A stretch of 64,000 bases of DNA from Bacteroidaceae bacterium (GTDB taxonomy: Bacteria > Bacteroidota > Bacteroidia > Bacteroidales > Bacteroidaceae), in assembly GCA_024398435.1 (NCBI GenBank), contig JAKSJD010000002.1, positions 242,454 through 306,453 of the forward strand, written 5' to 3'. Below the pieces are notes generated by a model that made no database searches, had not been told where the DNA came from, and saw only the letters and a program-made list of their open reading frames with translations. Shown here one piece after another: positions 1 through 64,000 of the stretch. Position numbers and translations under genes: made by a program. Within the stretch, counting starts at the first letter, position 1, and the number at the start of each line of letters is the position of its first letter.

Positions 1-1
1 G

Positions 2-238
2 GACGAAGACCTTCAGAAGGTGAAGGAATACATGCTCCGCAGCTACGAAGAGAGCGTGAAGCAGAATGGCTATTGGATAGGTGCAATCAACGAAAAGGTT
101 ATGTTCGACCGCGACTTCGTGACCGACTATAAGGCAACCGTAGAAGCCATCACGCCAGCCGATATCCAGCAAGTGGCAAAGGCAATCTTCAAGAGTGGCA
201 ACCGTCTCGAAATCGGTATGACAACTCCTGTCAAGTAA
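2..238 (+). CDS. M16-family zinc peptidase, C-terminal fragment
   Basis: Only the last 78 residues are inside the window; the reading frame is open from base 2 and ends at TAA 236-238. The fragment (DEDLQKVKEYMLRSYEES, a WIGAIN segment, then ITPADIQQVAKAIFKSGN and a final EIGMTTP) resembles the C-terminal lobe of insulinase or pitrilysin-like peptidases, where a helix reading 'ITPADIQQVAKAIF' precedes the last strand. The HxxEH zinc site would lie upstream, so it cannot be checked whether this is an active protease or an inactive partner subunit. A strong hairpin 33 nt downstream suggests it ends its transcript. Family assignment is fairly sure; specific function is not known. Confidence 0.75.
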   Translation, partial: DEDLQKVKEYMLRSYEESVKQNGYWIGAINEKVMFDRDFVTDYKATVEAITPADIQQVAKAIFKSGNRLEIGMTTPVK

Positions 239-270
239 GCAGCAATCCCTCTTACTTCCCATCTATAAGT

Positions 271-308
271 CCTTCCATCCACACATCCGTGGGTGGGAGG
301 ATTTTCTT
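271..308 (+). terminator. Rho-independent terminator after the M16 gene
   Basis: Twelve-base stem 271-282 with 289-300 (two G-U pairs), six-base loop, followed by ATTTTCTT. It suits the end of the rightward M16 transcript. The rest of the gap up to 518 holds only AT-rich DNA, a short AACTTTGAAC direct repeat near 354 and a TATA..ATAATGTGT motif at 488-511. Confidence 0.75.
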
Positions 309-487
309 GTATCATATTGATATTCAGCGAGTCAACAAGAAGACCCATCCAACTTTGAACCTGGAACTTTGAACTTTAAAAGCGTTTCAGCGTTTCACCT
401 ATATTTTAACACCTGCACTTTTATGATAGTCGACCAGTCATTATTAATAAATAGGCAGTACCCCACTGATGAGAGATACTGCCCCTG

Positions 488-511
488 TATATTATATATA
501 TAATAATGTGT
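488..511 (+). repeat. Dispersed TATATA-ATAATGTGT motif, copy 1
   Basis: An alternating AT run leading into ATAATGTGT (503-511). The same nine bases after an AT-rich run recur in other gaps at 18007, 27813, 28305, 29032, 30588 and 39550, and in reverse at 4384-4392. Function unknown; here it lies just beyond the 3' end of the CPBP gene. Confidence 0.5.
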
Positions 512-518
512 CGAGTGA

Positions 519-1355
519 TTAGATAGCCTTCCTGCGACGCCAATAGTAGATGAAGAAAGCAACCGAGAGGGTGATGCTAACTACCATGATGACATTTGTC
601 CATGCTTCGCTGCCAATCATCTCGGAATAAGTGATGTCGGGATTGTCGCTGTACTTTATCATCGTGTATACGGCAATGCTGTTGTTCAAGATGTGGCAGA
701 TGCAGCTTGGGATAATGCTGCCCGACTTTACATACATCATTCCGAGAGCCACGCCTATAAGCATTGCAAATGGCACTTGAGCTGGATTGATGTGTATAAG
801 GCCGAAAAGGAAAGACGAAACGAGGATGGCTACCCATGGTTTCACGCCTCTTGCAAGCATTCCGCCAATCATTCCGCTGCGGAACACATATTCCTCGGCT
901 ATAGGTCCTAATATGGCAATCGACAGCATTCCTACCACACTGCCGCTCATATCAGTCAATGTATCGGCCATAAGGTTTGGCAGGTTCAGCTTTTCTTCTA
1001 ATATACTTATGCCCTGAGCTCCGAGCAAAAGGAAGATACATACGAACAGAGCTATCTTCCAATCGCAACGCTTTGCATTGAGTTCGCCGAGAATATCGCG
1101 TTTAAGCGCTATCTTCACCACGATAATCATAAATATTGTGAGCAATGAAGAGAGCAGCAATGCATAGGAAACCACATCAGTATTTGTGCCCATGGCCATT
1201 CCTATTGCGTTAGGGTCGATATTGCCTGTCTTTGAATATTCGATTCCTGCATAGACAGCAGCTGCAACTACTCCGCAAGCCAATTGGCTCACTACGAAGA
1301 TAAACAGTGCCATTGCTACTTCAAGCACTGTGAAGAGTGTTTTTTTTTCTTTCAT
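519..1355 (-). CDS. CPBP-family intramembrane glutamic endopeptidase
   Basis: A 278-residue integral membrane protein with about seven hydrophobic segments. The family signature is visible: EEYVFR, the EExxxR motif at residues 154-159 with the predicted catalytic Glu pair, and a FGLIHINP segment with His188 and Asn190, the conserved second motif of CAAX-type (CPBP/Abi) proteases. Eukaryotic relatives (Rce1) cleave prenylated proteins; bacterial members act in bacteriocin maturation or self-immunity or have unknown substrates. No bacteriocin or immunity gene is next to it, so no substrate can be proposed. It is read leftward, 53 nt after murI, a gap holding a 17-bp direct repeat (AGTTATAAAAGTTCAAA, two copies), and may be the last gene of the dtd-deoC-ompH-murI run. 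Confidence 0.85.
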   Translation of the reverse strand: MKEKKTLFTVLEVAMALFIFVVSQLACGVVAAAVYAGIEYSKTGNIDPNAIGMAMGTNTDVVSYALLLSSLLTIFMIIVVKIALKRDILGELNAKRCDWKIALFVCIFLLLGAQGISILEEKLNLPNLMADTLTDMSGSVVGMLSIAILGPIAEEYVFRSGMIGGMLARGVKPWVAILVSSFLFGLIHINPAQVPFAMLIGVALGMMYVKSGSIIPSCICHILNNSIAVYTMIKYSDNPDITYSEMIGSEAWTNVIMVVSITLSVAFFIYYWRRRKAI

Positions 1356-1408
1356 TATTGTTAGGGGTTAAGAGTTATAAAAGTTCAAAAGTTATAAGAG
1401 TTCAAAAG

Positions 1409-2242
1409 TTAGAGGCGGACGACTTCCCCGATTTCCTCACTGAGGAATGTTGAGGCATTTTCGCGGAAGCGGTCGGGTGATTCGGATGTGAAATAACTGC
1501 AAGTTCCGCCCTTTGTCAGTCGGCTTTCCATCTCAGGATGGCGAAGGAGATAATCGGCCAAGCGGTCGGCTACGAATTGTCCCTGAGTGAGAATCTCAAT
1601 GCCTTCAGGGCAATATTTGCGAATCTTCTCAAGAAGCAGAGGATAGTGGGTGCAACCGAGGATGATGGTGTCGATGAGGGGGTCGGTGTGGAGCAATGTG
1701 TTGATGCGTTCCTCAACGAACCAGTCGGCACTTGGCTTGTCGTATTCGCCATTCTCCACCAACGGAACCCACATAGGGCAGGCAAGTCCTGTAACCACCG
1801 ATTCGGGCATGAGTTTGTGAATCTCAATGTCGTATGATTCCGACTTTATCGTACCTTCGGTTGCAAGGATGCCGATGTGCCCATTCTTGGTGACCGAACC
1901 CACGATTTCAGCCGTCGGACGAATCACTCCAAGTACTCGGTTGTCGGGGCATTCCGAGGCAATGTAAGTTTGCTGAATGGTTCGCAATGCCTTTGCTGAA
2001 GCTGTGTTGCATCCGAGAATGATGAGTGGGCAGCCAAGGGAGAAGAGCTTCTTCACGGCTTCGAGAGTGTACTCATACACCACATCGAACGAACGAGTGC
2101 CATAAGGAGCGCGGGCATTGTCGCCGAAATAGACATAGTCGTACTGAGGCATTACCTTCCTTATGCTGTTGAGGATGGTAAGACCTCCGTAGCCAGAGTC
2201 GAACACTCCGATTGCTGATGCCTTCATTGATTCCGTGTTCAC
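1409..2242 (-). CDS. murI: Glutamate racemase
   Basis: MurI interconverts L- and D-glutamate in the cytoplasm, supplying D-Glu for the second position of the peptidoglycan stem peptide. The 277-residue product has the N-terminal IGVFDSGYGGLTIL signature and both catalytic cysteines in their usual motifs: LGCNTASA (Cys78) and LGCTHYP (Cys197). Length is normal for the family. The start at MNTESMKASAIGVFDSG could also be Met6, five residues before the conserved core; nothing visible decides. It follows ompH by 12 nt in the same direction, and MurI next to OmpH/Skp-like genes is a frequent arrangement in Bacteroidetes. The product feeds MurD, encoded at 43881-45212. Confidence 0.95.
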   Translation of the reverse strand: MNTESMKASAIGVFDSGYGGLTILNSIRKVMPQYDYVYFGDNARAPYGTRSFDVVYEYTLEAVKKLFSLGCPLIILGCNTASAKALRTIQQTYIASECPDNRVLGVIRPTAEIVGSVTKNGHIGILATEGTIKSESYDIEIHKLMPESVVTGLACPMWVPLVENGEYDKPSADWFVEERINTLLHTDPLIDTIILGCTHYPLLLEKIRKYCPEGIEILTQGQFVADRLADYLLRHPEMESRLTKGGTCSYFTSESPDRFRENASTFLSEEIGEVVRL

Positions 2243-2254
2243 GTCAGATTCGCT

Positions 2255-2836
2255 TTATTTACCTACACTTTCGATTACTTCGGCAGTGATGTTCTCGCCC
2301 ATATTTCCGTTTACGTATGGGCAGTTGTTGTCGTCGGTATTGAGCACGAATGCAAGTCCTTTCTGACGGGCAACCTTTGCAATTGCTTCGTTCAGTTGCT
2401 TGTTTACGGGAAGCATGAGTTCGGCCTCTGCATTCGTAAGCAATCTTTGAGTTTCGTCCTTGAATGCAAGAGTTTGTTCTAGCAGTTGCTGCAGTTCCTT
2501 CTGACGCTTGAGGAGAATATTTTCAGGGAACGATTTCTGTCCGTCAACATATTCTTCAAACAGCTTGCTGAATTCCTGTTCTGAGCGGTCGAGTTCCTGC
2601 TTGTAAGTGGTCTTCAATTGTTCAAGACTCTTTTGTGCATCAGCATAGAGAGGCATCTGCTTCAAAGCTTCGCCGTAGCTGAGATAGCCGAAGAGAATGT
2701 GATTTGCAGTTACCGCAACATTTGTTTGAACTGGAGATACTGAATCGTTGGCTGTGGTTTCGGTTTGAGCCGAAACTGCAACAGGGGAGAGCAGCAAGGC
2801 CACTGCCAATGAAACGGATTTAATGATTTTTGTCAT
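2255..2836 (-). CDS. OmpH/Skp-family periplasmic chaperone
   Basis: The 193-residue product starts MTKIIKSVSLAVALLLSP, a signal peptide ending near AVSAQ, so I take the ATG at 2836 although the frame stays open further upstream inside deoC. The mature part is mostly long helices (YKQELDRSEQEFSKLFEEY, KRQKELQQLLEQTLAFK) and ends in the compact QKGLAFVLNTDDNN segment typical of OmpH. Skp proteins trimerise and hold unfolded outer-membrane proteins in the periplasm for the BAM complex. It lies between deoC (14 nt upstream) and murI (12 nt downstream), probably in one transcript. Family assignment is sure; trimer formation is inferred from relatives. Confidence 0.88.
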   Translation of the reverse strand: MTKIIKSVSLAVALLLSPVAVSAQTETTANDSVSPVQTNVAVTANHILFGYLSYGEALKQMPLYADAQKSLEQLKTTYKQELDRSEQEFSKLFEEYVDGQKSFPENILLKRQKELQQLLEQTLAFKDETQRLLTNAEAELMLPVNKQLNEAIAKVARQKGLAFVLNTDDNNCPYVNGNMGENITAEVIESVGK

Positions 2837-2850
2837 ATTATTTGTCTTAT

Positions 2851-3792
2851 TTAAAAGAACTTTGTTTCTTCGCCCAAGATGTCGCTCAGCAACTTGTTTG
2901 CAAGGCTGCTTGTGCCGAGGCGGAGCATCTGATTTGTGAGCCATTTCTCGCCAAGCACTTCCTTCACGATGGTGTAGTAAGTGAGGGCATCTTCCACTGT
3001 CTTCATGCCGCCGGCAGGCTTGAAACCAATCTGAATACCAGTTTGTTCGTAGTATTCCTTGATTGCCTGACACATAACGTAAGCCGCCTCTGGAGTGGCT
3101 GCTGGTTCGAGTTTCCCTGTGGAAGTCTTGATGTAGTCGGCACCTGCATACATTGCAAGGATAGAAGCTTTCTTGATGTTGCTGGCAGTCTTGAGGCAAC
3201 CTGTTTCGAGGATTACCTTCAACTTCTTGTCGCCACAAACCGACTTGATTTCACTGATTTCGTCGGCGACGGTTTCATAGTCGCCTGCAAGGAACTTGCC
3301 AACCGACTGAACGATGTCGATTTCTGTAGCTCCGTCGTGGATAGCCATTGCAGTTTCAGCTATCTTTACTTCTATAAACGATTGTGAAGAAGGGAAGCAA
3401 GCCGAAACGCAGGCAATCTCCACATCCTCGTTTTCGAGAGTGTCGTGGCAAATGGCTGCATAGCAAGGGTACACACACACTGTGGCAACGTGTCCAAGTT
3501 CGGGATAAACATCATCAAACTTGTTGACTTTCTCCACGAAGCGCATCACGCTTTCTTCAGAGTCGTCGGTCTTTAAAGTGGTGAGTTCCACACTGTTGAG
3601 GAGGAATTTCTTCACAGCCACAGTGTTGTTTTCCTCTCTGTGTTTAGCCAGGAGGTTAGCCACTTCTTTCTTCACTTGCTCATCGTCGAGGTTGAGCTGA
3701 TACTTGCCGAATGCCTGTTCTACCTTACTTACAATATGTTCGTGGTCGTGGTGTTCGCATCCGCATCCACATTCATGATCATGTTCCATCAT
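2851..3792 (-). CDS. deoC: Deoxyribose-phosphate aldolase with a His/Cys-rich N-terminus
   Basis: DeoC splits 2-deoxy-D-ribose 5-phosphate into glyceraldehyde 3-phosphate and acetaldehyde in deoxynucleoside salvage. The Schiff-base lysine is in YIKTSTGKL (Lys222) and the second active-site lysine in GFKPAGGM (Lys258); the EIDIV segment carries the conserved Asp. At 313 residues it is longer than the roughly 250-260 of E. coli DeoC. The extra N-terminus begins MMEHDHECGCGCEHHDHEH, with six His and three Cys in about 20 residues, which looks able to bind metal. The start may be Met1 or Met2; no ribosome-binding site distinguishes them. It sits 17 nt after dtd in a leftward run with ompH and murI. 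Confidence 0.93.
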   Translation of the reverse strand: MMEHDHECGCGCEHHDHEHIVSKVEQAFGKYQLNLDDEQVKKEVANLLAKHREENNTVAVKKFLLNSVELTTLKTDDSEESVMRFVEKVNKFDDVYPELGHVATVCVYPCYAAICHDTLENEDVEIACVSACFPSSQSFIEVKIAETAMAIHDGATEIDIVQSVGKFLAGDYETVADEISEIKSVCGDKKLKVILETGCLKTASNIKKASILAMYAGADYIKTSTGKLEPAATPEAAYVMCQAIKEYYEQTGIQIGFKPAGGMKTVEDALTYYTIVKEVLGEKWLTNQMLRLGTSSLANKLLSDILGEETKFF

Positions 3793-3809
3793 AATTATAT
3801 ATTTTTATC

Positions 3810-4265
3810 TTATTCCTTATTCTTTGTGTCCATGCAGATTGTGACAGGGCCGTCGTTCGTGAGAGCCACCTTCATATCGGCTCCGAATCTGCCCGTCTTT
3901 ACACGGTTATCGCCCACCAAATCATTGAGTTCTCCGCAGAATCTCTCATAGAGAGGTACTGTGATTTCGTGGTGTCCGGCACGTAGGTAACTTGGTCGGT
4001 TGCCTTTCTTGTAGGAAGCCCAAAGCGTGAACTGACTGACTATCAGGATTTCGCCTCCGACATCCATCAGCGAACGGTTCATCACCCCCTGCTCGTCGTC
4101 GAAAATCCGAAGGTTTACAATCTTGCTTGCCAGCCATTTTATGTCTTCTTCTCCGTCGGCTTCTTCGCAACCTACAAGTACCAACAAACCCTTGCCGATG
4201 CGTGAGTATTCATTGCCGTCGATTCCGACAGATGCTTCGCTAACGCGTTGAATCACTACTCTCAT
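3810..4265 (-). CDS. dtd: D-aminoacyl-tRNA deacylase
   Basis: Dtd removes D-amino acids (and misattached glycine) from tRNA. The 151-residue product starts MRVVIQRVSEASVGIDG, the normal N-terminus of the family, so the ATG at 4265 is preferred over an in-frame upstream ATG that would add an unrelated 23-residue hydrophobic stretch. The two signature motifs are intact: SQFTLWASYKKGNRPS in the middle and the C-terminal NDGPVT. It is the first gene of a leftward run dtd-deoC-ompH-murI with gaps of 12-17 nt. The region upstream is shared with the oppositely directed GH5-GH43 gene. Confidence 0.93.
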   Translation of the reverse strand: MRVVIQRVSEASVGIDGNEYSRIGKGLLVLVGCEEADGEEDIKWLASKIVNLRIFDDEQGVMNRSLMDVGGEILIVSQFTLWASYKKGNRPSYLRAGHHEITVPLYERFCGELNDLVGDNRVKTGRFGADMKVALTNDGPVTICMDTKNKE

Positions 4266-4413
4266 GCTGCAAAAGTACAAAATAATTGGGAGAAGACAAA
4301 AGAAAAGAAGTAAAATTGATTGTAATCGATTCATTTTGCAGAAAAATCGGCTTAAATAAAAACTATTTATTATTATTTTTCCTACACATTATATTTTTAT
4401 ATAAAGATTTTTG

Positions 4414-4421
4414 TATATTTG
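4414..4421 (+). promoter_or_regulatory. Bacteroidetes -7 box upstream of the GH5-GH43 gene
   Basis: TATATTTG matches the -7 consensus TAnnTTTG, 32 nt before the first candidate ATG. No TTTG is seen at the expected -33 distance. Just upstream, 4384-4402 carries the ATAATGTGT motif in reverse orientation next to an AT-rich run. Confidence 0.6.
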
Positions 4422-4453
4422 CAACCGATAATCAACATTCACATCAATAACTT

Positions 4454-7400
4454 ATGCTTATGAAAAAGAATCTACTTATTCTGGCACTCTTTGCTTTCTC
4501 AATGGTGCAGGGTATGGCTCAAAAGACATTTGGCAATATTCCTGACCTCCATGTTGAAGGCAAATGGCTTGTCGACGAACACGGCAACAAAGTAGTGCTC
4601 CACGGAGTCATGGACACTCCGAGCCCTTGGTTCAACAACAACCGTTGGGGCGGAAGTTGTAATGACAACACCACAAGTGCGTGTGTTACCTATTTCAACA
4701 CACTCTTCGACGGATTGGCAAACCCTTCAAAGGGAACTTATGCCAATGTATTCCGTCTTCACCTCGACTGCTGTTGGACAAACAACAATTCAGTCAACTA
4801 CAGTTATGTAAACGACAAGGGCGACACAATCAAGGTTGGAAAAACTGGTGACGGCGAAGCCGACATTCAGCATTTCGACAAAACACGACTGACAAAGTAC
4901 TTGAAATCAGTTTACACCCGAATCGCCCAGAAGGCAATGGCTCACGGTATGTATGTCGTAATGCGTCCACCTGGAGTATGCCCTGGCCAAATCACCGTTG
5001 GTGGCGACTACCAGCATTATCTTATGGACGTTTGGGACATCGTGACAAAGAACGATACAGTGCTCAAATATCCTGGTCAGATTTCTATCGAGTTGGCAAA
5101 CGAACCAGTTGACATCCTCGATGCAAAGGGAGGCAACAAGAACAGCGGCCCTACAATGCACGACTTCTTCCAACCAATCGTTGACAAGATTCGTGCCAAT
5201 GGCTTCACTGGTATTATTTGGGTGCCAGGAGGTATTTGGCAGCAGGAATACAAGGGATATGCAACCAACCCAATCACTGGCTACAACATCGGTTATGCAG
5301 TACATGACTATGTAGGATGGTTCAATACAAGCGACTCACACTACGACACCAATGCCACAATCAGTGCATTCCAAGGTTCGGTGCCAGTAGTCAACACCAA
5401 CCCAATCATCATCACCGAGGTTGACTGGAGTCCTGAAAGCAAGTCGAACGGCCACTACAACGAATCGGGCACATGGGTAGCAGGTAACTACGGAACATGG
5501 GCAACTGGTTCGACAAGCAAGTGGGGTAAGGCCTATAAGGGCATGCTCGACCACTTCGGCAACATCAGTATGACACTTTCCGGAACTGCTTGTTATATCG
5601 ATATCGACAAGTGGCGCAACAACAAGATTCTTCAGCCAGCATTCCTCGATGCAATGAAGAAGGACGGTTTCGAAGATGCTTATGAGGCATCAAGCGGTGC
5701 TTGCTGGATTTGGTATAAGGACTATGCCGCCGACAATACACGTCGTCCATACATGGCCGAAACCCGCAAATGGTCGGCCGACCAAGGAAACGGCACATAC
5801 ATCAACCCAATCATCAATGCCGACTTCCCTGACCCAGACGTTATCCGAGTGAACGACACTTACTACATGGTCAGCACCACTATGTACCTCTTCCCAGGAG
5901 CAACTATCCTGAAGTCAAAGGACCTCGTCAACTGGGAATACTGCTCTAATCCTCTTCAGAAAATCAACGATACTGACAACTACAACCTCAAGAACGGTCT
6001 TAACCACTATGCACAGGGACAGTGGGCAGCTTCACTCAACTATTCAAAGGGCAAGTTCTATCTTTACTTCATTTCTTATGGAAAGGAAGATGAGGGCAAG
6101 AACATCCTCCTTACAACTACTGACCCTGAAGGAACTTGGGACATGCAGTACTGGCCAGAACACTATTATGACAGTGGTTGGCTCTTCGACGATGGTCCTG
6201 ACGGCGACGGCTATGTTTATGTAGCTTGTGGTATTGGTGATATCTATGTGAACAAACTCGATGCAAAGAGCCTCAAGAAGCTCTCAAGCACAAAGGTTCT
6301 CAGCCACGATACAAAGGATTACTACAACTCAATGGAAGGTAGCCACATGTACCACATCGGTGACTTCTACTACCTCTATCTCACAACTGGCGGCTATTAT
6401 CGCGGTCAGCAGATTTGGAGAAGTAAGAATCCTATGGGACCTTACGAAGAGTGCCCTTACATGGTATTCGAGAATCAGGCAATCCATCAGGGAGCACTCG
6501 TCGAAACTCAGACAGGCGAATGGTGGACAATCCTCTTCAAGGATGCAGGTTCAATCGGTCGTGTGCCTTATCTTGAGCCAGTTACATGGACAGACGGTTG
6601 GCCAGTGATCGGAAACAAGGGAATCGACGTGAGCAAGAATAAGCGAGCTTACAAGAAACCAAACGTAGGACAGTCTTATCCTCGCACTTATCTCCCAACC
6701 AACGATACATTCACCGACCCAGAACTCGGAAAGCAGTGGGAATGGAACCACAATCCAGACAACACAGCATGGAGCCTCTATGAGAAGCCAGGTTTCCTCC
6801 GTCTCCACACAGCATCAGTTGCCAACTCACTCGACAAGGCTCGCAACAGCCTTACACAGCGTATCTTCGGTTACAGTCCTGAAGGAACACTTGCAACTCG
6901 CCAATACACATCTTACGGTACAATCAAGATGGCCATCAACAATATGATTGAAGGCGATGTGGCAGGTCTTGCAGTATTCCAGGAACCAATGTCATACATC
7001 GGTGTGAAGGTAATCGACGGCAAGAAGCATCTCTACAGCCAGAAGCAAGATAAGATTGGTGGCACTCCAACAGAAATCATCGGCGACGTAATCGAAGCCG
7101 ACACAATCTATCTCCGTGCAAAGGTCAACTTCGGAAGCAACAAGTGTGTATATGCTTACAGCTTGGACAACCAGAAGTACACTTCATTCGGCTATGATAT
7201 GACCATGCAGTTCACCCTCGGCGCATTCGTGGGCAACCGCTTCTATATCTTCAACTACGGAACAAAGCAGCTCGGCGGATTTGTTGATATCGACTGGTTC
7301 TCAACAGAGCCTGTATTCGCAGAAGAATGGTTCTATGGCCCAGGCGTACTCAACTCATTCACAGAGGCTGACCTCACAATGGTTGACCTCCAGCTCGCTA

Positions 7401-8200
7401 CTACCAACTACTCAATGACTCCATCAAGTGCAATTCAGCTCAAGATTATGTGCACTTCAGAATCAGGTGTAGAATCCAACGTAGCAGCCAACTGTACATA
7501 CGAAGTTAGCAACCCAGAAGTAGCAGGAGTATCAGGCGGACGAATCGTATCTGTATCAGAAGGTACAACCGACATCACAGCTACTTACACCGACCCATTC
7601 GGCAACAGCCGCAGCGTAAGCTTCACAGTCAATGTCACTTACTTCCCACTCACAGCCGATGCATTCAATCCATCACTCTTGGGAGCAGGTAAGTTCATCG
7701 AGAAGACAAAGGCAGTGACTACAGCTAAGAACGGATTGGGTGGTTGGACATATACAAATGGTCTCGACCTCTCAGCTTACAACTACCTCGTAGTGAAGCT
7801 CCGCATCGCATCTTCTACAAAGCCTGAGTTCCGCATCTACGACAATCCAGACGCAAGCGGAGAATGCTTCGCGCAGAAGTTCGGTAGCTCAAAGATGATT
7901 GCAATCGACCTCAAGAACATGACCACAGCCAGCGGAAAGAAAGTTGACCCTTCAAAGATTTACATTGCAGGTCTTTCTTCAAACGGAAGCGGTTCTGTCT
8001 ATTTCGATGAAATCTTCCTCAGCATGGACGGCGAAACTAACGCAATCGAAGACATCATAAGCGACAACGCAATCTTCACAAAGGAAGAAATCTTCGACAT
8101 CAACGGCCGCAGAATCAGTCAGATGCAGCGTGGTATCAACGTAATCCGTCAGACACGCAGCGACGGTTCAGTCACTACGAAGAAGGTGTTCGTAAAGTAA
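4454..8200 (+). CDS. Secreted bifunctional glycoside hydrolase GH5-GH43
   Basis: 1248 residues. Order: signal peptide (1 to about 22, ending GMAQ); GH5 (beta/alpha)8 domain, about 28-440, with acid/base Glu217 in LANEP and nucleophile Glu322 in IITEVDW; GH43 five-bladed propeller, about 450-740, with Asp460 in FPDPD, Asp579 or Asp580 in LFDDGPDG and Glu628 in MEGSH; a C-terminal sandwich of the GH43_C2 type (TFTDPELGKQWEWNHNP); a Big-like domain near 980-1060; a further beta domain; and a tail (DINGRRISQMQRGINV..KKVFVK) like type IX secretion sorting domains. All catalytic residues are present, so both halves should be active. Probable role: endo-cleavage of xylan or a related glucan plus removal of arabinofuranosyl or xylosyl units; exact specificity is not visible. 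The start may be Met1 or Met3. Confidence 0.9.
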   Translation: MLMKKNLLILALFAFSMVQGMAQKTFGNIPDLHVEGKWLVDEHGNKVVLHGVMDTPSPWFNNNRWGGSCNDNTTSACVTYFNTLFDGLANPSKGTYANVFRLHLDCCWTNNNSVNYSYVNDKGDTIKVGKTGDGEADIQHFDKTRLTKYLKSVYTRIAQKAMAHGMYVVMRPPGVCPGQITVGGDYQHYLMDVWDIVTKNDTVLKYPGQISIELANEPVDILDAKGGNKNSGPTMHDFFQPIVDKIRANGFTGIIWVPGGIWQQEYKGYATNPITGYNIGYAVHDYVGWFNTSDSHYDTNATISAFQGSVPVVNTNPIIITEVDWSPESKSNGHYNESGTWVAGNYGTWATGSTSKWGKAYKGMLDHFGNISMTLSGTACYIDIDKWRNNKILQPAFLDAMKKDGFEDAYEASSGACWIWYKDYAADNTRRPYMAETRKWSADQGNGTYINPIINADFPDPDVIRVNDTYYMVSTTMYLFPGATILKSKDLVNWEYCSNPLQKINDTDNYNLKNGLNHYAQGQWAASLNYSKGKFYLYFISYGKEDEGKNILLTTTDPEGTWDMQYWPEHYYDSGWLFDDGPDGDGYVYVACGIGDIYVNKLDAKSLKKLSSTKVLSHDTKDYYNSMEGSHMYHIGDFYYLYLTTGGYYRGQQIWRSKNPMGPYEECPYMVFENQAIHQGALVETQTGEWWTILFKDAGSIGRVPYLEPVTWTDGWPVIGNKGIDVSKNKRAYKKPNVGQSYPRTYLPTNDTFTDPELGKQWEWNHNPDNTAWSLYEKPGFLRLHTASVANSLDKARNSLTQRIFGYSPEGTLATRQYTSYGTIKMAINNMIEGDVAGLAVFQEPMSYIGVKVIDGKKHLYSQKQDKIGGTPTEIIGDVIEADTIYLRAKVNFGSNKCVYAYSLDNQKYTSFGYDMTMQFTLGAFVGNRFYIFNYGTKQLGGFVDIDWFSTEPVFAEEWFYGPGVLNSFTEADLTMVDLQLATTNYSMTPSSAIQLKIMCTSESGVESNVAANCTYEVSNPEVAGVSGGRIVSVSEGTTDITATYTDPFGNSRSVSFTVNVTYFPLTADAFNPSLLGAGKFIEKTKAVTTAKNGLGGWTYTNGLDLSAYNYLVVKLRIASSTKPEFRIYDNPDASGECFAQKFGSSKMIAIDLKNMTTASGKKVDPSKIYIAGLSSNGSGSVYFDEIFLSMDGETNAIEDIISDNAIFTKEEIFDINGRRISQMQRGINVIRQTRSDGSVTTKKVFVK

Positions 8201-8205
8201 TTTAG

Positions 8206-9018
8206 ATGCAGGTTTACATACTCATCGACAACAATCTCAGCGACAAGCCACACGTTCAGAGCGAACATGGCTTGTCGCTTCTTATCCATACAGGCGGAAA
8301 GAGTTTCCTGATGGATGCAGGGCTCACTGGGCAGGCATTCGCCAATGCCGCCCACCTCGGCCTTGATGTCCATTCCCTTTCAGCCATCATTCTATCCCAC
8401 GGCCACAACGACCACTGCGGCGGCCTTCTCCCCTTTATTCAAGCCAATCCGTCAGTGGCCATCTATGCATCCGACCACATCCTTCATCGTAGCTATTCGT
8501 CCACACGCCACGGCCATCTCCATGATATTTCGGCTTCCGACGAGCTGATGGAAGAAGTGGCAAGGCGAATCGTCGATGTCGACACATCCATCCCTCTTGC
8601 CCCAAACGCAATGGCAGTAAGATGCCGCGATTATGGTTTCAGCCGTCCGTCGGGCAACAAATATCTCCAAGCTGATTCCCGTCCCTACATGGCCGACGAT
8701 GAAGTGGTTTTGGCCCTGAGAGGCGAGGAAGGACTGACAGTGGTAAGTCCGTGCAGTCATGGGGGAATGCTGAATATCATCCGTTCGTGCATGGAAGCAA
8801 CGGGGGAGAACCATGTGAGCCGATTCATAGGCGGATTACACTTGCTTGATGAAGAATCGGAACATGACGACATTCCATTGCTATGCAGCCAACTTCTAGC
8901 TATGTGTCCCGACATTCAGTTGTTCACGGGTCATTGCACAGGTTCCACCTCCTGTAAGCTACTTTCCGATTCTCTCGGTCCTCGTTTTCATCTTTTCCAT
9001 TCTGGAGCAACTATATAA
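8206..9018 (+). CDS. Metallo-beta-lactamase-fold hydrolase
   Basis: A 270-residue cytoplasmic protein (no signal peptide) with the zinc motif HGHNDH in ILSHGHNDHCGG near residues 65-73, a later metal ligand in SPCSHGG and another in FTGHCTG. The opening segment (SEHGLSLLIHTGGKSFLMDAG) is like the subgroup that includes archaeal MJ0301-type proteins, annotated as dihydropterin ribofuranosylaminobenzene phosphate synthases. That name should not be carried over, because bacterial members have unknown substrates. It begins 5 nt after the stop of the GH5-GH43 gene, so the two are probably co-transcribed, an unexpected pairing of a cytoplasmic hydrolase with a secreted enzyme. Codon use is less biased than in the GH gene. 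Confidence 0.82.
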   Translation: MQVYILIDNNLSDKPHVQSEHGLSLLIHTGGKSFLMDAGLTGQAFANAAHLGLDVHSLSAIILSHGHNDHCGGLLPFIQANPSVAIYASDHILHRSYSSTRHGHLHDISASDELMEEVARRIVDVDTSIPLAPNAMAVRCRDYGFSRPSGNKYLQADSRPYMADDEVVLALRGEEGLTVVSPCSHGGMLNIIRSCMEATGENHVSRFIGGLHLLDEESEHDDIPLLCSQLLAMCPDIQLFTGHCTGSTSCKLLSDSLGPRFHLFHSGATI

Positions 9019-9022
9019 TTTT

Positions 9023-9132
9023 TTCTCGCGTTCCGAATGGTAAAACATCGCGTTTCTTGGCTCAATTTCTATAGGTTCGCACACCTATTTCTCTATAGAA
9101 ATGACCTCTTTTCTTATAAGAAATAGGGTCAT
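9023..9132. repeat. 22-bp-period tandem array A (CGCG/CTATAG family)
   Basis: Five 22-bp units start at 9023, 9045, 9067, 9089 and 9111. The first two centre on CGCG, the third and fourth on CTATAG, the fifth on TTATAA. Unit four contains the inverted repeat ATTTCT-CTAT-AGAAAT and unit five the perfect palindrome TTTCTTATAAGAAA. The array begins 4 nt after the MBL stop codon. Related arrays are at 31887, 52769 and 62404. Confidence 0.75.
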
Positions 9133-9191
9133 TATTAATAATGTTTTCTGTTCGGTGTTGTAAGGCTTGGCCTTGCAAATAATGAATTTTT

Positions 9192-9505
9192 GCAAAAACC
9201 TGTCAGCTGTCAGTTTTTGCCCGTAACTTTCTCTGTGTCTGTTTGTTATATGGCTGACGGATTCCTCCAAACCTGTCAGCATCTGTCAGCCATCCTTCAG
9301 TCGCAATATTGATAAATAATAAGCATTATTCGTATATTTTAAACAAGGAATTTGATGGATTTGTTGATATTAGCCAGAAAATTATTTGAAAAATGACTGA
9401 CAGTTGGCTGAAGGAAACTGACGGCTTTTTTGAAATCCGTCAGCTATATAATCCCCTGATTCTGTATGGGTTACGCCCAAAAACTGACGGCTGACAGGTT
9501 TTTGC
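9192..9505. repeat. Cluster of CTGWCRG heptamers with palindromic element
   Basis: CTGTCAG, CTGACAG, CTGACGG or CCGTCAG occurs at 9200, 9207, 9254, 9273, 9283, 9397, 9418, 9437, 9484 and 9491. At 9192-9220 two copies in tandem are enclosed by GCAAAAAC and GTTTTTGC, an 8-bp inverted repeat. The same element in the other orientation is at 9479-9505 and, slightly changed, at 62294-62323. CTGACGG 9418 and CCGTCAG 9437 form a 7-bp hairpin. Confidence 0.7.
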
Positions 9506-9790
9506 GGAAATAAGTTTTTAGCAGAATGCAGTTAGTGAATATTGTGTAAGATATTTATTTTGTTGTTTGTTAATTTGTACACCATATTATTAAATTTCGA
9601 GTGTGTGTGTCGTGAGCGCATGTACGTGAAGAGTAGAATCTATAGAAATAAGTCGGAAGGTTAGCAACGCTTCTAAAAGTCTCTGCATCACATATTTTGA
9701 TGCTCGAGAATCATTTTGCTCGAAAAAATAGAAAAATGCTGTTAAAAACATATTATTTTTGGTTTTGAACTAAAAAAAAACATGAAAATG

Positions 9791-9822
9791 TTTGCCCATG
9801 TCAAGATTTTTAACGTTATTTG
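9791..9822 (+). promoter_or_regulatory. Candidate promoter of the first large paralogue
   Basis: TTTG at 9791-9794, a 20-bp spacer, then GTTATTTG at 9815-9822, an imperfect -7 box. This would give a leader of about 105 nt that contains the palindrome TACCCC-AAA-GGGGTA (9854-9868). Confidence 0.5.
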
Positions 9823-9932
9823 CACTTAAATATGTAAATGCTTATTGTATATATACCCCAAAGGGGTAAACAACGTAAGAAAAAAAAGAGATTATATAAA
9901 CCTAAGTTTAACTTATTAACAACAAAAAAAGT

Positions 9933-12900
9933 ATGATGAAAAAATTACTTTCTCTCAGCATCGCATTGCTGATGACTGTTGGAGCAATGGCACAGTGGAC
10001 ACTGCCTACTTACAATTTTGTGCCTTTCCAGACAGTTGAAGATTTTGAAGAGTCAGGAACTTTCTTCTACCTCTACAATCCAGCAGCAGAAATGTTCTTT
10101 GGCCCAGGCAACTCTTGGGGTACTCAGGGTAGTATCACTTACAACCCTTCACAGGCTTACTTCACAAAGGCTTTCGAAGAAGGCGAAACTGAAGAAGAGT
10201 GGGCTGAATGGCCTCACTACTTCCTCCATGGTAACATTTGGAGAAACAATGACCCTACTCAGGAATACCTTGGCTGGAAAACTGCATTCTTTGATGGTCA
10301 TGGAGGTTTCTACCTCGATGGTCTGCCAGCAGATATGAACGGCAACTATCAGGGTGGCATGTTCGAAATCTACGAAAATGGTGACGGAACATTCCAGATT
10401 GCTCCATCTCTTTTAAACCCAACATTGAACGACTATGAACTCCGTCTTGGTGTTGACTTGACACAACCAGGTAACACAGGTGTTGCTCTCTTCTATCCAG
10501 ATGAAGAACCATACGAAGGCGCATACGCACTCAACTGGGCTCTCATCACTCCAGAAGAATTCGAGGAAAATCAGGAAGCTCTCCTCACTTATGCTAAGGC
10601 AATGCAGCTCCAGGCACTTCTCGACGAACTTCTCGAAGAGTACACTGAAGAAGAAATTGACTTCACTAACGCTTTTGCAATTCTCGAAAACACAAGCTCT
10701 ACATTGGACGAGCTTGAAGCAGCAATGACCGACCTCAACGAGCAGAAGATCGCTGCCGACCTTATCCGTCAACAGGAACTTAAGGACATCATCTTCGAAG
10801 GTGCAACTGAAGACGACCCTAATGATGTAACTGCAATCCTCGTCAACCCTGACTTCTCTTGCGGCGACGACCACGGATGGACAATGACTATCAACGAATA
10901 TACTGACCGTGGTTACCACGATGCAGAAGTTCGTTCTAACGGTGAAGCTGGTATCGAACTCAACCAGTTCTGCCAGTTCTGGCGCTACAATGATACACTT
11001 GGTATTGGTGAAATCTCTCAGACAATCGAAGACCTCCCAGCTGGTAGATTCTCATTCGAAGTTGATGCTATCGGCGTCAACCAGCGCGATGTAAACTCAA
11101 CTAAAGGTGTTGAACTCTTTGCACTTGGTGGCGAAATCGAAGCTGTTCAGGCAATCAAGACTCGTGATAACATCCCAGAACACTTCATTGTTAATTTCGT
11201 AAGCACAGGTGGCGACGTAACTCTCGGTGTCCGCACAGTTGAAGGAACCAACGCTACTTGGATTGCAGTCGACAACTTCCAACTCTGGTTCTACGGTGAA
11301 TTCGAAGACGACCCTTATAAGGAAATCCTCGACGACTACATCGAACAGCTCGAAGAAAAGTATGCATACATGGATGAAATCTTCGCTAATGCTGAAATCA
11401 AGGAAGCTTACGAAACTGCTCTCGACGAAGCTAAGAATGCAACTGAAGACTTCGACCAGGCAAAGAAGAACCTCGAAGAAAAGGTAGCTGCCCTCGATGC
11501 TTCAATCAAGGATTACGAAACTCTCGCATCTGCTATGGAATATGCCGACAACCGTCGTCTTGAATTCGAAGACACATGGCCAGACCTTTCTGAACTCATC
11601 GCCGACCTCCTCGAGTTTGGTGTTGAAGGTATCTCTGAACAGGGTTGGAGCGAAATGTATGAAGATGGAACTGCCGACAGCGAACTCTGCAACAATGCAC
11701 TTGAAACTGTTGAATCTATTATCTCTGACTATATCTGTGAGAACCTCAAGGCTGGCGACTTTGTAACTCCACTCATCAAGAACCCAGACTTCAAGGATGG
11801 TTTCGACTCTTGGTCAGTCAATGGCAGCCGTCCTGCATTCGGTGGTAAGGAAGGCAACGGACTTAACACTCTCGGCGATGTTGAAGTTCTCGAAAGCGGT
11901 AACGCAGAAGTTTACCACAACGCATTCGATATGTTCCAGACTATCAAGAACATGCCTAAGGGTAGCTTCACTCTCACTTGCCAGGCATTCCAGCGTAACG
12001 AAGGTCGTGATTGGGCTTCTGACTACTTCGTAGGTCCTGAAGAAGGTATCACAGCAGTTCTCTATGCTAACGAGTTCGAAGCTAAGGTTTGCAACTTTGC
12101 AGCAGGTGCACAGGAAGAAGAAGTATTCCACAGCTCTAACGAAAGCTGGGAATCAGATATCTACAATGAAGTAGTTGGTGGTTATCTCCCTAACTCAATG
12201 ACAGGTGCTAACTTCTTCTTCAACATCTCTCCTGAAACTTATCAGGTAAAGGTTAACTTCACACTCGCTGAAGCAGGTAAGGACATCACAATCGGTCTTA
12301 AGAACGCTGATACTAACAGTTGGGTAATCTTCGATAACTTCAACATCGTTTACAACGGAAGCGACTATTCAGGCGCAATCAACGACCTCATCGCAAGCAT
12401 CAATTCGGTACTCGAAAACGAATCATCTATCTTTGGTAATGATGCTAAGGAAAAGGCTGACGAAGCAATCAACAACCTCCTCAAGGCTTCTGCAAGTGGC
12501 GACGAAGATGAATGTATAGCTGCTATCAAGGCTGGTAACGAAGTTCTCGCTTATGTGAAGGAATCAGCTCAGCTCTACAATGCACTTATGGCTGCATTCG
12601 ATGAACTCTCAATTGCATGTGGCGACTACGAAATGACAGCAAGTGAGGAACTCCTCAGCCAGGCAGACGAATTGCTCGACAAGGTTATTGATGCAATGGA
12701 TCAGACTAACCTCACAAACGAAGAAGTTCAGTCACTCATCAACCAGGTAAATAAGATGGCTTCTGCTCTCAGTCTCCCTGACTTCTCAGGTGCAAGCGAA
12801 GAAACTCCAGTTGACTTCACTGAACTCATCGAAAACCCTGACTTCACAGATGCTAACCTCGGTGGATGGCTCGGTACTGAATGGGGTCGTGGCGGTAATG

Positions 12901-13511
12901 TAGCCGATGGTGCTGAACAATACAGCAAGAACTTCGATACTTACCTCGAATTCAAGGGTCTCCCTGAAGGTGTTTACGGAATCTTTGTACAAGGTTTCTA
13001 TCGTAGAGGTAACTCAAACGATGACTACAACATTTGGACTACAAACAAGGATTCTCTCGCTTATGCAGTGCTCTATGCGCAGGTGGCAGACGGTGAATTC
13101 AGTGTGCCTATCGTTCAGCCTTCTTCTGCAGCTCTTCCAGTTGAAGAATCTCTTGGAGAAAGTGCAACTGTAGGTGGTAGCTATGCTATCCCAAGCACAA
13201 TGGTAGGAAGTGACGCTTGGTTCCAGGCTGGCTACTACATGAATTCTCTCTTCGTAACAGTAGGTGAAGACGGTAACCTCCGCTTCGGTGCTAAGAAGGG
13301 CCAGACAATCAATACTGACTGGGCTATCTTCGACAACTGGGCACTCTACTACTACGGAAACGAAACAACTCCTGAAGCTGTTGGTATCGAAGACGTGAAG
13401 ACTGCTCAATCTGTAGCTAAGAAGGGTATCTACACTCTCGCAGGCCAGAAGGTCAGCAACGCTTCTAAGGGCCTCTACATCATGGACGGCAAGAAGGTTC
13501 TTGTTAAGTAA
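9933..13511 (+). CDS. Large exported multidomain protein, paralogue 1
   Basis: 1192 residues, function unrecognised. After a signal peptide (MMKKLLSLSIALLMTVGAMAQ) come a beta-rich N-terminal domain to about 205, then three modules that each open with an NPDF-like segment and close with a DN[FW]..[WY]YG-like strand: about 298-456 (DNFQLWFYG), 611-809 (FDNFNIVYNG) and 962-1143 (FDNWALYYYG). They resemble galactose-binding jelly-roll folds. Acidic helical stretches of FIVAR-like character separate them. The tail (IYTLAGQKVSNASKGLYI..GKKVLVK) resembles a type IX sorting domain. Codon choice is strongly biased, suggesting high expression. The start was chosen by matching the leader of the paralogue at 13876, which has the same GTTTAACTTATTAA stretch before its ATG. 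A surface binding or scaffold role is inference. Confidence 0.85.
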   Translation: MMKKLLSLSIALLMTVGAMAQWTLPTYNFVPFQTVEDFEESGTFFYLYNPAAEMFFGPGNSWGTQGSITYNPSQAYFTKAFEEGETEEEWAEWPHYFLHGNIWRNNDPTQEYLGWKTAFFDGHGGFYLDGLPADMNGNYQGGMFEIYENGDGTFQIAPSLLNPTLNDYELRLGVDLTQPGNTGVALFYPDEEPYEGAYALNWALITPEEFEENQEALLTYAKAMQLQALLDELLEEYTEEEIDFTNAFAILENTSSTLDELEAAMTDLNEQKIAADLIRQQELKDIIFEGATEDDPNDVTAILVNPDFSCGDDHGWTMTINEYTDRGYHDAEVRSNGEAGIELNQFCQFWRYNDTLGIGEISQTIEDLPAGRFSFEVDAIGVNQRDVNSTKGVELFALGGEIEAVQAIKTRDNIPEHFIVNFVSTGGDVTLGVRTVEGTNATWIAVDNFQLWFYGEFEDDPYKEILDDYIEQLEEKYAYMDEIFANAEIKEAYETALDEAKNATEDFDQAKKNLEEKVAALDASIKDYETLASAMEYADNRRLEFEDTWPDLSELIADLLEFGVEGISEQGWSEMYEDGTADSELCNNALETVESIISDYICENLKAGDFVTPLIKNPDFKDGFDSWSVNGSRPAFGGKEGNGLNTLGDVEVLESGNAEVYHNAFDMFQTIKNMPKGSFTLTCQAFQRNEGRDWASDYFVGPEEGITAVLYANEFEAKVCNFAAGAQEEEVFHSSNESWESDIYNEVVGGYLPNSMTGANFFFNISPETYQVKVNFTLAEAGKDITIGLKNADTNSWVIFDNFNIVYNGSDYSGAINDLIASINSVLENESSIFGNDAKEKADEAINNLLKASASGDEDECIAAIKAGNEVLAYVKESAQLYNALMAAFDELSIACGDYEMTASEELLSQADELLDKVIDAMDQTNLTNEEVQSLINQVNKMASALSLPDFSGASEETPVDFTELIENPDFTDANLGGWLGTEWGRGGNVADGAEQYSKNFDTYLEFKGLPEGVYGIFVQGFYRRGNSNDDYNIWTTNKDSLAYAVLYAQVADGEFSVPIVQPSSAALPVEESLGESATVGGSYAIPSTMVGSDAWFQAGYYMNSLFVTVGEDGNLRFGAKKGQTINTDWAIFDNWALYYYGNETTPEAVGIEDVKTAQSVAKKGIYTLAGQKVSNASKGLYIMDGKKVLVK

Positions 13512-13553
13512 TAGGCCTCAATAAGTCCTTCATTTGAAGGGACAAAATATCTG

Positions 13554-13587
13554 GATGCTCGGGCAGAAATGCTCGGGCATCTTTTTT
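13554..13587 (+). terminator. Terminator of paralogue 1
   Basis: Twelve-base stem 13554-13565 with 13570-13581 closed by a GAAA tetraloop, followed by six T. It is the end of a 72-nt 3' segment (13514-13585) that is 70/72 identical to that after paralogue 2. Confidence 0.88.
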
Positions 13588-13638
13588 ATCTAGAAACCCT
13601 AGTCCCCCTAGTCTTCCTAGAATCCCTAGAACTTCCAG
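13585..13638. repeat. 9-bp tandem repeat NNNCCCTAG
   Basis: Six consecutive 9-bp units ending in CTAG or a variant (units start 13585, 13594, 13603, 13612, 13621, 13630). They directly follow the terminator of paralogue 1. There is no equivalent after paralogue 2. The remaining gap up to 13875 is AT-rich and contains the promoter listed next. Confidence 0.65.
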
Positions 13639-13676
13639 CTTATTTTTAATGCTTTAATAAAAAAAACGTTGAAATA

Positions 13677-13708
13677 TTTGGTAGATTCAAAAAAAAACGT
13701 TTCCTTTG
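13677..13708 (+). promoter_or_regulatory. Candidate promoter of the second large paralogue
   Basis: TTTG 13677-13680, 20-bp spacer, TTCCTTTG 13701-13708 (one base off the TAnnTTTG box). The implied leader is about 160 nt and AT-rich. Confidence 0.5.
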
Positions 13709-13875
13709 TAAGCAGAATATCATTTTCGCTAATCATTGAAATATTACTCTATATTATAATAAATAGTATATAATTGATATAAGTGCTGTTGAATTCAAAT
13801 TTAGAATATTAATACCAAAGATATAAATCAAAAATAGAAATAAAACATTTGTTTAACTTATTAAATTATCAAAGT

Positions 13876-16800
13876 ATGTTGAAAAGATTACTTACAACAA
13901 GTGTGATGATACTCATGTGTGTAGTGTCATTCGCACAGAATTGGGATCGTCCTTTAGCAAAGGACCTCAAGTTTGCAAGTGAGTTGAAGTCAACTCTTCA
14001 GAAAGGTACTTATTGGGATGGCGATACTACCATCTACTACCTTTACAATGTTGAGGCTGATGCATTCCTCACTAACAACACTTGCCCTAACCACGACCAG
14101 TGGTCTACTCATGCTGCACTGAAGAAGGAAGTGGGCAATCCTGTATTCATGGCTCAGTATCGTCTTGACCCTTATTTCACTTACGACACAACTTATGTTG
14201 ATGAGTCGAAGACTGAAATCCTCAAGATTGATACAATCCTCAATGTTATTCCTTGGGACAATGTAACTTACAAGATTCTCGACCTCTTCAATGGTTCTTG
14301 GAAGGGTGTGTTCCCAAATACATGTTATACGATGTTCGTTGACCGTGGAAGCCAGCCAAACTACATGTGGAATGTGAAGGACATGGGCAATGGTATTTTC
14401 CGTATCAGTGTATCTGATGTCAACCCTGACTACAACTCAACTCTTGCTGACAGTCTCTTCGGAAATCCAGAAACTTATCTTGGTTTCAACTTCAAGGATG
14501 AAGACTATTATGAAGGAGAGGATGTTCCTGTAATGCCTCTTACTCCAATGATCAGTGTAACAGGTTATGTATGGAATTCGGCTTATGTAGGCGAAGAACT
14601 TCTCGAATGCGAACCTGCTATCGATTGGAAGTTCATTCCACAGGCAGAATTCCTTACTTGGCAGTCACAGGTCAAGGCTTGGGATTACATCAACAGTGGT
14701 GCTTTGGAGGACTATATGGACGAAATGAAGAGCCAGTATGGCAATAGAGTCAACTTGTCAGCAGCTGAGGCAATCCTCAACTCTACATCTCCTGTACTCT
14801 ATGAAGATATCGAAAAGATGCAGTTGGATGTTCAGCTTTCTTTGCTTGATGGTGCATCAGACGAAAACCCTGTAGATGCAACTGTCCTTATGCAGAATGC
14901 CAACTTCGATGCTTTGAACGTTAATGGATGGACTCTCAACTATACTAAGGGTACGAATGTAACTAACCTTGGTATCGACCCTAATGGAACTGTTTATACA
15001 AATGGTGATATCAGAGTTGAACACTTCATCGAAGCTTGGTCAAATGTTGCCTACAATCCTGATGTAACTACCCGTGCCCTTGGTGATGGTTCTGTTTATC
15101 AGACAATCGCAGGACTTCCAGCAGGTAAGTACACATTCACTTGTGATGCTATCTCTGTTTGTCAGGATAATAAGTCGCTTCAGGTAACAGGTGCTTACCT
15201 CTATGCAAAGAGTGGTGACAACTTGTTCCAGACTCCAATCTGCACAGGTGATGGTATTCCAGAGCATTTCGAAGTGATGTTCATCAAAGCTGATGAAGGC
15301 GGTACATTCGAATTTGGTTTCCGTACAGAGAAGACAACAGCCAACTGGATGGCTTGTGATAACTTCGAACTTACATACTATGGACCAGTGAAGGACGACC
15401 CTTATAAGATTGTCCTTGATGGTATCATTGCTTCTATCGAAAGTGAAATCCCTGATTTGGATAATGTTTATGCAAGTGTTGAGGCTAAGGAAACATTTGC
15501 AGCCGCAATGGAAGCTGCTGCCGCTGCTACTGACGACTTCAAGAACCAGTGTGATATCCTCAATGCTGCTTATGATGCATTCAAGGCAAACATCAAGGAA
15601 TATCAGGCATTCAAGGCTGCTATCGATGCTGCCGAAGAGCGTCGTCTTGAGTTTGATGAAGTTTGGCCAGACCTTTCAAACGAACTTGCTGACCTCCTCA
15701 TGGAATGGGAAGACTTGTATGCAGAAGGAACTGCTGATGATGAGACTTGCCAGAATGCAGCTAATGTTGTTCAGGAAACAATCATGAACTACATCACTGA
15801 AAACATGCAGCCAGGCGACAATATCACTCCGCTCATCAACAATGGTGACTTCAAGACTGACTTCAGTGGTTGGAAGACTACAGGTGCTGTTCCAGCATGG
15901 GGCGGTATCAGTCCTAACAACCTTAATCCAGATGAAATGACATCTGGCAATGCTGAGGTATTCCAGGCTGTATTCAACATGTATCAGGTTATCCGCAACA
16001 TGCCTAAGGGTAGTTTCACTCTTACTTGTCAGGCATTCGAACGTAATGATCAAGGTTATGCAGCACAGTTTGCTCAGGGTCCAGAAGTTGGTATCAACGG
16101 TGTGCTCTATGCTAATTCAACTGAAAAGAAGATTAACAATATCCTCGCATATGCTCAGCCAGAACAGATATTCAACGATGGTCAATGGTGGTCTGACGTT
16201 TCTACTGACTACGGTTATATTCCTAACGGTATGCCAGGTGCAAACTACTACTTCAACATCTCTCCTGAAACTTATCAGGTAAAACTTACCTTCACTCTTC
16301 CAGAGGCTGGTGATAGCATCACAATCGGTTTGAAGACTGCTTCTACAAGTAGTTGGATTATCTTCGACAACTTCGAACTCTTCTACAATGGTAATGGTGT
16401 TGAGGCTTACGAAGAACCAATCAACGACCTCCTCGCAGAACTTGAAAAGGTATTCGATGAAGCTATTTATTATGGTACGGACGCAGCTGACCTTGTTGAC
16501 GCAGCAACTAAGGATCTCATTGCAGCTCTCAATGGAACAGACGGTGATGCATGTATTGCAGCTCTTGATAAGGGTAATGCAGCACTTGCTTATGCTAAGG
16601 CTTCAGTTGAGGCATACAACAAGCTCAATACTGCTTATGACGACCTTATCTTTGCATTTGAGGATGGTGCTGAAGAAGCATCTCCTGTAGCTGTAGAAAA
16701 GGCTGAAGCTAAGCTCGCTGAAATCGAAGATGCATTCGACAACCTCGGTCTTACAGTTGAGGAAGTTGACGCTTTGACAGCATCTGTTGCTGATGTAATT

Positions 16801-17574
16801 ACAGGTCTCAGAATTCCTGATTACACAGGTGCTTCAGAAGATAATCCTATCGACTTCACTGGAATTCTCGTAAATCCTAACTTCACAGAAAGTGATGGTA
16901 AGGGTTGGACTTGGGAACATGCTGCCGACTTCACTCCTGCATTCTACAACAGTGCTGATGCAGAAGGTGCTCCTGCTGCTGAATACTATTCTAACTGGTC
17001 GGGTACTGCATCAGTATTCACTTGGGATACATATCAGACACTTTCCGGTCTTCCAAATGGTGTTTACACAGTTACAATGAACGCATTCTATCGTCCAGGT
17101 GACAATGGTCAGTATGATGGTACAGAGGTCATTCCAGTAGAATTCTATGCTAACCAAGTTAATGTGCCAGTTCGCCACATTGCTTCTGACTTGGCAGAAA
17201 CTGATGATGTAGCTATAACTCTTGCAGACGGAACAACAGGTATGGTTCCTAATGGCTTGACTACTGCAGGAAATGCATTCCAGGCAGGTCGCTACTTCAC
17301 TAGCCTCGCAGTGAAAGTAGATGACGGAAAGCTTCGCATTGGTGTTCGCAAGACTGAGGAGACAAATGTCCTCCGTGCTTGGATGGCAATTAGCGGCTTC
17401 ACTCTCACTTATTATGGTGAAGATGCTGATATGGCAGTTGTAGGTATCGATGAGGTTAAGAGTACAGAAACCACAGTTAAGAAGGGTATCTTCACAATCT
17501 CTGGCCAGAAGGTGAACAAGATTACTAAGGGTGGTCTCTACATCGTTGACGGCAAGAAGGTTTTTGTAAAATAA
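13876..17574 (+). CDS. Large exported multidomain protein, paralogue 2
   Basis: 1232 residues, same architecture as the gene at 9933: signal peptide (MLKRLLTTSVMILMCVVSFAQ), long beta-rich N-terminal part, three NxNF..DNF.L.YYG-type modules (about 336-502, 649-838, 992-1181), acidic helical linkers and a sorting-like tail (IFTISGQKV..KGGLYIVDGKKVFVK). The closest match is module 2 (MPKGSFTLTCQAF.RN and ISPETYQVK in both). The frame is open nine codons further upstream, but the ATG at 13876 gives the clean signal peptide and sits in the same leader context as paralogue 1. Module 3 has ISGFTLTYYG where the others have DN. No enzyme motif is seen; I do not assign a function. Tandem duplication of a whole transcription unit is the simplest origin. 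Confidence 0.85.
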   Translation: MLKRLLTTSVMILMCVVSFAQNWDRPLAKDLKFASELKSTLQKGTYWDGDTTIYYLYNVEADAFLTNNTCPNHDQWSTHAALKKEVGNPVFMAQYRLDPYFTYDTTYVDESKTEILKIDTILNVIPWDNVTYKILDLFNGSWKGVFPNTCYTMFVDRGSQPNYMWNVKDMGNGIFRISVSDVNPDYNSTLADSLFGNPETYLGFNFKDEDYYEGEDVPVMPLTPMISVTGYVWNSAYVGEELLECEPAIDWKFIPQAEFLTWQSQVKAWDYINSGALEDYMDEMKSQYGNRVNLSAAEAILNSTSPVLYEDIEKMQLDVQLSLLDGASDENPVDATVLMQNANFDALNVNGWTLNYTKGTNVTNLGIDPNGTVYTNGDIRVEHFIEAWSNVAYNPDVTTRALGDGSVYQTIAGLPAGKYTFTCDAISVCQDNKSLQVTGAYLYAKSGDNLFQTPICTGDGIPEHFEVMFIKADEGGTFEFGFRTEKTTANWMACDNFELTYYGPVKDDPYKIVLDGIIASIESEIPDLDNVYASVEAKETFAAAMEAAAAATDDFKNQCDILNAAYDAFKANIKEYQAFKAAIDAAEERRLEFDEVWPDLSNELADLLMEWEDLYAEGTADDETCQNAANVVQETIMNYITENMQPGDNITPLINNGDFKTDFSGWKTTGAVPAWGGISPNNLNPDEMTSGNAEVFQAVFNMYQVIRNMPKGSFTLTCQAFERNDQGYAAQFAQGPEVGINGVLYANSTEKKINNILAYAQPEQIFNDGQWWSDVSTDYGYIPNGMPGANYYFNISPETYQVKLTFTLPEAGDSITIGLKTASTSSWIIFDNFELFYNGNGVEAYEEPINDLLAELEKVFDEAIYYGTDAADLVDAATKDLIAALNGTDGDACIAALDKGNAALAYAKASVEAYNKLNTAYDDLIFAFEDGAEEASPVAVEKAEAKLAEIEDAFDNLGLTVEEVDALTASVADVITGLRIPDYTGASEDNPIDFTGILVNPNFTESDGKGWTWEHAADFTPAFYNSADAEGAPAAEYYSNWSGTASVFTWDTYQTLSGLPNGVYTVTMNAFYRPGDNGQYDGTEVIPVEFYANQVNVPVRHIASDLAETDDVAITLADGTTGMVPNGLTTAGNAFQAGRYFTSLAVKVDDGKLRIGVRKTEETNVLRAWMAISGFTLTYYGEDADMAVVGIDEVKSTETTVKKGIFTISGQKVNKITKGGLYIVDGKKVFVK

Positions 17575-17614
17575 GGCCTCAATAAGTCCTTCATTCGAAG
17601 GGACAAAATATTTG

Positions 17615-17646
17615 GATGCTCGGGCAGAAATGCTCGGGCATCTTTT
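17615..17646 (+). terminator. Terminator of paralogue 2
   Basis: Same hairpin as at 13554: stem 17615-17626 with 17631-17642, GAAA loop, then TTTTG. It ends the conserved 3' segment 17575-17646. Confidence 0.87.
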
Positions 17647-17703
17647 GTTTTCTATTGAATAAAAAGTTGAAACACCTTGCTTCATTTTCCTGTTTCTATT
17701 GAA

Positions 17704-17813
17704 TAATAAATCGTACTCAATGTTTGGTACGATTGTACTCAGCGTTTGGTACGATTGTACTTCGGGTTTGGTACGATTGTACTCAGGGTTTGGTACGATT
17801 TTTGTTGCAGGCT
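17704..17813. repeat. 22-bp-period tandem array B
   Basis: Units start at 17704, 17726, 17748, 17770 and 17792. The three central units are nearly identical (GGTACGATTGTACTCAG plus GGTTT-type end); the outer two are partial. GTAC-GATT-GTAC inside each unit is an inverted repeat. A 22-bp period cannot encode a repeat peptide in one frame. The sequence is unrelated to array A but the period is the same. Confidence 0.85.
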
Positions 17814-17936
17814 GTTTGATGTTTTGGAGCAAGGAGTTGAGGGTTTGTTATGATGGAGTTTGTGGTTTTGAGAGATTGAATGGATTTTGACCGAAATGGG
17901 GGTGATTGTTAAATATTTTTAAGAATATGCAAATAA

Positions 17937-17964
17937 TTCGTATTTCGTATTTCGTATTTCGCAA
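17937..17964. repeat. Heptamer repeat TTCGTAT x4 upstream of the tonB-like gene
   Basis: Three perfect TTCGTAT copies and a fourth TTCGCAA, ending 8 bp before the -7 box at 17973. The position where a -33 element would fall (about 17949-17953) is inside the repeat, so a change in copy number could alter promoter spacing. Confidence 0.7.
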
Positions 17965-17972
17965 TTAATCAC

Positions 17973-17980
17973 TATCTTTG
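17973..17980 (+). promoter_or_regulatory. -7 box for the TonB-domain gene and ruvB
   Basis: TATCTTTG, perfect TAnnTTTG match, about 36 nt before the chosen start codon. No TTTG at the -33 distance; the heptamer repeat occupies that place. Confidence 0.7.
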
Positions 17981-18015
17981 CAGTCTATAATATTAATACT
18001 TAAATAATAATGTGT

Positions 18016-18567
18016 ATGAACAAAAAGATTCAATTAGCAATCATAGCACTCTTGTCATTCGGTGCAGCAATGACAATGCAGGCTCAGACAGAGGCAGAAA
18101 TCGAAGCAGCTAAGCAAGCTCTTCTCGATGCCCAGATGCAGAAGGCACAGCAAAATGCCGTTGGTACGACTACTACTGTTACAACAACCACAGTCACAAC
18201 TCAGGAATCTACATCTCCAGTAGTTCGCAAGGTGATGCCACAGTTCCCAGGCGGTCAGACAGCTTGTTCAAAGTTCATCAGCGACAATATGAAGTACCCT
18301 GAGGCAGCTAAGCAGGCAAAGATTGAAGGCCGAGTAATGACTTCATTCTATGTAAACACTGACGGAACAATCACCGACGTTGCAGTTTCCGACTCTCTCA
18401 GCAAGGAATGCAATGAAGAGGCTATCCGCATCATCAAGGCAATGCCTAAGTGGACTCCTTACACAGAGTATCGCCAAGACGGAACATCTGAAACCGTTAA
18501 GTGCAAGATGTACCTTCCAATCGAGTTTATCTTTGTTGCACGCGACTACAACCGAGTAAACAACTAA
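18016..18567 (+). CDS. Exported protein with TonB C-terminal domain
   Basis: 183 residues: signal peptide ([19 protein letters not shown], cleaved near MQAQ), a short helix, a Thr/Val-rich linker ([14 protein letters not shown]) and a C-terminal TonB-type domain from about residue 70 ([44 protein letters not shown]). Such small periplasmic TonB-domain proteins are common in Bacteroidetes; without an N-terminal anchor of the usual kind this one may not be a true energy transducer. I use the ATG at 18016 instead of 18010 because the earlier ATG is inside an ATAATGTGT motif and the later one begins the signal peptide directly. ruvB starts 2 nt after its stop, so the two are co-transcribed. Confidence 0.82.
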
Positions 18568-18569
18568 TA

Positions 18570-19610
18570 ATGAGAGAAGGATTCGACATACACGAAGAAC
18601 AATATGCAGCATCGAAGGAGAAAGACTTCGAGAACGCATTGCGTCCGCTGAACTTCTGTGATTTCAGTGGCCAGACGAAGATAGTAGAGAATCTCCGAAT
18701 CTTCGTAGAAGCAGCAAAATACCGTGGTGAACCACTCGACCACACTTTGCTTCACGGCCCTCCGGGACTTGGAAAGACCACTCTCTCGCAGATTATTGCA
18801 AACGAATTGGGCGTTGGATTCAAGATTACTTCAGGTCCGGTGCTTGACAAACCAGGCGACCTTGCCGGTATCTTGACCTCTCTCGAGGAAAATGACGTAC
18901 TCTTCATCGACGAAATCCACCGCTTGAGCCCAATCGTGGAGGAATACCTCTATTCGGCAATGGAAGACTATCGCATCGACATCATGATCGATAAAGGTCC
19001 TTCAGCCCGAAGCATTCAGATCGACTTGAATCCTTTCACACTTGTCGGAGCAACCACCCGAAGCGGTTTGCTCACAGCTCCACTTCGTGCCCGTTTCGGA
19101 ATCAACCTCCATCTCGAATACTATGATTCGGATGTGTTGGCAAAGATTATCACCCGTTCGGCCAATCTTCTCAACATTCCAATCGACTCGAATTCAGCAC
19201 TCGAGATTGCCCGCCGAAGTCGTGGAACGCCTCGAATTGCCAATGCATTGCTTCGCCGAGTAAGAGACTTTGCCCAAGTGAAAGGCAACGGAACAATCGA
19301 TATGAAGATTGCCCGAATCGCACTTGAGGCACTCAATATCGACAAGTACGGCCTCGACGAAATCGACAATAAGATTCTTACAACAATAATTGATAAGTTC
19401 AAGGGTGGTCCTGTCGGAATCGGCACCATTGCAACAGCAGTGGGCGAAGAGGCAGGCACAGTAGAAGAAGTTTATGAGCCATTCCTCATAAAGGAGGGAT
19501 TCCTCAAGCGCACACCTCGAGGCCGAGAAGTGACCGAGCTCGCTTACAAGCATCTTGGCCGCAACATCTACGAATCGAACGGTGGGGGCATGAACAATTT
19601 GTTTGAATAA
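18570..19610 (+). CDS. ruvB: Holliday junction branch migration helicase RuvB
   Basis: RuvB is the hexameric AAA+ motor that, with RuvA, drives branch migration before RuvC cuts. The 346-residue product has Walker [10 protein letters not shown] (Lys69), Walker [10 protein letters not shown], sensor GATTRSG, and the arginine-finger segment LRARFG, with a C-terminal winged helix ([21 protein letters not shown]). Length is normal. The start is the ATG overlapping the TAATAATG junction 2 nt after the TonB-domain gene; a longer in-frame reading would overlap that gene. Its last base is the first base of the flippase ATG. RuvA and RuvC are not in this window. Confidence 0.96.
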
Positions 19611-21061
19611 TGGCAAACCTGAAATCATTAGCAAAAGACACTGCTATTTATGGATTGAGCAGCATCGTAGGTAGGTTCCTAAACTATCTTATGGTGCCGC
19701 TCTATACTTATACACTAAAGAAGTGTAGCGACTATGGAATTGTAGCCGACCTCTATGCACAGGTCGGACTTCTCTTCGCCATACTCACATTCGGTATGGA
19801 GACCACATTCTTCCGATTCATCAATAAGGAGGAAGACCGTGTGGAGAAGATGAAAGTGTATAGTACAGCCCTGATGATGGTGGGAGGAGTAGGGCTTCTG
19901 TTCATCATCATCACAATGCTATTCCTCAATCCAATCGCAACAATAGAAGGCTATGCCGACCATAAATGGTATGTGGGCATGATGTACCTCGTGATTGCAC
20001 AAGATGCATTCCAAGCCATCATGTATGCCTATTTGCGAAACGAACACAAGCCAATCAAGTTCATGTGTCTGAAGCTTGCCTTCATCTTCCTCAGTGTGAC
20101 ACTCAATATGCTTTGCTTCTATTTCCTCCCTCGCTGGAGCGATACATGGGAAGTAAGCGTGAAGTGGGTGTTCGTCATCAACCTCATCTGTACAACCACT
20201 ATTTCCTTCTGCTTCTACAAGGAACTCACAGGCTTCAAGTGGGTGTTCGATAAGGTTCGCGCAAAGCAGATGGCTATCTATTCATGGCCAATCCTCGTGC
20301 TCAGCATAGCCGGAATACTGAATCAGGTGGCAGGTCAGCTGATGCTCCCACGAGTTTTGGAAAAGGAAGAAGGCCGCCACTTGCTCGGCATCTATGAGGC
20401 AGGAGTGAAGATAGCAGCCATAATGGTACTTATCACACAGGCTTTCCGCTATGCTTATGAGCCATTCGTCTTTGGTTCGGCAAAGCAAAAGGGCAGCAAG
20501 GAAATGTATGGAAGCGCAATGAAGTATTTCATCGTCTTTACCCTCGCAGCCTATCTTTGTGTTGTAGGATATCAGGACATTCTGAAGTTCTTCGTAGGCG
20601 AAAACTACCGAATCGGCCTTCAGATTGTACCAATCGTGATGGCAGCCGAAATCATGATGGGCATTGCAGTCAACCTCTCGTTCTGGTATAAGCTTATCGA
20701 CAAGACAATCTATGGAGCTTGGTTCTCTCTGGCAGGTTGTGCCGTATTGCTTGCCATCAACTTTATCTTCATACCAAAATATGGTTATTGGGCATGTGCA
20801 TGGGCCGGATTTGCAGGTTACGGCACAACAATGGTGCTCTCCTACATATTCGGACAACGCATCAATCCAATACCTTATCCAACAAAGTCAATCGCATGTT
20901 TCGTACTTTTGGCAGCAGCCATCTTTGCAGCAATGATGTACTTGCCAAGCGATTGGAATGAATGGCTCAGAATGGGAATCAATACAATACTGATATTGAT
21001 TTACCTCGCATTCGTTGTTAAAGATATTCTTGACCAAAGAAGAAAAAAGCAACAGGAATAA
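19610..21061 (+). CDS. Polysaccharide/lipid-linked oligosaccharide flippase (MOP superfamily)
   Basis: 483 residues with about 12-14 membrane segments, opening with the typical LAKDTAIYGLSSIVGRFLNYLMVPLYTY. This matches Wzx/RfbX-like members of the MOP exporter superfamily, which flip undecaprenyl-linked glycans across the inner membrane. No glycosyltransferase is adjacent, so the glycan cannot be named; a lone flippase behind ruvB is seen in several Bacteroidetes and suggests a housekeeping glycan. The start codon shares one base with the ruvB stop (TAATG), which implies translational coupling. The C-terminal KKQQE is a normal cytoplasmic end. Confidence 0.88.
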   Translation: MANLKSLAKDTAIYGLSSIVGRFLNYLMVPLYTYTLKKCSDYGIVADLYAQVGLLFAILTFGMETTFFRFINKEEDRVEKMKVYSTALMMVGGVGLLFIIITMLFLNPIATIEGYADHKWYVGMMYLVIAQDAFQAIMYAYLRNEHKPIKFMCLKLAFIFLSVTLNMLCFYFLPRWSDTWEVSVKWVFVINLICTTTISFCFYKELTGFKWVFDKVRAKQMAIYSWPILVLSIAGILNQVAGQLMLPRVLEKEEGRHLLGIYEAGVKIAAIMVLITQAFRYAYEPFVFGSAKQKGSKEMYGSAMKYFIVFTLAAYLCVVGYQDILKFFVGENYRIGLQIVPIVMAAEIMMGIAVNLSFWYKLIDKTIYGAWFSLAGCAVLLAINFIFIPKYGYWACAWAGFAGYGTTMVLSYIFGQRINPIPYPTKSIACFVLLAAAIFAAMMYLPSDWNEWLRMGINTILILIYLAFVVKDILDQRRKKQQE

Positions 21062-21085
21062 TTCTGCAAACAAAGACAAACGAAT

Positions 21086-21442
21086 ATGAACAACGAGACA
21101 TACAACAGAAGCGAGCAAGAGAGTTTTGGCTCAAATCCTTATCAGCAACATCAAAATGATGTTCCACCGATTAAGCCGGAAAGCAACTTGGTGTGGGGAA
21201 TCCTCTGCACTTGTTTGTGTTGTATTCCATTCGGTATAGTTTCGATTGTCTATGCCAATAAGGTAGATTCGTATTGGATGGTTGGCCTTTATGCCGAGGC
21301 AGAAAAAGCATCACGCATGGCCCGCAATTGGGCAATATGGGGAGCCATCATTTGTGTGGCAGTGAATGTAATAATATTATTGTTGTTCCTAATTCTGACA
21401 GGATTGGGCGCAATCCCATATTTCATGGAATCATACAACTAA
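21086..21442 (+). CDS. CD225/dispanin-family membrane protein
   Basis: 118 residues: a polar Pro/Gln-rich N-terminus (about 1-30), then PESNLVWGILCTCLCCIPFGIVSIVYA, which carries the CD225 hallmark of a Cys-rich intramembrane segment followed by a basic loop (EAEKASRMARNWA) and a second membrane helix. Vertebrate relatives are the IFITM proteins that alter membrane fusion; bacterial members have no established role. It lies 24 nt after the flippase and 6 nt before the DUF2752 gene, probably in the same transcript. Confidence 0.85.
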   Translation: MNNETYNRSEQESFGSNPYQQHQNDVPPIKPESNLVWGILCTCLCCIPFGIVSIVYANKVDSYWMVGLYAEAEKASRMARNWAIWGAIICVAVNVIILLLFLILTGLGAIPYFMESYN

Positions 21443-21448
21443 CAGCCG

Positions 21449-21862
21449 ATGCCAAACAATCCATCCACAGCAAACGAAAGTTCTTCAAAGGTTATGCCTT
21501 GGCTGTTTCCTTTGCTCGTGGTGGGTGCAGCTGCGGTATATTTCATCTTCGACCCCACGATTCCCACACAATGGTTTCCTAAATGTCCGTTCCATCTGCT
21601 GACAGGCCTTCAATGTCCAGGATGTGGAGTCCAACGAGCATTCCATTGTTTCCTCCATGGGAATATCATGGAGGGTTTGGCCTACAACTATTTCCTGATC
21701 GTTCTCATTCCAATACTCATGTTAGTGGTGTTGTCAGAATGGTACAACCAGAAGCATTGGTTTGATTGGGCTTATAAGTTCACACATAATAATCTAACAG
21801 TTATTTCCCTTGTCATTCTTTGCCTTCTTTGGTGGATTGTCAGGAATATATTGAAAATATAG
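21449..21862 (+). CDS. DUF2752 membrane protein
   Basis: 137 residues with three predicted membrane segments. The DUF2752 signature is clear: CPFHLLTGLQCPGCGVQRA (residues about 48-66), with Cys pairs resembling a small metal or redox site near the membrane surface, followed by a His-containing helix (FHCFLHGNIMEGLAYNY). The function of the family is unknown. CD225 and DUF2752 genes occurring as neighbours suggests a shared membrane role, but this is inference. Confidence 0.87.
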   Translation: MPNNPSTANESSSKVMPWLFPLLVVGAAAVYFIFDPTIPTQWFPKCPFHLLTGLQCPGCGVQRAFHCFLHGNIMEGLAYNYFLIVLIPILMLVVLSEWYNQKHWFDWAYKFTHNNLTVISLVILCLLWWIVRNILKI

Positions 21863-21884
21863 CATTGATGTAAAATATTTTTAT

Positions 21885-21892
21885 TATCTTTG
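21885..21892 (+). promoter_or_regulatory. -7 box of the secreted HExxH protein gene
   Basis: TATCTTTG, perfect match to TAnnTTTG, 65 nt before the start codon at 21958. TTG at 21865-21867 lies close to but not at the usual -33 spacing. Confidence 0.65.
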
Positions 21893-21957
21893 CCAATGCA
21901 AAGCAAACAAAACCTAATCGATACCCGAATAATCTAAACAACTAAATATATATAAAT

Positions 21958-24696
21958 ATGAGAAGAAACCTACTAATGAATCGCTATTTAATGGCAGTTG
22001 TATCCCTAATGCTTGCAACAAGTATGTTTGCAGGAAAGCGATACACATTCAATTTCAATGTACAGCGTACGATTGATGCCGCAGAAGAGTCAGTTTGTGA
22101 AGCCCGGCCATCACTCCTCAAGAGTCTTATCGGTCTTTCAAATCCTTCTTCAGCTATCCTCAGAGCCACTTGGGTCAGTTCAACAGGCAGTGAGACTTTT
22201 TACGAAACCAGTACAACCGATGACGGAACAAAAGGCCATTGGTTTGCAAAGTCTGGTATTGCTACAACAAAGGCAAAGAACTATTGTATCAAGGTAGTTT
22301 GGAAAGCTCCTAACTTTTATGTTTCCCACAATCAGGATGCAAATGTGGAAGAAGGCGGAACTTACACAGTAAAGGAAGCCCTAATCAATGGAACAGACAC
22401 GATTGTTTATGTGTTCAATGTGTCAATAGGCAAAGAAAACAAAGTCACAACCGACCAACCTTATGTGATGGGCCGAAAGAGCATAACAGATGATTGGCTT
22501 GTGCGTCCAGTCGTTCGCCAGAACGAACAAGACCCAAAGAATCACAACTGGATTCAGGTAAATGCAGGTGATAAGATTACACTTGGTTGTGAAATCATCG
22601 ATACAAAGACTTATGAATCGGGCAAGTATTCGTGGGTAAAGCATTATTGGAATGCTTCAACGAAGAAAGAGGCTACAAAGACTGTCCGCAATTACAGTTC
22701 AAGCGATTTTGTGCTTACAGAATCTGCTGAATACGAAGATGGCGGAATGTATGAACTTATTGCCCGCCTTTCTCCTGCTGATGGTTCTGCAATGAAGATT
22801 GTAAGATACTATTACTTCGTGGATGTACAGGAACATCCTGGAGAATTCCATAAGTTTGAGTCTCCAAAACTTTCTTACGACTTCCATACAGAATATCCAA
22901 CATTGCAGAAACCAACAAAGATTCATACAGTGAAGAAGAAGAGTGGCAAACCTGCCAACTCGTATGCTGGCGAATGGTGGTCAGTATTCTGGGGTGACAA
23001 TCTTAACAAAGAAGTTGGAACTGATTCAGCAACAATCTATGGTGCAGCAAAGAATCTGGTGGCTAAATATGATAAGGACTTCGAATATATCCGCGATTAT
23101 ATGGGTTGGCCACCTGACCTCAGTGCCCGTAATGGTTACAAGTCGTTCGTTTATATATTTGGTTCGGGACTTGCAAATGATAACGAATCCAACACCACAC
23201 AGGGTGGTTATCAAAGTTCTACAAATGTAGATGGAAGAAACTATGCTTGTGTATGGGCTTCATACTATCCATTCAGTCGTTTCCGCGATGATGCTCGAAG
23301 CAAGTGGTCAGATGTAGACTATCAATGTGATGCAATGGTGCATGAAGGCATTCATGCTATCTTTGCCGACTTGAATGCTTGCCAGGGTTCAAGCTGGTTC
23401 CATGAAGGTGGAAACACTTGGCTTCAGGGTCAGGTGTATGCCCGTCGTGATGGAAAGTATGGAGATGCAGGTTTCCTTGATGGAGGTCCATTCCTTGCTC
23501 CTCATATGCCAATCGAATGCTATTCGGGTTGGTTGCAGGATGGTTCGTATGGTGGTCCTGCTGCTCAGGGTGTAAATATGTATGCCAACACAGGAGCTCA
23601 GGTTTGTACTTGGCGAGGTTATCTTGGAGGTGTACAATATGCCAATGCATTCCCTACAGTTCTTGCTGCAATATGTGGCGATGGTTGCATTCCTTGGATT
23701 TGGCGTTATTGTAAAAATCGCGTACTTGAAACAATAGCCGACTCAATAGGTGATGAGGCTATGCGAAGAATCATTCTTGAATACCGATGCCGTCAGGCTC
23801 TGTTCGACCTTGATGGATGGGACAACAGTTATCGTTCGGTAGCAAACAGCTATTTCGGAACATCTATTCGTGCTGAATGGAGAAATGGTGTGTGCAGCAG
23901 AAGCGGTGGTGAAATCGTTGGCCGTAATACATCATCCGACCAAATGTCATGTTGGATAGATGTTGAGCCTTATAAGCTTACACCTTATTCAGCACCAGAG
24001 CTCAACGACACTCATGGATGGCTTGCTCCTGACACATTGACTAATCCTGGATGGAGTGGTGGTAATGTTATTCCTATTCATGTTAGTGGAAATGTGGCAA
24101 ATGTTGAGTTCCGTCCTGAGGATACCAATATGAGGGCACAGCTATGTTACCGTACAAAGTCGGGCAAGTGCTACTACAGCCAGCCAGTATTCTGTGGAAA
24201 TATGAGTATTGACATTACTGACGCCCCTGCCAATGGAGTTATCTTCTGTGTTGTTGCCAATACAGATTATGTCTATACGGGTGATGCTCAGCGCAAGCAC
24301 CATTGGGATTATCGTATTCGTCTTGGTGAAGGTGCCCTCGGAGTTGCCGACCCTTATATCAAGTGGTACTATTATGAGCAGACATTGAAGGATAATAATT
24401 TCATTGCAGGAATAAAGGATGTTGAAGTTGATAAGTTCGATGACCTTTCTGAAAAGAATATAAAGGTAATGTCGGGTAATGTGAAGGTTGGTGAAAAGGT
24501 TCTTGTCGATCTCGACGGAATCAATCCAAGCAATGTAAGCATCCGTATTGTTGGTTTGCAAGGTGCTGTTGTTAAGGCGGGCAAACTCAATGCCGACGGA
24601 ACATTCACAATGCCAAGCAATGTACCAGCAGGATTGTATGTTGTTACATTCTCTTACAATGGTCAGCGTCAGGTTGTTAAACTGATTGCAAAGTAG
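21958..24696 (+). CDS. Secreted protein with HExxH metalloprotease-like motif
   Basis: 912 residues, not assigned to a named family. A signal peptide (LMAVVSLMLATSMFAG) follows either Met1 or Met7 (ATG 21976). The N-terminal 300 residues are beta-rich with Ig-like character (EYEDGGMYELIARLSP). A central domain, about 330-680, contains MVHEGIHAIFAD: His462-Glu463-x-x-His466, followed by FHEGGNTW with Glu483, the pattern of a gluzincin-type zinc site. C-terminal parts are beta domains and a sorting-like tail (GLYVVTFSYNGQRQVVKLIAK) after a module beginning IKVMSGNVKVG. I infer a secreted metallopeptidase; the substrate is unknown. It is flanked by its own promoter and a terminator, so it is probably monocistronic. 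Confidence 0.72.
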   Translation: MRRNLLMNRYLMAVVSLMLATSMFAGKRYTFNFNVQRTIDAAEESVCEARPSLLKSLIGLSNPSSAILRATWVSSTGSETFYETSTTDDGTKGHWFAKSGIATTKAKNYCIKVVWKAPNFYVSHNQDANVEEGGTYTVKEALINGTDTIVYVFNVSIGKENKVTTDQPYVMGRKSITDDWLVRPVVRQNEQDPKNHNWIQVNAGDKITLGCEIIDTKTYESGKYSWVKHYWNASTKKEATKTVRNYSSSDFVLTESAEYEDGGMYELIARLSPADGSAMKIVRYYYFVDVQEHPGEFHKFESPKLSYDFHTEYPTLQKPTKIHTVKKKSGKPANSYAGEWWSVFWGDNLNKEVGTDSATIYGAAKNLVAKYDKDFEYIRDYMGWPPDLSARNGYKSFVYIFGSGLANDNESNTTQGGYQSSTNVDGRNYACVWASYYPFSRFRDDARSKWSDVDYQCDAMVHEGIHAIFADLNACQGSSWFHEGGNTWLQGQVYARRDGKYGDAGFLDGGPFLAPHMPIECYSGWLQDGSYGGPAAQGVNMYANTGAQVCTWRGYLGGVQYANAFPTVLAAICGDGCIPWIWRYCKNRVLETIADSIGDEAMRRIILEYRCRQALFDLDGWDNSYRSVANSYFGTSIRAEWRNGVCSRSGGEIVGRNTSSDQMSCWIDVEPYKLTPYSAPELNDTHGWLAPDTLTNPGWSGGNVIPIHVSGNVANVEFRPEDTNMRAQLCYRTKSGKCYYSQPVFCGNMSIDITDAPANGVIFCVVANTDYVYTGDAQRKHHWDYRIRLGEGALGVADPYIKWYYYEQTLKDNNFIAGIKDVEVDKFDDLSEKNIKVMSGNVKVGEKVLVDLDGINPSNVSIRIVGLQGAVVKAGKLNADGTFTMPSNVPAGLYVVTFSYNGQRQVVKLIAK

Positions 24697-24728
24697 CAGG
24701 CGTTTATCTTTTAATAGAATCAAAAGAA

Positions 24729-24758
24729 ATGGGTGGGAATCAATCGACTCCCGCCCAT
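24729..24758. terminator. Bidirectional terminator between the HExxH gene and xylA
   Basis: Ten-base stem 24729-24738 with 24749-24758, one G-U pair, 10-nt loop; followed rightward by AATGTTTT. It lies between two converging genes and may serve both. Confidence 0.75.
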
Positions 24759-24781
24759 AATGTTTTATGTATGTAAGTGGA

Positions 24782-26095
24782 TTAGCAGTACCAAGAAACG
24801 ATAGCTTCGTAGAGTTCCTGCTTACCAGAAGTAGCCTTAGGTTCGCCTACCTTCTTGCCATATTCGTAAACTTCTTCGAATGAGAGTTCACCGTTTTCGA
24901 ACTTCTTACCCATGCCAGCGTCGAATGAAGCATAGCGATCAGCCTTCATCTGCTTGTAAGGAGATTCTTCGAGGAGCTTAGCAGCACATTCAAGACCGCG
25001 AGCCATTGCGTCCATACCGCTGATGTGAGCGATGATGATGTCTTCGAGGTCAGTTGAGTTACGACGAGTCTTAGCGTCGAAGTTAGTACCACCTGTACCA
25101 AGACCACCGTTGCGGATGATTTCCATCCAAGCCTGAGTGAGGTCGAAGTTGTCGATAGGGAACTGGTCAGTATCCCAACCATTCTGGTAGTCACCACGGT
25201 TAGCATCGATTGAACCGAGCATGCCAGCGTCAACTGCACAAGCGAGTTCGTGTTCGAATGTGTGACCAGCGAGAGTTGCGTGGTTTACTTCGATATTTAC
25301 CTTGAAGTCCTTGTCAAGATTGTGAGCTCTGAGGAAGCCGATAACTGTTTCAGTATCTACATCGTACTGGTGCTTAGTTGGTTCCATTGGCTTTGGTTCG
25401 ATAAGGAATGTACCCTTGAAGCCCTTGCTGCGTGCATAGTCGCGAGCCATGCCGAGCATAGTTGCCATGTGTTCCTTTTCACGCTTCTGGTCAGTGTTGA
25501 GAAGGCTCATGTAACCTTCGCGTCCGCCCCAGAATACATAGTTTTCAGCGCCAAGAGCGATACCAGCGTCGATTGCGTTCTTGATCTGTACGATAGCGCG
25601 AGCAACAACGTCGAAGTCAGGGTTTGTGCTTGCACCGTTCATGTAACGCTTGTTACCGAATACGTTAGCTGTAGACCAAAGGAGCTTCTTGCCTGTTGCG
25701 TCCATCTTTTCCTTGAGGTAAGCAACGATAGCCTTCATGTTTGCTTCGTATTCTTCTACGCTTGCGCCTTCGTCGATGAGGTCAACATCGTGGAAGCAGA
25801 AGTAGTCGATACCGAGCTTTTCCATGATTTCGAAACCAGCGTCAGCCTTGTTCTTTGCTATTTCGAGAGCGTTAGCGCCTTGGTTCCAAGGGAATGTCTT
25901 TGTACCAGGACCGAATTGGTCGCTACCTTCTGCACAAAGAGTGTGCCACCATGCCATTGCAAAGCGGAGCCATTCCTTCATAGGCTTGCCCATGATAACT
26001 TTTTCTGCGTCATAATAATGGAAGGCCATTGGGTTCTTGCTGTCCTTGCCTTCGAACTGGATCTTCTTGATCTCAGGGAAAAATTCTTTTGCCAT
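24782..26095 (-). CDS. xylA: D-xylose isomerase
   Basis: XylA converts D-xylose to D-xylulose, a divalent-metal enzyme of the cytoplasm. The 437-residue product is of the longer class II type, with the motifs FCFHDVDL (catalytic His), VFWGGREGY, LIEPKPMEPTKHQYD (metal ligands) and TNFDAKTRRNSTD. All expected residues are visible. It follows xylB by 27 nt in the same direction, so xylB-xylA form a short operon read leftward, ending at the hairpin 24729-24758. Codon use is strongly biased to preferred codons, more than in xylB, which suggests a high protein level. Confidence 0.97.
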   Translation of the reverse strand: MAKEFFPEIKKIQFEGKDSKNPMAFHYYDAEKVIMGKPMKEWLRFAMAWWHTLCAEGSDQFGPGTKTFPWNQGANALEIAKNKADAGFEIMEKLGIDYFCFHDVDLIDEGASVEEYEANMKAIVAYLKEKMDATGKKLLWSTANVFGNKRYMNGASTNPDFDVVARAIVQIKNAIDAGIALGAENYVFWGGREGYMSLLNTDQKREKEHMATMLGMARDYARSKGFKGTFLIEPKPMEPTKHQYDVDTETVIGFLRAHNLDKDFKVNIEVNHATLAGHTFEHELACAVDAGMLGSIDANRGDYQNGWDTDQFPIDNFDLTQAWMEIIRNGGLGTGGTNFDAKTRRNSTDLEDIIIAHISGMDAMARGLECAAKLLEESPYKQMKADRYASFDAGMGKKFENGELSFEEVYEYGKKVGEPKATSGKQELYEAIVSWYC

Positions 26096-26122
26096 AATAA
26101 ATTTGTTTTTAGTTGTAAAATG

Positions 26123-27631
26123 TTAGTTATTGAGTTTATTGTCAAGTCTTTCTTTCCAAAGTTGGTAAGCATCCATGTATGCCTGCTGGTTTGCAGTGTC
26201 AGGAGTGATAGTTGAGCGGTGCTTGAGAGTTGCGAATGCTTCGTTGTTGTCCTTATAGATGCCTGCACCGATACCTGCGCCCTTTGCTGCACCTGCTGCT
26301 CCGTCGGTTTCGTAAAGGTTGATAGTAGCACCTGTTACGCTTGCGAGAGTTTGGCAGAAGATAGGGTTGAGGAACATGTTAGCGTATCCAGCATGGATGT
26401 TAGTGATGTTCATACCCATATCCTGCATGATGTCGATTCCTTGCTTGAATGAGAATACGACGCCTTCTTGAGCTGCACGGATGAGGTGTGCCTTTGTGTG
26501 GATATTGAAGTTGAGGCCTTCGATTGAGCATCCGATTTCACGGTTCTGGAGGATTCGTTCTGCTCCGTTTCCGAATGGGATGACGCTAAGTCCGTCGCAA
26601 CCGATCTTGATGCTGCTTGCCATTTGGTTCATATCGTTGTATGAGCAACCTTCTGGAGCAACTGTTCGGCGCATCCAGGCATTGAGGATACCTGTTCCGT
26701 TGATGCAGAGGAGCACACCGAGGCGAGTTTGGTCGGTTCCGTCCTGCTGTTTTCCGTGGTTCACGTGAGCGAATGTGTTTACTCGGCTGAGTGTGTCATA
26801 GTTTACTTTGTCGAGCACTCCGTAGACAACTCCTGAAGTTCCACCTGTTGCTGCCACTTCGCCTGCGTTCATTACGTTGAGTGAAAGTGCGTTGTTTGGT
26901 TGGTCGCCTCCGCGGTATGCAATTGGAGTTCCGAGAGGAATACCGATTTCTTCTGCTACTTCCTTGCAAACTGTCTGTTGGATTGAGAATGTAGGAACGA
27001 TTTCAGGGATGAGGTCTTCAGAGAATCCGAAGAACTTCATTACGTCCTTGCTGATGCAGTTGTCCTTGAAATCCCAGAACATACCTTCTGACAAACCACT
27101 GACTGTTGTGTTGATGATGCCGCCGCTGAGTTTCATTGCGATATAGTCGCCAGGGAGCATGATCTTGTAGATTTTCTCGAATACTTCTGGTTCGTTTTCC
27201 TTCACCCATGCGAGTTTTGCAGCTGTGAAGTTGCCTGGAGAGTTGAGAAGGTGGCTGAGGCACTGTTCGTGTCCGATGCCGTCGAATGCCTTGTTGCCGT
27301 AAGGAACAGCACGGCCATCACACCAAATGATGCTTGGGCGAAGAGGTTTGCGGTCTTTGTCGACACAGACAAGTCCGTGCATCTGATAGCTGATACCGAT
27401 TGCTTTCACCTTATCGAGGTAGCGTTGTCCGTTAGCTTCGAGCTTTTTAGTGGCCATCTTCATGTTTTGCCACCAATCTTCTGGCTCTTGTTCTGCCCAT
27501 CCGGCTTTCTTTGCAATGATTGTTGCTTCGATTTCAGGATAGAAAGCTGATGCAACGCAAACGCCTGTTTCAATCTCTACCAATGAGGCCTTCACTGATG
27601 AAGTACCTATGTCGTAACCTAATAAATACAT
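26123..27631 (-). CDS. xylB: Xylulokinase
   Basis: XylB phosphorylates D-xylulose to D-xylulose 5-phosphate, which enters the pentose phosphate pathway. The 502-residue protein is an FGGY-family kinase: phosphate-1 loop LLGYDIGTSSVKASLV at the N-terminus, the sugar-site segment ISYQMHGLVCVD, AYRGGDQPNNALSLNVM and ATGGTSGVVYG in the middle, and the C-terminal GAAKGAGIGAG adenosine loop. Length is normal. It is the first gene of the xylB-xylA operon with a -7 box at 27663-27670. No transcription regulator gene is adjacent. Confidence 0.95.
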   Translation of the reverse strand: MYLLGYDIGTSSVKASLVEIETGVCVASAFYPEIEATIIAKKAGWAEQEPEDWWQNMKMATKKLEANGQRYLDKVKAIGISYQMHGLVCVDKDRKPLRPSIIWCDGRAVPYGNKAFDGIGHEQCLSHLLNSPGNFTAAKLAWVKENEPEVFEKIYKIMLPGDYIAMKLSGGIINTTVSGLSEGMFWDFKDNCISKDVMKFFGFSEDLIPEIVPTFSIQQTVCKEVAEEIGIPLGTPIAYRGGDQPNNALSLNVMNAGEVAATGGTSGVVYGVLDKVNYDTLSRVNTFAHVNHGKQQDGTDQTRLGVLLCINGTGILNAWMRRTVAPEGCSYNDMNQMASSIKIGCDGLSVIPFGNGAERILQNREIGCSIEGLNFNIHTKAHLIRAAQEGVVFSFKQGIDIMQDMGMNITNIHAGYANMFLNPIFCQTLASVTGATINLYETDGAAGAAKGAGIGAGIYKDNNEAFATLKHRSTITPDTANQQAYMDAYQLWKERLDNKLNN

Positions 27632-27662
27632 ATTTCTTCTTTTTTAAGTATAGTTTCGAGGG

Positions 27663-27670
27663 CAAAGTTA
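27663..27670 (-). promoter_or_regulatory. -7 box of xylB-xylA
   Basis: CAAAGTTA on the plus strand, i.e. TAACTTTG on the minus strand, 32 nt upstream of the xylB start. No TTTG at the expected -33 distance, which might mean activator dependence, but that is inference. Confidence 0.65.
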
Positions 27671-27929
27671 ATAAAATTTTTCAATTTCCGGTCATATAAT
27701 ATTGACAAATTGATGCAAGAGCCATACATTTGTGTTGATTCGGCCTATTTGTGCTTTCTCTGCTTTGCAATTTGCGTGTGTTTGGATGATGATTTGTTAT
27801 ATAATATATAAGATAATGTGTGGGAAATGCTTGCTTTCGGTGTGGCCTTTCCATTGTATTTTAGTTTTGCAGGAATAATACTCCGAATCCACTTGTTCCA
27901 TTCTATGAATCATCATTCTAAATTTTAGA

Positions 27930-28016
27930 GTCATAACTTATGACTTGAACGTCATAACATTGTGACTTGAACGACATAACATTATGACTTGAAAGACATA
28001 ACTTATGATTTGAGAA
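27930..28016. repeat. 22-bp-period tandem array C
   Basis: Four units start at 27930 (21 bp), 27951, 27973 and 27995 (22 bp each). Each holds an inverted repeat, e.g. GTCATAA-C-TTATGAC in unit 1, followed by a CTTGAA-type spacer. Sequence unrelated to arrays A and B. Confidence 0.85.
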
Positions 28017-28188
28017 TGTTTGTGGCTTCTTCACTAAATGGAATCGGAATGACTGAGGAAATGTTTTGCCTTCTTCGGGAAAAGATTTTATGCCCTTTTC
28101 TTGTGAGGTGTTTACTCCAAAATCAACGATTTCATCGGGGTTTTCGGCCAGACGTGTTTTTTTCGTGTATTTTTTATTGAGCAAAAGT

Positions 28189-28219
28189 TTTGTGGTTTTG
28201 AAAAATAATACTAACTTTG
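28189..28219 (+). promoter_or_regulatory. Promoter of the 28345 gene
   Basis: TTTG 28189-28192, 19-bp spacer, TAACTTTG 28212-28219: a full Bacteroidetes promoter. The implied leader is about 120 nt and includes AGGGGGAAAATATTCCCT (a weak hairpin), then the CGCGCGTATATATATA run at 28289-28304. Confidence 0.75.
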
Positions 28220-28288
28220 CCGGCGAAACCGTACTGAGAACCTATTTCACGATGATGCGAGTTTAGGCAAAGGGGGAAAATATTCCCT

Positions 28289-28313
28289 CGCGCGTATATA
28301 TATAATAATGTGT
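28289..28313 (+). repeat. Alternating CGCGCG-TATATATA tract with ATAATGTGT
   Basis: Sixteen bases of strict purine-pyrimidine alternation (28289-28304) run into the ATAATGTGT motif (28305-28313). A reversed relative lies at 52873-52920, where CACATTATTATTTTA precedes GTGCGCGAGGG. Confidence 0.55.
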
Positions 28314-28344
28314 AAAATGTAATACTAACTAAAATGTTTTGAAT

Positions 28345-28983
28345 ATGAAAAAGTCGTTCTTAGCAATCGTGGCAATAATGTTTGCAGCAAATGTTTTTGC
28401 ACAAGACCGTCCGGTTCCTGGATATCTTTCCGGAGTTCCTGAAGTGTTGAATTATCAGTTGGAGATGTGTAAGGTGCTATTCAACTCTGAAGATTATCCA
28501 TTATCAAATAATGGTTTTACGATTGAGCCATCACTTATGGCGGAGAAAGGTGTTAGGATTTCACGCGAATTAGGTACTAATAATTGTGTACTTGTATTGA
28601 CAAAGGCTGTAGATCGTACTTTTTGGGGTGCTTTCAGAAAAGAAAGACGTACTGAAATGCCAACAATCCAGACTTATGAGTTGAAATTGAATGAAGAGCT
28701 AGGTTCAAAATTGCAAGGTTTGTTGAAATCATCTGTTTTGGCTTCCGCCTATCCTCTTAAGCCAGATACAAAACTTGATGGATTGGTATTTGGTTTGTTT
28801 TCTGAAGGCAATACTGCTACACTTCATTCCCCAGAACCATCTACGAATTGCGCTAAATTGATTGATGTTTTGTGGAAAATATGTGATTCCATCGAGAAAA
28901 ACGATGTTGAACAATATAAGAGTTTAGTTCCTGAAATGGAACGTTTGACGCAATATTTCACTTCGCTTTGGCCAAAGGAATAA
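28345..28983 (+). CDS. Exported protein of unknown function
   Basis: 212 residues, unrecognised. The start is the ATG at 28345, which begins a signal peptide MKKSFLAIVAIMFAANVFAQ; an in-frame TTG two codons earlier is not needed. The mature protein is mixed alpha/beta with no Cys pattern, metal motif or membrane segment: a VPGYLSGVPEVLNYQLEM opening, then CVLVLTKAVDRTFWGAFRKERR and a helical end (IDVLWKICDSIEKNDVEQYKSLV). Codon use (many TTG, AAT, TTT) is less biased and more AT-rich than in neighbouring genes, consistent with low expression or acquisition. It lies 79 nt before the DUF4419 gene, with an ATAATGTGT motif in between. Confidence 0.72.
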   Translation: MKKSFLAIVAIMFAANVFAQDRPVPGYLSGVPEVLNYQLEMCKVLFNSEDYPLSNNGFTIEPSLMAEKGVRISRELGTNNCVLVLTKAVDRTFWGAFRKERRTEMPTIQTYELKLNEELGSKLQGLLKSSVLASAYPLKPDTKLDGLVFGLFSEGNTATLHSPEPSTNCAKLIDVLWKICDSIEKNDVEQYKSLVPEMERLTQYFTSLWPKE

Positions 28984-29062
28984 CTTTTGTATAGTGTTCG
29001 TGTCAAATAAATCGTTCTTATATATTACATAATAATGTGTATAAAGATAATAATATAAAGAA

Positions 29063-30454
29063 ATGACAAGAACTAAATTCATGCTCCTTGTTTGCTGTTT
29101 GTTTGTCCTTGCAGCAAATGCCCAAGTAGTGAAGACGAATGAAGGTGTTACCTTCACCGTTGATAAGAATCTTGGTGAGCCACAGGAATTCTATCGATTG
29201 ATTCAACCACAATATTCAAAGAGAATCCCATATTGGCTCCTCAGTAGCTATAAGGCATTGAATACGGATAAGGAATTCATTGCTTCGAGCTTTGGCAACG
29301 AAACCTTTGCTGTTGCTGGCACTCAACCAATGTTCCGTTTCTTTCGTGATGCCTATGCCCAGCATCGCCCAATCGTATTGACACCCGATGCAGTTTGGCT
29401 CTTGATAGCTCAGGGATTCAGCCATTATGTGAATACCAATTCCGAGGAACTTCGCTCTCAGTTGGTCGAACATGATGGGAAAATTGACCTCATTGCAGTG
29501 ACTAACAAATCACTTTACGACCCTGATTATGATTGGGAGAATACGCTTGAGCAGTTCCGAACCGAAATCGTGAACCATACGAAAGGCGATATTGCCGAAA
29601 CCCTCACTGCCGATTTCACCACAACAGGCCTTACCGAACGACTTGCTTCCGACATTACCCTGATGGATGCCTTTAAGCCTTACTTCGATTATCAGGAAAT
29701 GTATCAGAGTTGCGGAATACCTTCGGTGACACTTAAAGGTACACCCGAAGATTGGCAAAAGGTGTTGGACAAGGCAATGAAACTCGAAAAGTATGGCCTT
29801 GGATGGTGGACAAGCGAGTTGAAACCCGTATTGCAGGAGTTTGTGAAAGCTTCACAGGGGAAGATAAATAGAAAGTTTTGGCAGCGGATTGTGAAGGTTC
29901 GTTCGGTGAAAGAACTCAAGGGCGGTGGTTGCTCGCGTGAAAAGCCAACAACCCTGGACGGATGGTTCCTCTCATTCTTCCCATTCGACAGCAATGGAAA
30001 GACACCAAACAAAGTGCCTTTCAATACGTATAAGATGCTTCCGGAAGTTGTAAAAACCGGTTTCGTCCACAATGTCCTCGACCTTCAGGGCAAGCTCATT
30101 TCGAGCACGAATATGGAACTCTGGGCAGGATTCATCGGAATTGATGAAGACACAATCACCAACACACTCTCTCCAAAGATTGGTTGGGCGGTTCGCGAAG
30201 CAGATAATCAGGAAGATGCAATCGTGACACAAGTTCAACGGAGTTCCAGCAAACCACTTCGCATAGATAAAGTGCCTGAAGGATTAAAGAAGTTGACGCA
30301 TTTGCATGAACTCAACCTCGACTTCACCGGAAAAGTAGTTCTCCCCGAATGGCTCGAAGAACTCGACATTAAGATTCTGAGGGTAAATGGTCAGATGACC
30401 GATGAAGAGAAGGAGGCAATCAAGAAGCGGTTCCCACAAGTGGAATTCCAGTAG
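29063..30454 (+). CDS. DUF4419 domain protein, exported
   Basis: 463 residues with signal peptide MTRTKFMLLVCCLFVLAANAQ. The body matches the DUF4419 family: a TPDAVWLLIAQGFSHYVN segment near residue 115, an EQFRTEIVNHT helix, the WWTSELKPVLQEFVKAS block, and a GGCSREKPTTLDGWFLSFFPFD block near 295, then W.GFIGIDED. The family occurs in bacteria and fungi and has no known activity. A short C-terminal LRR-like piece (GLKKLTHLHELNLDFTGKVVLPEWL) follows. It may be transcribed with the 28345 gene and ends at the hairpin 30544-30572. Confidence 0.83.
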   Translation: MTRTKFMLLVCCLFVLAANAQVVKTNEGVTFTVDKNLGEPQEFYRLIQPQYSKRIPYWLLSSYKALNTDKEFIASSFGNETFAVAGTQPMFRFFRDAYAQHRPIVLTPDAVWLLIAQGFSHYVNTNSEELRSQLVEHDGKIDLIAVTNKSLYDPDYDWENTLEQFRTEIVNHTKGDIAETLTADFTTTGLTERLASDITLMDAFKPYFDYQEMYQSCGIPSVTLKGTPEDWQKVLDKAMKLEKYGLGWWTSELKPVLQEFVKASQGKINRKFWQRIVKVRSVKELKGGGCSREKPTTLDGWFLSFFPFDSNGKTPNKVPFNTYKMLPEVVKTGFVHNVLDLQGKLISSTNMELWAGFIGIDEDTITNTLSPKIGWAVREADNQEDAIVTQVQRSSSKPLRIDKVPEGLKKLTHLHELNLDFTGKVVLPEWLEELDIKILRVNGQMTDEEKEAIKKRFPQVEFQ

Positions 30455-30543
30455 AGCTTCCCGATATTCCAACAGTGGGTTCGGTATTGATGCCTTTGGA
30501 ATCGTTGCTTGGAATTAGTGATGAAGAATGAAAAATAATATGA

Positions 30544-30576
30544 GCGAGAGCCGAAGTTTTTTCGGTTTTCGCTTGT
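30544..30576 (+). terminator. Terminator after the DUF4419 gene
   Basis: Twelve-base stem 30544-30555 with 30561-30572 (two G-U pairs), GTTTT loop, followed by TTGTTTAT. It lies directly before the promoter of the next gene. Confidence 0.75.
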
Positions 30577-30603
30577 TTATATATAAAATAATGTGTAACT
30601 TTG
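30573..30603 (+). promoter_or_regulatory. Promoter of the SGNH hydrolase gene, giving a very short leader
   Basis: TTG 30573-30575, 20-bp spacer, perfect -7 box TAACTTTG 30596-30603. The start codon ATG is at 30609, only 5 nt after the -7 box, so the transcript would be leaderless or nearly so. The ATAATGTGT motif overlaps the -7 box (30588-30596). Confidence 0.65.
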
Positions 30604-30608
30604 CAGCC

Positions 30609-31814
30609 ATGAAACAGACAATTATTACCTCAATCATTTGCTTGCTCGCATCACTCAATGTGTGTGCCAAGAAGCAGGCAGGCGGATGGGTGGTTTCGTG
30701 GACAACAGCCATTCAGCTCGTTGAGCCACACAATATGCCCCCAAAGCCTTTTCTTTCGGGCAATTCCCTAAGGCAGATAGTACAGGTTTCGATTCCAGGC
30801 GATCAGGTGGAACTGAAACTCAGTAACGAATACAACAAGGAAGAAACCGAGATTCTCGGCATTGAAATAGCTGAAGCTCTCACTGAAGGAGCCGAGCCAA
30901 CTATCGATGAGGCTTCGACAGTTCAGGTAACCTTTGGAGGAAAGCCAGGTGTGACAATGCAGCCAGGAGGTTCGGCAGTCTCCGATCCTGTGAAGTTCAA
31001 GTTGACTCCTCGCAAGAATGTGGCCATCACAATCCATTTCGGTAAGGCTTCGACTCAGTCAATCTCTGGCCATCCAGGTTCGCGTACAACTTCCTACATT
31101 GTGGAAGGCAACTCACAAGACTTCTCCAGTGCAGTTCGTACCGACCATTGGTACTACATCAACAGCCTTCTTGTTCCTGCAAAGAAGGGCAACAGAGCTA
31201 TTGCAGTTCTCGGCAACTCAATCACTGATGGCCGTGGAACCACAACCAATGGACAGAACCGTTGGACAGACGTTCTCTCTGAACGCTTGCTCAAGAATAA
31301 GAAGACAAAGAATGTGAGCGTATTGAATCAAGGCCTTGGAGGCAATTGCGTTCTCTTCGGCGGACTTGGCCCTACGGGCAGAAGCCGTTACGAACGTGAT
31401 GTTCTCAAGCAAGAAGGGGTTCGCTATGCAATTATCTTCGAAGGTGTGAACGACCTTGGCGGAAGCAGAGATGGAATGCAAACAGCCAATATGCTCATCG
31501 AGACATTCCAGGATATGATTAACAAAGCTCATGCTCAAGGCATCACAATCTATGGTGCAACCATAATGCCATTCAAGGGCAACGGATACTACAACGAAAG
31601 CCGCGAAGCAGGTCGCCAGCACTTGAACGCATGGATTCGTGAGGCAGGTCATTTCGATGGAGTTATCGATTTCGATGCTGCAATGCGCGATCCGGAGCAA
31701 CCTGACCGACTCAATCCTGCTTATCTCTTCGAAAACGACTGGCTCCACTCCAATGCAGATGGTTATCAGCACATGGGCGAAGCAATCGACTTGAAGCTCT
31801 TCGAAAAGAAATAA
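30609..31814 (+). CDS. Secreted SGNH/GDSL-type esterase
   Basis: 401 residues: signal peptide MKQTIITSIICLLASLNVCA, an N-terminal beta domain to about 195 (WTTAIQLVEPHNMPP, then SLRQIVQVSIPGDQVELKLSN), and an SGNH hydrolase domain with block I VLGNSITDG (catalytic Ser), block II GLGGNCV, block III FEGVNDLGG and block V DWLHSNADGY (Asp-His). The arrangement resembles carbohydrate acetylesterases acting on plant polysaccharides, so removal of acetyl groups from xylan or pectin is plausible, in line with the GH5-GH43 gene and xylA/xylB; the substrate is inference. The ATG at 30609 is preferred over longer in-frame readings because it starts the signal peptide. Confidence 0.88.
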   Translation: MKQTIITSIICLLASLNVCAKKQAGGWVVSWTTAIQLVEPHNMPPKPFLSGNSLRQIVQVSIPGDQVELKLSNEYNKEETEILGIEIAEALTEGAEPTIDEASTVQVTFGGKPGVTMQPGGSAVSDPVKFKLTPRKNVAITIHFGKASTQSISGHPGSRTTSYIVEGNSQDFSSAVRTDHWYYINSLLVPAKKGNRAIAVLGNSITDGRGTTTNGQNRWTDVLSERLLKNKKTKNVSVLNQGLGGNCVLFGGLGPTGRSRYERDVLKQEGVRYAIIFEGVNDLGGSRDGMQTANMLIETFQDMINKAHAQGITIYGATIMPFKGNGYYNESREAGRQHLNAWIREAGHFDGVIDFDAAMRDPEQPDRLNPAYLFENDWLHSNADGYQHMGEAIDLKLFEKK

Positions 31815-31846
31815 AGTCGAGAGAATAAGTCAAAGCAAATCAAACG

Positions 31847-31889
31847 AAAAGGGCGGTAGTTGGAATTGTTAGCTAACTATCGTCCTTTT
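31847..31889. terminator. Bidirectional terminator between SGNH gene and recO
   Basis: Fifteen-base stem 31847-31861 with 31875-31889 (two G-U pairs), 13-nt loop, AAAA on one side and TTTTT on the other, so it can end transcription from either side of this convergent pair. Confidence 0.85.
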
Positions 31890-32083
31890 TCTAGCTGTTC
31901 GAAGGCTCGAGTTTAGCAAGAAATGATGCTGAGTTTAGCAAGAAATGAGCTCGAGTTTAGCAAGAAATGAAGTTGAGTTTAGCTGTTCGTGGAACGAAAC
32001 ATCGCGTTCGTTGGCATGAAGTTTCGCGAAGTTTTAGGTAAAGTTTCGCGATGTTTAGGGGCGAATCTCGCGTTCTTTTCCGA
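31887..32083. repeat. 22-bp-period tandem array D (AGTTTAGC/CGCG family)
   Basis: Units start at 31887, 31909, 31931, 31953 and 31975, then after a 21-bp step at 31996, 32018, 32040 and 32062. Units 2-4 share GAGTTTAGCAAGAAATGA; later units share AAGTTTCGCGA. TAGCTGTTCG occurs at the same unit offset at 31892 and 31980. Read on the minus strand, units 2-4 (CATTTCTTGCTAAACTC) align with those of array F (CATTTCTCGCGAAACTC). The array ends 11 nt from the recO stop. Confidence 0.85.
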
Positions 32084-32094
32084 AGAACTTCCTT

Positions 32095-32850
32095 TCAATC
32101 GAATATCTCACGAAGGATTTCGAGCGATTTCAGTTCGGCAAAACCAGGCAAATGAATGCGGTAATAGTCGTTCAACACCTCAAGACATCTTTGCCTTTGT
32201 TGGCGCGAAAGGCCATAAAGATGCATGTTGTCATAGTTCATGTGGAGCATGTAAGGCAAAGTCCTAGCTTCCTCGGGACGAAGAAAATAAGGATGTGAAG
32301 GCTGACCAATGCGGAATTCACAATTCAAGAGGTCGAAGAAATATCGGCTCAATTCAGTTCGAACCAAGTTGGCATCAGATTTGTCCACATTAGGAAATAT
32401 ACCTATAAAACGCGTGAGGCGCGAAAGGAAAACGAGATGGAAATTGGCAAATCCACGTTCGGCACAATCGAGCCAAAGCAACGAATCCTCAACATATTGG
32501 AAAAGCAAACGGTTTTCGCTCTCTTCCTTAATGGCATTTGCAAGGAATTCGGCCAAAAACATCGAGAGAGTCATCTTCACCGGATTCACCGTGAGCGAAC
32601 TGTACTGATGATAGAATCCCATCTCCTTAGGTTGGGGCAGCCCCTTCAAAGCGTGAACGTCACACTCGAACTCAACCATGCTCAAAGGCATAAACAATGA
32701 TGGTACAACCCGACTGCCTTTACGCTTTCCACCAGCCGAACGCTTCATCATAACCGACATTCGCCCATAAGCATCAGTGAACAGGTCGACAATATATCCA
32801 TTGTCACCATACCTGACTGTTCGTAAAACTATACCATGCAACTTGTTCAT
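32095..32850 (-). CDS. recO: DNA repair protein RecO
   Basis: RecO binds ssDNA/SSB and, with RecR, loads RecA in gap repair. The 251-residue protein starts MNKLHGIVLRTVRYGDNGYIVDLFT, the usual OB-fold N-terminus (an earlier in-frame ATG adds an unrelated 16 residues), followed by the YGRMSVMMKRSAGGKRK turn and a helical C-terminal part. No zinc Cys cluster is visible, as in several Bacteroidetes RecO proteins. A -7 box is at 32887-32894. It is read leftward and converges on the SGNH gene across array D. Confidence 0.88.
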   Translation of the reverse strand: MNKLHGIVLRTVRYGDNGYIVDLFTDAYGRMSVMMKRSAGGKRKGSRVVPSLFMPLSMVEFECDVHALKGLPQPKEMGFYHQYSSLTVNPVKMTLSMFLAEFLANAIKEESENRLLFQYVEDSLLWLDCAERGFANFHLVFLSRLTRFIGIFPNVDKSDANLVRTELSRYFFDLLNCEFRIGQPSHPYFLRPEEARTLPYMLHMNYDNMHLYGLSRQQRQRCLEVLNDYYRIHLPGFAELKSLEILREIFD

Positions 32851-32886
32851 TTTCGGTAAAAAACGGCTTTTTTGCCCTTCAGAATG

Positions 32887-32894
32887 CAAATTTA
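32887..32894 (-). promoter_or_regulatory. -7 box of recO
   Basis: CAAATTTA on the plus strand is TAAATTTG on the minus strand, 36 nt upstream of the recO ATG. No clear -33 element. Confidence 0.5.
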
Positions 32895-32947
32895 GCAAAA
32901 GAAATTGAAAAAAATCACGTTTAACCCTAAAAAAAAGCAGAAAAAAT

Positions 32948-32978
32948 TTTGTCAGTCAAAATAAAGTACGTACCTTTG
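32948..32978 (+). promoter_or_regulatory. Promoter of tRNA-Glu
   Basis: TTTG 32948-32951, 19-bp spacer, TACCTTTG 32971-32978. The same pair with the same spacing precedes tRNA-Phe (62068-62098). Confidence 0.85.
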
Positions 32979-33031
32979 CATCCGCAAAACCGCAAAACGC
33001 GTTTTTTGCTAGGCAATATTTGCCAGAGGCT

Positions 33032-33103
33032 GGTCCCTTCGTCTATCGGCTAGGACGAGAGATTTTCATTCTCTAAAGAGCAGTTCGATTCTGCTAGGGA
33101 CTA
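33032..33103 (+). tRNA. tRNA-Glu (anticodon TTC)
   Basis: 72 nt without encoded CCA. Acceptor stem GGTCCCT with AGGGACT, D arm CTATCGGCTAGG, anticodon stem AGAGA/TCTCT at 33058-33062 and 33070-33074 with loop TTTTCAT, anticodon TTC at 33065-33067, T arm with GTTCGATTC. It is followed 65 nt later by rpsT and may be co-transcribed with it. Confidence 0.97.
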
Positions 33104-33168
33104 CTTCAACAATAAGAATTGAAAGAAGAGCATAGCTCAACAACTCCGCAAAAAAAGAAAATTAAATA

Positions 33169-33423
33169 ATGGCAAATCACAAATCAACTATCAAGCGCAT
33201 GCGTCAGAACGAGACTCGTCGTCTCCACAACCGCTACTACGCAAAGACTATGCGCAACGCACTTCGCAAGCTTCGCGCAACTACAGATAAGGAAGCTGCA
33301 ACAGAGATGTATCCAAAGGTACAGAAGATGTTAGACAAACTCGCTAAGCAGAATATCATCCACTGGAAAAAGGCTGCAAACCTCAAGTCTGGTGCTGTTA
33401 AGTATATCGCTAAGCTCGCTTGA
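33169..33423 (+). CDS. rpsT: 30S ribosomal protein S20
   Basis: 84 residues, very basic, starting [35 protein letters not shown], the conserved S20 N-terminus that threads into 16S rRNA; the rest forms the three-helix bundle and ends [13 protein letters not shown]. Length is normal. It follows tRNA-Glu and is closed by a terminator at 33460-33488. Confidence 0.97.
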
Positions 33424-33459
33424 TAATTAGTAAAAAATAAACATAAAAGTTAATATAAA

Positions 33460-33488
33460 GGTGCCTTTTAAAAAAGGTGCCTTTTTTT
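33460..33488 (+). terminator. Terminator of rpsT
   Basis: Ten-base stem 33460-33469 with 33472-33481 (two G-U pairs, two-base loop) followed by seven T. The arms also read as a direct repeat of AAGGTGCC. Confidence 0.8.
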
Positions 33489-33509
33489 ATTAAAAAAAAG
33501 CACCGGAAG

Positions 33510-33541
33510 TTTGGTTGTTTCACAAAAAAATCGTAAATTTG
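33510..33541 (+). promoter_or_regulatory. Promoter of gyrB
   Basis: TTTG 33510-33513, 20-bp spacer, TAAATTTG 33534-33541; the ATG is 25 nt downstream. Confidence 0.85.
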
Positions 33542-33560
33542 TAGCGTGAAATGTGAATAA

Positions 33561-35543
<1,983 letters not shown>

Positions 35544-35595
35544 TTGCAACTACATCACTGAATGAACATTTCATTCAATTCTTACATATATTCTC

Positions 35596-35641
35596 GTGCC
35601 GACCAAAAAGAAGTGATTCTGACCGAGTCGGCACATCTTTT
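35596..35641 (+). terminator. Terminator of gyrB
   Basis: GTGCCGAC 35596-35603 pairs with GTCGGCAC 35627-35634 across a 23-nt loop, followed by ATCTTTTTT. Confidence 0.75.
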
Positions 35642-35669
35642 TTGATGTGCTTTATATAAAGAATACAAT

Positions 35670-35701
35670 AATCCCTGCCATAAATCTGTATGGCAGGGAT
35701 T
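35670..35701. terminator. Perfect 13-bp hairpin between gyrB and ftsZ
   Basis: AATCCCTGCCATA (35670-35682), six-base loop, TATGGCAGGGATT (35689-35701), then CAATTTTTT. It lies between the converging gyrB and ftsZ genes and could stop readthrough from either side; the T run favours the rightward direction. Confidence 0.8.
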
Positions 35702-35787
35702 CAATTTTTTATGTATCTTATGCTATTATAGTAGCAAAGGAATATACAATTATTATAGCTAAGATATATACAATCGCAACCTTTATG

Positions 35788-37104
35788 TTAAAAAGTTATT
35801 ACAGTTCCAGCAGTATGAGTGGCCGCATTGGTTGAGTTGGAAATCTCTCCAATCTGTCGGAATTCATCACGTTTACGTCTGTATGTTGGCAAACTTTCAA
35901 CCATACTGATGATTTCGTCATTGTCAAGGTCTTCATCACGGAAGATATAAGTGAAGGCACGCTTGCGAATGGAATCACCCTTTCTGTCAGGTCCGTATAT
36001 GAGGATTCGGCGGTTTTCGTTTTCGATTTCCTTTTCATCACGTTCAGCTTGTTTCTTTCTTTCTTCTTCCATTTGCTGGATTACACGTTCAGCCATTTCT
36101 GGTGAGTTGATATCACTGACACCAAATCCTGTAGCCAAAATTGTAACCTTAACTTGGTCGCCAAGAGAAGAGTCGACTGAAAGTCCCCATTTAGTTTCGA
36201 TAATATCCGTTGTCTTCATCTTTTCCATGAAGTCAGAAATCTCGTTCATCTCTTCCATCATGAGTCCCTGAGAACCGTGACCGTCTTCTCCTCCATTGAA
36301 AGCAATGTGGAGCAAGAGCTTGTGAGAATGATAGATATCATTGTTGTTGAGCAATGGAGAGTGGAGAGCATCTTCAATAGCTTGAGTTATACGGTTTTCG
36401 CCTCTACCGAATCCTGTACTCATGATAGCAACGCCACCATTGAGGAGAACAGTGCGAACATCCTTGAAGTCGAGATTGATGACACCGTGCATTGTGATGA
36501 TTTCAGCAATGCTTCGAGCTGCATTGCTAAGAGTTTCATCTGCTTTTGCGAAAGCATCAAGAACAGTCAGTTCTGGATAGATTTCGCGAAGGCGCTCGTT
36601 GTTGATTACGAGAAGGGCATCAACATTCTTGCTGAGTTCGGTCACGCCATCCAATGCCTGGTCGATTTTCTTATTACCTTCCCATTTGAAAGGAATTGTA
36701 ACGATACCAACAGTAAGGATGTCATTGTCCTTTGCTGCTTTTGCAATTACAGGAGCAGCACCAGTACCGGTACCACCCCCCATTCCGGCTGTGATGAACA
36801 CCATCTTAGTTCCGTCGGAAAGCATTGCCTTGATTTCGTCCATAGATTCTTCGGCAGCCTTGCGACCTGCTTCTGGATTGTTGCCGGCTCCAAGACCATC
36901 CTTACCAAGTTGGAGTTTGCTTGGAACGCATGAATCGCTGAGAGCCTTGTTATCAGTATTGCAAACCGTGAAAGCAACATCGTGAATTCCTTTGCGATAC
37001 ATGTTGTTGACAGCATTACAGCCACCACCACCAACACCGATAACCTTTATTATACTGGTCTTTCCCTCTGGGAATGTGAATGTTATATTTTCGTCGTCGA
37101 ACAT
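35788..37104 (-). CDS. ftsZ: Cell division GTPase FtsZ
   Basis: FtsZ polymerises into the Z-ring. 438 residues: GTP-binding N-terminal domain with GGGGCN at 25-30 and the tubulin signature GGGTGTG at 109-115, T7 loop NLDFKDVRTVL (the catalytic Asp acts on the neighbouring subunit), and the C-terminal subdomain to about 325. A charged linker (QQMEEERKKQAERDEKEIENENRR) follows, and a C-terminal end (YRRKRDEFRQIGEIS) differs from the proteobacterial peptide. It is the last gene of the leftward dcw cluster, 23 nt after ftsA. Confidence 0.97.
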   Translation of the reverse strand: MFDDENITFTFPEGKTSIIKVIGVGGGGCNAVNNMYRKGIHDVAFTVCNTDNKALSDSCVPSKLQLGKDGLGAGNNPEAGRKAAEESMDEIKAMLSDGTKMVFITAGMGGGTGTGAAPVIAKAAKDNDILTVGIVTIPFKWEGNKKIDQALDGVTELSKNVDALLVINNERLREIYPELTVLDAFAKADETLSNAARSIAEIITMHGVINLDFKDVRTVLLNGGVAIMSTGFGRGENRITQAIEDALHSPLLNNNDIYHSHKLLLHIAFNGGEDGHGSQGLMMEEMNEISDFMEKMKTTDIIETKWGLSVDSSLGDQVKVTILATGFGVSDINSPEMAERVIQQMEEERKKQAERDEKEIENENRRILIYGPDRKGDSIRKRAFTYIFRDEDLDNDEIISMVESLPTYRRKRDEFRQIGEISNSTNAATHTAGTVITF

Positions 37105-37127
37105 AGTCTTATATGTTTTAGTGGTTA

Positions 37128-38759
37128 CTATCTATTTTCGTCGTCTTCCTGAAGCAGTTTTTCAATAGCATTTGTGATTTTGCCCCAAATGTTGTTTTGT
37201 TTCTTGGCTTCAGCAATGAGAGTTTGCAAGTTCTCGATTTCTTCGTCGAGTTTGCCGAACAATGTATTAGCTTCGCGGATTGACTGATTATACTTGTCTT
37301 TACCTTCGAGAAGTTTAAGATTGTTTATATAGTCATCATCCGTTATGTTGTTTGCCTTGTCGATGAGGGCGAATGCTTTTTCCCAAAGTTTCTTGTTCTT
37401 GCCATCTTCCTTGATAGCATCGCTTGCCTTGCTGATATTGAGTATTGCTTCGCGAAGTTTGCCCTTTGTGGCTTCGATGGCAATATATGCTTGTTCTTCT
37501 TTCTGCTGAAGTTTCTCTGCTTCAGCTTGGCGTTCTGCTATTTGGTCTTCCTTTTCCTTATCGCGGAAGATATCAGGACCATTGTAAGCTTCTCCTACAC
37601 AATTCTCTCCACCTGGAAGGAGCAGAGCAATAATAGCACAATTTGTTGGGCTTTCAGTAGAAAGAGAAGTGATATCGCTATTCTTGATTACCTGAGGAAT
37701 GAGTTTGCGTGCAATTCTGATTTTCTCTGCCTTGAGAGTTTGGCTGCAAGCCTTATCGATGTTCTTGAGGTTAGCACCACCACCGGTGATGACAATTCCT
37801 CCGAGGAGTTTGCTGGCATAATCAGAATGAACGAGCTGATTGTTTACGTTAGCGAGAATCTCACCGAATCGGGCTTCAATAATATGCTCAATGTTGGAAA
37901 CTTCGATTTCACGTCCGTCTGAAGTTCTGTATTTTGGAGTTTCCTCTTGTTCTTCTTCGATTCCGAGTTCCTGTGGCAGAGCATTTCCGTAAGTGAGGAA
38001 GAGTTGCAATGCTTCAGTATATTCAATCTGAAGGTCGCAAAGGTCTTGAATGATATTGTTGATTCCGAGTGGAATTGTAACGATTTGTCGAACCACATTG
38101 TTTTTGAGTACAGCAATAGTAGTAGTGCCAGCACCAAAGTCGATCATGGCACAACCGGAACGCTTCTCTGCATCTGTGAGGATGTTGTTGGCAAGTTCGA
38201 AGGTTGTGAGTCGGTAGTCGGCAATGTCAAGGCCAAGATTCTCAAAGCTTGTATTGATATTGTTCTTGAGTTTCTTGTTGGCAATGATGTTGAGGAATTC
38301 GCCTTCGAGGTTGGTTCCCATCACTCCCACTGGTTCTGCAACTACATTACCATCGATAATGAAGTCTTGTGTGAAGTATCCAATAAGTTCGCAATCGTCG
38401 ATATCCACTTCGTGACTTTGGTCGGTCAGTTCGTCGATATGAGTCTGATTGATATAAGTAGGGGCGAGCATGTTTTGCTTTACCACCTTCTTTACGGAAC
38501 GGACCGACTGGCCGCCGAGTCCGATGTAGGTGCGAGTTATCTTCATCTTGAGAGATGATTCCAACTTTGTGACGACATTCTTAATGCTTTGTGTAGTTTT
38601 CTCGATGTTGTAAACCACACCTCGCTTAATGCAATCATTGGTCTTTTCTTCTGCGTAGGCCAATATTTGAATTGTGCCGTCTTTCATCTTTCCTGCAATA
38701 CCGGAAATCTTTGACGATCCTAACTCGATTGCTACGATTATTGATTCTTTTTCTGCCAT
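37128..38759 (-). CDS. ftsA: Cell division protein FtsA with extended C-terminus
   Basis: FtsA is the actin-like membrane tether of FtsZ. The actin-fold part (1 to about 400) has VAIELGSSKISGIAG, the 1C domain, MIDFGAGTTTIAVL and GIVITGGGANLKNID. Total length is 543, against roughly 420 in E. coli; the extra segment, about 400-520, is highly charged and helical (AERQAEAEKLQQKEEQAY, then IREANTLFGKLDEEIENL), probably coiled coil. The final residues (IWGKITNAIEKLLQED) form the amphipathic helix that binds the membrane. The extension thus lies between the core and the membrane anchor. It sits between ftsQ (9 nt) and ftsZ (23 nt). Confidence 0.94.
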   Translation of the reverse strand: MAEKESIIVAIELGSSKISGIAGKMKDGTIQILAYAEEKTNDCIKRGVVYNIEKTTQSIKNVVTKLESSLKMKITRTYIGLGGQSVRSVKKVVKQNMLAPTYINQTHIDELTDQSHEVDIDDCELIGYFTQDFIIDGNVVAEPVGVMGTNLEGEFLNIIANKKLKNNINTSFENLGLDIADYRLTTFELANNILTDAEKRSGCAMIDFGAGTTTIAVLKNNVVRQIVTIPLGINNIIQDLCDLQIEYTEALQLFLTYGNALPQELGIEEEQEETPKYRTSDGREIEVSNIEHIIEARFGEILANVNNQLVHSDYASKLLGGIVITGGGANLKNIDKACSQTLKAEKIRIARKLIPQVIKNSDITSLSTESPTNCAIIALLLPGGENCVGEAYNGPDIFRDKEKEDQIAERQAEAEKLQQKEEQAYIAIEATKGKLREAILNISKASDAIKEDGKNKKLWEKAFALIDKANNITDDDYINNLKLLEGKDKYNQSIREANTLFGKLDEEIENLQTLIAEAKKQNNIWGKITNAIEKLLQEDDENR

Positions 38760-38768
38760 ATTATGATA

Positions 38769-39527
38769 TTATTGTTTTGTACAAATTACTTGGTCCTTGT
38801 ATTCGAGGTTAATGTCTTGGTATTTGTTCCAACCAACTGAAGTGATCGCATTTTCGTAGAAAGTCTTCAAGCGTTGAAGTTTCTTTTCGAAATTGTCGAT
38901 TGTGCCGAGATGAATGCTTTGTTCGCCCACTCTTGGTACGAGTTGTATGACGCTTTCACCTTCGGAATTGATTGAAACTGCAAGTTGAACGATTTGGCTG
39001 TTCCAGAAATCGTCGGCTAATATATAGCTGCCAAGGCGTGAGAGTTGTTTCGATGCATAAGAAGTGGAAATGCTTCCCGTGGCAACGAGTATGTTGGCAG
39101 GATAGCATTTGTTGGCGAGGATATTGCCGTGGTTGTCAACGTAATAGCTCTTTCCATTCTTTGGCATCACATACATGACGGGTGTCCGTTGCTTGAGGTC
39201 GATGGCTACCTTCCCATTTGCTGTCTTGTAGCATTCGACCGAACCAATGAACTCGTTTGACTTCAGCAGGTTCTCGATTGCCTTTGTCTGGATTTCGTTC
39301 ATCGGACGGCCTATAGGGTAGATTCCGGCATTCTTGAGATCGTTTTCAATGCTTTGGGATGTGATGAATCCCGCATTGGAAGATTCCTCAATGTTGCATG
39401 CAATTTCTGTGCATTTTACCTCTTTGTTTGGCTTTGTGGCCAGAATTATGGCATACACGATATAAGCGGCAACACCTAAGAATAGTATTGCCATGATTGC
39501 GAGTTGTATGCCTTTTTTTATTTGCAT
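38769..39527 (-). CDS. ftsQ: Cell division protein FtsQ
   Basis: 252 residues: a short cytoplasmic basic N-terminus (MQIKKG), one membrane helix (IQLAIMAILFLGVAAYIVYAI) and a periplasmic domain with a POTRA-like region (FITSQSIENDLKNAG, IENLLKSNEFIGSVECYKT) and the LKQRTPVMYVM strand of FtsQ/DivIB. It links FtsL/FtsB to the divisome. Position between murC and ftsA fits FtsQ. Sequence conservation in this family is low, so the call relies on topology and context as well. The murC-ftsQ gap has an ATAATGTGT motif at 39550-39558. Confidence 0.88.
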   Translation of the reverse strand: MQIKKGIQLAIMAILFLGVAAYIVYAIILATKPNKEVKCTEIACNIEESSNAGFITSQSIENDLKNAGIYPIGRPMNEIQTKAIENLLKSNEFIGSVECYKTANGKVAIDLKQRTPVMYVMPKNGKSYYVDNHGNILANKCYPANILVATGSISTSYASKQLSRLGSYILADDFWNSQIVQLAVSINSEGESVIQLVPRVGEQSIHLGTIDNFEKKLQRLKTFYENAITSVGWNKYQDINLEYKDQVICTKQ

Positions 39528-39563
39528 GCTTTGATTGTTATTATATTATATAATGTGTATCCG

Positions 39564-40946
39564 TTATTTGTTGTATTTCTTTTCCAATGCCTTCACAATG
39601 TCGCCAACATAGTTTTCGATGTCGCCTGCTCCAAGAGAGATGAGGACATCAAAGTCGGTCTTGCCTACATAGTCGAGTATTTCCTCTTTATGGATGAGGT
39701 ATTTCTCGATTCCTGGGCGAAGGTTGTCGAAGATGATTTGGCTTGTAATGCCTGGAATTGGTTGCTCTCTTGCTGGATAAATGTCACAAAGGATTACTTC
39801 ATCGAGCAGTGAAAGACTGTTGGCGAATTCGTGGTAGAAGTCTCTTGTGCGAGTGTAGAGATGAGGCTGGAACACGGCCGCAATCTTCTTGTCGGCATAG
39901 AGTTCACGAACCGACTTGATGCTTTGCTCTATTTCGTTTGGATGGTGAGCATAGTCGCTGAGGAAAACGATTTCGTCGGTCTTGAGCTTGAAGTCGAATC
40001 TTCGGTCAACGCCTCGGAATGTCTTCATGCCTTCGCGTATTTCCTCTTCGGTTGCTCCGTTGATCCAAGCGAGAGCCATTGCTGCAATTCCGTTTTCGAT
40101 GTTGATGCTTACAGGCACTCCAAGTTGGATGTCCTTGATGGAGCCTTCCGGAGTTATGAAGTCGAAGAAGATTTCTCCACCACCGATTCTGATGTTTTCA
40201 GCATGGAAGTCGCCTTCGTTTCTTGAATATTCATAGGTTCTCACGCCTTCCTGCACATCTGGCTTCATCTCAAGACCTTTGTGGATGATGAGTGCGCCTC
40301 CTGGTTGGATGAGTGTGGTGTAGTGGCGGAAACTCTCGAGATAGGCTTCCTTTGTGCCGTAAATGTCGAGATGATCTGGATCTGTTGCTGTGATTACGGT
40401 CATGAAAGGACGAAGCCAATGGAACGAACGGTCGAATTCGTCGGCCTCAATCACTACAAAGTCGCTCTCGTCGGAGAGGATGTAGTTGGTTCCATAGTTC
40501 TTCGAAATGCCTCCGAGGAATGCGTTACAGTCGAGGTGCGACTGATGGAGCAAATGGGCAGCCATTGTGGAAGTGGTTGTCTTTCCATGTGTTCCGGCTA
40601 CACAGAGGCCTTTGTGGGCTTGGGTGAGGAATCCGAGAACCTGTGCACGTTTCTGTATTTCGAATCCGTTTTGGCGGAAGTATGTGAGTTCTGTATGTTC
40701 GTTTGGAATGGCAGGGGTATAGACCACGAGAGTGGAATCTACTTGTTTGAAGCATTCGGGAATCGCCTCCACATTGTCTTCATAGTGGATTTGTGCGCCT
40801 TCGCTGATGAGGCGTTCCGTCAGTTCGCTTGGTGTCTTGTCGTATCCGCCCACATTATATTTCTTTGAAAGGAAATAGCGCACGAGGGCACTCATTCCGA
40901 TGCCTCCCGCTCCTACGAAATATATTGATTTCAACTTGTCAGTCAT
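39564..40946 (-). CDS. murC: UDP-N-acetylmuramate--L-alanine ligase
   Basis: MurC adds L-Ala to UDP-MurNAc. 460 residues with the N-terminal FVGAGGIGMSALVRYFL Rossmann motif, ATP loop GTHGKTTTSTMAAHLL, VIEADEFDRSFHWLRP and the DYAHHPNEIEQSIKS motif, all as expected of the Mur ligases. It lies between murG (42 nt) and ftsQ (36 nt). Confidence 0.96.
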   Translation of the reverse strand: MTDKLKSIYFVGAGGIGMSALVRYFLSKKYNVGGYDKTPSELTERLISEGAQIHYEDNVEAIPECFKQVDSTLVVYTPAIPNEHTELTYFRQNGFEIQKRAQVLGFLTQAHKGLCVAGTHGKTTTSTMAAHLLHQSHLDCNAFLGGISKNYGTNYILSDESDFVVIEADEFDRSFHWLRPFMTVITATDPDHLDIYGTKEAYLESFRHYTTLIQPGGALIIHKGLEMKPDVQEGVRTYEYSRNEGDFHAENIRIGGGEIFFDFITPEGSIKDIQLGVPVSINIENGIAAMALAWINGATEEEIREGMKTFRGVDRRFDFKLKTDEIVFLSDYAHHPNEIEQSIKSVRELYADKKIAAVFQPHLYTRTRDFYHEFANSLSLLDEVILCDIYPAREQPIPGITSQIIFDNLRPGIEKYLIHKEEILDYVGKTDFDVLISLGAGDIENYVGDIVKALEKKYNK

Positions 40947-40988
40947 TGTGTTTCTTATTGTTGCGAATTGGTTATATTTGTTTTATGT

Positions 40989-42095
40989 TTATTCTTCGAT
41001 GAGCTTCATCACTTCAAGGGCAATCTTGTTGGCCGAATCAGGAAGTGCCAGTTTCAGAATGTTCTGGCTCAATGTGGCGAGCTGTTCCTTATCAGTAACA
41101 GTAGAGAGGGCCAACTGGATGAGCACATCGCTTGCCTCTGCATCTCGGACGAGTATTGCAGCACCCTTTGTGGAGAGGGCCATTGCATTCTTTGTCTGAT
41201 GGTCTTCTGCCACATTTGGCGAAGGCACGAGGATGCAAGGTTTGCCAAGCAGACAAAGTTCGCTGATGCTGCTTGCTCCTGCTCTCGAAACTACAATATC
41301 GGCTGCTGCATAAGCTGCATCCATGTTTGAGATGAAGTCGGTCACGACGAGATTGTCGACCTTTGGCTGGTCGGCAAGTCGTTGCTGAATCTCCTTACTA
41401 TAGTATTTTCCGGTTTGCCAGATTATCTGTGCATCGGAATTGCGGATTTCTTCAAGGTGCTGGAGTACGCTTTCGTTGAGTGTCCTGGCTCCAAGACTTC
41501 CTCCGATGATGAGGATTGTAGGGCGTTGAGGGTCGAGGCCGAACTGCTTGATTGCCTCTTCTCGGCTGATATTTGCATCGAGAAGCGACTGGCGAACTGG
41601 ATTGCCGAGCATCGTAATCTTCTCTGCTGGGAAGAATCGTTCCATTCCTTCATAAGCTACGCAAATCTTCTTTGCCGATTTCGCAAGGAGTTTGTTGGTC
41701 ACTCCGGCATAGGAGTTCTGCTCCTGAATGAGTGTAGGAATGCCCATTTGTGCTGCAGTCTTCAGAGTAGGGCCACTTGCATAGCCACCGACTCCCACCA
41801 CAACTTGTGGCTTGAAATCGCGTATGATTTTGCGTGCCATTTGCTGGCATTTCATGATTTTCCAGAGTACTCTAATGTTCTTCAGCGGGTTCTTTCGGTT
41901 GAAACCTTCGATTGGAAGGCCAACAATCTTGTAGCCTGCATCTGGAACTCTCTGCATTTCCATTCTGCCTTCTGCTCCTACGAAGAGAATCTCTGCCTCA
42001 GGATGCAGATTCTTTATTGCATTTGCTATCGATACAGCTGGGAAAATATGGCCCCCTGTACCGCCTCCGCTTACTATTACTCTAATATCTTTCAT
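40989..42095 (-). CDS. murG: MurG, lipid II-forming N-acetylglucosaminyltransferase
   Basis: MurG transfers GlcNAc from UDP-GlcNAc to lipid I on the inner membrane face. 368 residues beginning MKDIRVIVSGGGTGGHIFPAVSIA, the first G loop; an in-frame ATG six codons earlier is less likely. The second loop GVGGYASGPTLKTAAQMGIP, the LIQEQNSYAGVTNKLL segment and the sugar-nucleotide site VSRAGASSISELCLLGKP are present. A 449-nt repeat-bearing gap separates it from ftsW, the longest in the cluster. Confidence 0.96.
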   Translation of the reverse strand: MKDIRVIVSGGGTGGHIFPAVSIANAIKNLHPEAEILFVGAEGRMEMQRVPDAGYKIVGLPIEGFNRKNPLKNIRVLWKIMKCQQMARKIIRDFKPQVVVGVGGYASGPTLKTAAQMGIPTLIQEQNSYAGVTNKLLAKSAKKICVAYEGMERFFPAEKITMLGNPVRQSLLDANISREEAIKQFGLDPQRPTILIIGGSLGARTLNESVLQHLEEIRNSDAQIIWQTGKYYSKEIQQRLADQPKVDNLVVTDFISNMDAAYAAADIVVSRAGASSISELCLLGKPCILVPSPNVAEDHQTKNAMALSTKGAAILVRDAEASDVLIQLALSTVTDKEQLATLSQNILKLALPDSANKIALEVMKLIEE

Positions 42096-42544
42096 AACAC
42101 TGCAAATATACAAAATTTGTTTTACTCCTACAAATTCTAAACTGAATTTTATTCAGTTTTCTTCTTACTTTTTGGTTTATGATGCCTAAATGCCTTTTTT
42201 CTCCAGTTTTTTCCTTTTGTTTGGCTTTTTCCCTTTGGCAGGCGGAATGTTTCGCGATATAATTTTTATCTTTCCATGCTCCTCGCAAACTTTTCCGAAA
42301 TGCCTTGCTTCAAAACTTCCCGAACCTTGCTTAAAAACCTCTTTTTCCTATAATAGTTTTTATAATTATGTGCAATATTATTATTAATTATGTACAGTAT
42401 TAATATTAATTATGTGCAATATTATTATTAATTATGTACAGGATTTTACTTTTGTTCTTGGCTTCGAGAAGGAATTATCCTGAATGTTTAGGAAAATGGA
42501 GGAAGGCAAACCACATTTTCATGCAGTTGCCTTCCTGCAAAAGG
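42096..42544. other. 449-nt gap inside the dcw cluster
   Basis: No credible gene. The left part is T/C-rich with a TTTCGCGATAT piece near 42250, a two-copy 22-bp repeat at 42304, then AT-rich array E (42365-42441). Everything around it is read leftward, so the gap is co-directional. It is unusual in a cluster whose other gaps are mostly 8-60 nt. Confidence 0.7.
42304..42441. repeat. 22-bp-period tandem array E
   Basis: CTTGCTT at 42304 and again 22 bp later at 42326; then units of ATTATGTGCAATATTATTA type starting at 42365, 42387, 42409 and 42431. Alternate units differ at GTGCAA versus GTACAG. TAAT..ATTA ends make each unit weakly inverted-repeat. AT-rich and unrelated to arrays A-D in sequence. 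Confidence 0.8.
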
Positions 42545-43837
42545 CTATTCCAAACCAGCCGAACTGAAGTATTCGTCGGTTTCGTTGGCACTGATTGCCT
42601 CCACTGGTTCCTCTGCATTTTCGCTCACCTTGTCTGCATAGCGGCTGATGCTGAGAATCACTCCAAAGTAGAAGCAAGTGATGATTATCGAGGTTCCGCC
42701 CTTGCTGATGAGAGGCAAAGGCTGACCAGTGACTGGCAGCATTCCAACTGCCACTCCCATGTTGACAAAGGCCTGTGTAACCAGCATTATGCTGAGGCCC
42801 ATCACAAGGAAGGCAGGGAAGAATCGGTCGCACTTTTGTGCTATCTTGCTTGCTCGGATGAGCAGGATTACATAGAGGAAGATTACGAAGATTCCTCCAG
42901 CCAAACCTGTCTCTTCAATGATGATTGAATAGATGAAATCTGATTCGGCATGAGAGAGGAAATCGCGTTGTACCGAATTGCCAGGGCCAAGGCCAATGAC
43001 TTTAGAATTGGCAATCGCAATGTTGGCATCATATTCCTGACGGTTTTCGTCGAAGTCCTCGAGCAAGTCCTTATCTGCATTGCTCTTCACGAACTTCTTC
43101 TCAATACGGTGTTTCCATGTGAGCGGACGACCTCCCATCTTGCCGAGAGTGGCATCAGGAGTGATAAGAAGTGTGGTCACTGCAATTGCTCCCAAGCATC
43201 CAAGTGTGAGCAAACCCTTGCCCAAAAGCTTCAAAGGCACATTGCCGATGAACATCATGATGACGGCCACAAGGAAGAGAATGGCTGCAGTGGAGAAGTT
43301 CTCTGTGAAGATGAGGGCACAAACGAGCAATGTAAGGCCGCCACAGAACTTGAACGCCTTCGTGTATCCACCCTTTGTGGCTCTGATGACAGTCTTTCGG
43401 TCACCATTGTGAGTGATGATTTTTTCCTCGTTTTGTGTCTTCGAGAGAATCACAGCCAAAGTCATAATCAATGCGGCTTTGGCAATTTCGGAAGGTTGGA
43501 AAGAGAGGAAACCCAATTCAATCCAACGGTTTCCACCATTGATTGTTCCTCCAAAGAACAAAACGTAAATGAGCAAGATGATCGAAGTTGGCAACAGGAA
43601 AATTGGGAACAACTTGAAGAACTTGCACGGAATCCTGTGTGTAATAAGGATAATGATAAGGCCAACAAAGAGGAAACCTGCCTGACGAAGCATTGGGTCC
43701 CAGTGGTTGCCTTGATTGTAAGTGAGCGAACTGGAAGCACTGTAAATCTCCACAAGCGAAATCATGCAGAGGAAGAAGAACACCATCCAGATTACTTTGT
43801 CGCCCTTGAATAGGTTGTTACTGATAATTTTAAGCAT
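42545..43837 (-). CDS. ftsW: FtsW, septal peptidoglycan glycosyltransferase (SEDS family)
   Basis: 430 residues with about ten membrane segments. SEDS motifs are visible: NGGNRWIELGFLSFQPSEIAKAALIM near residue 95-120, the extracytoplasmic region AIANSKVIGLGPGNSVQRDFLSHAESDFIYSIIIEETGL with the catalytic-site neighbourhood, and the VNMGVAVGMLPVTGQPLPLISKGGTS stretch. FtsW polymerises lipid II together with the transpeptidase FtsI encoded upstream. A longer cytoplasmic loop (RKTVIRATKGG) is present. Downstream in the transcript is the repeat gap before murG. Confidence 0.95.
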   Translation of the reverse strand: MLKIISNNLFKGDKVIWMVFFFLCMISLVEIYSASSSLTYNQGNHWDPMLRQAGFLFVGLIIILITHRIPCKFFKLFPIFLLPTSIILLIYVLFFGGTINGGNRWIELGFLSFQPSEIAKAALIMTLAVILSKTQNEEKIITHNGDRKTVIRATKGGYTKAFKFCGGLTLLVCALIFTENFSTAAILFLVAVIMMFIGNVPLKLLGKGLLTLGCLGAIAVTTLLITPDATLGKMGGRPLTWKHRIEKKFVKSNADKDLLEDFDENRQEYDANIAIANSKVIGLGPGNSVQRDFLSHAESDFIYSIIIEETGLAGGIFVIFLYVILLIRASKIAQKCDRFFPAFLVMGLSIMLVTQAFVNMGVAVGMLPVTGQPLPLISKGGTSIIITCFYFGVILSISRYADKVSENAEEPVEAISANETDEYFSSAGLE

Positions 43838-43880
43838 GGAAATGTAGTTTATTTGTTACTTTTTTTTTGATTTGATTCGA

Positions 43881-45212
43881 TTAGAGTTCCTTCACGCATT
43901 GCTTGAATTGCTCGCCTCTGTCTTCCATATTCTTGAAGAGGTCGAAGCTGGCACAACAAGGACTGAGCAACACACAATCACCAGGTTGAGCCATTTCATA
44001 GCAGGCATTGACGCAATCCTTCATGCTTCTCACATCCTTGATAGGCAATCCGAATGAGTCGAAATTGTCGTGAAGCTTCTTGTTGTCCACTCCAAGGAAC
44101 ACGAGAGCACGACATTTTTCCTTCACAAGGTCGAATATCTCGGAATAGTCGTTGCCCTTATCCTTGCCTCCAAGAATGAGAACTGTAGGTTGGGTCATAC
44201 TTTCGAGAGCATACCAACAAGCATTCACGTTAGTGGCTTTTGAATCGTTTACGAAACTGATTCCTTTCACTCTTCCAGCCTTTTCCAATCTGTGTTCCAC
44301 TCCCGCAAAGTTGGAGAGGCTTTCGCGAAGCTTCTGGTCGGACACTCCTGCAATGTGGGCAGAGATTCCGGCAGCCAGAGAGTTGTAGAGATTATGCTTT
44401 CCTCTGAGAGCGAGTTCGTCTTGTTCCATATTGAAAGGAGTAGGAATCTCAATCACGTACTTGCCCTCTTCAGCATAAGCAATTGCACCATTTCCCTTGA
44501 ATTCAGAGAATGGGAAGAGTTGAGCCTTGAGATTGTACTTCTTCAGTTCTTCCTTCACGATTGGATCGTCATTCCAGAAGATGAACGCATCCTCTTCAGT
44601 TTGGTTCTGAGTGATTCGCATCTTGGCATCGACATAATTCTGCATCTTGAAGTCGTAACGGTCGAGATGATCAGGCGTGATATTCATCAAAATGGCAATA
44701 TCTGCCTTGAAATCATACATGTTATCAAGTTGGAAACTGCTCAACTCAATAACATAATAGTCGAAATGCTCGGTTGCAACCTGAAGTGCCAAACTGCTTC
44801 CGATATTTCCGGCAAGACCTACATTGTGGCCGGCACTCTTGAGAATGTGGTAGATGAGGGAAGTAGTGGTTGTCTTTCCGTTCGAACCCGTGATGCAAAT
44901 CATCTTTGCATTAGTATAGCGACCTGCAAACTCAATCTCCGAAATGATAGGAATCTGCTTTTCCTTCACCTTCTGAATCATAGGAGCCTTATCTGGAATT
45001 CCAGGGCTCTTGATGATTTCGTCGGCATTGAGAATGAGTTCTTCCGTATGCTGACATTCTTCCCACTCGATTCCGTATTTATCGAGTTGCTCCTTGTATT
45101 TGTCTTTAATTGCAGAAAGGTCGGAAACGAATACATCGAATCCCTTTACCTTTGCCAGAACGGCTGCTCCGGCTCCACTTTCTGCTGCTCCGAGTATGAC
45201 TATTCTTTTCAT
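43881..45212 (-). CDS. murD: UDP-N-acetylmuramoyl-L-alanine--D-glutamate ligase
   Basis: MurD adds D-Glu, made by MurI (1409-2242), to UDP-MurNAc-L-Ala. 443 residues: N-terminal VILGAAESGAGAAVLAKVKG, ATP loop CITGSNGKTTTTSLIYHIL, NITPDHLDRYDF, and the C-terminal LILGGKDKGNDYSE and LLSPCCASFDLFKNMEDRGEQF motifs. It lies 43 nt from ftsW and 10 nt after mraY. Confidence 0.96.
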   Translation of the reverse strand: MKRIVILGAAESGAGAAVLAKVKGFDVFVSDLSAIKDKYKEQLDKYGIEWEECQHTEELILNADEIIKSPGIPDKAPMIQKVKEKQIPIISEIEFAGRYTNAKMICITGSNGKTTTTSLIYHILKSAGHNVGLAGNIGSSLALQVATEHFDYYVIELSSFQLDNMYDFKADIAILMNITPDHLDRYDFKMQNYVDAKMRITQNQTEEDAFIFWNDDPIVKEELKKYNLKAQLFPFSEFKGNGAIAYAEEGKYVIEIPTPFNMEQDELALRGKHNLYNSLAAGISAHIAGVSDQKLRESLSNFAGVEHRLEKAGRVKGISFVNDSKATNVNACWYALESMTQPTVLILGGKDKGNDYSEIFDLVKEKCRALVFLGVDNKKLHDNFDSFGLPIKDVRSMKDCVNACYEMAQPGDCVLLSPCCASFDLFKNMEDRGEQFKQCVKEL

Positions 45213-45222
45213 TATGTTTTTG

Positions 45223-46491
45223 TTATCTAATCTTCAATGTTATGATTGTGAATGCTGCCAAAAGAACCGTAATAATCCAGAAACGGATTGTAATCATATT
45301 CTCGTGAAGTACGGTTGTTGGTCGCTTGCAAAGATATTTGCAGTCGGGAATAAGTTGGTTCTGCAAAACACGGAAATGGTCGTGAATAGGAGCGCGCTTG
45401 AACACTCTTTGCTTCACTCCACGCTTATTGCCCTTCTTTGCGTACGACACTTGCAGAATGACTGAAAGACTCTCGATAAGGAATATTCCGCAAAGGATAG
45501 GGAGAAGCAATTCCTTATGGATGATTACTGCAGTTACGGCAATAACTCCACCAATTGCAAGACTTCCTGTATCGCCCATGAACATCTTTGCAGGATAAGT
45601 GTTGTACCAAAGGAATCCAATCAATGCACCCACAAAGGCACACATGAACACAACAATCTCTTCCGACCCCGGAATATACATTACATTCAGATAGTCGGCA
45701 AATTGAATGTGACCTGATACATAAGCCAGAATGCCAAGTGTGGTTCCGATGATGGCCGAATTGCCTGCACACATTCCGTCCATTCCGTCATTGAGATTGG
45801 CTCCATTCGAAACGGCTGTGATGACGAATGTTGTTACGAGAATGAAAAGAATCCAACCACATGCACGCTTTGTCTTACCGTCCTTTATGAAACTGAATGC
45901 CTCATAATAGTCAAGGTTGTTGTTCTTGAAGAATGGAACTGTTGTTACGGTTGACTTTCTTGCTTCACTCTTGTGATAAACTTCGATAGAATTACCGATT
46001 TCACGCTCAACATTCTCTCTTACAACTGCTTGAGGACTCAACCAAAGGGCAATTCCTATTACACAGCCAAGCAGCAACTGACCAAGCAATTTGTAGCGAG
46101 GCTTCATTCCGTCCTTATTGCCTTTGAGCTTAATATAGTCGTCAATAAATCCGAGAAGGCCGAACCAAAGAATCGTAACAAGCAGAAGATTCGTATAGAT
46201 ATTGTCGAGTCGGCCAAGTAAAAGAGCTGGAATCACAACAGCAGCCACAATGATGATTCCACCCATTGAAGGAGTGTCTTTCTTCAAAACACCATAAGGG
46301 TCGATTTCTGCATCACGAGCCTTCTCGATAATACGCTTACGCTTCATGTATGTGATAAATCCTTTGCCAGCCAGCATGGAAATAAGCAGTGACAACATCA
46401 TTGCCAAAAGTGAGCGGAATGAAATGTATGACCACATGCCGGCTCCCGGAATGTTGAATTGTTCGAGGTATTGGGTGAGATGGTATAACAT
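45223..46491 (-). CDS. mraY: Phospho-N-acetylmuramoyl-pentapeptide transferase
   Basis: MraY makes lipid I from UDP-MurNAc-pentapeptide and undecaprenyl phosphate. 422 residues, about ten membrane segments; motifs KKDTPSMGGIIIV, FLGFIDDYIKLKGN (the Asp pair), TNGANLNDGMDGMCAG-like SNGANLNDGMDGM, FMGDTGSLAIGG and KRAPIHDHF. At 422 residues it is longer than the approximately 360 of E. coli; the extra part is a loop near 150-215 (ENVEREIGNSIEVYHKSEAR), as in other Bacteroidetes MraY proteins. Confidence 0.96.
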   Translation of the reverse strand: MLYHLTQYLEQFNIPGAGMWSYISFRSLLAMMLSLLISMLAGKGFITYMKRKRIIEKARDAEIDPYGVLKKDTPSMGGIIIVAAVVIPALLLGRLDNIYTNLLLVTILWFGLLGFIDDYIKLKGNKDGMKPRYKLLGQLLLGCVIGIALWLSPQAVVRENVEREIGNSIEVYHKSEARKSTVTTVPFFKNNNLDYYEAFSFIKDGKTKRACGWILFILVTTFVITAVSNGANLNDGMDGMCAGNSAIIGTTLGILAYVSGHIQFADYLNVMYIPGSEEIVVFMCAFVGALIGFLWYNTYPAKMFMGDTGSLAIGGVIAVTAVIIHKELLLPILCGIFLIESLSVILQVSYAKKGNKRGVKQRVFKRAPIHDHFRVLQNQLIPDCKYLCKRPTTVLHENMITIRFWIITVLLAAFTIITLKIR

Positions 46492-46551
46492 AATTGATTA
46501 TCTGATTTTTATATGTTCAACTTCTTGTTCTTTCTTTATCTGCAATATTTA

Positions 46552-48000
46552 TCAGTTCATTGCTTTCGTCACTTCTTCCTTATCATCGAAATGATGTTTC
46601 ACGCCTTTGACATCCTGATAGTCTTCATGACCCTTTCCGGCAATCAGAATTACATCTCCCTTCTGTGCCATCATGCAAGCAATGCGAATGGCTTCCCGAC
46701 GGTCAACAACTGAAATCACGCGCTTCATCTGTTCTTCGTCAAGTCCGGCCAACATATCGTTGATGATGTCCTGAGGCTCTTCGAATCGAGGATTGTCGCT
46801 TGTGATGATTACATTATCACTTTGCTTTACAGCTTCTTGTGCCATAAGAGGTCGCTTGCCTTTGTCTCTGTTGCCTCCGGCTCCGCAAACTGTTATCACC
46901 TTGCCTTTTCCTTCCAAAACTCCATGAATGGCATTCAACACATTTTCAAGAGCATCTGGAGTGTGAGCATAGTCGATAATTGCTGTATAGCCGGATTTGG
47001 AAGTTACATTCTCCAATCTGCCACTGACAGGCTTCATCGCACTGATTCCGACAAGTATTTCCTGTGGTTCCTTGCCCAGCATATAAGCAGCTCCATAAAC
47101 CGCAAGAAGGTTTGATACATTGAATTTGCCAACGAATTGTACTCCCACTTCCTTTCCGTTGATTTCAAGATACATTCCTTCGAAATGGCATTCAATAATC
47201 TTGGCTTTGAAATCGGCTGCTTGCTGAACGGAATATGTTTTGCAAGTGGCTTTTGTGTTTTGAAGCATTACAAGACCATTCTTATCATCGATGTTTGTAA
47301 TGGCAAATGCATCTGCTGGCAGTTGGTCGAAGAATTGCTTCTTTGCCTGAATATAGTTGCTGAAAGTCTTGTGGTAGTCGAGATGGTCGCGAGTGATATT
47401 CGTGAAAAGTCCACCTACGAAATGCAGACCTCCGATTCGGTTTTGCACGATTGAATGTGAACTAACCTCCATGAATGCATATTCGCATCCGGCTTCAACC
47501 ATTTGTGCAAGCAGTTGGTTGAGAGTGATAGGGTCGGGGGTTGTGTGTTCGGTTGGAATGGCCGTTCCGTCAATATAGTTGACAACTGTGGAAAGCAATC
47601 CACACTTATGACCCATGAAGCGGAACAAATTGTAGAGTGTAGTGGCAATTGTGGTCTTTCCGTTTGTGCCAGTAACACCCACAAGTTTCAGCTTTTCAGT
47701 AGGGTTGCCATAGAATGTGGTGGCAATCTGGCCAACCACTTGCTCGGTATTCTCTACCTGTATGTAGCAAACTTCCTCATTCAAGGATTCTGGAATGTCC
47801 TGACACAGAATTGCCTTTGCTCCGAGTTGGATAGCCTTATCTATATATGTATGTCCATCTGCTTGTGTACCTTTCACTGCAATGAACATGTGTCCATCTG
47901 CTATACGTCGGGAATCTATATTGACCCCTTGAATATCGCATTGTAATGAGCCTTTTATCTGTATAGGCTTTATGTCTTTTATTAATTGTTCAAGAATCAT
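46552..48000 (-). CDS. murE: UDP-MurNAc-tripeptide synthetase, DAP-adding
   Basis: MurE adds the third residue of the stem peptide. 482 residues with [18 protein letters not shown] (ATP loop), [28 protein letters not shown] and the specificity motif DNPR at 402-405 ([10 protein letters not shown]). DNPR is the meso-diaminopimelate-binding form, so the cell wall is predicted to be of meso-DAP type. It lies between ftsI (52 nt) and mraY (60 nt). Confidence 0.96.
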
Positions 48001-48052
48001 GGATGCTTGATTTTTTATGTAGTTTATTCTTGTTAGTTACCTTTTCTTTTGC

Positions 48053-50257
48053 CTATTCCAATGTGAGTTCTACGACCATTCCTTTTTGTACGTTTGTACC
48101 AGGAAGAACGCTTTGCCAATTGACTTTGCCCACTCCTTCAACTCTGGCTTTCATTCCTCTTCGTTCGATTTCGTATACTGCATCACGAAGTCCCATGCCT
48201 GTAAGGTCGGGCAGTTTGAAGAAGTCGGAATCATGAATGCTGAACTCTACTGCCTTGCCATTGGAATGGCTCGAACCGATTTCATTGTTTTCACAATTGC
48301 CACCCTTTGTTGGAATGTTGAGGTGGGCGAGCACCTTGTTAGCTGCAGAGATGTTTCCGCTCTTAACGTGTGGAACGAAAACGGAAAGAGAATCAGCAGC
48401 TCTGCTGAGGTCGGACGTTACTGCCTTTGCATATATTGTTTCTGCAATTTTCTTGAATACTGTTCCTGCGTGAAGACCACCGGATGCAGGTCCTGAACAA
48501 ATACGGATAGCGACGATGCAAGTGTATTGAGGTTCGTCGGATGGGAAGTAACCACAGAAACTTACGAGGTGGCCGCCTCCTTTGTATCCTCCCTTGCCAC
48601 CTACTTGGGCAGTTCCTGTCTTGCCGGAAACAAGGAAATACTTGCTCTTTGCAGGTTTTCCAACACCTTCCTTGTCGTTGACCACTCGCTTGAGGATGTC
48701 ACGAATATCTTTTATTGTTTGAGGTTTGGCAATTTGTTCGCTCAAAACTACTGGAGGACATTCTCGTACAACCTCGCCATCCTTCTGAATTGTAGTGACG
48801 AATCTTGGTTGCATGAGTTTTCCGTTGTTGGCTATTGCGTTATAGAATGTAACGGTAGATATTGGAGGGATTTGTGTCTCATAACCGATTGACATCCAAG
48901 CGAGTGCTGTTTTCGACCAGTTGCTTCTGTCGGGCTTTGGCATACGGATTACAGGAACTGCAGAACCTACGAATGGCAGTTTGAGGTCCATTCCAATGCC
49001 AACTCGCCTCAAGCCTTCAACGAATTTTTCTGGCTTGTTGTGGTAGTGGTCGTCAATCAATCGGCTTACACCAATATTTGATGAGTGCATGAGTGTCTGT
49101 GCCACTGATTGCATTCTGTATCCACCTCTTGCCCAGTTGTGGTCTTTCATAGCCGAACCATGCATCATATAGATACCTCCGCATCCATCGACTTGGTCGT
49201 TCAGATTGATTTCGCCATCGTCAAGACCTACAAGAATTGATGCTGTCTTGAATGTTGAACCAGGTTCCATGAGTGCTGCAAGGGCAAAGTTGCGCGCTTC
49301 ATAGAAGTTGCCATCATCATATCTGGAGAGGTTTACCATTGCCTTCACATCGCCTGTCTTGACATCCATCAGCACTACAACTCCCATATCGGCATCGTGT
49401 TGCTTCAATTCTTCGCGAAGTGCATTTTCGCAAATGTCTTGCATTGTGACGTCAATTGTGGTGACTATATCGTAACCGTTTACTGGTTCCTTATCAATGA
49501 TGTTGAGCATTTGGTTGCGCACCTTTCTTCTATGAGAATATCCTGGAAGGCCTTTCAACAGAGAATCGTATGCAAGTTCAATGCCAGAACGGGCAGAATC
49601 CTTTGCTCCATACATATCTCCGAGAAGTCGCTTTGCCAATGAACCGAATGGTTTCTTGCGGTTGTTGCGTTCCTCAACAGAAAGTCCTACGAAATTCTTG
49701 CGTTTCTGATAGTCGCGGAAGAAAGGCAATGTGAGCATTTGCTTGTATTGCAGATAATCCAATACCTGATGAGGGCAGACTTCGTAATAACGCTTATGTT
49801 GGTTCCATCCGTTAGCAAGATGCTGTCGGTATTGCTCTGCTGTCATGTTTGGGCAAATGGCAGCAAGGCCATTGCATATTGTGTCGAGAACTGCCTTGTG
49901 GTATGCGCTCTTGCCAAGGAAGAGAGAATCTTTTTCGTTGTAGAAGGTTGAATCTTGATGACTGAAATTGTTATCGCGGGTTGCTTGGCGTGAAAGTGCC
50001 GACATGAAGTCAAGGTATACTTTATAGTCGGGGAGCGAGCTTGCAAGGAGTTGTCCGTCGGCAGAAAGGATGTTTCCGCGGTTTGGTTGTATCTCGATGC
50101 TGTCTTTTCCTTCTTCCGACTTTTTGAGAACTTCCCATTTGTCTTTCTCAAAGATCATTGTCTTGGCCATGAAAAAGATAATTCCGAGAATGGCTATTAC
50201 TGCCATTACCAGAATGAATGCGAACTTGCCCGATATGTATTTCTTGTTGAACTTCAT
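48053..50257 (-). CDS. ftsI: Septal peptidoglycan transpeptidase FtsI (class B PBP) with PASTA domain
   Basis: 734 residues: one N-terminal membrane helix (FAFILVMAVIAILGIIFFMA), dimerisation region, then the penicillin-binding transpeptidase domain with Ser334-x-x-Lys337 in GSTFK, the SxN motif in MHSSNIGVS and Lys546-Thr-Gly in SGKTGTAQ. A C-terminal PASTA domain follows (about 679-734, LPDLTGMGLRDAVYEIERRG), a feature common in Bacteroidetes and Firmicutes FtsI/PBP proteins but absent from E. coli FtsI. It crosslinks septal peptidoglycan with FtsW. Confidence 0.94.
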   Translation of the reverse strand: MKFNKKYISGKFAFILVMAVIAILGIIFFMAKTMIFEKDKWEVLKKSEEGKDSIEIQPNRGNILSADGQLLASSLPDYKVYLDFMSALSRQATRDNNFSHQDSTFYNEKDSLFLGKSAYHKAVLDTICNGLAAICPNMTAEQYRQHLANGWNQHKRYYEVCPHQVLDYLQYKQMLTLPFFRDYQKRKNFVGLSVEERNNRKKPFGSLAKRLLGDMYGAKDSARSGIELAYDSLLKGLPGYSHRRKVRNQMLNIIDKEPVNGYDIVTTIDVTMQDICENALREELKQHDADMGVVVLMDVKTGDVKAMVNLSRYDDGNFYEARNFALAALMEPGSTFKTASILVGLDDGEINLNDQVDGCGGIYMMHGSAMKDHNWARGGYRMQSVAQTLMHSSNIGVSRLIDDHYHNKPEKFVEGLRRVGIGMDLKLPFVGSAVPVIRMPKPDRSNWSKTALAWMSIGYETQIPPISTVTFYNAIANNGKLMQPRFVTTIQKDGEVVRECPPVVLSEQIAKPQTIKDIRDILKRVVNDKEGVGKPAKSKYFLVSGKTGTAQVGGKGGYKGGGHLVSFCGYFPSDEPQYTCIVAIRICSGPASGGLHAGTVFKKIAETIYAKAVTSDLSRAADSLSVFVPHVKSGNISAANKVLAHLNIPTKGGNCENNEIGSSHSNGKAVEFSIHDSDFFKLPDLTGMGLRDAVYEIERRGMKARVEGVGKVNWQSVLPGTNVQKGMVVELTLE

Positions 50258-50317
50258 TTGCTTGATTTGGTGTGTAAGTGGTTGGTGTGACCTTGTTGCC
50301 TTGCAATTGTTTGCGGT

Positions 50318-50794
50318 TTATTCTCCTTCCTTTTGCTGTACCTTGAATGGAGGTGTGGTTGAATGGAGGAGGAGTGTGTCGCCGTTTTGCTTCAATGCCT
50401 CAACTATCTTGGATTGACGGCTTGCGTTGAGCAATTCGCTCTTGATTGTGAGAACCTTGTAGCGTTGTTCTGTGAGGTCGGCTTTTAGTTCTTCGATGAG
50501 GATTGCGTCTTGCTGACTTGCATAGCGGTTGCCGGTGTAGATGAGCATGAGTGCAACGATGAACATGAAGAAGATGACGTGGTTGAGAATCAGTTTGCTC
50601 TGCAGAATGTCGCCTCCGAGAATCGACTTGATGCTGATGTCGCCAAGGCTTTCTTCATCTTCGCTTTCTTCCTCATCAGTGAACTTCTTGATAGCTTCGA
50701 TGGCCTCAGCTTTCTCGGCTTGGTATTGCTTTTCCTGTTCCGAGTTGGTGAGTTCCTCTTCTTTCTGGTCGATTATGTCTTTTTCTTCGTTCAT
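50318..50794 (-). CDS. FtsL-like divisome protein
   Basis: 158 residues: a long acidic cytoplasmic N-terminus (about 1-65, rich in Glu and Lys), one membrane helix (LNHVIFFMFIVALMLIYTG) and a periplasmic coiled-coil (LIEELKADLTEQRYKVLTIKS) ending in a short tail. This is the size and topology of the FtsL-like protein found between rsmH and ftsI in Bacteroidetes dcw clusters, so FtsL is a probable name, but sequence similarity to E. coli FtsL is not visible. It is 18 nt from rsmH. Confidence 0.85.
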   Translation of the reverse strand: MNEEKDIIDQKEEELTNSEQEKQYQAEKAEAIEAIKKFTDEEESEDEESLGDISIKSILGGDILQSKLILNHVIFFMFIVALMLIYTGNRYASQQDAILIEELKADLTEQRYKVLTIKSELLNASRQSKIVEALKQNGDTLLLHSTTPPFKVQQKEGE

Positions 50795-50812
50795 TGGTCA
50801 ACGTATTGTAGT

Positions 50813-51730
50813 TTATTCTTGTGATTCGATTTTTTCTGCCACTCTGAGTTTTGCACTTCTTGAGCGTGGGTTGCTTTCCTGTTCTTCGCTGGAAGGAAGT
50901 ATTGGTCGGCGTGTAACGAGTTGGTAAGGAGTGCTGATTCGTCCGAAGAAGTCTTTTTCTTCTTTGCCTTGCAGATTGCCTGTCTTCATGATGTTTTTGA
51001 CGAGACGGTCTTCGAGCGAATGGTAGGTGATTACAACGAGGCGACCTCCTGGGCGAAGAATCTGTGTGGCTTGTGTGAGCATTTGCTGCAAAGCCTGCAT
51101 TTCGTGGTTCACTTCGATTCTCAATGCTTGGAACATTCGTGCAAGGTCTTTCTTTTCGTGCTCGCGGTTGATTTGAGATTGTGTGGCTGTAAGCAAGTCG
51201 CCGATTGTGTCGATTGAGTGTTGGTTTCTGGCTTTGACGATTGTGGCAGCCAATTGTCGGGCATTGTGCATTTCTCCATAGAGGTAGAAAATGTCGGCCA
51301 ATTGCTCTTGTGTGTAGTTGTTGACAACGTGCTGAGCTGTAAATGTAGCTCTTTGGTTCATTCTCATATCGAGTGGAGCATCGCTTCTGAATGAGAATCC
51401 TCGTTCTGGAGTGTCGAAGTGGTGGGATGAAACGCCGAGGTCGGCCAAAATGCCGTCAATCTGTTCGTGTCCGTAGTAGCGAAGGAAATTGCTCAGGTAG
51501 CGGAAGTTTCCTCTTACGAATGTGAAACGAGGATCGTCGGTGATGATGTTTTGTTCGGCATCTGCATCTTGGTCGAAAGAGTAGAGATGAGCATTGCCTG
51601 TGAGGCGGCTGAGGATTTCTCGGCTGTGACCTCCACCTCCAAATGTGGTGTCGACGTAGATTCCATCTGGTTGGATGTTCATTGCGTCGATACTTTCATT
51701 CAACATTACTGGTGTGTGGTAGTTGCTCAT
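50813..51730 (-). CDS. rsmH: 16S rRNA (cytosine(1402)-N4)-methyltransferase
   Basis: RsmH (MraW) methylates C1402 of 16S rRNA using SAM. The 305-residue product begins MSNYHTPVMLNESIDAMNIQPDGIYVDTTFGGGGHSREIL, the SAM-binding loop; an upstream in-frame ATG at 51832 would add 34 lysine- and arginine-rich residues not seen in the family. Further motifs: GILADLGVSSHHFDTPERGFSF and GRLVVITYHSLEDRLVK. It is the second gene of the dcw cluster. 153 nt separate it from mraZ. Confidence 0.94.
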   Translation of the reverse strand: MSNYHTPVMLNESIDAMNIQPDGIYVDTTFGGGGHSREILSRLTGNAHLYSFDQDADAEQNIITDDPRFTFVRGNFRYLSNFLRYYGHEQIDGILADLGVSSHHFDTPERGFSFRSDAPLDMRMNQRATFTAQHVVNNYTQEQLADIFYLYGEMHNARQLAATIVKARNQHSIDTIGDLLTATQSQINREHEKKDLARMFQALRIEVNHEMQALQQMLTQATQILRPGGRLVVITYHSLEDRLVKNIMKTGNLQGKEEKDFFGRISTPYQLVTRRPILPSSEEQESNPRSRSAKLRVAEKIESQE

Positions 51731-51883
51731 TGTTACTTTTCGTTTTTTTGTGTTAACACTTTTTGTATGCGCCTTATGTGTGCGCGCGGGTGAGAAAATG
51801 AGAATTTTTGGCTTTCGCCTTTTGTTGGCCATACATCATTGGCTATGATAGCAATGGCTCTGGAAGGGGTTTGTGACCTCTTC

Positions 51884-52345
51884 CTAAATTATGTTTGGGG
51901 GCAAATCGGCCATCACTCGTTCCAAATCGTCGCCGAGTGTGTCGTCTGCGTTGAGGAGTTGCTCGCATTTTTGCTTGTCCCACACTTCAATGTGGTCGTC
52001 GACTGCGAGGAAACGGACTTCGGATGTGATTCCTGCGTATTGTAGTTTTCGCTTGCTGATGAGGAATCGTCCGTTGCTGTCGAGTTCTACAATCTCGGCA
52101 TCGGCCAGGAAGCGTCGCCTTAATTGCTGATGCTTGCCGTTCCATCGATTGAGTCGTGCACTGAGCATGTCGAGCATTTGGTTCCATAGACTTTCCGGAT
52201 ACAGCTCGAGGCAAGGCTGGAAAAGGTCTGCTCGCAGTATGAGCCGTTGCTCAGCTGCGGTTTCGATTTCCTTCCTAAAAGGTGCAGGTAGGAAAACTCT
52301 TCCTTTGGCATCCGTTTTTGCTATGTAGTCGCCTATGAAACGCAT
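51884..52345 (-). CDS. mraZ: Transcriptional regulator MraZ
   Basis: 153 residues of the AbrB/MraZ double-DXXXR fold: MRFIGDYIAKTDAKGRVFLPAPFRK (first DXXXR at DAKGR) and ELDSNGRFLISKRKLQYAGI (second, DSNGR). MraZ in other bacteria binds repeats upstream of its own gene and regulates the dcw operon. Here the ATG at 52345 is chosen; the TTG one codon earlier is unlikely. No clear array of MraZ-type repeats was recognised upstream. It heads the leftward cluster, with a -7 box at 52375-52382. Confidence 0.92.
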   Translation of the reverse strand: MRFIGDYIAKTDAKGRVFLPAPFRKEIETAAEQRLILRADLFQPCLELYPESLWNQMLDMLSARLNRWNGKHQQLRRRFLADAEIVELDSNGRFLISKRKLQYAGITSEVRFLAVDDHIEVWDKQKCEQLLNADDTLGDDLERVMADLPPNII

Positions 52346-52374
52346 CAATCCTTACTGTTTTGAATTTTCGTTTG

Positions 52375-52382
52375 CAAAGATA
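52375..52382 (-). promoter_or_regulatory. -7 box of the mraZ-dcw operon
   Basis: CAAAGATA on the plus strand is TATCTTTG on the minus strand, 29 nt upstream of the mraZ ATG. No TTTG on the minus strand at the -33 distance. Confidence 0.65.
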
Positions 52383-52768
52383 ATAAAAAATTCTCCACAT
52401 TCCACCACATTTCCCCACTTTTTTATATTTTTAATGTGTTTTTTTGGTTTTTCGGTGGTTTTTGGGTGGCAAACAAGGCAAAAATGGATTGCATCAAAAT
52501 ATCGTGTTGCCCGAAAAGCTGAAAATCACGAATGGAAAGGGTTGATTTCATGCTTCAAGTCGAGGGAGTTTGAGAAATGGAAATTTTTTGTTGTTTTTAC
52601 CAGGAAAAATTGGCTGCGTTTTCTCTATTATTTTCTGTGGAATTTGGAGGTGAAAAACTTATAAACAAGCAAAGTTTTTTTATTGTAATTATGAAATATT
52701 TACCTTTGGTAAAGGTATGAAATGCAAGTGGAAAATCGTCTGGAATTTGTCATTCGTTTGTTGCTAAA

Positions 52769-52856
52769 AAAGTTTAGCTGTTCGGAGGGCAATTTCTCGC
52801 GAAACTCGAGGTCATTTCTCGCGAAACTCAGGGTCATTTCTCGCGAGGTTTTTTCT
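52769..52856. repeat. 22-bp-period tandem array F (CTCGCGAAAC family)
   Basis: Units start at 52769, 52791, 52813 and 52835. Units 2-4 share ATTTCTCGCGA, and units 2 and 3 AATTTCTCGCGAAACTC or CATTTCTCGCGAAACTC; TTTC-TCGC-GAAA is a short inverted repeat. Unit 1 carries AGTTTAGCTGTTCG, 14 bases identical to 31976-31989 in array D. Confidence 0.85.
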
Positions 52857-52976
52857 GGAGGTTATAAAGTCGTTTTTTCCACATTATTATTTTATTGCAC
52901 GCGTAGTATGTGCGCGAGGGTTCTTGCCTCGGAAATCATAATTTTTGGGCTTGAATAAAGAAAATGTCAATAAAAA

Positions 52977-53008
52977 TTTGTTCAGTATAAAAACATTTTA
53001 TATCTTTG
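52977..53008 (+). promoter_or_regulatory. Promoter of the outer-membrane barrel gene
   Basis: TTTG 52977-52980, 20-bp spacer, TATCTTTG 53001-53008; the ATG follows 30 nt later. Confidence 0.85.
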
Positions 53009-53038
53009 CACACTGTAAACAATTATTTTTATCGTAAT

Positions 53039-53650
53039 ATGAAAAAGTATTTTAGCACATTAGCAGTTGCAGCAGCATTGGTTTTTGCTGTTCCTGCACA
53101 GGCTCAGCTCCAGTTCGGACTTAAGGCCGGTCTTAATGTTTCAAAGATGAAGTTAGACAAGGACGTTGTCGATGCCAACAACCGTACAGGTTTCTTCGTA
53201 GGTCCAATGGCAGAGTTCACATTGCCAATCGTAGGTCTTGGAATGGATGCAGCTCTCCTTTACGACCAGAAGGGCGTTGAAATGGAGGCAGAAGGCGTGA
53301 AGGTCAATGACAAGCTTCATTATATCGACCTTCCAATCAACCTCAAGTATTCTGTAGGTCTTGGAAGTCTTGCAAGTGCATTCCTTGCTACAGGTCCTCA
53401 GTTCTCATTCAATGTAGGTGGAAAGAAGATTTTCAAGGAACAGTATGAATTGAAGACATCTGAATTCAGTTGGAATATCGGTGTAGGCGCTAAGTTGGTG
53501 AAGCACCTTCAGGTAGCTTACAACTACAACATCGGTCTTGGTGCAACAGCAGATGTAAACGAAGGAACTGCTGCAAGTGCATTGTGGAAGGCAGCAACTG
53601 GCAAGTTGAAGAACAACACTCACCAGATTTCAGTTGCTTACATGTTCTAA
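53039..53650 (+). CDS. Outer-membrane beta-barrel protein (PorT-like)
   Basis: 203 residues: signal peptide MKKYFSTLAVAAALVFAVPAQAQ, then alternating amphipathic strands (LQFGLKAGLNVSKMKL, GFFVGPMAEFTLPIVGLGMDAALLY) ending in the aromatic QISVAYMF typical of outer-membrane barrels inserted by BAM. Small barrel of about eight strands. Codon use is strongly biased, and with a perfect promoter this suggests high expression. The role is unknown; PorT-like describes the family of barrels, not a shown link to type IX secretion. Confidence 0.83.
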   Translation: MKKYFSTLAVAAALVFAVPAQAQLQFGLKAGLNVSKMKLDKDVVDANNRTGFFVGPMAEFTLPIVGLGMDAALLYDQKGVEMEAEGVKVNDKLHYIDLPINLKYSVGLGSLASAFLATGPQFSFNVGGKKIFKEQYELKTSEFSWNIGVGAKLVKHLQVAYNYNIGLGATADVNEGTAASALWKAATGKLKNNTHQISVAYMF

Positions 53651-53754
53651 AAGCCTCTCCGTCATTACTAACAAGATACAAATAAAGATTTAAGAAAAAT
53701 AGTTTTGGGCATAATAATCCAAATGCCCTTTTACAAATAAAGAATAAATGATTT

Positions 53755-53776
53755 GCCCTTCTCGAGAGAGAGGGGC
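53755..53776 (+). terminator. Terminator of the outer-membrane barrel gene
   Basis: Nine-base stem 53755-53763 with 53768-53776 (one G-U pair), GAGA loop, then TAATTTTCCT. A weaker GGGCAT/ATGCCC hairpin followed by TTTT lies upstream at about 53707-53731. Confidence 0.6.
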
Positions 53777-53817
53777 TAATTTTCCTAAATAAGTCGTTCT
53801 CACTTCAAGCAAAACCA

Positions 53818-56079
53818 ATGAAATTCGCCGATATAATATTGCCATTGCCCCTCAACGACCACTACACTTACAGTGTACCACAGTCGATGGAGCAGACCCT
53901 ACAAGTAGGTTGCAGGGTCAAGGTTTCGTTTGGCAAAAACATGAAATATATCGGCATTGTGGAAAACATACATTCCACAAAACCAGATGATTACGCCGTG
54001 AAGGATATTTTTCAGCAACTCGACCTTCAACCCGTCGTAACTCCAAATCAATTGAAGTTCTGGACTTGGATTTCGCAATATTATATTTGTCCTCTCGGCG
54101 AAGTATATAATGCCGCATTGCCAGCCGGACTCAAAGGCGAAGACTATAAGCCAAAGACAGAGACGAGAGTGGCACTTGCAAGCCATCTTGAGCCAGGGAA
54201 GGAAGAGATTGTGAGTAATTTCCTGAAGCGTTCGCAGAAGCAAAAAGTGTTGTTCGACACTTATCTCGAAATGGCAGGTTTCGGTCGCTTCGACGAACTG
54301 AAGCCAGTGGCAAAAACCGAACTGCTTCGCATTACATCCTCGTCGTCGGCAGCCTTCAATGAATTGGTGAAGAAAAAGATTTTCACGACTTATGAATTTG
54401 AGGTTGGACGACTCGACAATTGCCAATACGAAACCCAACCTTTGCACAAGTTGTCGAAGGTGCAGCAAACGGCATTTGATGAAATTCAAACCACTTTCCA
54501 AACGAAAGATGTAACCCTTCTTCATGGAGTCACTTCGAGCGGAAAGACCGAGATTTATATTCATCTCATCAAGGAAGCAATCAGCCAGGGCAAGCAAGTG
54601 CTTTATCTCTTGCCCGAAATTGCCTTGACCACACAGATTACCCAGCGTCTTCGCAACATTTTCGGCAACGAAATGGGGGTGTACCACTCAAAATTCAGCG
54701 ATGCAGAAAGAGTGGAAGTGTATCAACGCCAACTCTCAGGAAATCCATACAAACTCATTCTCGGTGTTCGTTCATCCGTTTTCCTGCCATTCATGGATTT
54801 GGGCCTCGTGATTATAGATGAGGAACACGAAACTTCCTACAAACAGCAAGATCCGGCACCAAGATATCATGCCCGAAGCGGAGCCATAATGCTGGCAAAG
54901 CAATATGGAGCCAAAACCCTTCTTGGAACGGCCACTCCAAGTTTGGAAACCTATAGTATGGCTCATTCTGGCAAGTATGGTTATGTGGCTCTCACTCAAA
55001 GGTATAAAGACATACAACTCCCAGAAATAGAGGTAGTTGATATCAAGCGATTGAAATTCCAAAAGCGTATGAAAGGAGTGTTTTCTCCTGTTCTTTTGGA
55101 TGCAATCGGCAATGCTTTGGAAAAAGGAGAACAGGCAATATTGTTCCAAAACCGAAGGGGCTATTCCAACTTCATACAGTGTAAGACCTGTGGATGGGTG
55201 CCTCGATGCGAACATTGTGATGTCAGCCTTACCTACCACAAGTCGAAGTCGGCTGCAGTACCAGCCACACTTGTCTGCCACTATTGTGGAAAAGTTTATC
55301 AGTTGCCGTCAAAATGTCCCGCTTGTGAGGAAGAGCATTTTATTGATATTGGCGTCGGAACCGAGAAGGTGGAAGATCAAATCAAAAAGCATTTCCCATT
55401 TGCCCGAACCATCCGTATGGATATTGACACTGCTCATACCCGCACAGCTTATGAGCAGATAATCAGCGACTTTTCCGCACATAAGTACGACATTCTCATT
55501 GGTACCCAAATGGTGTCGAAAGGACTTGATTTTGACAATGTGAGTGTTGTAGGAATTCTCGATGCAGATACAATGCTCAATATTCCCGATTTCCGCAGTC
55601 ACGAACGCACTTTCCAAGTGATTGCCCAAGTGGCTGGCAGAGCGGGAAGAAAGAATCATAAGGGGAAAGTCGTCTTGCAAACCCGAAGTGTTGATGCAGA
55701 GGTGATTCCGCAAGTTGTGGAAAACGATTATCCAACAATGTTTGCATCGCAGATGGAAGAGCGAAAACTCTTCAAATATCCACCTTTCCATCGTCTCATC
55801 TGCGTTTACCTCCGTCATCGTGATGCAGGCCGACTCGAAATCCTTGCATCGGATATGGCTCGAATGCTCCGCCAACCGTTTGGTGAAAGGGTTCTTGGCC
55901 CCGACCGCCCTCCAGTTTCGAGGGTGCAGTCGATGTACATTCGCAAAATCATAATAAAGATGGAGAAAAATGCCTCTCCATCGCGCATTCGAACTATCTT
56001 GAGGTCGGTTCAGCAACAACTCATGCAGCAACCAAGTGCCAATGGCTTGCAAGTGTATTATGATGTTGACCCAATGTAG
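53818..56079 (+). CDS. priA: Primosomal protein N' (replication restart helicase)
   Basis: PriA recognises stalled forks and restarts replication. 753 residues: N-terminal DNA-binding domain (MKFADIILPLPLNDHYTYSVP), Walker A GVTSSGKTEIY (Lys243), DEEH box at 334-337, then a zinc domain with CKTCGWVPRCEHC and CHYCGKVYQLPSKCPAC (eight Cys) and the helicase C-terminal part IGTQMVSKGLDFDNV and AQVAGRAGR. Length is normal. Probably its own transcript; no promoter box is visible in the short gap. Confidence 0.95.
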   Translation: MKFADIILPLPLNDHYTYSVPQSMEQTLQVGCRVKVSFGKNMKYIGIVENIHSTKPDDYAVKDIFQQLDLQPVVTPNQLKFWTWISQYYICPLGEVYNAALPAGLKGEDYKPKTETRVALASHLEPGKEEIVSNFLKRSQKQKVLFDTYLEMAGFGRFDELKPVAKTELLRITSSSSAAFNELVKKKIFTTYEFEVGRLDNCQYETQPLHKLSKVQQTAFDEIQTTFQTKDVTLLHGVTSSGKTEIYIHLIKEAISQGKQVLYLLPEIALTTQITQRLRNIFGNEMGVYHSKFSDAERVEVYQRQLSGNPYKLILGVRSSVFLPFMDLGLVIIDEEHETSYKQQDPAPRYHARSGAIMLAKQYGAKTLLGTATPSLETYSMAHSGKYGYVALTQRYKDIQLPEIEVVDIKRLKFQKRMKGVFSPVLLDAIGNALEKGEQAILFQNRRGYSNFIQCKTCGWVPRCEHCDVSLTYHKSKSAAVPATLVCHYCGKVYQLPSKCPACEEEHFIDIGVGTEKVEDQIKKHFPFARTIRMDIDTAHTRTAYEQIISDFSAHKYDILIGTQMVSKGLDFDNVSVVGILDADTMLNIPDFRSHERTFQVIAQVAGRAGRKNHKGKVVLQTRSVDAEVIPQVVENDYPTMFASQMEERKLFKYPPFHRLICVYLRHRDAGRLEILASDMARMLRQPFGERVLGPDRPPVSRVQSMYIRKIIIKMEKNASPSRIRTILRSVQQQLMQQPSANGLQVYYDVDPM

Positions 56080-56170
56080 TGAAATTCAGTTTTTGAACTA
56101 TTGTTCAAGTATCAATCCAATACTTTTGACATTCATTTTGTAAGGCTTTCCGACAAAAACTTCAACTTTC

Positions 56171-56202
56171 TTTGGCTATTTAGGCAAAAAGCAGTATTTT
56201 TG
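56171..56202 (+). promoter_or_regulatory. Promoter of the threonine operon
   Basis: TTTG 56171-56174, 20-bp spacer, TATTTTTG 56195-56202; the thrA ATG follows 34 nt later. No leader peptide or attenuator hairpin is visible in that short stretch. TTGAAC-TATT-GTTCAA at 56093-56108 is a small inverted repeat after priA. Confidence 0.82.
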
Positions 56203-56236
56203 CAACCAAATTTATAAAGAAAGAATCAGTAACACG

Positions 56237-58666
56237 ATGAAAGTACTTAAATTTGGCGGAACATCCGTAGGTTCCGCAGAAAGCATTCTCAATGTAAAGA
56301 AAATTGTTGAAGCACAGGAAGAACCAGTTGTAGTGGTTGTTTCGGCTTTGGGTGGAATTACCGACGAACTTATTCACACATCTCATCTCGCATTGGCAGG
56401 CGACGAATCATACATCGCTGCCTATGAAATGATTGTGGGTCGTCATCATGATATAATCAATTCGACAATAACCGATGCTACCAAGAAGGCAGCATTGAAT
56501 CAAGAGGTTGATGCACTTCTCAGCGACCTGAAGAGCATTTACCAAGGTGTGTTCCTCATTCGCGACCTTTCAGAAAAGACTCTCAATGCAATTGTAAGCT
56601 ATGGAGAGCGCATTTCATCACGAATCGTTGCTACATTGATTGATGGAGCAGTTTGGCGTGATGCCCTTACATTCATCAAGACTGAGAAGAAGTTGGGCAA
56701 GAACTTGCTCGAATCTGATCTTACCACAAAACTCGTACAAGATGCCTTCAGCGAAGAAGCAAAGGTGGCACTTGTACCAGGTTTCATTTCTTCTGATGCC
56801 CATACAGGTGAAATAACAAATCTCGGCAGAGGTGGTTCCGACTATACAGCAAGTATCATTGCAGCATCTCTCGATGCGAGTGTACTTGAAATATGGACAG
56901 ATGTTGATGGTTTCATGACAGCCGATCCAAAGGTTATCAACACAGCTTATCCAATCGAACGCCTTAGCTATGTTGAAGCAATGGAACTTTGCAACTTCGG
57001 TGCAAAGGTTGTTTATCCACCAACAATCTATCCTGTCTGCATAAAGAATATCCCAATTCTCATAAAGAACACTTTCCATCCAGAGGTAAAGGGAACAATC
57101 ATCGAACTCGAAAACAACGATGAATCACGTGCCATCAAGGGTATCAGTTCAATCAATGATACAAGCCTTATCACGGTGGCAGGTCTTTCGATGGTAGGTG
57201 TGATTGGTGTCAACCGTAGAATCTTCACTGCTTTGGCAGAAAACCAAATCAGTGTGTTCATGGTCAGTCAGGCTTCATCAGAGAACAGTACTTCAATTGG
57301 TGTGAGAAACGAAGATGCTGAACTTGCATGCCAAGTTTTGAACGAAGAGTTTGAGAAGGAAATCCAGATGGGTGCGATGTTCAAGATGAAGGTAGAGAAG
57401 AATCTCGCTACAGTGGCTGTTGTAGGTGAAAACATGAAGCACACACCAGGTATTGCAGGTAAGTTGTTCGGTACGCTTGGCCGCAATGGTATCAGTGTGA
57501 TTGCCTGTGCTCAGGGAGCTTCCGAAACCAATATCTCGTTTGTTGTCGAAAGCAAGTATCTCCGCAAGTCGCTTAATGTAATCCACGATAGTTTCTTCCT
57601 TTCAGAGTATCAGGTTCTCAATCTCTTCATTTGTGGAGTCGGAACTGTTGGTGGAAGTCTTATCCAGCAGATTGCGAGTCAGCGTGAGAAACTTATGAAG
57701 GAGCGCAACCTCATGCTTAATGTTGTGGGAATTGCAAGCAGCAAGAAGGCAATTTTCAACCGTGAAGGCATCGACCTCGCTAATTATCGCGAACTTCTCA
57801 ATATGAGCGAACCAAGCAGTATTTCTCGCCTGAAGGATGAGGTCATCGGAATGAACATATTCAATTCTGTATTTGTGGATTGCACAGCCAGTCAGGATGT
57901 TGCAGCTCTCTATAACGATTTCTTCGAGCATAGTATTTCTGTTGTGGCAGCAAACAAGATTGCCGCTTCATCTGATTATGCAAATTATGCCCTTCTGAAG
58001 AAAACTGCCCGCAGAAGAAATGTCAAGTTCCTCTTCGAAACGAATGTAGGTGCCGGACTTCCTGTCATTAATACCATTAACGACCTTATCAACAGTGGTG
58101 ACAAGATTTTGAAGATTGAGGCAGTGCTCAGTGGCACACTCAACTTCATATTCAATACAATCAGTGCTGAAGTTCCTTTCAGTGAAACGGTTCGCCGTGC
58201 AAAGGAAGAAGGCTATTCAGAACCCGATCCACGAATCGACCTCAGTGGAAAGGATGTTATCCGTAAGCTTGTTATCCTCTCACGTGAGGCTGGATACAAC
58301 CTCAATCAGGATGATGTCGAGAAGCATCTGTTCGTGCCAAACGAATTCTTCGAAGGATCGCTTGAGGACTTTTGGAAGAATCTCCCATCACTCGATGCCG
58401 ATTTCGAGGCAAAGCGCAAGGTTCTCGAGGCCAACAACAAGCATTGGCGTTTTGTTGCCCGACTCGAAGAAGGTAATGGTACGGTATCGCTTATGGAAGT
58501 TGATTCCCACCATCCATTCTATGGACTTGAAGGCTCCAACAATATCATCCTTATCACAACAGAACGCTATCACGACTATCCAATGCTCATTCAGGGATAT
58601 GGAGCAGGAGCGAGCGTGACTGCAGCAGGTGTGTTTGCTGATATTATGAGTATTGCTAATATTTAG
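56237..58666 (+). CDS. thrA: Bifunctional aspartokinase / homoserine dehydrogenase
   Basis: 809 residues. The aspartokinase domain (1 to about 290) starts MKVLKFGGTSVGSAESI and has NLGRGGSDYTASIIA; two ACT regulatory modules follow (about 300-460, e.g. VAVVGENMKHTPGIAGKLF); the homoserine dehydrogenase domain (about 465-809) starts LFICGVGTVGGSLIQQIASQ (NAD(P) loop) and has AANKIAASSDY, SGTLNFIFNT and EPDPRIDLSGKDVIRKL. It performs the first and third steps from aspartate to threonine, and the ACT region suggests feedback control by threonine. First gene of thrA-apgM-like-thrC. Confidence 0.96.
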   Translation: MKVLKFGGTSVGSAESILNVKKIVEAQEEPVVVVVSALGGITDELIHTSHLALAGDESYIAAYEMIVGRHHDIINSTITDATKKAALNQEVDALLSDLKSIYQGVFLIRDLSEKTLNAIVSYGERISSRIVATLIDGAVWRDALTFIKTEKKLGKNLLESDLTTKLVQDAFSEEAKVALVPGFISSDAHTGEITNLGRGGSDYTASIIAASLDASVLEIWTDVDGFMTADPKVINTAYPIERLSYVEAMELCNFGAKVVYPPTIYPVCIKNIPILIKNTFHPEVKGTIIELENNDESRAIKGISSINDTSLITVAGLSMVGVIGVNRRIFTALAENQISVFMVSQASSENSTSIGVRNEDAELACQVLNEEFEKEIQMGAMFKMKVEKNLATVAVVGENMKHTPGIAGKLFGTLGRNGISVIACAQGASETNISFVVESKYLRKSLNVIHDSFFLSEYQVLNLFICGVGTVGGSLIQQIASQREKLMKERNLMLNVVGIASSKKAIFNREGIDLANYRELLNMSEPSSISRLKDEVIGMNIFNSVFVDCTASQDVAALYNDFFEHSISVVAANKIAASSDYANYALLKKTARRRNVKFLFETNVGAGLPVINTINDLINSGDKILKIEAVLSGTLNFIFNTISAEVPFSETVRRAKEEGYSEPDPRIDLSGKDVIRKLVILSREAGYNLNQDDVEKHLFVPNEFFEGSLEDFWKNLPSLDADFEAKRKVLEANNKHWRFVARLEEGNGTVSLMEVDSHHPFYGLEGSNNIILITTERYHDYPMLIQGYGAGASVTAAGVFADIMSIANI

Positions 58667-58687
58667 TACCTTCAGGATTTTTTTCAG

Positions 58688-59824
58688 ATGAAACATATAA
58701 TCATACTTGGCGATGGAATGGCCGACCACCATGTTGAACGACTTGGGGGAAAGACACTCCTGCAATACGCCAATACTCCAAATATGGACCTTCTTGCCCG
58801 CATGGGCCGAACTGGTTTGCTCAAGACCGTTCCTGAAGGTTTCCAGCCAGGAAGTGAAGTGGCCAACACATCAATTCTTGGATACGACCTCAACGAAGTG
58901 TATGAGGGCCGTGGACCTCTCGAAGCAGCAAGTATAGGTTATGAGATGCAGCCAGGCGATATGGCCATGCGTTGCAATATCATTGCCATTGAGAATGGTG
59001 TCATCAAGAATCATCATGGCAACCACATGACCACCGAACGAGGAACAGAACTTATCCACTTGCTCGATGAGAAACTGGGTAATGAAAGTGTGAAGTTCAT
59101 TCCTGGCATTCAATACCGTCATTTGTTGGTGATAAAGGGTGGTAATAAGAATATAGTATGCTATCCGCCTCACGACCATCCAAACGAGGTTTGGCGAGAT
59201 ATGCTGCCAAACGACGAACTGCTCACCGACCTCATCCTCCATTCTCAGGAAATTCTTCCCGAAGGCCTTACCATCTGGCCATGGAGCCCAGGCAACCGTC
59301 CTTCCATGGTTCCACTGTCAGTCACATATCCACAGATTCGCAAGGGTTCGGTCATTTCTGCAGTCGACCTAATTCGGGGAATTGGCCACTATGCCGGACT
59401 TCGAATCATCAATGTAGAGGGTGCCACCGGTTTGGCCGATACCAATTATGAAGGCAAGGCCCAGTCGGCAATCGAGGCATTGAAGGGTGGTGATGATTTC
59501 CTTTTCCTTCATGTGGAGGCAAGCGACGAAGCCGGTCATGATGGTGATTTGGATTTGAAACTCCAGACAATCGAAAACCTCGACCGCCGGTTGATTGGTC
59601 CGATTTATGAGGCATTCAGGGATGAAGACATTGCCATTGCCGTTCTTCCCGACCATCCTACACCAGTGGAACTTCGCACACATGTTGGCGAACCCGTACC
59701 TTTCCTCATTTGGTATAAGGGCATAGAGGCAGATGATGTGAAGCAGTTTGATGAAGACAGTTGCAGCCATGGAGTGTATGGTATGCTTCAAGGAGATGAA
59801 TTCATAAAAGAGTTTATTGGATAA
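58688..59824 (+). CDS. ApgM-family phosphoglycerate mutase-like protein, candidate homoserine kinase
   Basis: 378 residues of the alkaline-phosphatase superfamily, archaeal-type cofactor-independent phosphoglycerate mutase group: ILGDGMAD at the N-terminus (metal site), GSEVANTSILGYD with the likely catalytic Ser, FLHVEASDEAGHDGD and VLPDHPTPVELRTH metal-binding segments. It lies 21 nt after thrA and 35 nt before thrC, the place of thrB. From memory, COG3635 proteins in this position have been proposed as functional analogues of homoserine kinase; I do not cite a source. Sequence alone cannot separate that role from phosphoglycerate mutase activity. No GHMP-type ThrB is in the window. Confidence 0.85.
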   Translation: MKHIIILGDGMADHHVERLGGKTLLQYANTPNMDLLARMGRTGLLKTVPEGFQPGSEVANTSILGYDLNEVYEGRGPLEAASIGYEMQPGDMAMRCNIIAIENGVIKNHHGNHMTTERGTELIHLLDEKLGNESVKFIPGIQYRHLLVIKGGNKNIVCYPPHDHPNEVWRDMLPNDELLTDLILHSQEILPEGLTIWPWSPGNRPSMVPLSVTYPQIRKGSVISAVDLIRGIGHYAGLRIINVEGATGLADTNYEGKAQSAIEALKGGDDFLFLHVEASDEAGHDGDLDLKLQTIENLDRRLIGPIYEAFRDEDIAIAVLPDHPTPVELRTHVGEPVPFLIWYKGIEADDVKQFDEDSCSHGVYGMLQGDEFIKEFIG

Positions 59825-59859
59825 TACAATTAGGAATTTATTAAAAAAACATACAGGAT

Positions 59860-61170
59860 ATGCAGTTTTACAGCACTAACGGAAAAGCTCCTATGGCCGA
59901 TTTGAGAAAGGCCGTAGTAAAGGGTTTGGCAGAAGATAAGGGCCTTTATATGCCACAGGAAATAAAGACTCTCCCAAAGGCATTCTTCGACAACATTCAG
60001 GACATGTCGTTCCGCGATATCGCCTACAATGTGGCAAGTGCCTTCTTTGGAGAGGATGTTGATGGCGATGCTCTCTACGACATTGTAGCCGACACCCTCA
60101 GTTTCGATTGTCCAGTCGTGAAGGTCAACGACAATATCTATTCACTCGAACTTTTCCATGGTCCTACACTCGCATTCAAGGATGTGGGAGCTCGGTTTAT
60201 GGCTCGTTTGCTCAGATATTTCCTTTGCAGTCAGAATGCCGACAAGGAGCAGACAGTGAATGTCCTTGTAGCCACTTCGGGTGATACGGGCAGTGCTGTA
60301 GCCAATGGTTTCCTTGGAGTTGATGGCATTCATGTGTATGTCTTGTATCCAAAGGGAAAGGTAAGTCCTATTCAGGAGTGCCAGTTCACCACACTCGGAC
60401 AGAATATCACAGCCATTGAAGTTGATGGAGTTTTCGATGATTGCCAGGCACTTGTGAAGTCGGCATTCATGGATGAAGATCTCAACAAGGCCCTTCGCCT
60501 TACATCGGCCAACAGCATCAATGTGGCTCGTTTCCTTCCACAGGCATTCTACTATTTCAATGCCTATGCTCAGATGAAGAAGAAAGGATTGGCCGACAAT
60601 TTGGTCGTATGTGTTCCTTCAGGTAATTTCGGCAATATATGTGCCGGTTTGTTCGCAAAGCGAATGGGCCTGCCAATCAAGCGATTCATAGCCGCCAACA
60701 ATGCCAACAGCGTGTTCTACGAGTTCCTTCAGACAGGCGAATATCTTCCACGTCCATCCGTTCAGACAATTGCCAATGCAATGGATGTAGGCGACCCAAG
60801 CAACTTTGCCCGCATCTTCGACCTCTACGGACATTCACATGCCGCAATCGTGAAGGACATCAGTGGTACTACATTCTCCGACGAGCAAATTGCCGAAACC
60901 ATAAACGATGTATTCTCCCACACCGGTTATCTTTGCGACCCTCATGGAGCATGTGGCTACAGAGCACTCGAAGAAGGACTCGATGCCGATGAGGTAGGCG
61001 TATTCCTCGAAACTGCTCATCCTGCAAAGTTCAAGCAAACAGTGGATGCAATCATCGAAGGCGATGTAGAGATTCCAGCACCTCTTGCAGCATTTATGCA
61101 GGGAAAGAAGGAAAGTGTGCCAATGTCGAAAGACTTTGCAGATTTCAAGCAATTCCTGCTCAAAGCATAA
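59860..61170 (+). CDS. thrC: Threonine synthase
   Basis: ThrC converts O-phosphohomoserine to threonine, a PLP enzyme. 436 residues: MQFYSTNGKAPMADLRKAVVKGL, the PLP lysine in FHGPTLAFKDVGARF, phosphate loop LVATSGDTGSAVANGFLG and the C-terminal VPSGNFGNICAGLFAKRMGLP. The ATG at 59860 is 35 nt after the ApgM-like gene. It ends the threonine operon. The 87-nt gap after it holds TGTAGAGTTTAGAGTG and CTCCATTCTCCATTAT, low-complexity stretches common in Bacteroidetes gaps. Confidence 0.96.
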   Translation: MQFYSTNGKAPMADLRKAVVKGLAEDKGLYMPQEIKTLPKAFFDNIQDMSFRDIAYNVASAFFGEDVDGDALYDIVADTLSFDCPVVKVNDNIYSLELFHGPTLAFKDVGARFMARLLRYFLCSQNADKEQTVNVLVATSGDTGSAVANGFLGVDGIHVYVLYPKGKVSPIQECQFTTLGQNITAIEVDGVFDDCQALVKSAFMDEDLNKALRLTSANSINVARFLPQAFYYFNAYAQMKKKGLADNLVVCVPSGNFGNICAGLFAKRMGLPIKRFIAANNANSVFYEFLQTGEYLPRPSVQTIANAMDVGDPSNFARIFDLYGHSHAAIVKDISGTTFSDEQIAETINDVFSHTGYLCDPHGACGYRALEEGLDADEVGVFLETAHPAKFKQTVDAIIEGDVEIPAPLAAFMQGKKESVPMSKDFADFKQFLLKA

Positions 61171-61257
61171 ATAGTGTAGAGTTTAGAGTGTAGAGATTGC
61201 GGATAACCGAATAATTCTCCATTCTCCATTATACATTCTGCATTAAAAAACAAACTG

Positions 61258-62034
61258 ATGATCAAAGCAATATTCCTCGATATAGATGGGACACTTGTGT
61301 CGTTCAACACCCACAAAGTGCCCGAATCAGCCATTGAGGCATTGCACGCAGTCAGGAGATTAGGAGTCAAGGTCATTATAGCCACAGGTCGCCCCCGTCC
61401 GTTTGTCGACAATCTCGGAAGGTTGGAATATGATGGCCTTATGACCGTCAACGGAGCCAGCATCCGAATGGCCGACGGCAGTGTCATTGCCCACAATCCC
61501 ATTCCACGCGCAGATCTCGACCGTTTGATAGCCTACTATCACGCCCATCCGTTCCCAATAGCATTTGCCACCGACGACGAGACATTCATTACCGACACAT
61601 CCCCCGAATCCGTCCACATACTCCAGTTGCTCAATCTCCCTTGTCCTCCCGTTCGCCCCATCGAATCGTGCCTCGAGATGGACGTGATGCAGATAATCGC
61701 ATTCTTCACTCCAGAGCAGGAAACATATATCATGCAGAATGTGCTGCATGGATGCAGTGCCCAACGTTGGCACAGCTATTTCGCCGATGTGATATGTGCC
61801 GGCAATGACAAGGCCCACGGAATAGATGTAGTCGCCCAGCATTATGGAATCGACCTATCCGAAGTGATGGCTTTCGGCGATGGAGGCAACGACCTCACGA
61901 TGCTTCGTCATGTGGGATATGGAATAGCGATGGGCAATGCCCGCGAGGCAGTAAAGGAAGCAGCACGATATGTCACCAAATCAGTGGATGAAAATGGCAT
62001 TGCAGAGGCATTAAAGCAGTTTTTCCCCATATAA
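61258..62034 (+). CDS. Cof-type HAD-IIB phosphatase
   Basis: 258 residues: HAD motif I FLDIDGTL (Asp8, Asp10), motif II IIATGRP, motif III Lys in NDKAHGID and motif IV FGDGGNDLTML. The C2b cap lies between about 85 and 185. Members dephosphorylate sugar phosphates or cofactor intermediates; the substrate here is unknown. Several short direct repeats and a promoter for tRNA-Phe follow. It is probably transcribed separately from thrC. Confidence 0.9.
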   Translation: MIKAIFLDIDGTLVSFNTHKVPESAIEALHAVRRLGVKVIIATGRPRPFVDNLGRLEYDGLMTVNGASIRMADGSVIAHNPIPRADLDRLIAYYHAHPFPIAFATDDETFITDTSPESVHILQLLNLPCPPVRPIESCLEMDVMQIIAFFTPEQETYIMQNVLHGCSAQRWHSYFADVICAGNDKAHGIDVVAQHYGIDLSEVMAFGDGGNDLTMLRHVGYGIAMGNAREAVKEAARYVTKSVDENGIAEALKQFFPI

Positions 62035-62067
62035 TTGCATTTTTTTTAGCAGAAAATTGCAAAAAGT

Positions 62068-62098
62068 TTTGGTAGTACGAAAAAAATGTCTACCTTTG
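62068..62098 (+). promoter_or_regulatory. Promoter of tRNA-Phe
   Basis: TTTG 62068-62071, 19-bp spacer, TACCTTTG 62091-62098, the same arrangement as at tRNA-Glu. Confidence 0.87.
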
Positions 62099-62116
62099 CA
62101 CCCGCAAAACCAAAAT

Positions 62117-62189
62117 GGTGCCTTAGCTCAGTTGGTAGAGCAAAGGACTGAAAATCCTTGTGTCCCCGGTTCGATTCCTGGAGGTACCA
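62117..62189 (+). tRNA. tRNA-Phe (anticodon GAA)
   Basis: 73 nt without encoded CCA. Acceptor GGTGCCT with AGGTACC, D arm AGCTCAGTTGGTAGAGC, anticodon stem AAGGA/TCCTT with loop CTGAAAA, anticodon GAA at 62150-62152, T arm CGGTTCGATTCCTGG. A terminator hairpin follows. Confidence 0.97.
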
Positions 62190-62193
62190 CACG

Positions 62194-62220
62194 AAAGCCG
62201 CTTACAAGAGCGGCTTTTTT
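62194..62220 (+). terminator. Terminator of tRNA-Phe
   Basis: AAAGCCGCT 62194-62202, loop TACAAG, AGCGGCTTT 62209-62217, then TTT. Confidence 0.88.
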
Positions 62221-62293
62221 GTTTGCTCATGGTTCCAAGAAGATTTGCTGATTACACGAATACTTTTTCTTATCCTTATAAAAAAGAATTTTT

Positions 62294-62323
62294 CCAAAAA
62301 CTGACAGGCTGACAAGTTTTTGC
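62294..62323. repeat. Dispersed CTGACAG element, third copy
   Basis: AAAAACTGACAGG at 62296, CTGACAAG at 62309, ending GTTTTTGC (62316-62323): the element seen at 9479-9505 and, in reverse, at 9192-9220. Confidence 0.65.
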
Positions 62324-62403
62324 AAAAATAAGATTTTGCAAGGCTTTTCATAACTAATATCTCATAACTAATATCTAATATCTGATAACTAATATCTTTA
62401 CGA

Positions 62404-62535
62404 AAAACATTATGGTTCGCGAGGCAATTGTTATAGAGAAATGACCTCATTTCTATAGGTTCTCGACCTCATTTCTCTATAGAAATTACCCCAAACATCG
62501 CGGTTCATAACCTCTCGAAACGCGAACAATTCTAC
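62404..62535. repeat. 22-bp-period tandem array G (CTATAG/CGCG family)
   Basis: Units start at 62404, 62426, 62448, 62470, 62492 and 62514. Units three and four begin CATTTCTATAGG and CATTTCTCTATAGAAAT; units one, five and six carry CGCG or ATTATGG-type centres. CATTTCTCTATAGAAAT matches unit four of array A, and unit five (AAACATCGCG) matches unit two of array A. Confidence 0.8.
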
Positions 62536-62642
62536 ATCCATATATGCAACAAAGTTGTAAATACCCCACATTATTAATAAAAAATATAGGTGATGTTATC
62601 AAATAAGTTGTTGGTTAAGGTTATCGTTATCGTTTTTATTAC

Positions 62643-62650
62643 TATCTTTG
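62643..62650 (+). promoter_or_regulatory. -7 box of the BspA-like gene
   Basis: TATCTTTG, 41 nt before the ATG at 62692. No TTTG at the -33 distance. Confidence 0.6.
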
Positions 62651-62691
62651 TACACTGAAATCAATATCAAAATAAATAATCAAACAAAACA

Positions 62692-64000
62692 ATGAAAAAG
62701 ATTATTTTAATCTTCGCAGCTGTGTGCTGCATCATGGTGGCTAATGCCCAGGAGTTTACTGAGAACGGCATCAAATACAATGTGACCTTTGATGATGACG
62801 TAGAGGTTATTGCGAATGGATATTCAGGTGCTGTCGCGATTCCTGCTATAGTAGTCAATGAAGGAGTGACTTATCGTGTAACGAGAATTGGATTAGAGGC
62901 ATTCAAATATTGTGGAGATTTGACATCAATTACCCTTCCAGAAGGTTTGGAAAGTATCGGAGATAATGCATTCTATAGTTGCGGAAGTCTGACATCAATC
63001 ACCATTCCAAGCACCGTTAAAAGTATTGGATTCGGGGCATTCTCTTTTTGTGAAGATTTGACATCAATTACCCTCCACGAAGGTTTGGAAAGTATCGGAG
63101 ATAATGCATTTGCAAGTTGCTACGGCTTGACATCAATCACCATTCCAAGCACCGTTAAAAGTATTGGATACGGGGCATTCTGTTATTGTGAAGATTTGAC
63201 ATCAGTCACCCTTCCAGAAGGTTTGGAGAATATTGGGGGAGATGCATTCTATAGTTGCGAAAGTCTGACATCAATCACCATTCCTAGTAGCGTGACGAGT
63301 ATTGGAGGTAATCCGTTCGGCGGTTGTTCGTCATTGGCCTCCATTAATGTAGCTGAAGGCAACACCGTTTACGACAGCCGCAATAACTGCAATGCCATAA
63401 TCGAGACGGCTACCAGAACACTCTTGTCTGGATGTTTCACCACAGTCATCCCTTCATCGGTAACGACTATCGGTAGGTTTGCGTTTTACAATATTGCTAA
63501 CCTGACATCAATCACGATTCCAAACAGCGTTACAAGCATCGGAGAACGCGCATTCGCGAATTGCAAAAATTTAAAATCAATCACTCTTCCAGAATGTTTG
63601 GATAGAATTGGAGACTATTTATTCTATGAATGCGAAAGCTTGACATCAATCACCCTTCCAGAAGGTTTAAAAAGTATAGGAAACGGTGCATTCGAAGATT
63701 GCTACGAGTTGGCATCAATCACCATTCCAAGCAAGGTGACTGAAATTGGAGAGTGTGCATTCTATGATTGCAGAAGCCTGGAATCAATCACCATTCCAAG
63801 CAGCGTTACTGAAATTGGAGACAAAGTATTCTATAACTGTGTGTCATTGTCGTCTATCAGTGTAGCTGAAGGCAACACCGTTTACGACAGCCGCAATAAC
63901 TGCAATGCCATAATCGAGACGGCAACCAACACACTCTTATTTGGTTGTAAGAATACAGTCATCCCTTCATCGGTAACAGCAATTGGTGAATATGCGTTTT
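62692..64000 (+). CDS. BspA-like leucine-rich-repeat surface protein, partial
   Basis: Open from ATG 62692 to the window end without a stop (436 codons); the frame is cut. Signal peptide MKKIILIFAAVCCIMVANAQ, then a short beta segment and tandem LRR_5/TpLRR repeats of 23 residues with core LTSITIPSTVKSIGFGAF (69 bp each), with a conserved Cys in most repeats. Near residues 220-265 and again near 390-430 the repeat row is broken by a longer insert (VAEGNTVYDSRNNCNAI). BspA proteins bind fibronectin or fibrinogen and other surfaces in oral and gut Bacteroidetes; host or substrate here is unknown. The C-terminus, where a sorting signal might be, is outside the window. Confidence 0.88.
   Translation, partial: MKKIILIFAAVCCIMVANAQEFTENGIKYNVTFDDDVEVIANGYSGAVAIPAIVVNEGVTYRVTRIGLEAFKYCGDLTSITLPEGLESIGDNAFYSCGSLTSITIPSTVKSIGFGAFSFCEDLTSITLHEGLESIGDNAFASCYGLTSITIPSTVKSIGYGAFCYCEDLTSVTLPEGLENIGGDAFYSCESLTSITIPSSVTSIGGNPFGGCSSLASINVAEGNTVYDSRNNCNAIIETATRTLLSGCFTTVIPSSVTTIGRFAFYNIANLTSITIPNSVTSIGERAFANCKNLKSITLPECLDRIGDYLFYECESLTSITLPEGLKSIGNGAFEDCYELASITIPSKVTEIGECAFYDCRSLESITIPSSVTEIGDKVFYNCVSLSSISVAEGNTVYDSRNNCNAIIETATNTLLFGCKNTVIPSSVTAIGEYAF

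Follow-up and report, generated by a model that had tools for sequence, protein, structure and literature searches.

Intergenic arrays with a shared 22-bp pitch and changing sequence suggest landing pads for a DNA-binding protein in Bacteroidaceae

We analyzed a 64,000-nucleotide stretch of a Bacteroidaceae genome (termed the window) that contains seven intergenic arrays with a 22-bp period. Array A (9023..9132) and array G (62404..62535) use a CGCG/TATA vocabulary, with cores at 9027, 9049, 9069, 9093, and 9114 and at 62409, 62431, 62453, 62477, 62499, and 62521, respectively. Array B (17704..17803, plus strand; the other features carry no strand assignment) comprises four units of a GTAC family and the inverted ends AATCGTAC and GTACGATT. 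Array C (27930..28013) consists of four CATAAC-TTATG units, and its first step is 21 bp because the first and fourth units are each shorter by one base. Array D (31887..32074) starts with GTTTAGC-type units, which are followed by CGCG-type units. Its nine cores run from 31893 to 32069 with all steps exactly 22 bp, and the array is longer than an earlier, sequence-only reading of this DNA had it. Array E (42355..42445) has four units of the AATTATGTACAATATT family and sits in a frame of ∼66 bp per side (42289..42521) whose words are conserved between copies; comparison of 18 copies revealed that this conservation fades outward with no sharp end. Array F (52769..52848) is formed by TTTCTCGCGAAAC units with cores at 52776, 52798, 52820, and 52842. 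Arrays A and G drift in their spacing (core centers modulo 22 are 9, 9, 8, 10, 9 and 20, 20, 20, 0, 21, 21, respectively), and G contains one step of 24 bp and an extra, out-of-phase CGCG at 62418, which counts against a strict 22-bp rule.

TRF assigns period 22 to five of the seven arrays (17713-17800, 27932-28013, 31909-31983, 42363-42437, and 52792-52846), and a lag-22 scan of the window recovers the same five (B, C, D, E, and F). Arrays A and G are too diverged for both methods, and the evidence for them is their in-register cores. When the lag scan covered the window and another 400 kb of the genome (464 kb in total), we located 23 intergenic lag-22 arrays; when the gaps were shuffled 40 times with dinucleotides preserved, the average was 0.05. 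Array counts at other lags were 0–2 (lags 20 and 23–26), 10 (lag 21), and 15 (lag 14). The seven arrays are thus confirmed, and the excess at lag 22 extends well beyond them into the rest of the genome. Plain autocorrelation, which had been proposed as a check, bears this out in part: lag 22 is the top signal among lags 5–66 in the window (z = 6.8), whereas in the other 400 kb (z = 8.6) it ranks below lags 7 (13.8), 21 (10.3), and 14 (9.1), peaks that we attribute to many 7-bp repeats. Using a crude gene caller (longest ORFs with a cut-off of 80–90 codons or more), 1 of 24 lag-22 matches in this genome scored as coding, which qualifies the earlier observation that no such array is visible inside a gene; the match is probably array C, in an 89-codon ORF that is probably spurious. 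The same caller scored 6 of 21 and 9 of 37 matches as coding in relatives.

Arrays A, D, F, and G have words in common, and therefore the description of the arrays as mostly unrelated in sequence holds for B, C, and E, which represent separate dispersed families. The families of arrays B, C, and E occupy 13, 5, and 28 places in the genome, respectively, and the units of array F have 27 genome matches. All 13 GTAC copies contain four units with the same 22-bp steps throughout; the copies of this family have short inverted ends, AATAAATCGTAC / GTACGATTTATT. In family E, where 18 of the 28 places were analyzed (the remainder had no BLAST match, probably owing to the low-complexity filter), we count 35 steps of 22 bp and 16 of 21 bp, and 15 of the 18 copies carry a short unit.

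The spacing between CGCG words is 22 (27 cases), 44 (13), 66 (3), or 88 bp (1), with no distances of 20, 21, 23, or 24, and yet CGCG units 22 bp apart have a median identity of only 0.44 over their other 18 positions. Different words are locked in phase modulo 22 (CGCG-AGAAAT in 40 of 56 pairs; AGAAAT-GAACC in 22 of 27). CGCG-TATA pairs are phased loosely (31/166), and CTATAG pairs favor a distance of 24 bp (3 cases). The period recurs in other genera of the family, where the sequences are different. AGTACT-type arrays of those genera have 57 of 57 steps at 22 bp when 20–24 is allowed (20 arrays, from 23 loci plus L035 and L043; L305 was excluded by hand, L312 and L313 coincide with L305 and L297, and L308 and L043 duplicate other arrays), and arrays of AAACA-N4-TGTTT in genome G024 have 63 of 65. 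Among the G024 copies (orientation was assigned to 13 of 15 arrays), sites hold 1.0–1.8 bits of information and linkers 0.3–0.7. In one orthologous AGTACT array, three species differ at 1, 1, and 2 of 42 hexamer positions and at 10, 11, and 12 of 32 linker positions. Spacing thus outlives sequence, and the proposal that the period rather than the sequence is conserved finds support elsewhere in this genome and in other genera of the family.

The AGTACT motif occurs in 42 of 301 genomes, and in related species the same gap can hold different motifs. Five other families of the order, sampled over 584 kb, yielded no lag-22 arrays. In genome G021, three of eight lag-22 matches (L144, L145, and L273) resemble AT-rich simple sequence, and in the scan behind the pooled gap types given below, in which the test window narrows as the lag grows, lags 14, 16, and 17 are also high (152, 45, and 34). 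An array domain suspected on the G024 chromosome was dropped, as arrays are also present in stretches at 1.4, 1.6, and 1.8 Mb.

Pooled over the 94 of 101 arrays that have both neighbors and no ORF over their middle, gap types equal the background (43 co-directional, 29 divergent, and 22 convergent; 29/94 divergent versus 100/326), and thus gene ends are not preferred. Single families disagree: GTAC copies lie in 9 divergent, 4 co-directional, and 0 convergent gaps (n = 13), family E in 9, 7, and 2 (n = 18), family C in 3 divergent and 2 convergent gaps (n = 5), and AGTACT arrays in 8 convergent, 7 co-directional, and 2 divergent gaps (n = 17 with both neighbors known). There is no common rule, yet the families of our genome together prefer divergent gaps (21/36, compared with 25/79 of its gaps of 200 bp or more). 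A terminator or promoter role was dropped given the background-like pooled counts and the conflict between families. Among the 20 of 35 neighbors of AGTACT arrays that were scanned, 15 have a Pfam family and their functions are mixed, with none in common; we thus rejected operator sites of a regulon. No replication initiator gene is found among these 20 proteins or 10 proteins of the window.

The sequence-only reading also held that each unit tends to carry an inverted repeat, which our analysis does not bear out. The arms of CGCG units are not complementary outside the core, and a whole-unit dyad test is positive (p < 0.05) in 5 of 23 arrays of this genome; the corresponding counts are 34 of 86 for control arrays with other periods and 15 of 25 for arrays with period 21. 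The controls being no worse, we rejected whole-unit palindromy as a general rule.

Taken together, a shared spacing with lineage-specific site sequences suggests landing pads for a putative DNA-binding protein. The explanation we prefer, at roughly even chances, is that the dispersed elements form lattices of sites to which a protein binds cooperatively, reading every second helical turn. Each element would be a non-coding, intergenic lattice of about 90–220 bp, often with four strong putative binding sites and weaker in-register sites outside, the site centers lying 22 bp (about two turns of the double helix) apart. A sequence-specific protein, probably a dimer, would occupy neighboring sites through cooperative binding on a single face of the helix. 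Since this protein would need the spacing, indels would be removed from the arrays while linkers drift; whole elements have been copied around each genome, and the recognized sequence would be replaced between lineages with the geometry retained. The period, the phase locking, the stronger conservation of sites than of linkers, the dispersal, and the missing co-variation are demonstrated here; we infer that a protein reads the arrays, that it does so cooperatively, and that the role is structural and not tied to particular genes. Several observations fit less well. Two turns of B-DNA are closer to 21 than to 22 bp, and the short units of family E, the CTATAG distance, and the loose CGCG-TATA phasing depart from a rigid lattice. 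The asymmetric CGCG arms imply that a simple homodimer cannot explain that family. The constant spacing is also in part inherited, because copies of one family descend from a single element.

The strongest competitor, which we regard as unlikely but worth serious attention, is that the arrays are selfish MITE-like elements of the BrickBuilt type (precedent in PMC4596501), in which the repeats bind a transposase and owe their pitch to it, with no function for the host. The internal order of dispersed copies is indeed conserved, both in the 13 four-unit GTAC copies and in G024, where the centers follow the order ATAT-CTTG-ATAT-ATAT or its reverse complement in 8 of 15 arrays (one with an altered center), and the mixed functions among the 20 scanned neighbors of AGTACT arrays likewise fit selfish spread. 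However, the flanks of family E fade rather than end sharply, visual inspection of the 13 GTAC copies gave no sign of target-site duplication, and the conservation of sites between species at the orthologous place is not what one expects of dead copies.

Less probable still is a mutational process alone, such as slippage or template switching at palindromes, that would generate 22-bp repeats with no reader. Unit number does vary (one gap has five units in L025 and three in L061), and repeats of 7, 18–19, and 21 bp are likewise common, but the spacing persists after units lose similarity, different words are phase-locked, and sites change more slowly than linkers. Of the two causes offered originally, a generating process or a protein reading units two turns apart, the reader therefore fits better; a purely mutational process fails to explain the arrays, and some copying process dispersed whole elements.

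We consider it very unlikely that the arrays act through hairpins, as structured RNA, tandem terminators, or cruciforms. Folding is strong in array B (z = −7.3), in L078 (−7.4), and in GTAC elements with flanks on the TTTGGTAC strand (−3.4 to −11), whereas arrays D and F fold no better than shuffles (z = −1.0, 0.0, −0.7, and −1.9). No paired changes across dyads are seen in 77 AGTACT units (z = −1.8 to 1.2, 10 pair positions), and pairing between the two flanks of one copy is no better than pairing between flanks of different copies. As arms and flanks lack co-variation, hairpins were dropped after flank-swap and unit-shuffle tests despite the folding energies, and the indifference to gene ends points the same way. 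The least credible alternative, REP/BIME elements mobilized by a RAYT transposase, fits the dispersal, the intergenic location, and the regular arrays of lineage-specific palindromic sites, features that PMC2817692 describes for REPs, but our genome (G000, 77.6% complete) has no match to the RAYT-type Y1_Tnp domain (PF01797), and the 77 AGTACT units lack the complementary changes by which REPs are reported there to keep their palindrome.

Returning to the lattice of protein-binding sites, a wider reading is possible, although we hold it with less confidence: a Bacteroidaceae-wide system, made up of a DNA-binding protein whose target changes rapidly and of its sites across the chromosome, that conserves geometry and replaces the recognition sequence between lineages. 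It would have about four sites at a 22-bp pitch and from tens to more than a hundred arrays in each genome, would act in nucleoid organization or drive its own spread, and would have no described bacterial counterpart. Alignment-based repeat searches overlook this kind of signal, in which the spacing is kept and the sequence varies. If a protein reads these lattices, abundant gut bacteria would contain a chromosome-wide DNA-binding system, and the motif turnover would be a bacterial case of rapid co-evolution of a protein with its many sites.

Among the titles and abstract openings listed in searches of open-licence literature, none describes such 22-bp arrays. Plasmid iterons, MetJ boxes, and plasmid centromeres are tandem cooperative sites on one helix face with constrained spacing, located at one or few loci with a defined function; unlike these, the present arrays are scattered beside unrelated genes. 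We know of no pitch common to REPs of unrelated sequence. REPs further have a GT(A/G)G head and several binding proteins (PMC2817692). PINSR in the Prevotella intermedia group, in the same wider bacterial group, is likewise amplified, intergenic, and lineage-specific; it is a highly amplified 188-bp repeat without terminal inverted repeats, and an internal 22-bp periodicity goes unmentioned in passages of PMC4755523. A set of 250 palindromic RNA candidates includes four of 80–132 bp that occur mostly or only in Bacteroidetes (PMC8040213). A further likeness in form is with the BrickBuilt MITE of Porphyromonas gingivalis, also a Bacteroidales system of dispersed, intergenic, short-unit tandem arrays, with ∼19 copies per genome and a limited host range. 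BrickBuilt is one sequence family of 1 to 22.8 repeats of 23 nt, with a leader and a tail bearing IS5-type terminal inverted repeats (PMC4596501), whereas our arrays have a period of 22 bp (0 at lag 23 in this genome), mostly 3–5 strong units, many unrelated motifs, and fading flanks. The same source refers to tandem repeats of 22 nt from strain W83, and thus the period may extend past the Bacteroidaceae.

TRF and a lag scan recovered five of the seven intergenic arrays of 22-bp period that the sequence-only reading had listed in the window, namely those starting at 17704 (B), 27930 (C), 31887 (D), 42355 (E) and 52769 (F). The other two, A (9023) and G (62404), were not recovered and are visible solely as in-register cores with a drift of 1–2 bp. 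Array D extends to 32074 and contains nine cores with every step exactly 22 bp, the register being kept where GTTTAGC-type units give way to CGCG-type ones. A common word vocabulary, with CGCG or TATA cores and AGAAAT, ATGTTT, GGTTC and other arms, links A, D, F and G. The genome holding the window amounts to 2.3 Mb (completeness 77.6%), and the named relatives closest by the cell-wall-cluster protein of the window (45223–46491) are rumen and gut genomes whose labels read Bacteroidaceae, Bacteroidales or Prevotellaceae. One record titled Roseburia sp. (L036) encodes a protein 79% identical to that of the window and groups among Bacteroidaceae records; its title is probably wrong. The window also holds 69-bp (23-codon) tandem repeats (62887–63821), presumably akin to those of BspA-type leucine-rich proteins.

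We found 23 intergenic arrays at lag 22 in the window plus 400 kb of the same genome (464 kb), against a mean of 0.05 in 40 dinucleotide-preserving shuffles. Other lags gave zero to two arrays at 20 and 23–26, 10 at 21, 15 at 14 and 12 at 9. Scaled up, this density would correspond to ∼115 arrays genome-wide. Plain autocorrelation, which had been proposed as the check for a lag-22 peak, is less selective: outside the window lag 22 was surpassed by lags 7, 14 and 21, peaks that are fed by 7-bp tandem repeats (in the 464 kb, TRF lists period 7 in 59 rows and period 22 in 25). These 7-bp repeats (TTCGTAT, ATATCTA, ATGCAGG and others) are very frequent, occurring at 17937–17961 and 62350–62397 of the window and in loci L003–L022. 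Repeats of period 18–19 with CTAGG or CCTAGG words (L005:1178–1231, L005:16226–16284 and L008:13965–14011) are perhaps another dispersed family.

Phase analysis of CGCG, which occurs 82 times between genes in the 464-kb sample, revealed distances of 22 (27 pairs), 44 (13), 66 (3) and 88 bp (1), with no pair at 20, 21, 23 or 24 bp and one each at 42, 43, 64, 65, 86 and 87 bp. In the 27 pairs at 22 bp, identity at the other 18 positions has a median of 0.44 and a mean of 0.51. Different words keep the same register: among pairs within 100 bp, one phase modulo 22 accounts for 40 of 56 CGCG-AGAAAT, 31 of 46 CGCG-GAACC, 28 of 42 CGCG-ATTTCT and 22 of 27 AGAAAT-GAACC pairs, which are 15–18-fold enriched at 22 and at most 7.7-fold at any of the remaining periods between 18 and 26. 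Against a strict 22-bp rule, CGCG-TATA phasing is weaker (31/166 pairs), CTATAG pairs favor 24 bp (3 cases), and 15 of 18 E copies contain a short unit (16 steps of 21 bp versus 35 of 22).

Several arrays belong to dispersed families. Family B (GTAC) occurs at 13 places in its own genome, with four units in every copy and GTAC cores spaced 8/14 as in the AGTACT arrays of other genera, and is absent from all 40 relatives searched. Family E is found at 28 places and in none of 16 congeneric species; its frame is conserved for ∼66 bp on either side, weakening outward (18 copies compared). Family C occupies 5 places, and array F used as query returned 27 matches in the genome.

We searched 301 Bacteroidaceae genomes from 30 genera with a two-unit AGTACT-N8-AGTACT-N2 pattern (≤3 mismatches) and obtained matches in 42 genomes and 11 genera; the reversed control matched two genomes, once each. 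One genome of genus g55 (G118) has 343 matches, the next-highest 29, and G012, from the genus of the window, 18; G118 is a good genome for studying these arrays. Twenty AGTACT arrays comprise three (6), four (11) or five (3) units, and all 57 steps are 22 bp where 20–24 were permitted. A second family, AAACA-N4-TGTTT-N8, has 342 matches in G024 versus 16 for the control. There, 63 of 65 steps are 22 bp, weak outer units counted, and 8 of 15 arrays have their centers in the order ATAT-CTTG-ATAT-ATAT or in the reverse-complement order (one with an altered center). Arrays of different motif can occupy the same gap: one cell-wall-cluster gap holds AGTACT arrays in L035 and L043, a CATACGTATG array in L053, and is short and without an array in L044. 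The ftsW-like/murG-like gap contains a GATATC/AGGCCT array in L025 and GAGTGCGCACTC twice, 22 bp apart, in L061; the nearest relatives L023 and L024 lack any array there (70 loci comparable).

An orthologous AGTACT array in three species differs, counted from the second hexamer, at 1, 1 and 2 of 42 hexamer positions versus 10, 11 and 12 of 32 linker positions; conservation is lower in the first unit, which carries an indel in L043. Across 13 G024 copies that could be oriented, information content is 1.0–1.8 bits/position at the four sites and 0.3–0.7 in their linkers, with 0.97 bits in the adjacent unit on one side and ≤0.54 in units beyond. Judging by this one orthologous place and the copies in one genome, selection keeps the sites and their spacing and does not keep the linkers.

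Single families lean different ways: in the genome of the window, divergent gaps hold 21 of 36 copies of the GTAC, E and C families, and convergent gaps hold 8 of 17 AGTACT arrays elsewhere. Overall, 94 array gaps divide into 43 co-directional, 29 divergent and 22 convergent, versus 154, 100 and 72 of 326 gaps ≥200 bp, and neighbors of AGTACT arrays are functionally unrelated (20 of 35 scanned), which argues against gene regulation of the usual kind. A RhuM-family gene (PF13310; L309:372–1406) adjoins one AGTACT array and does not recur among the other scanned neighbors. A hairpin function is rejected too: some arrays fold strongly, for which repeated dyads suffice, but the flanks of a copy pair no better with each other than with swapped partners, CGCG arms show below-chance complementarity at two positions and above chance at none, and paired changes are absent in 77 AGTACT units, the pattern that independent half-sites on double-stranded DNA would give. 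An artifact of metagenome assembly is dismissed by lag-22 arrays in the named cultured strains Hoylesella marshii (L084), Phocaeicola faecalis (L099) and Phocaeicola sartorii (L066).

In 80 loci of relatives we located 15 (L023–L065) and 28 (L066–L102) intergenic lag-22 arrays; other lags from 9 to 60 gave at most 8 each, save 14 at lag 44 in L066–L102. Larger samples of other Bacteroidaceae genera yielded 8 in G021 (three AT-rich-looking), 5 in G024, 4 in G018 and 6 in G023, and none in G017 (46 kb); G010 (40 kb), of the own genus, also had none. G023 (L158, L159, L286–L290) has 7 arrays at lag 21 alongside, and the pitch may differ between lineages. Pooled, the Bacteroidaceae samples contain 101 arrays at lag 22 versus 12 at 20, 38 at 21, 9 at 23 and 5 at 24; the shorter lags 14, 16 and 17 are also high (152, 45 and 34), the test window shrinking with lag. 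A first sample of other families gave one AT-rich hit (L137). No array was found in 584 kb from five further families of the order, and a single one in 400 kb from five genomes belonging to different classes or orders. The BrickBuilt paper mentions 22-nt repeats for Porphyromonas gingivalis (PMC4596501), and we thus regard the restriction to Bacteroidaceae as a property of the samples taken.

Dispersed copies require a copying process, and conserved sites and spacing require a reader. We give an even chance to the reading that dispersed elements carry the arrays as lattices of sites for a putative DNA-binding protein that probably binds cooperatively; this reader may be a host protein or the element's own transposase. 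In the open-licence full-text literature we found no prior description of such arrays and no precedent for a pitch common to arrays without common sequence. The general kind, dispersed intergenic repeats, is already known, and BrickBuilt (PMC4596501) and REP/BIME (PMC2817692) are the nearest systems, from each of which the 22-bp arrays differ in at least one defining feature tested.
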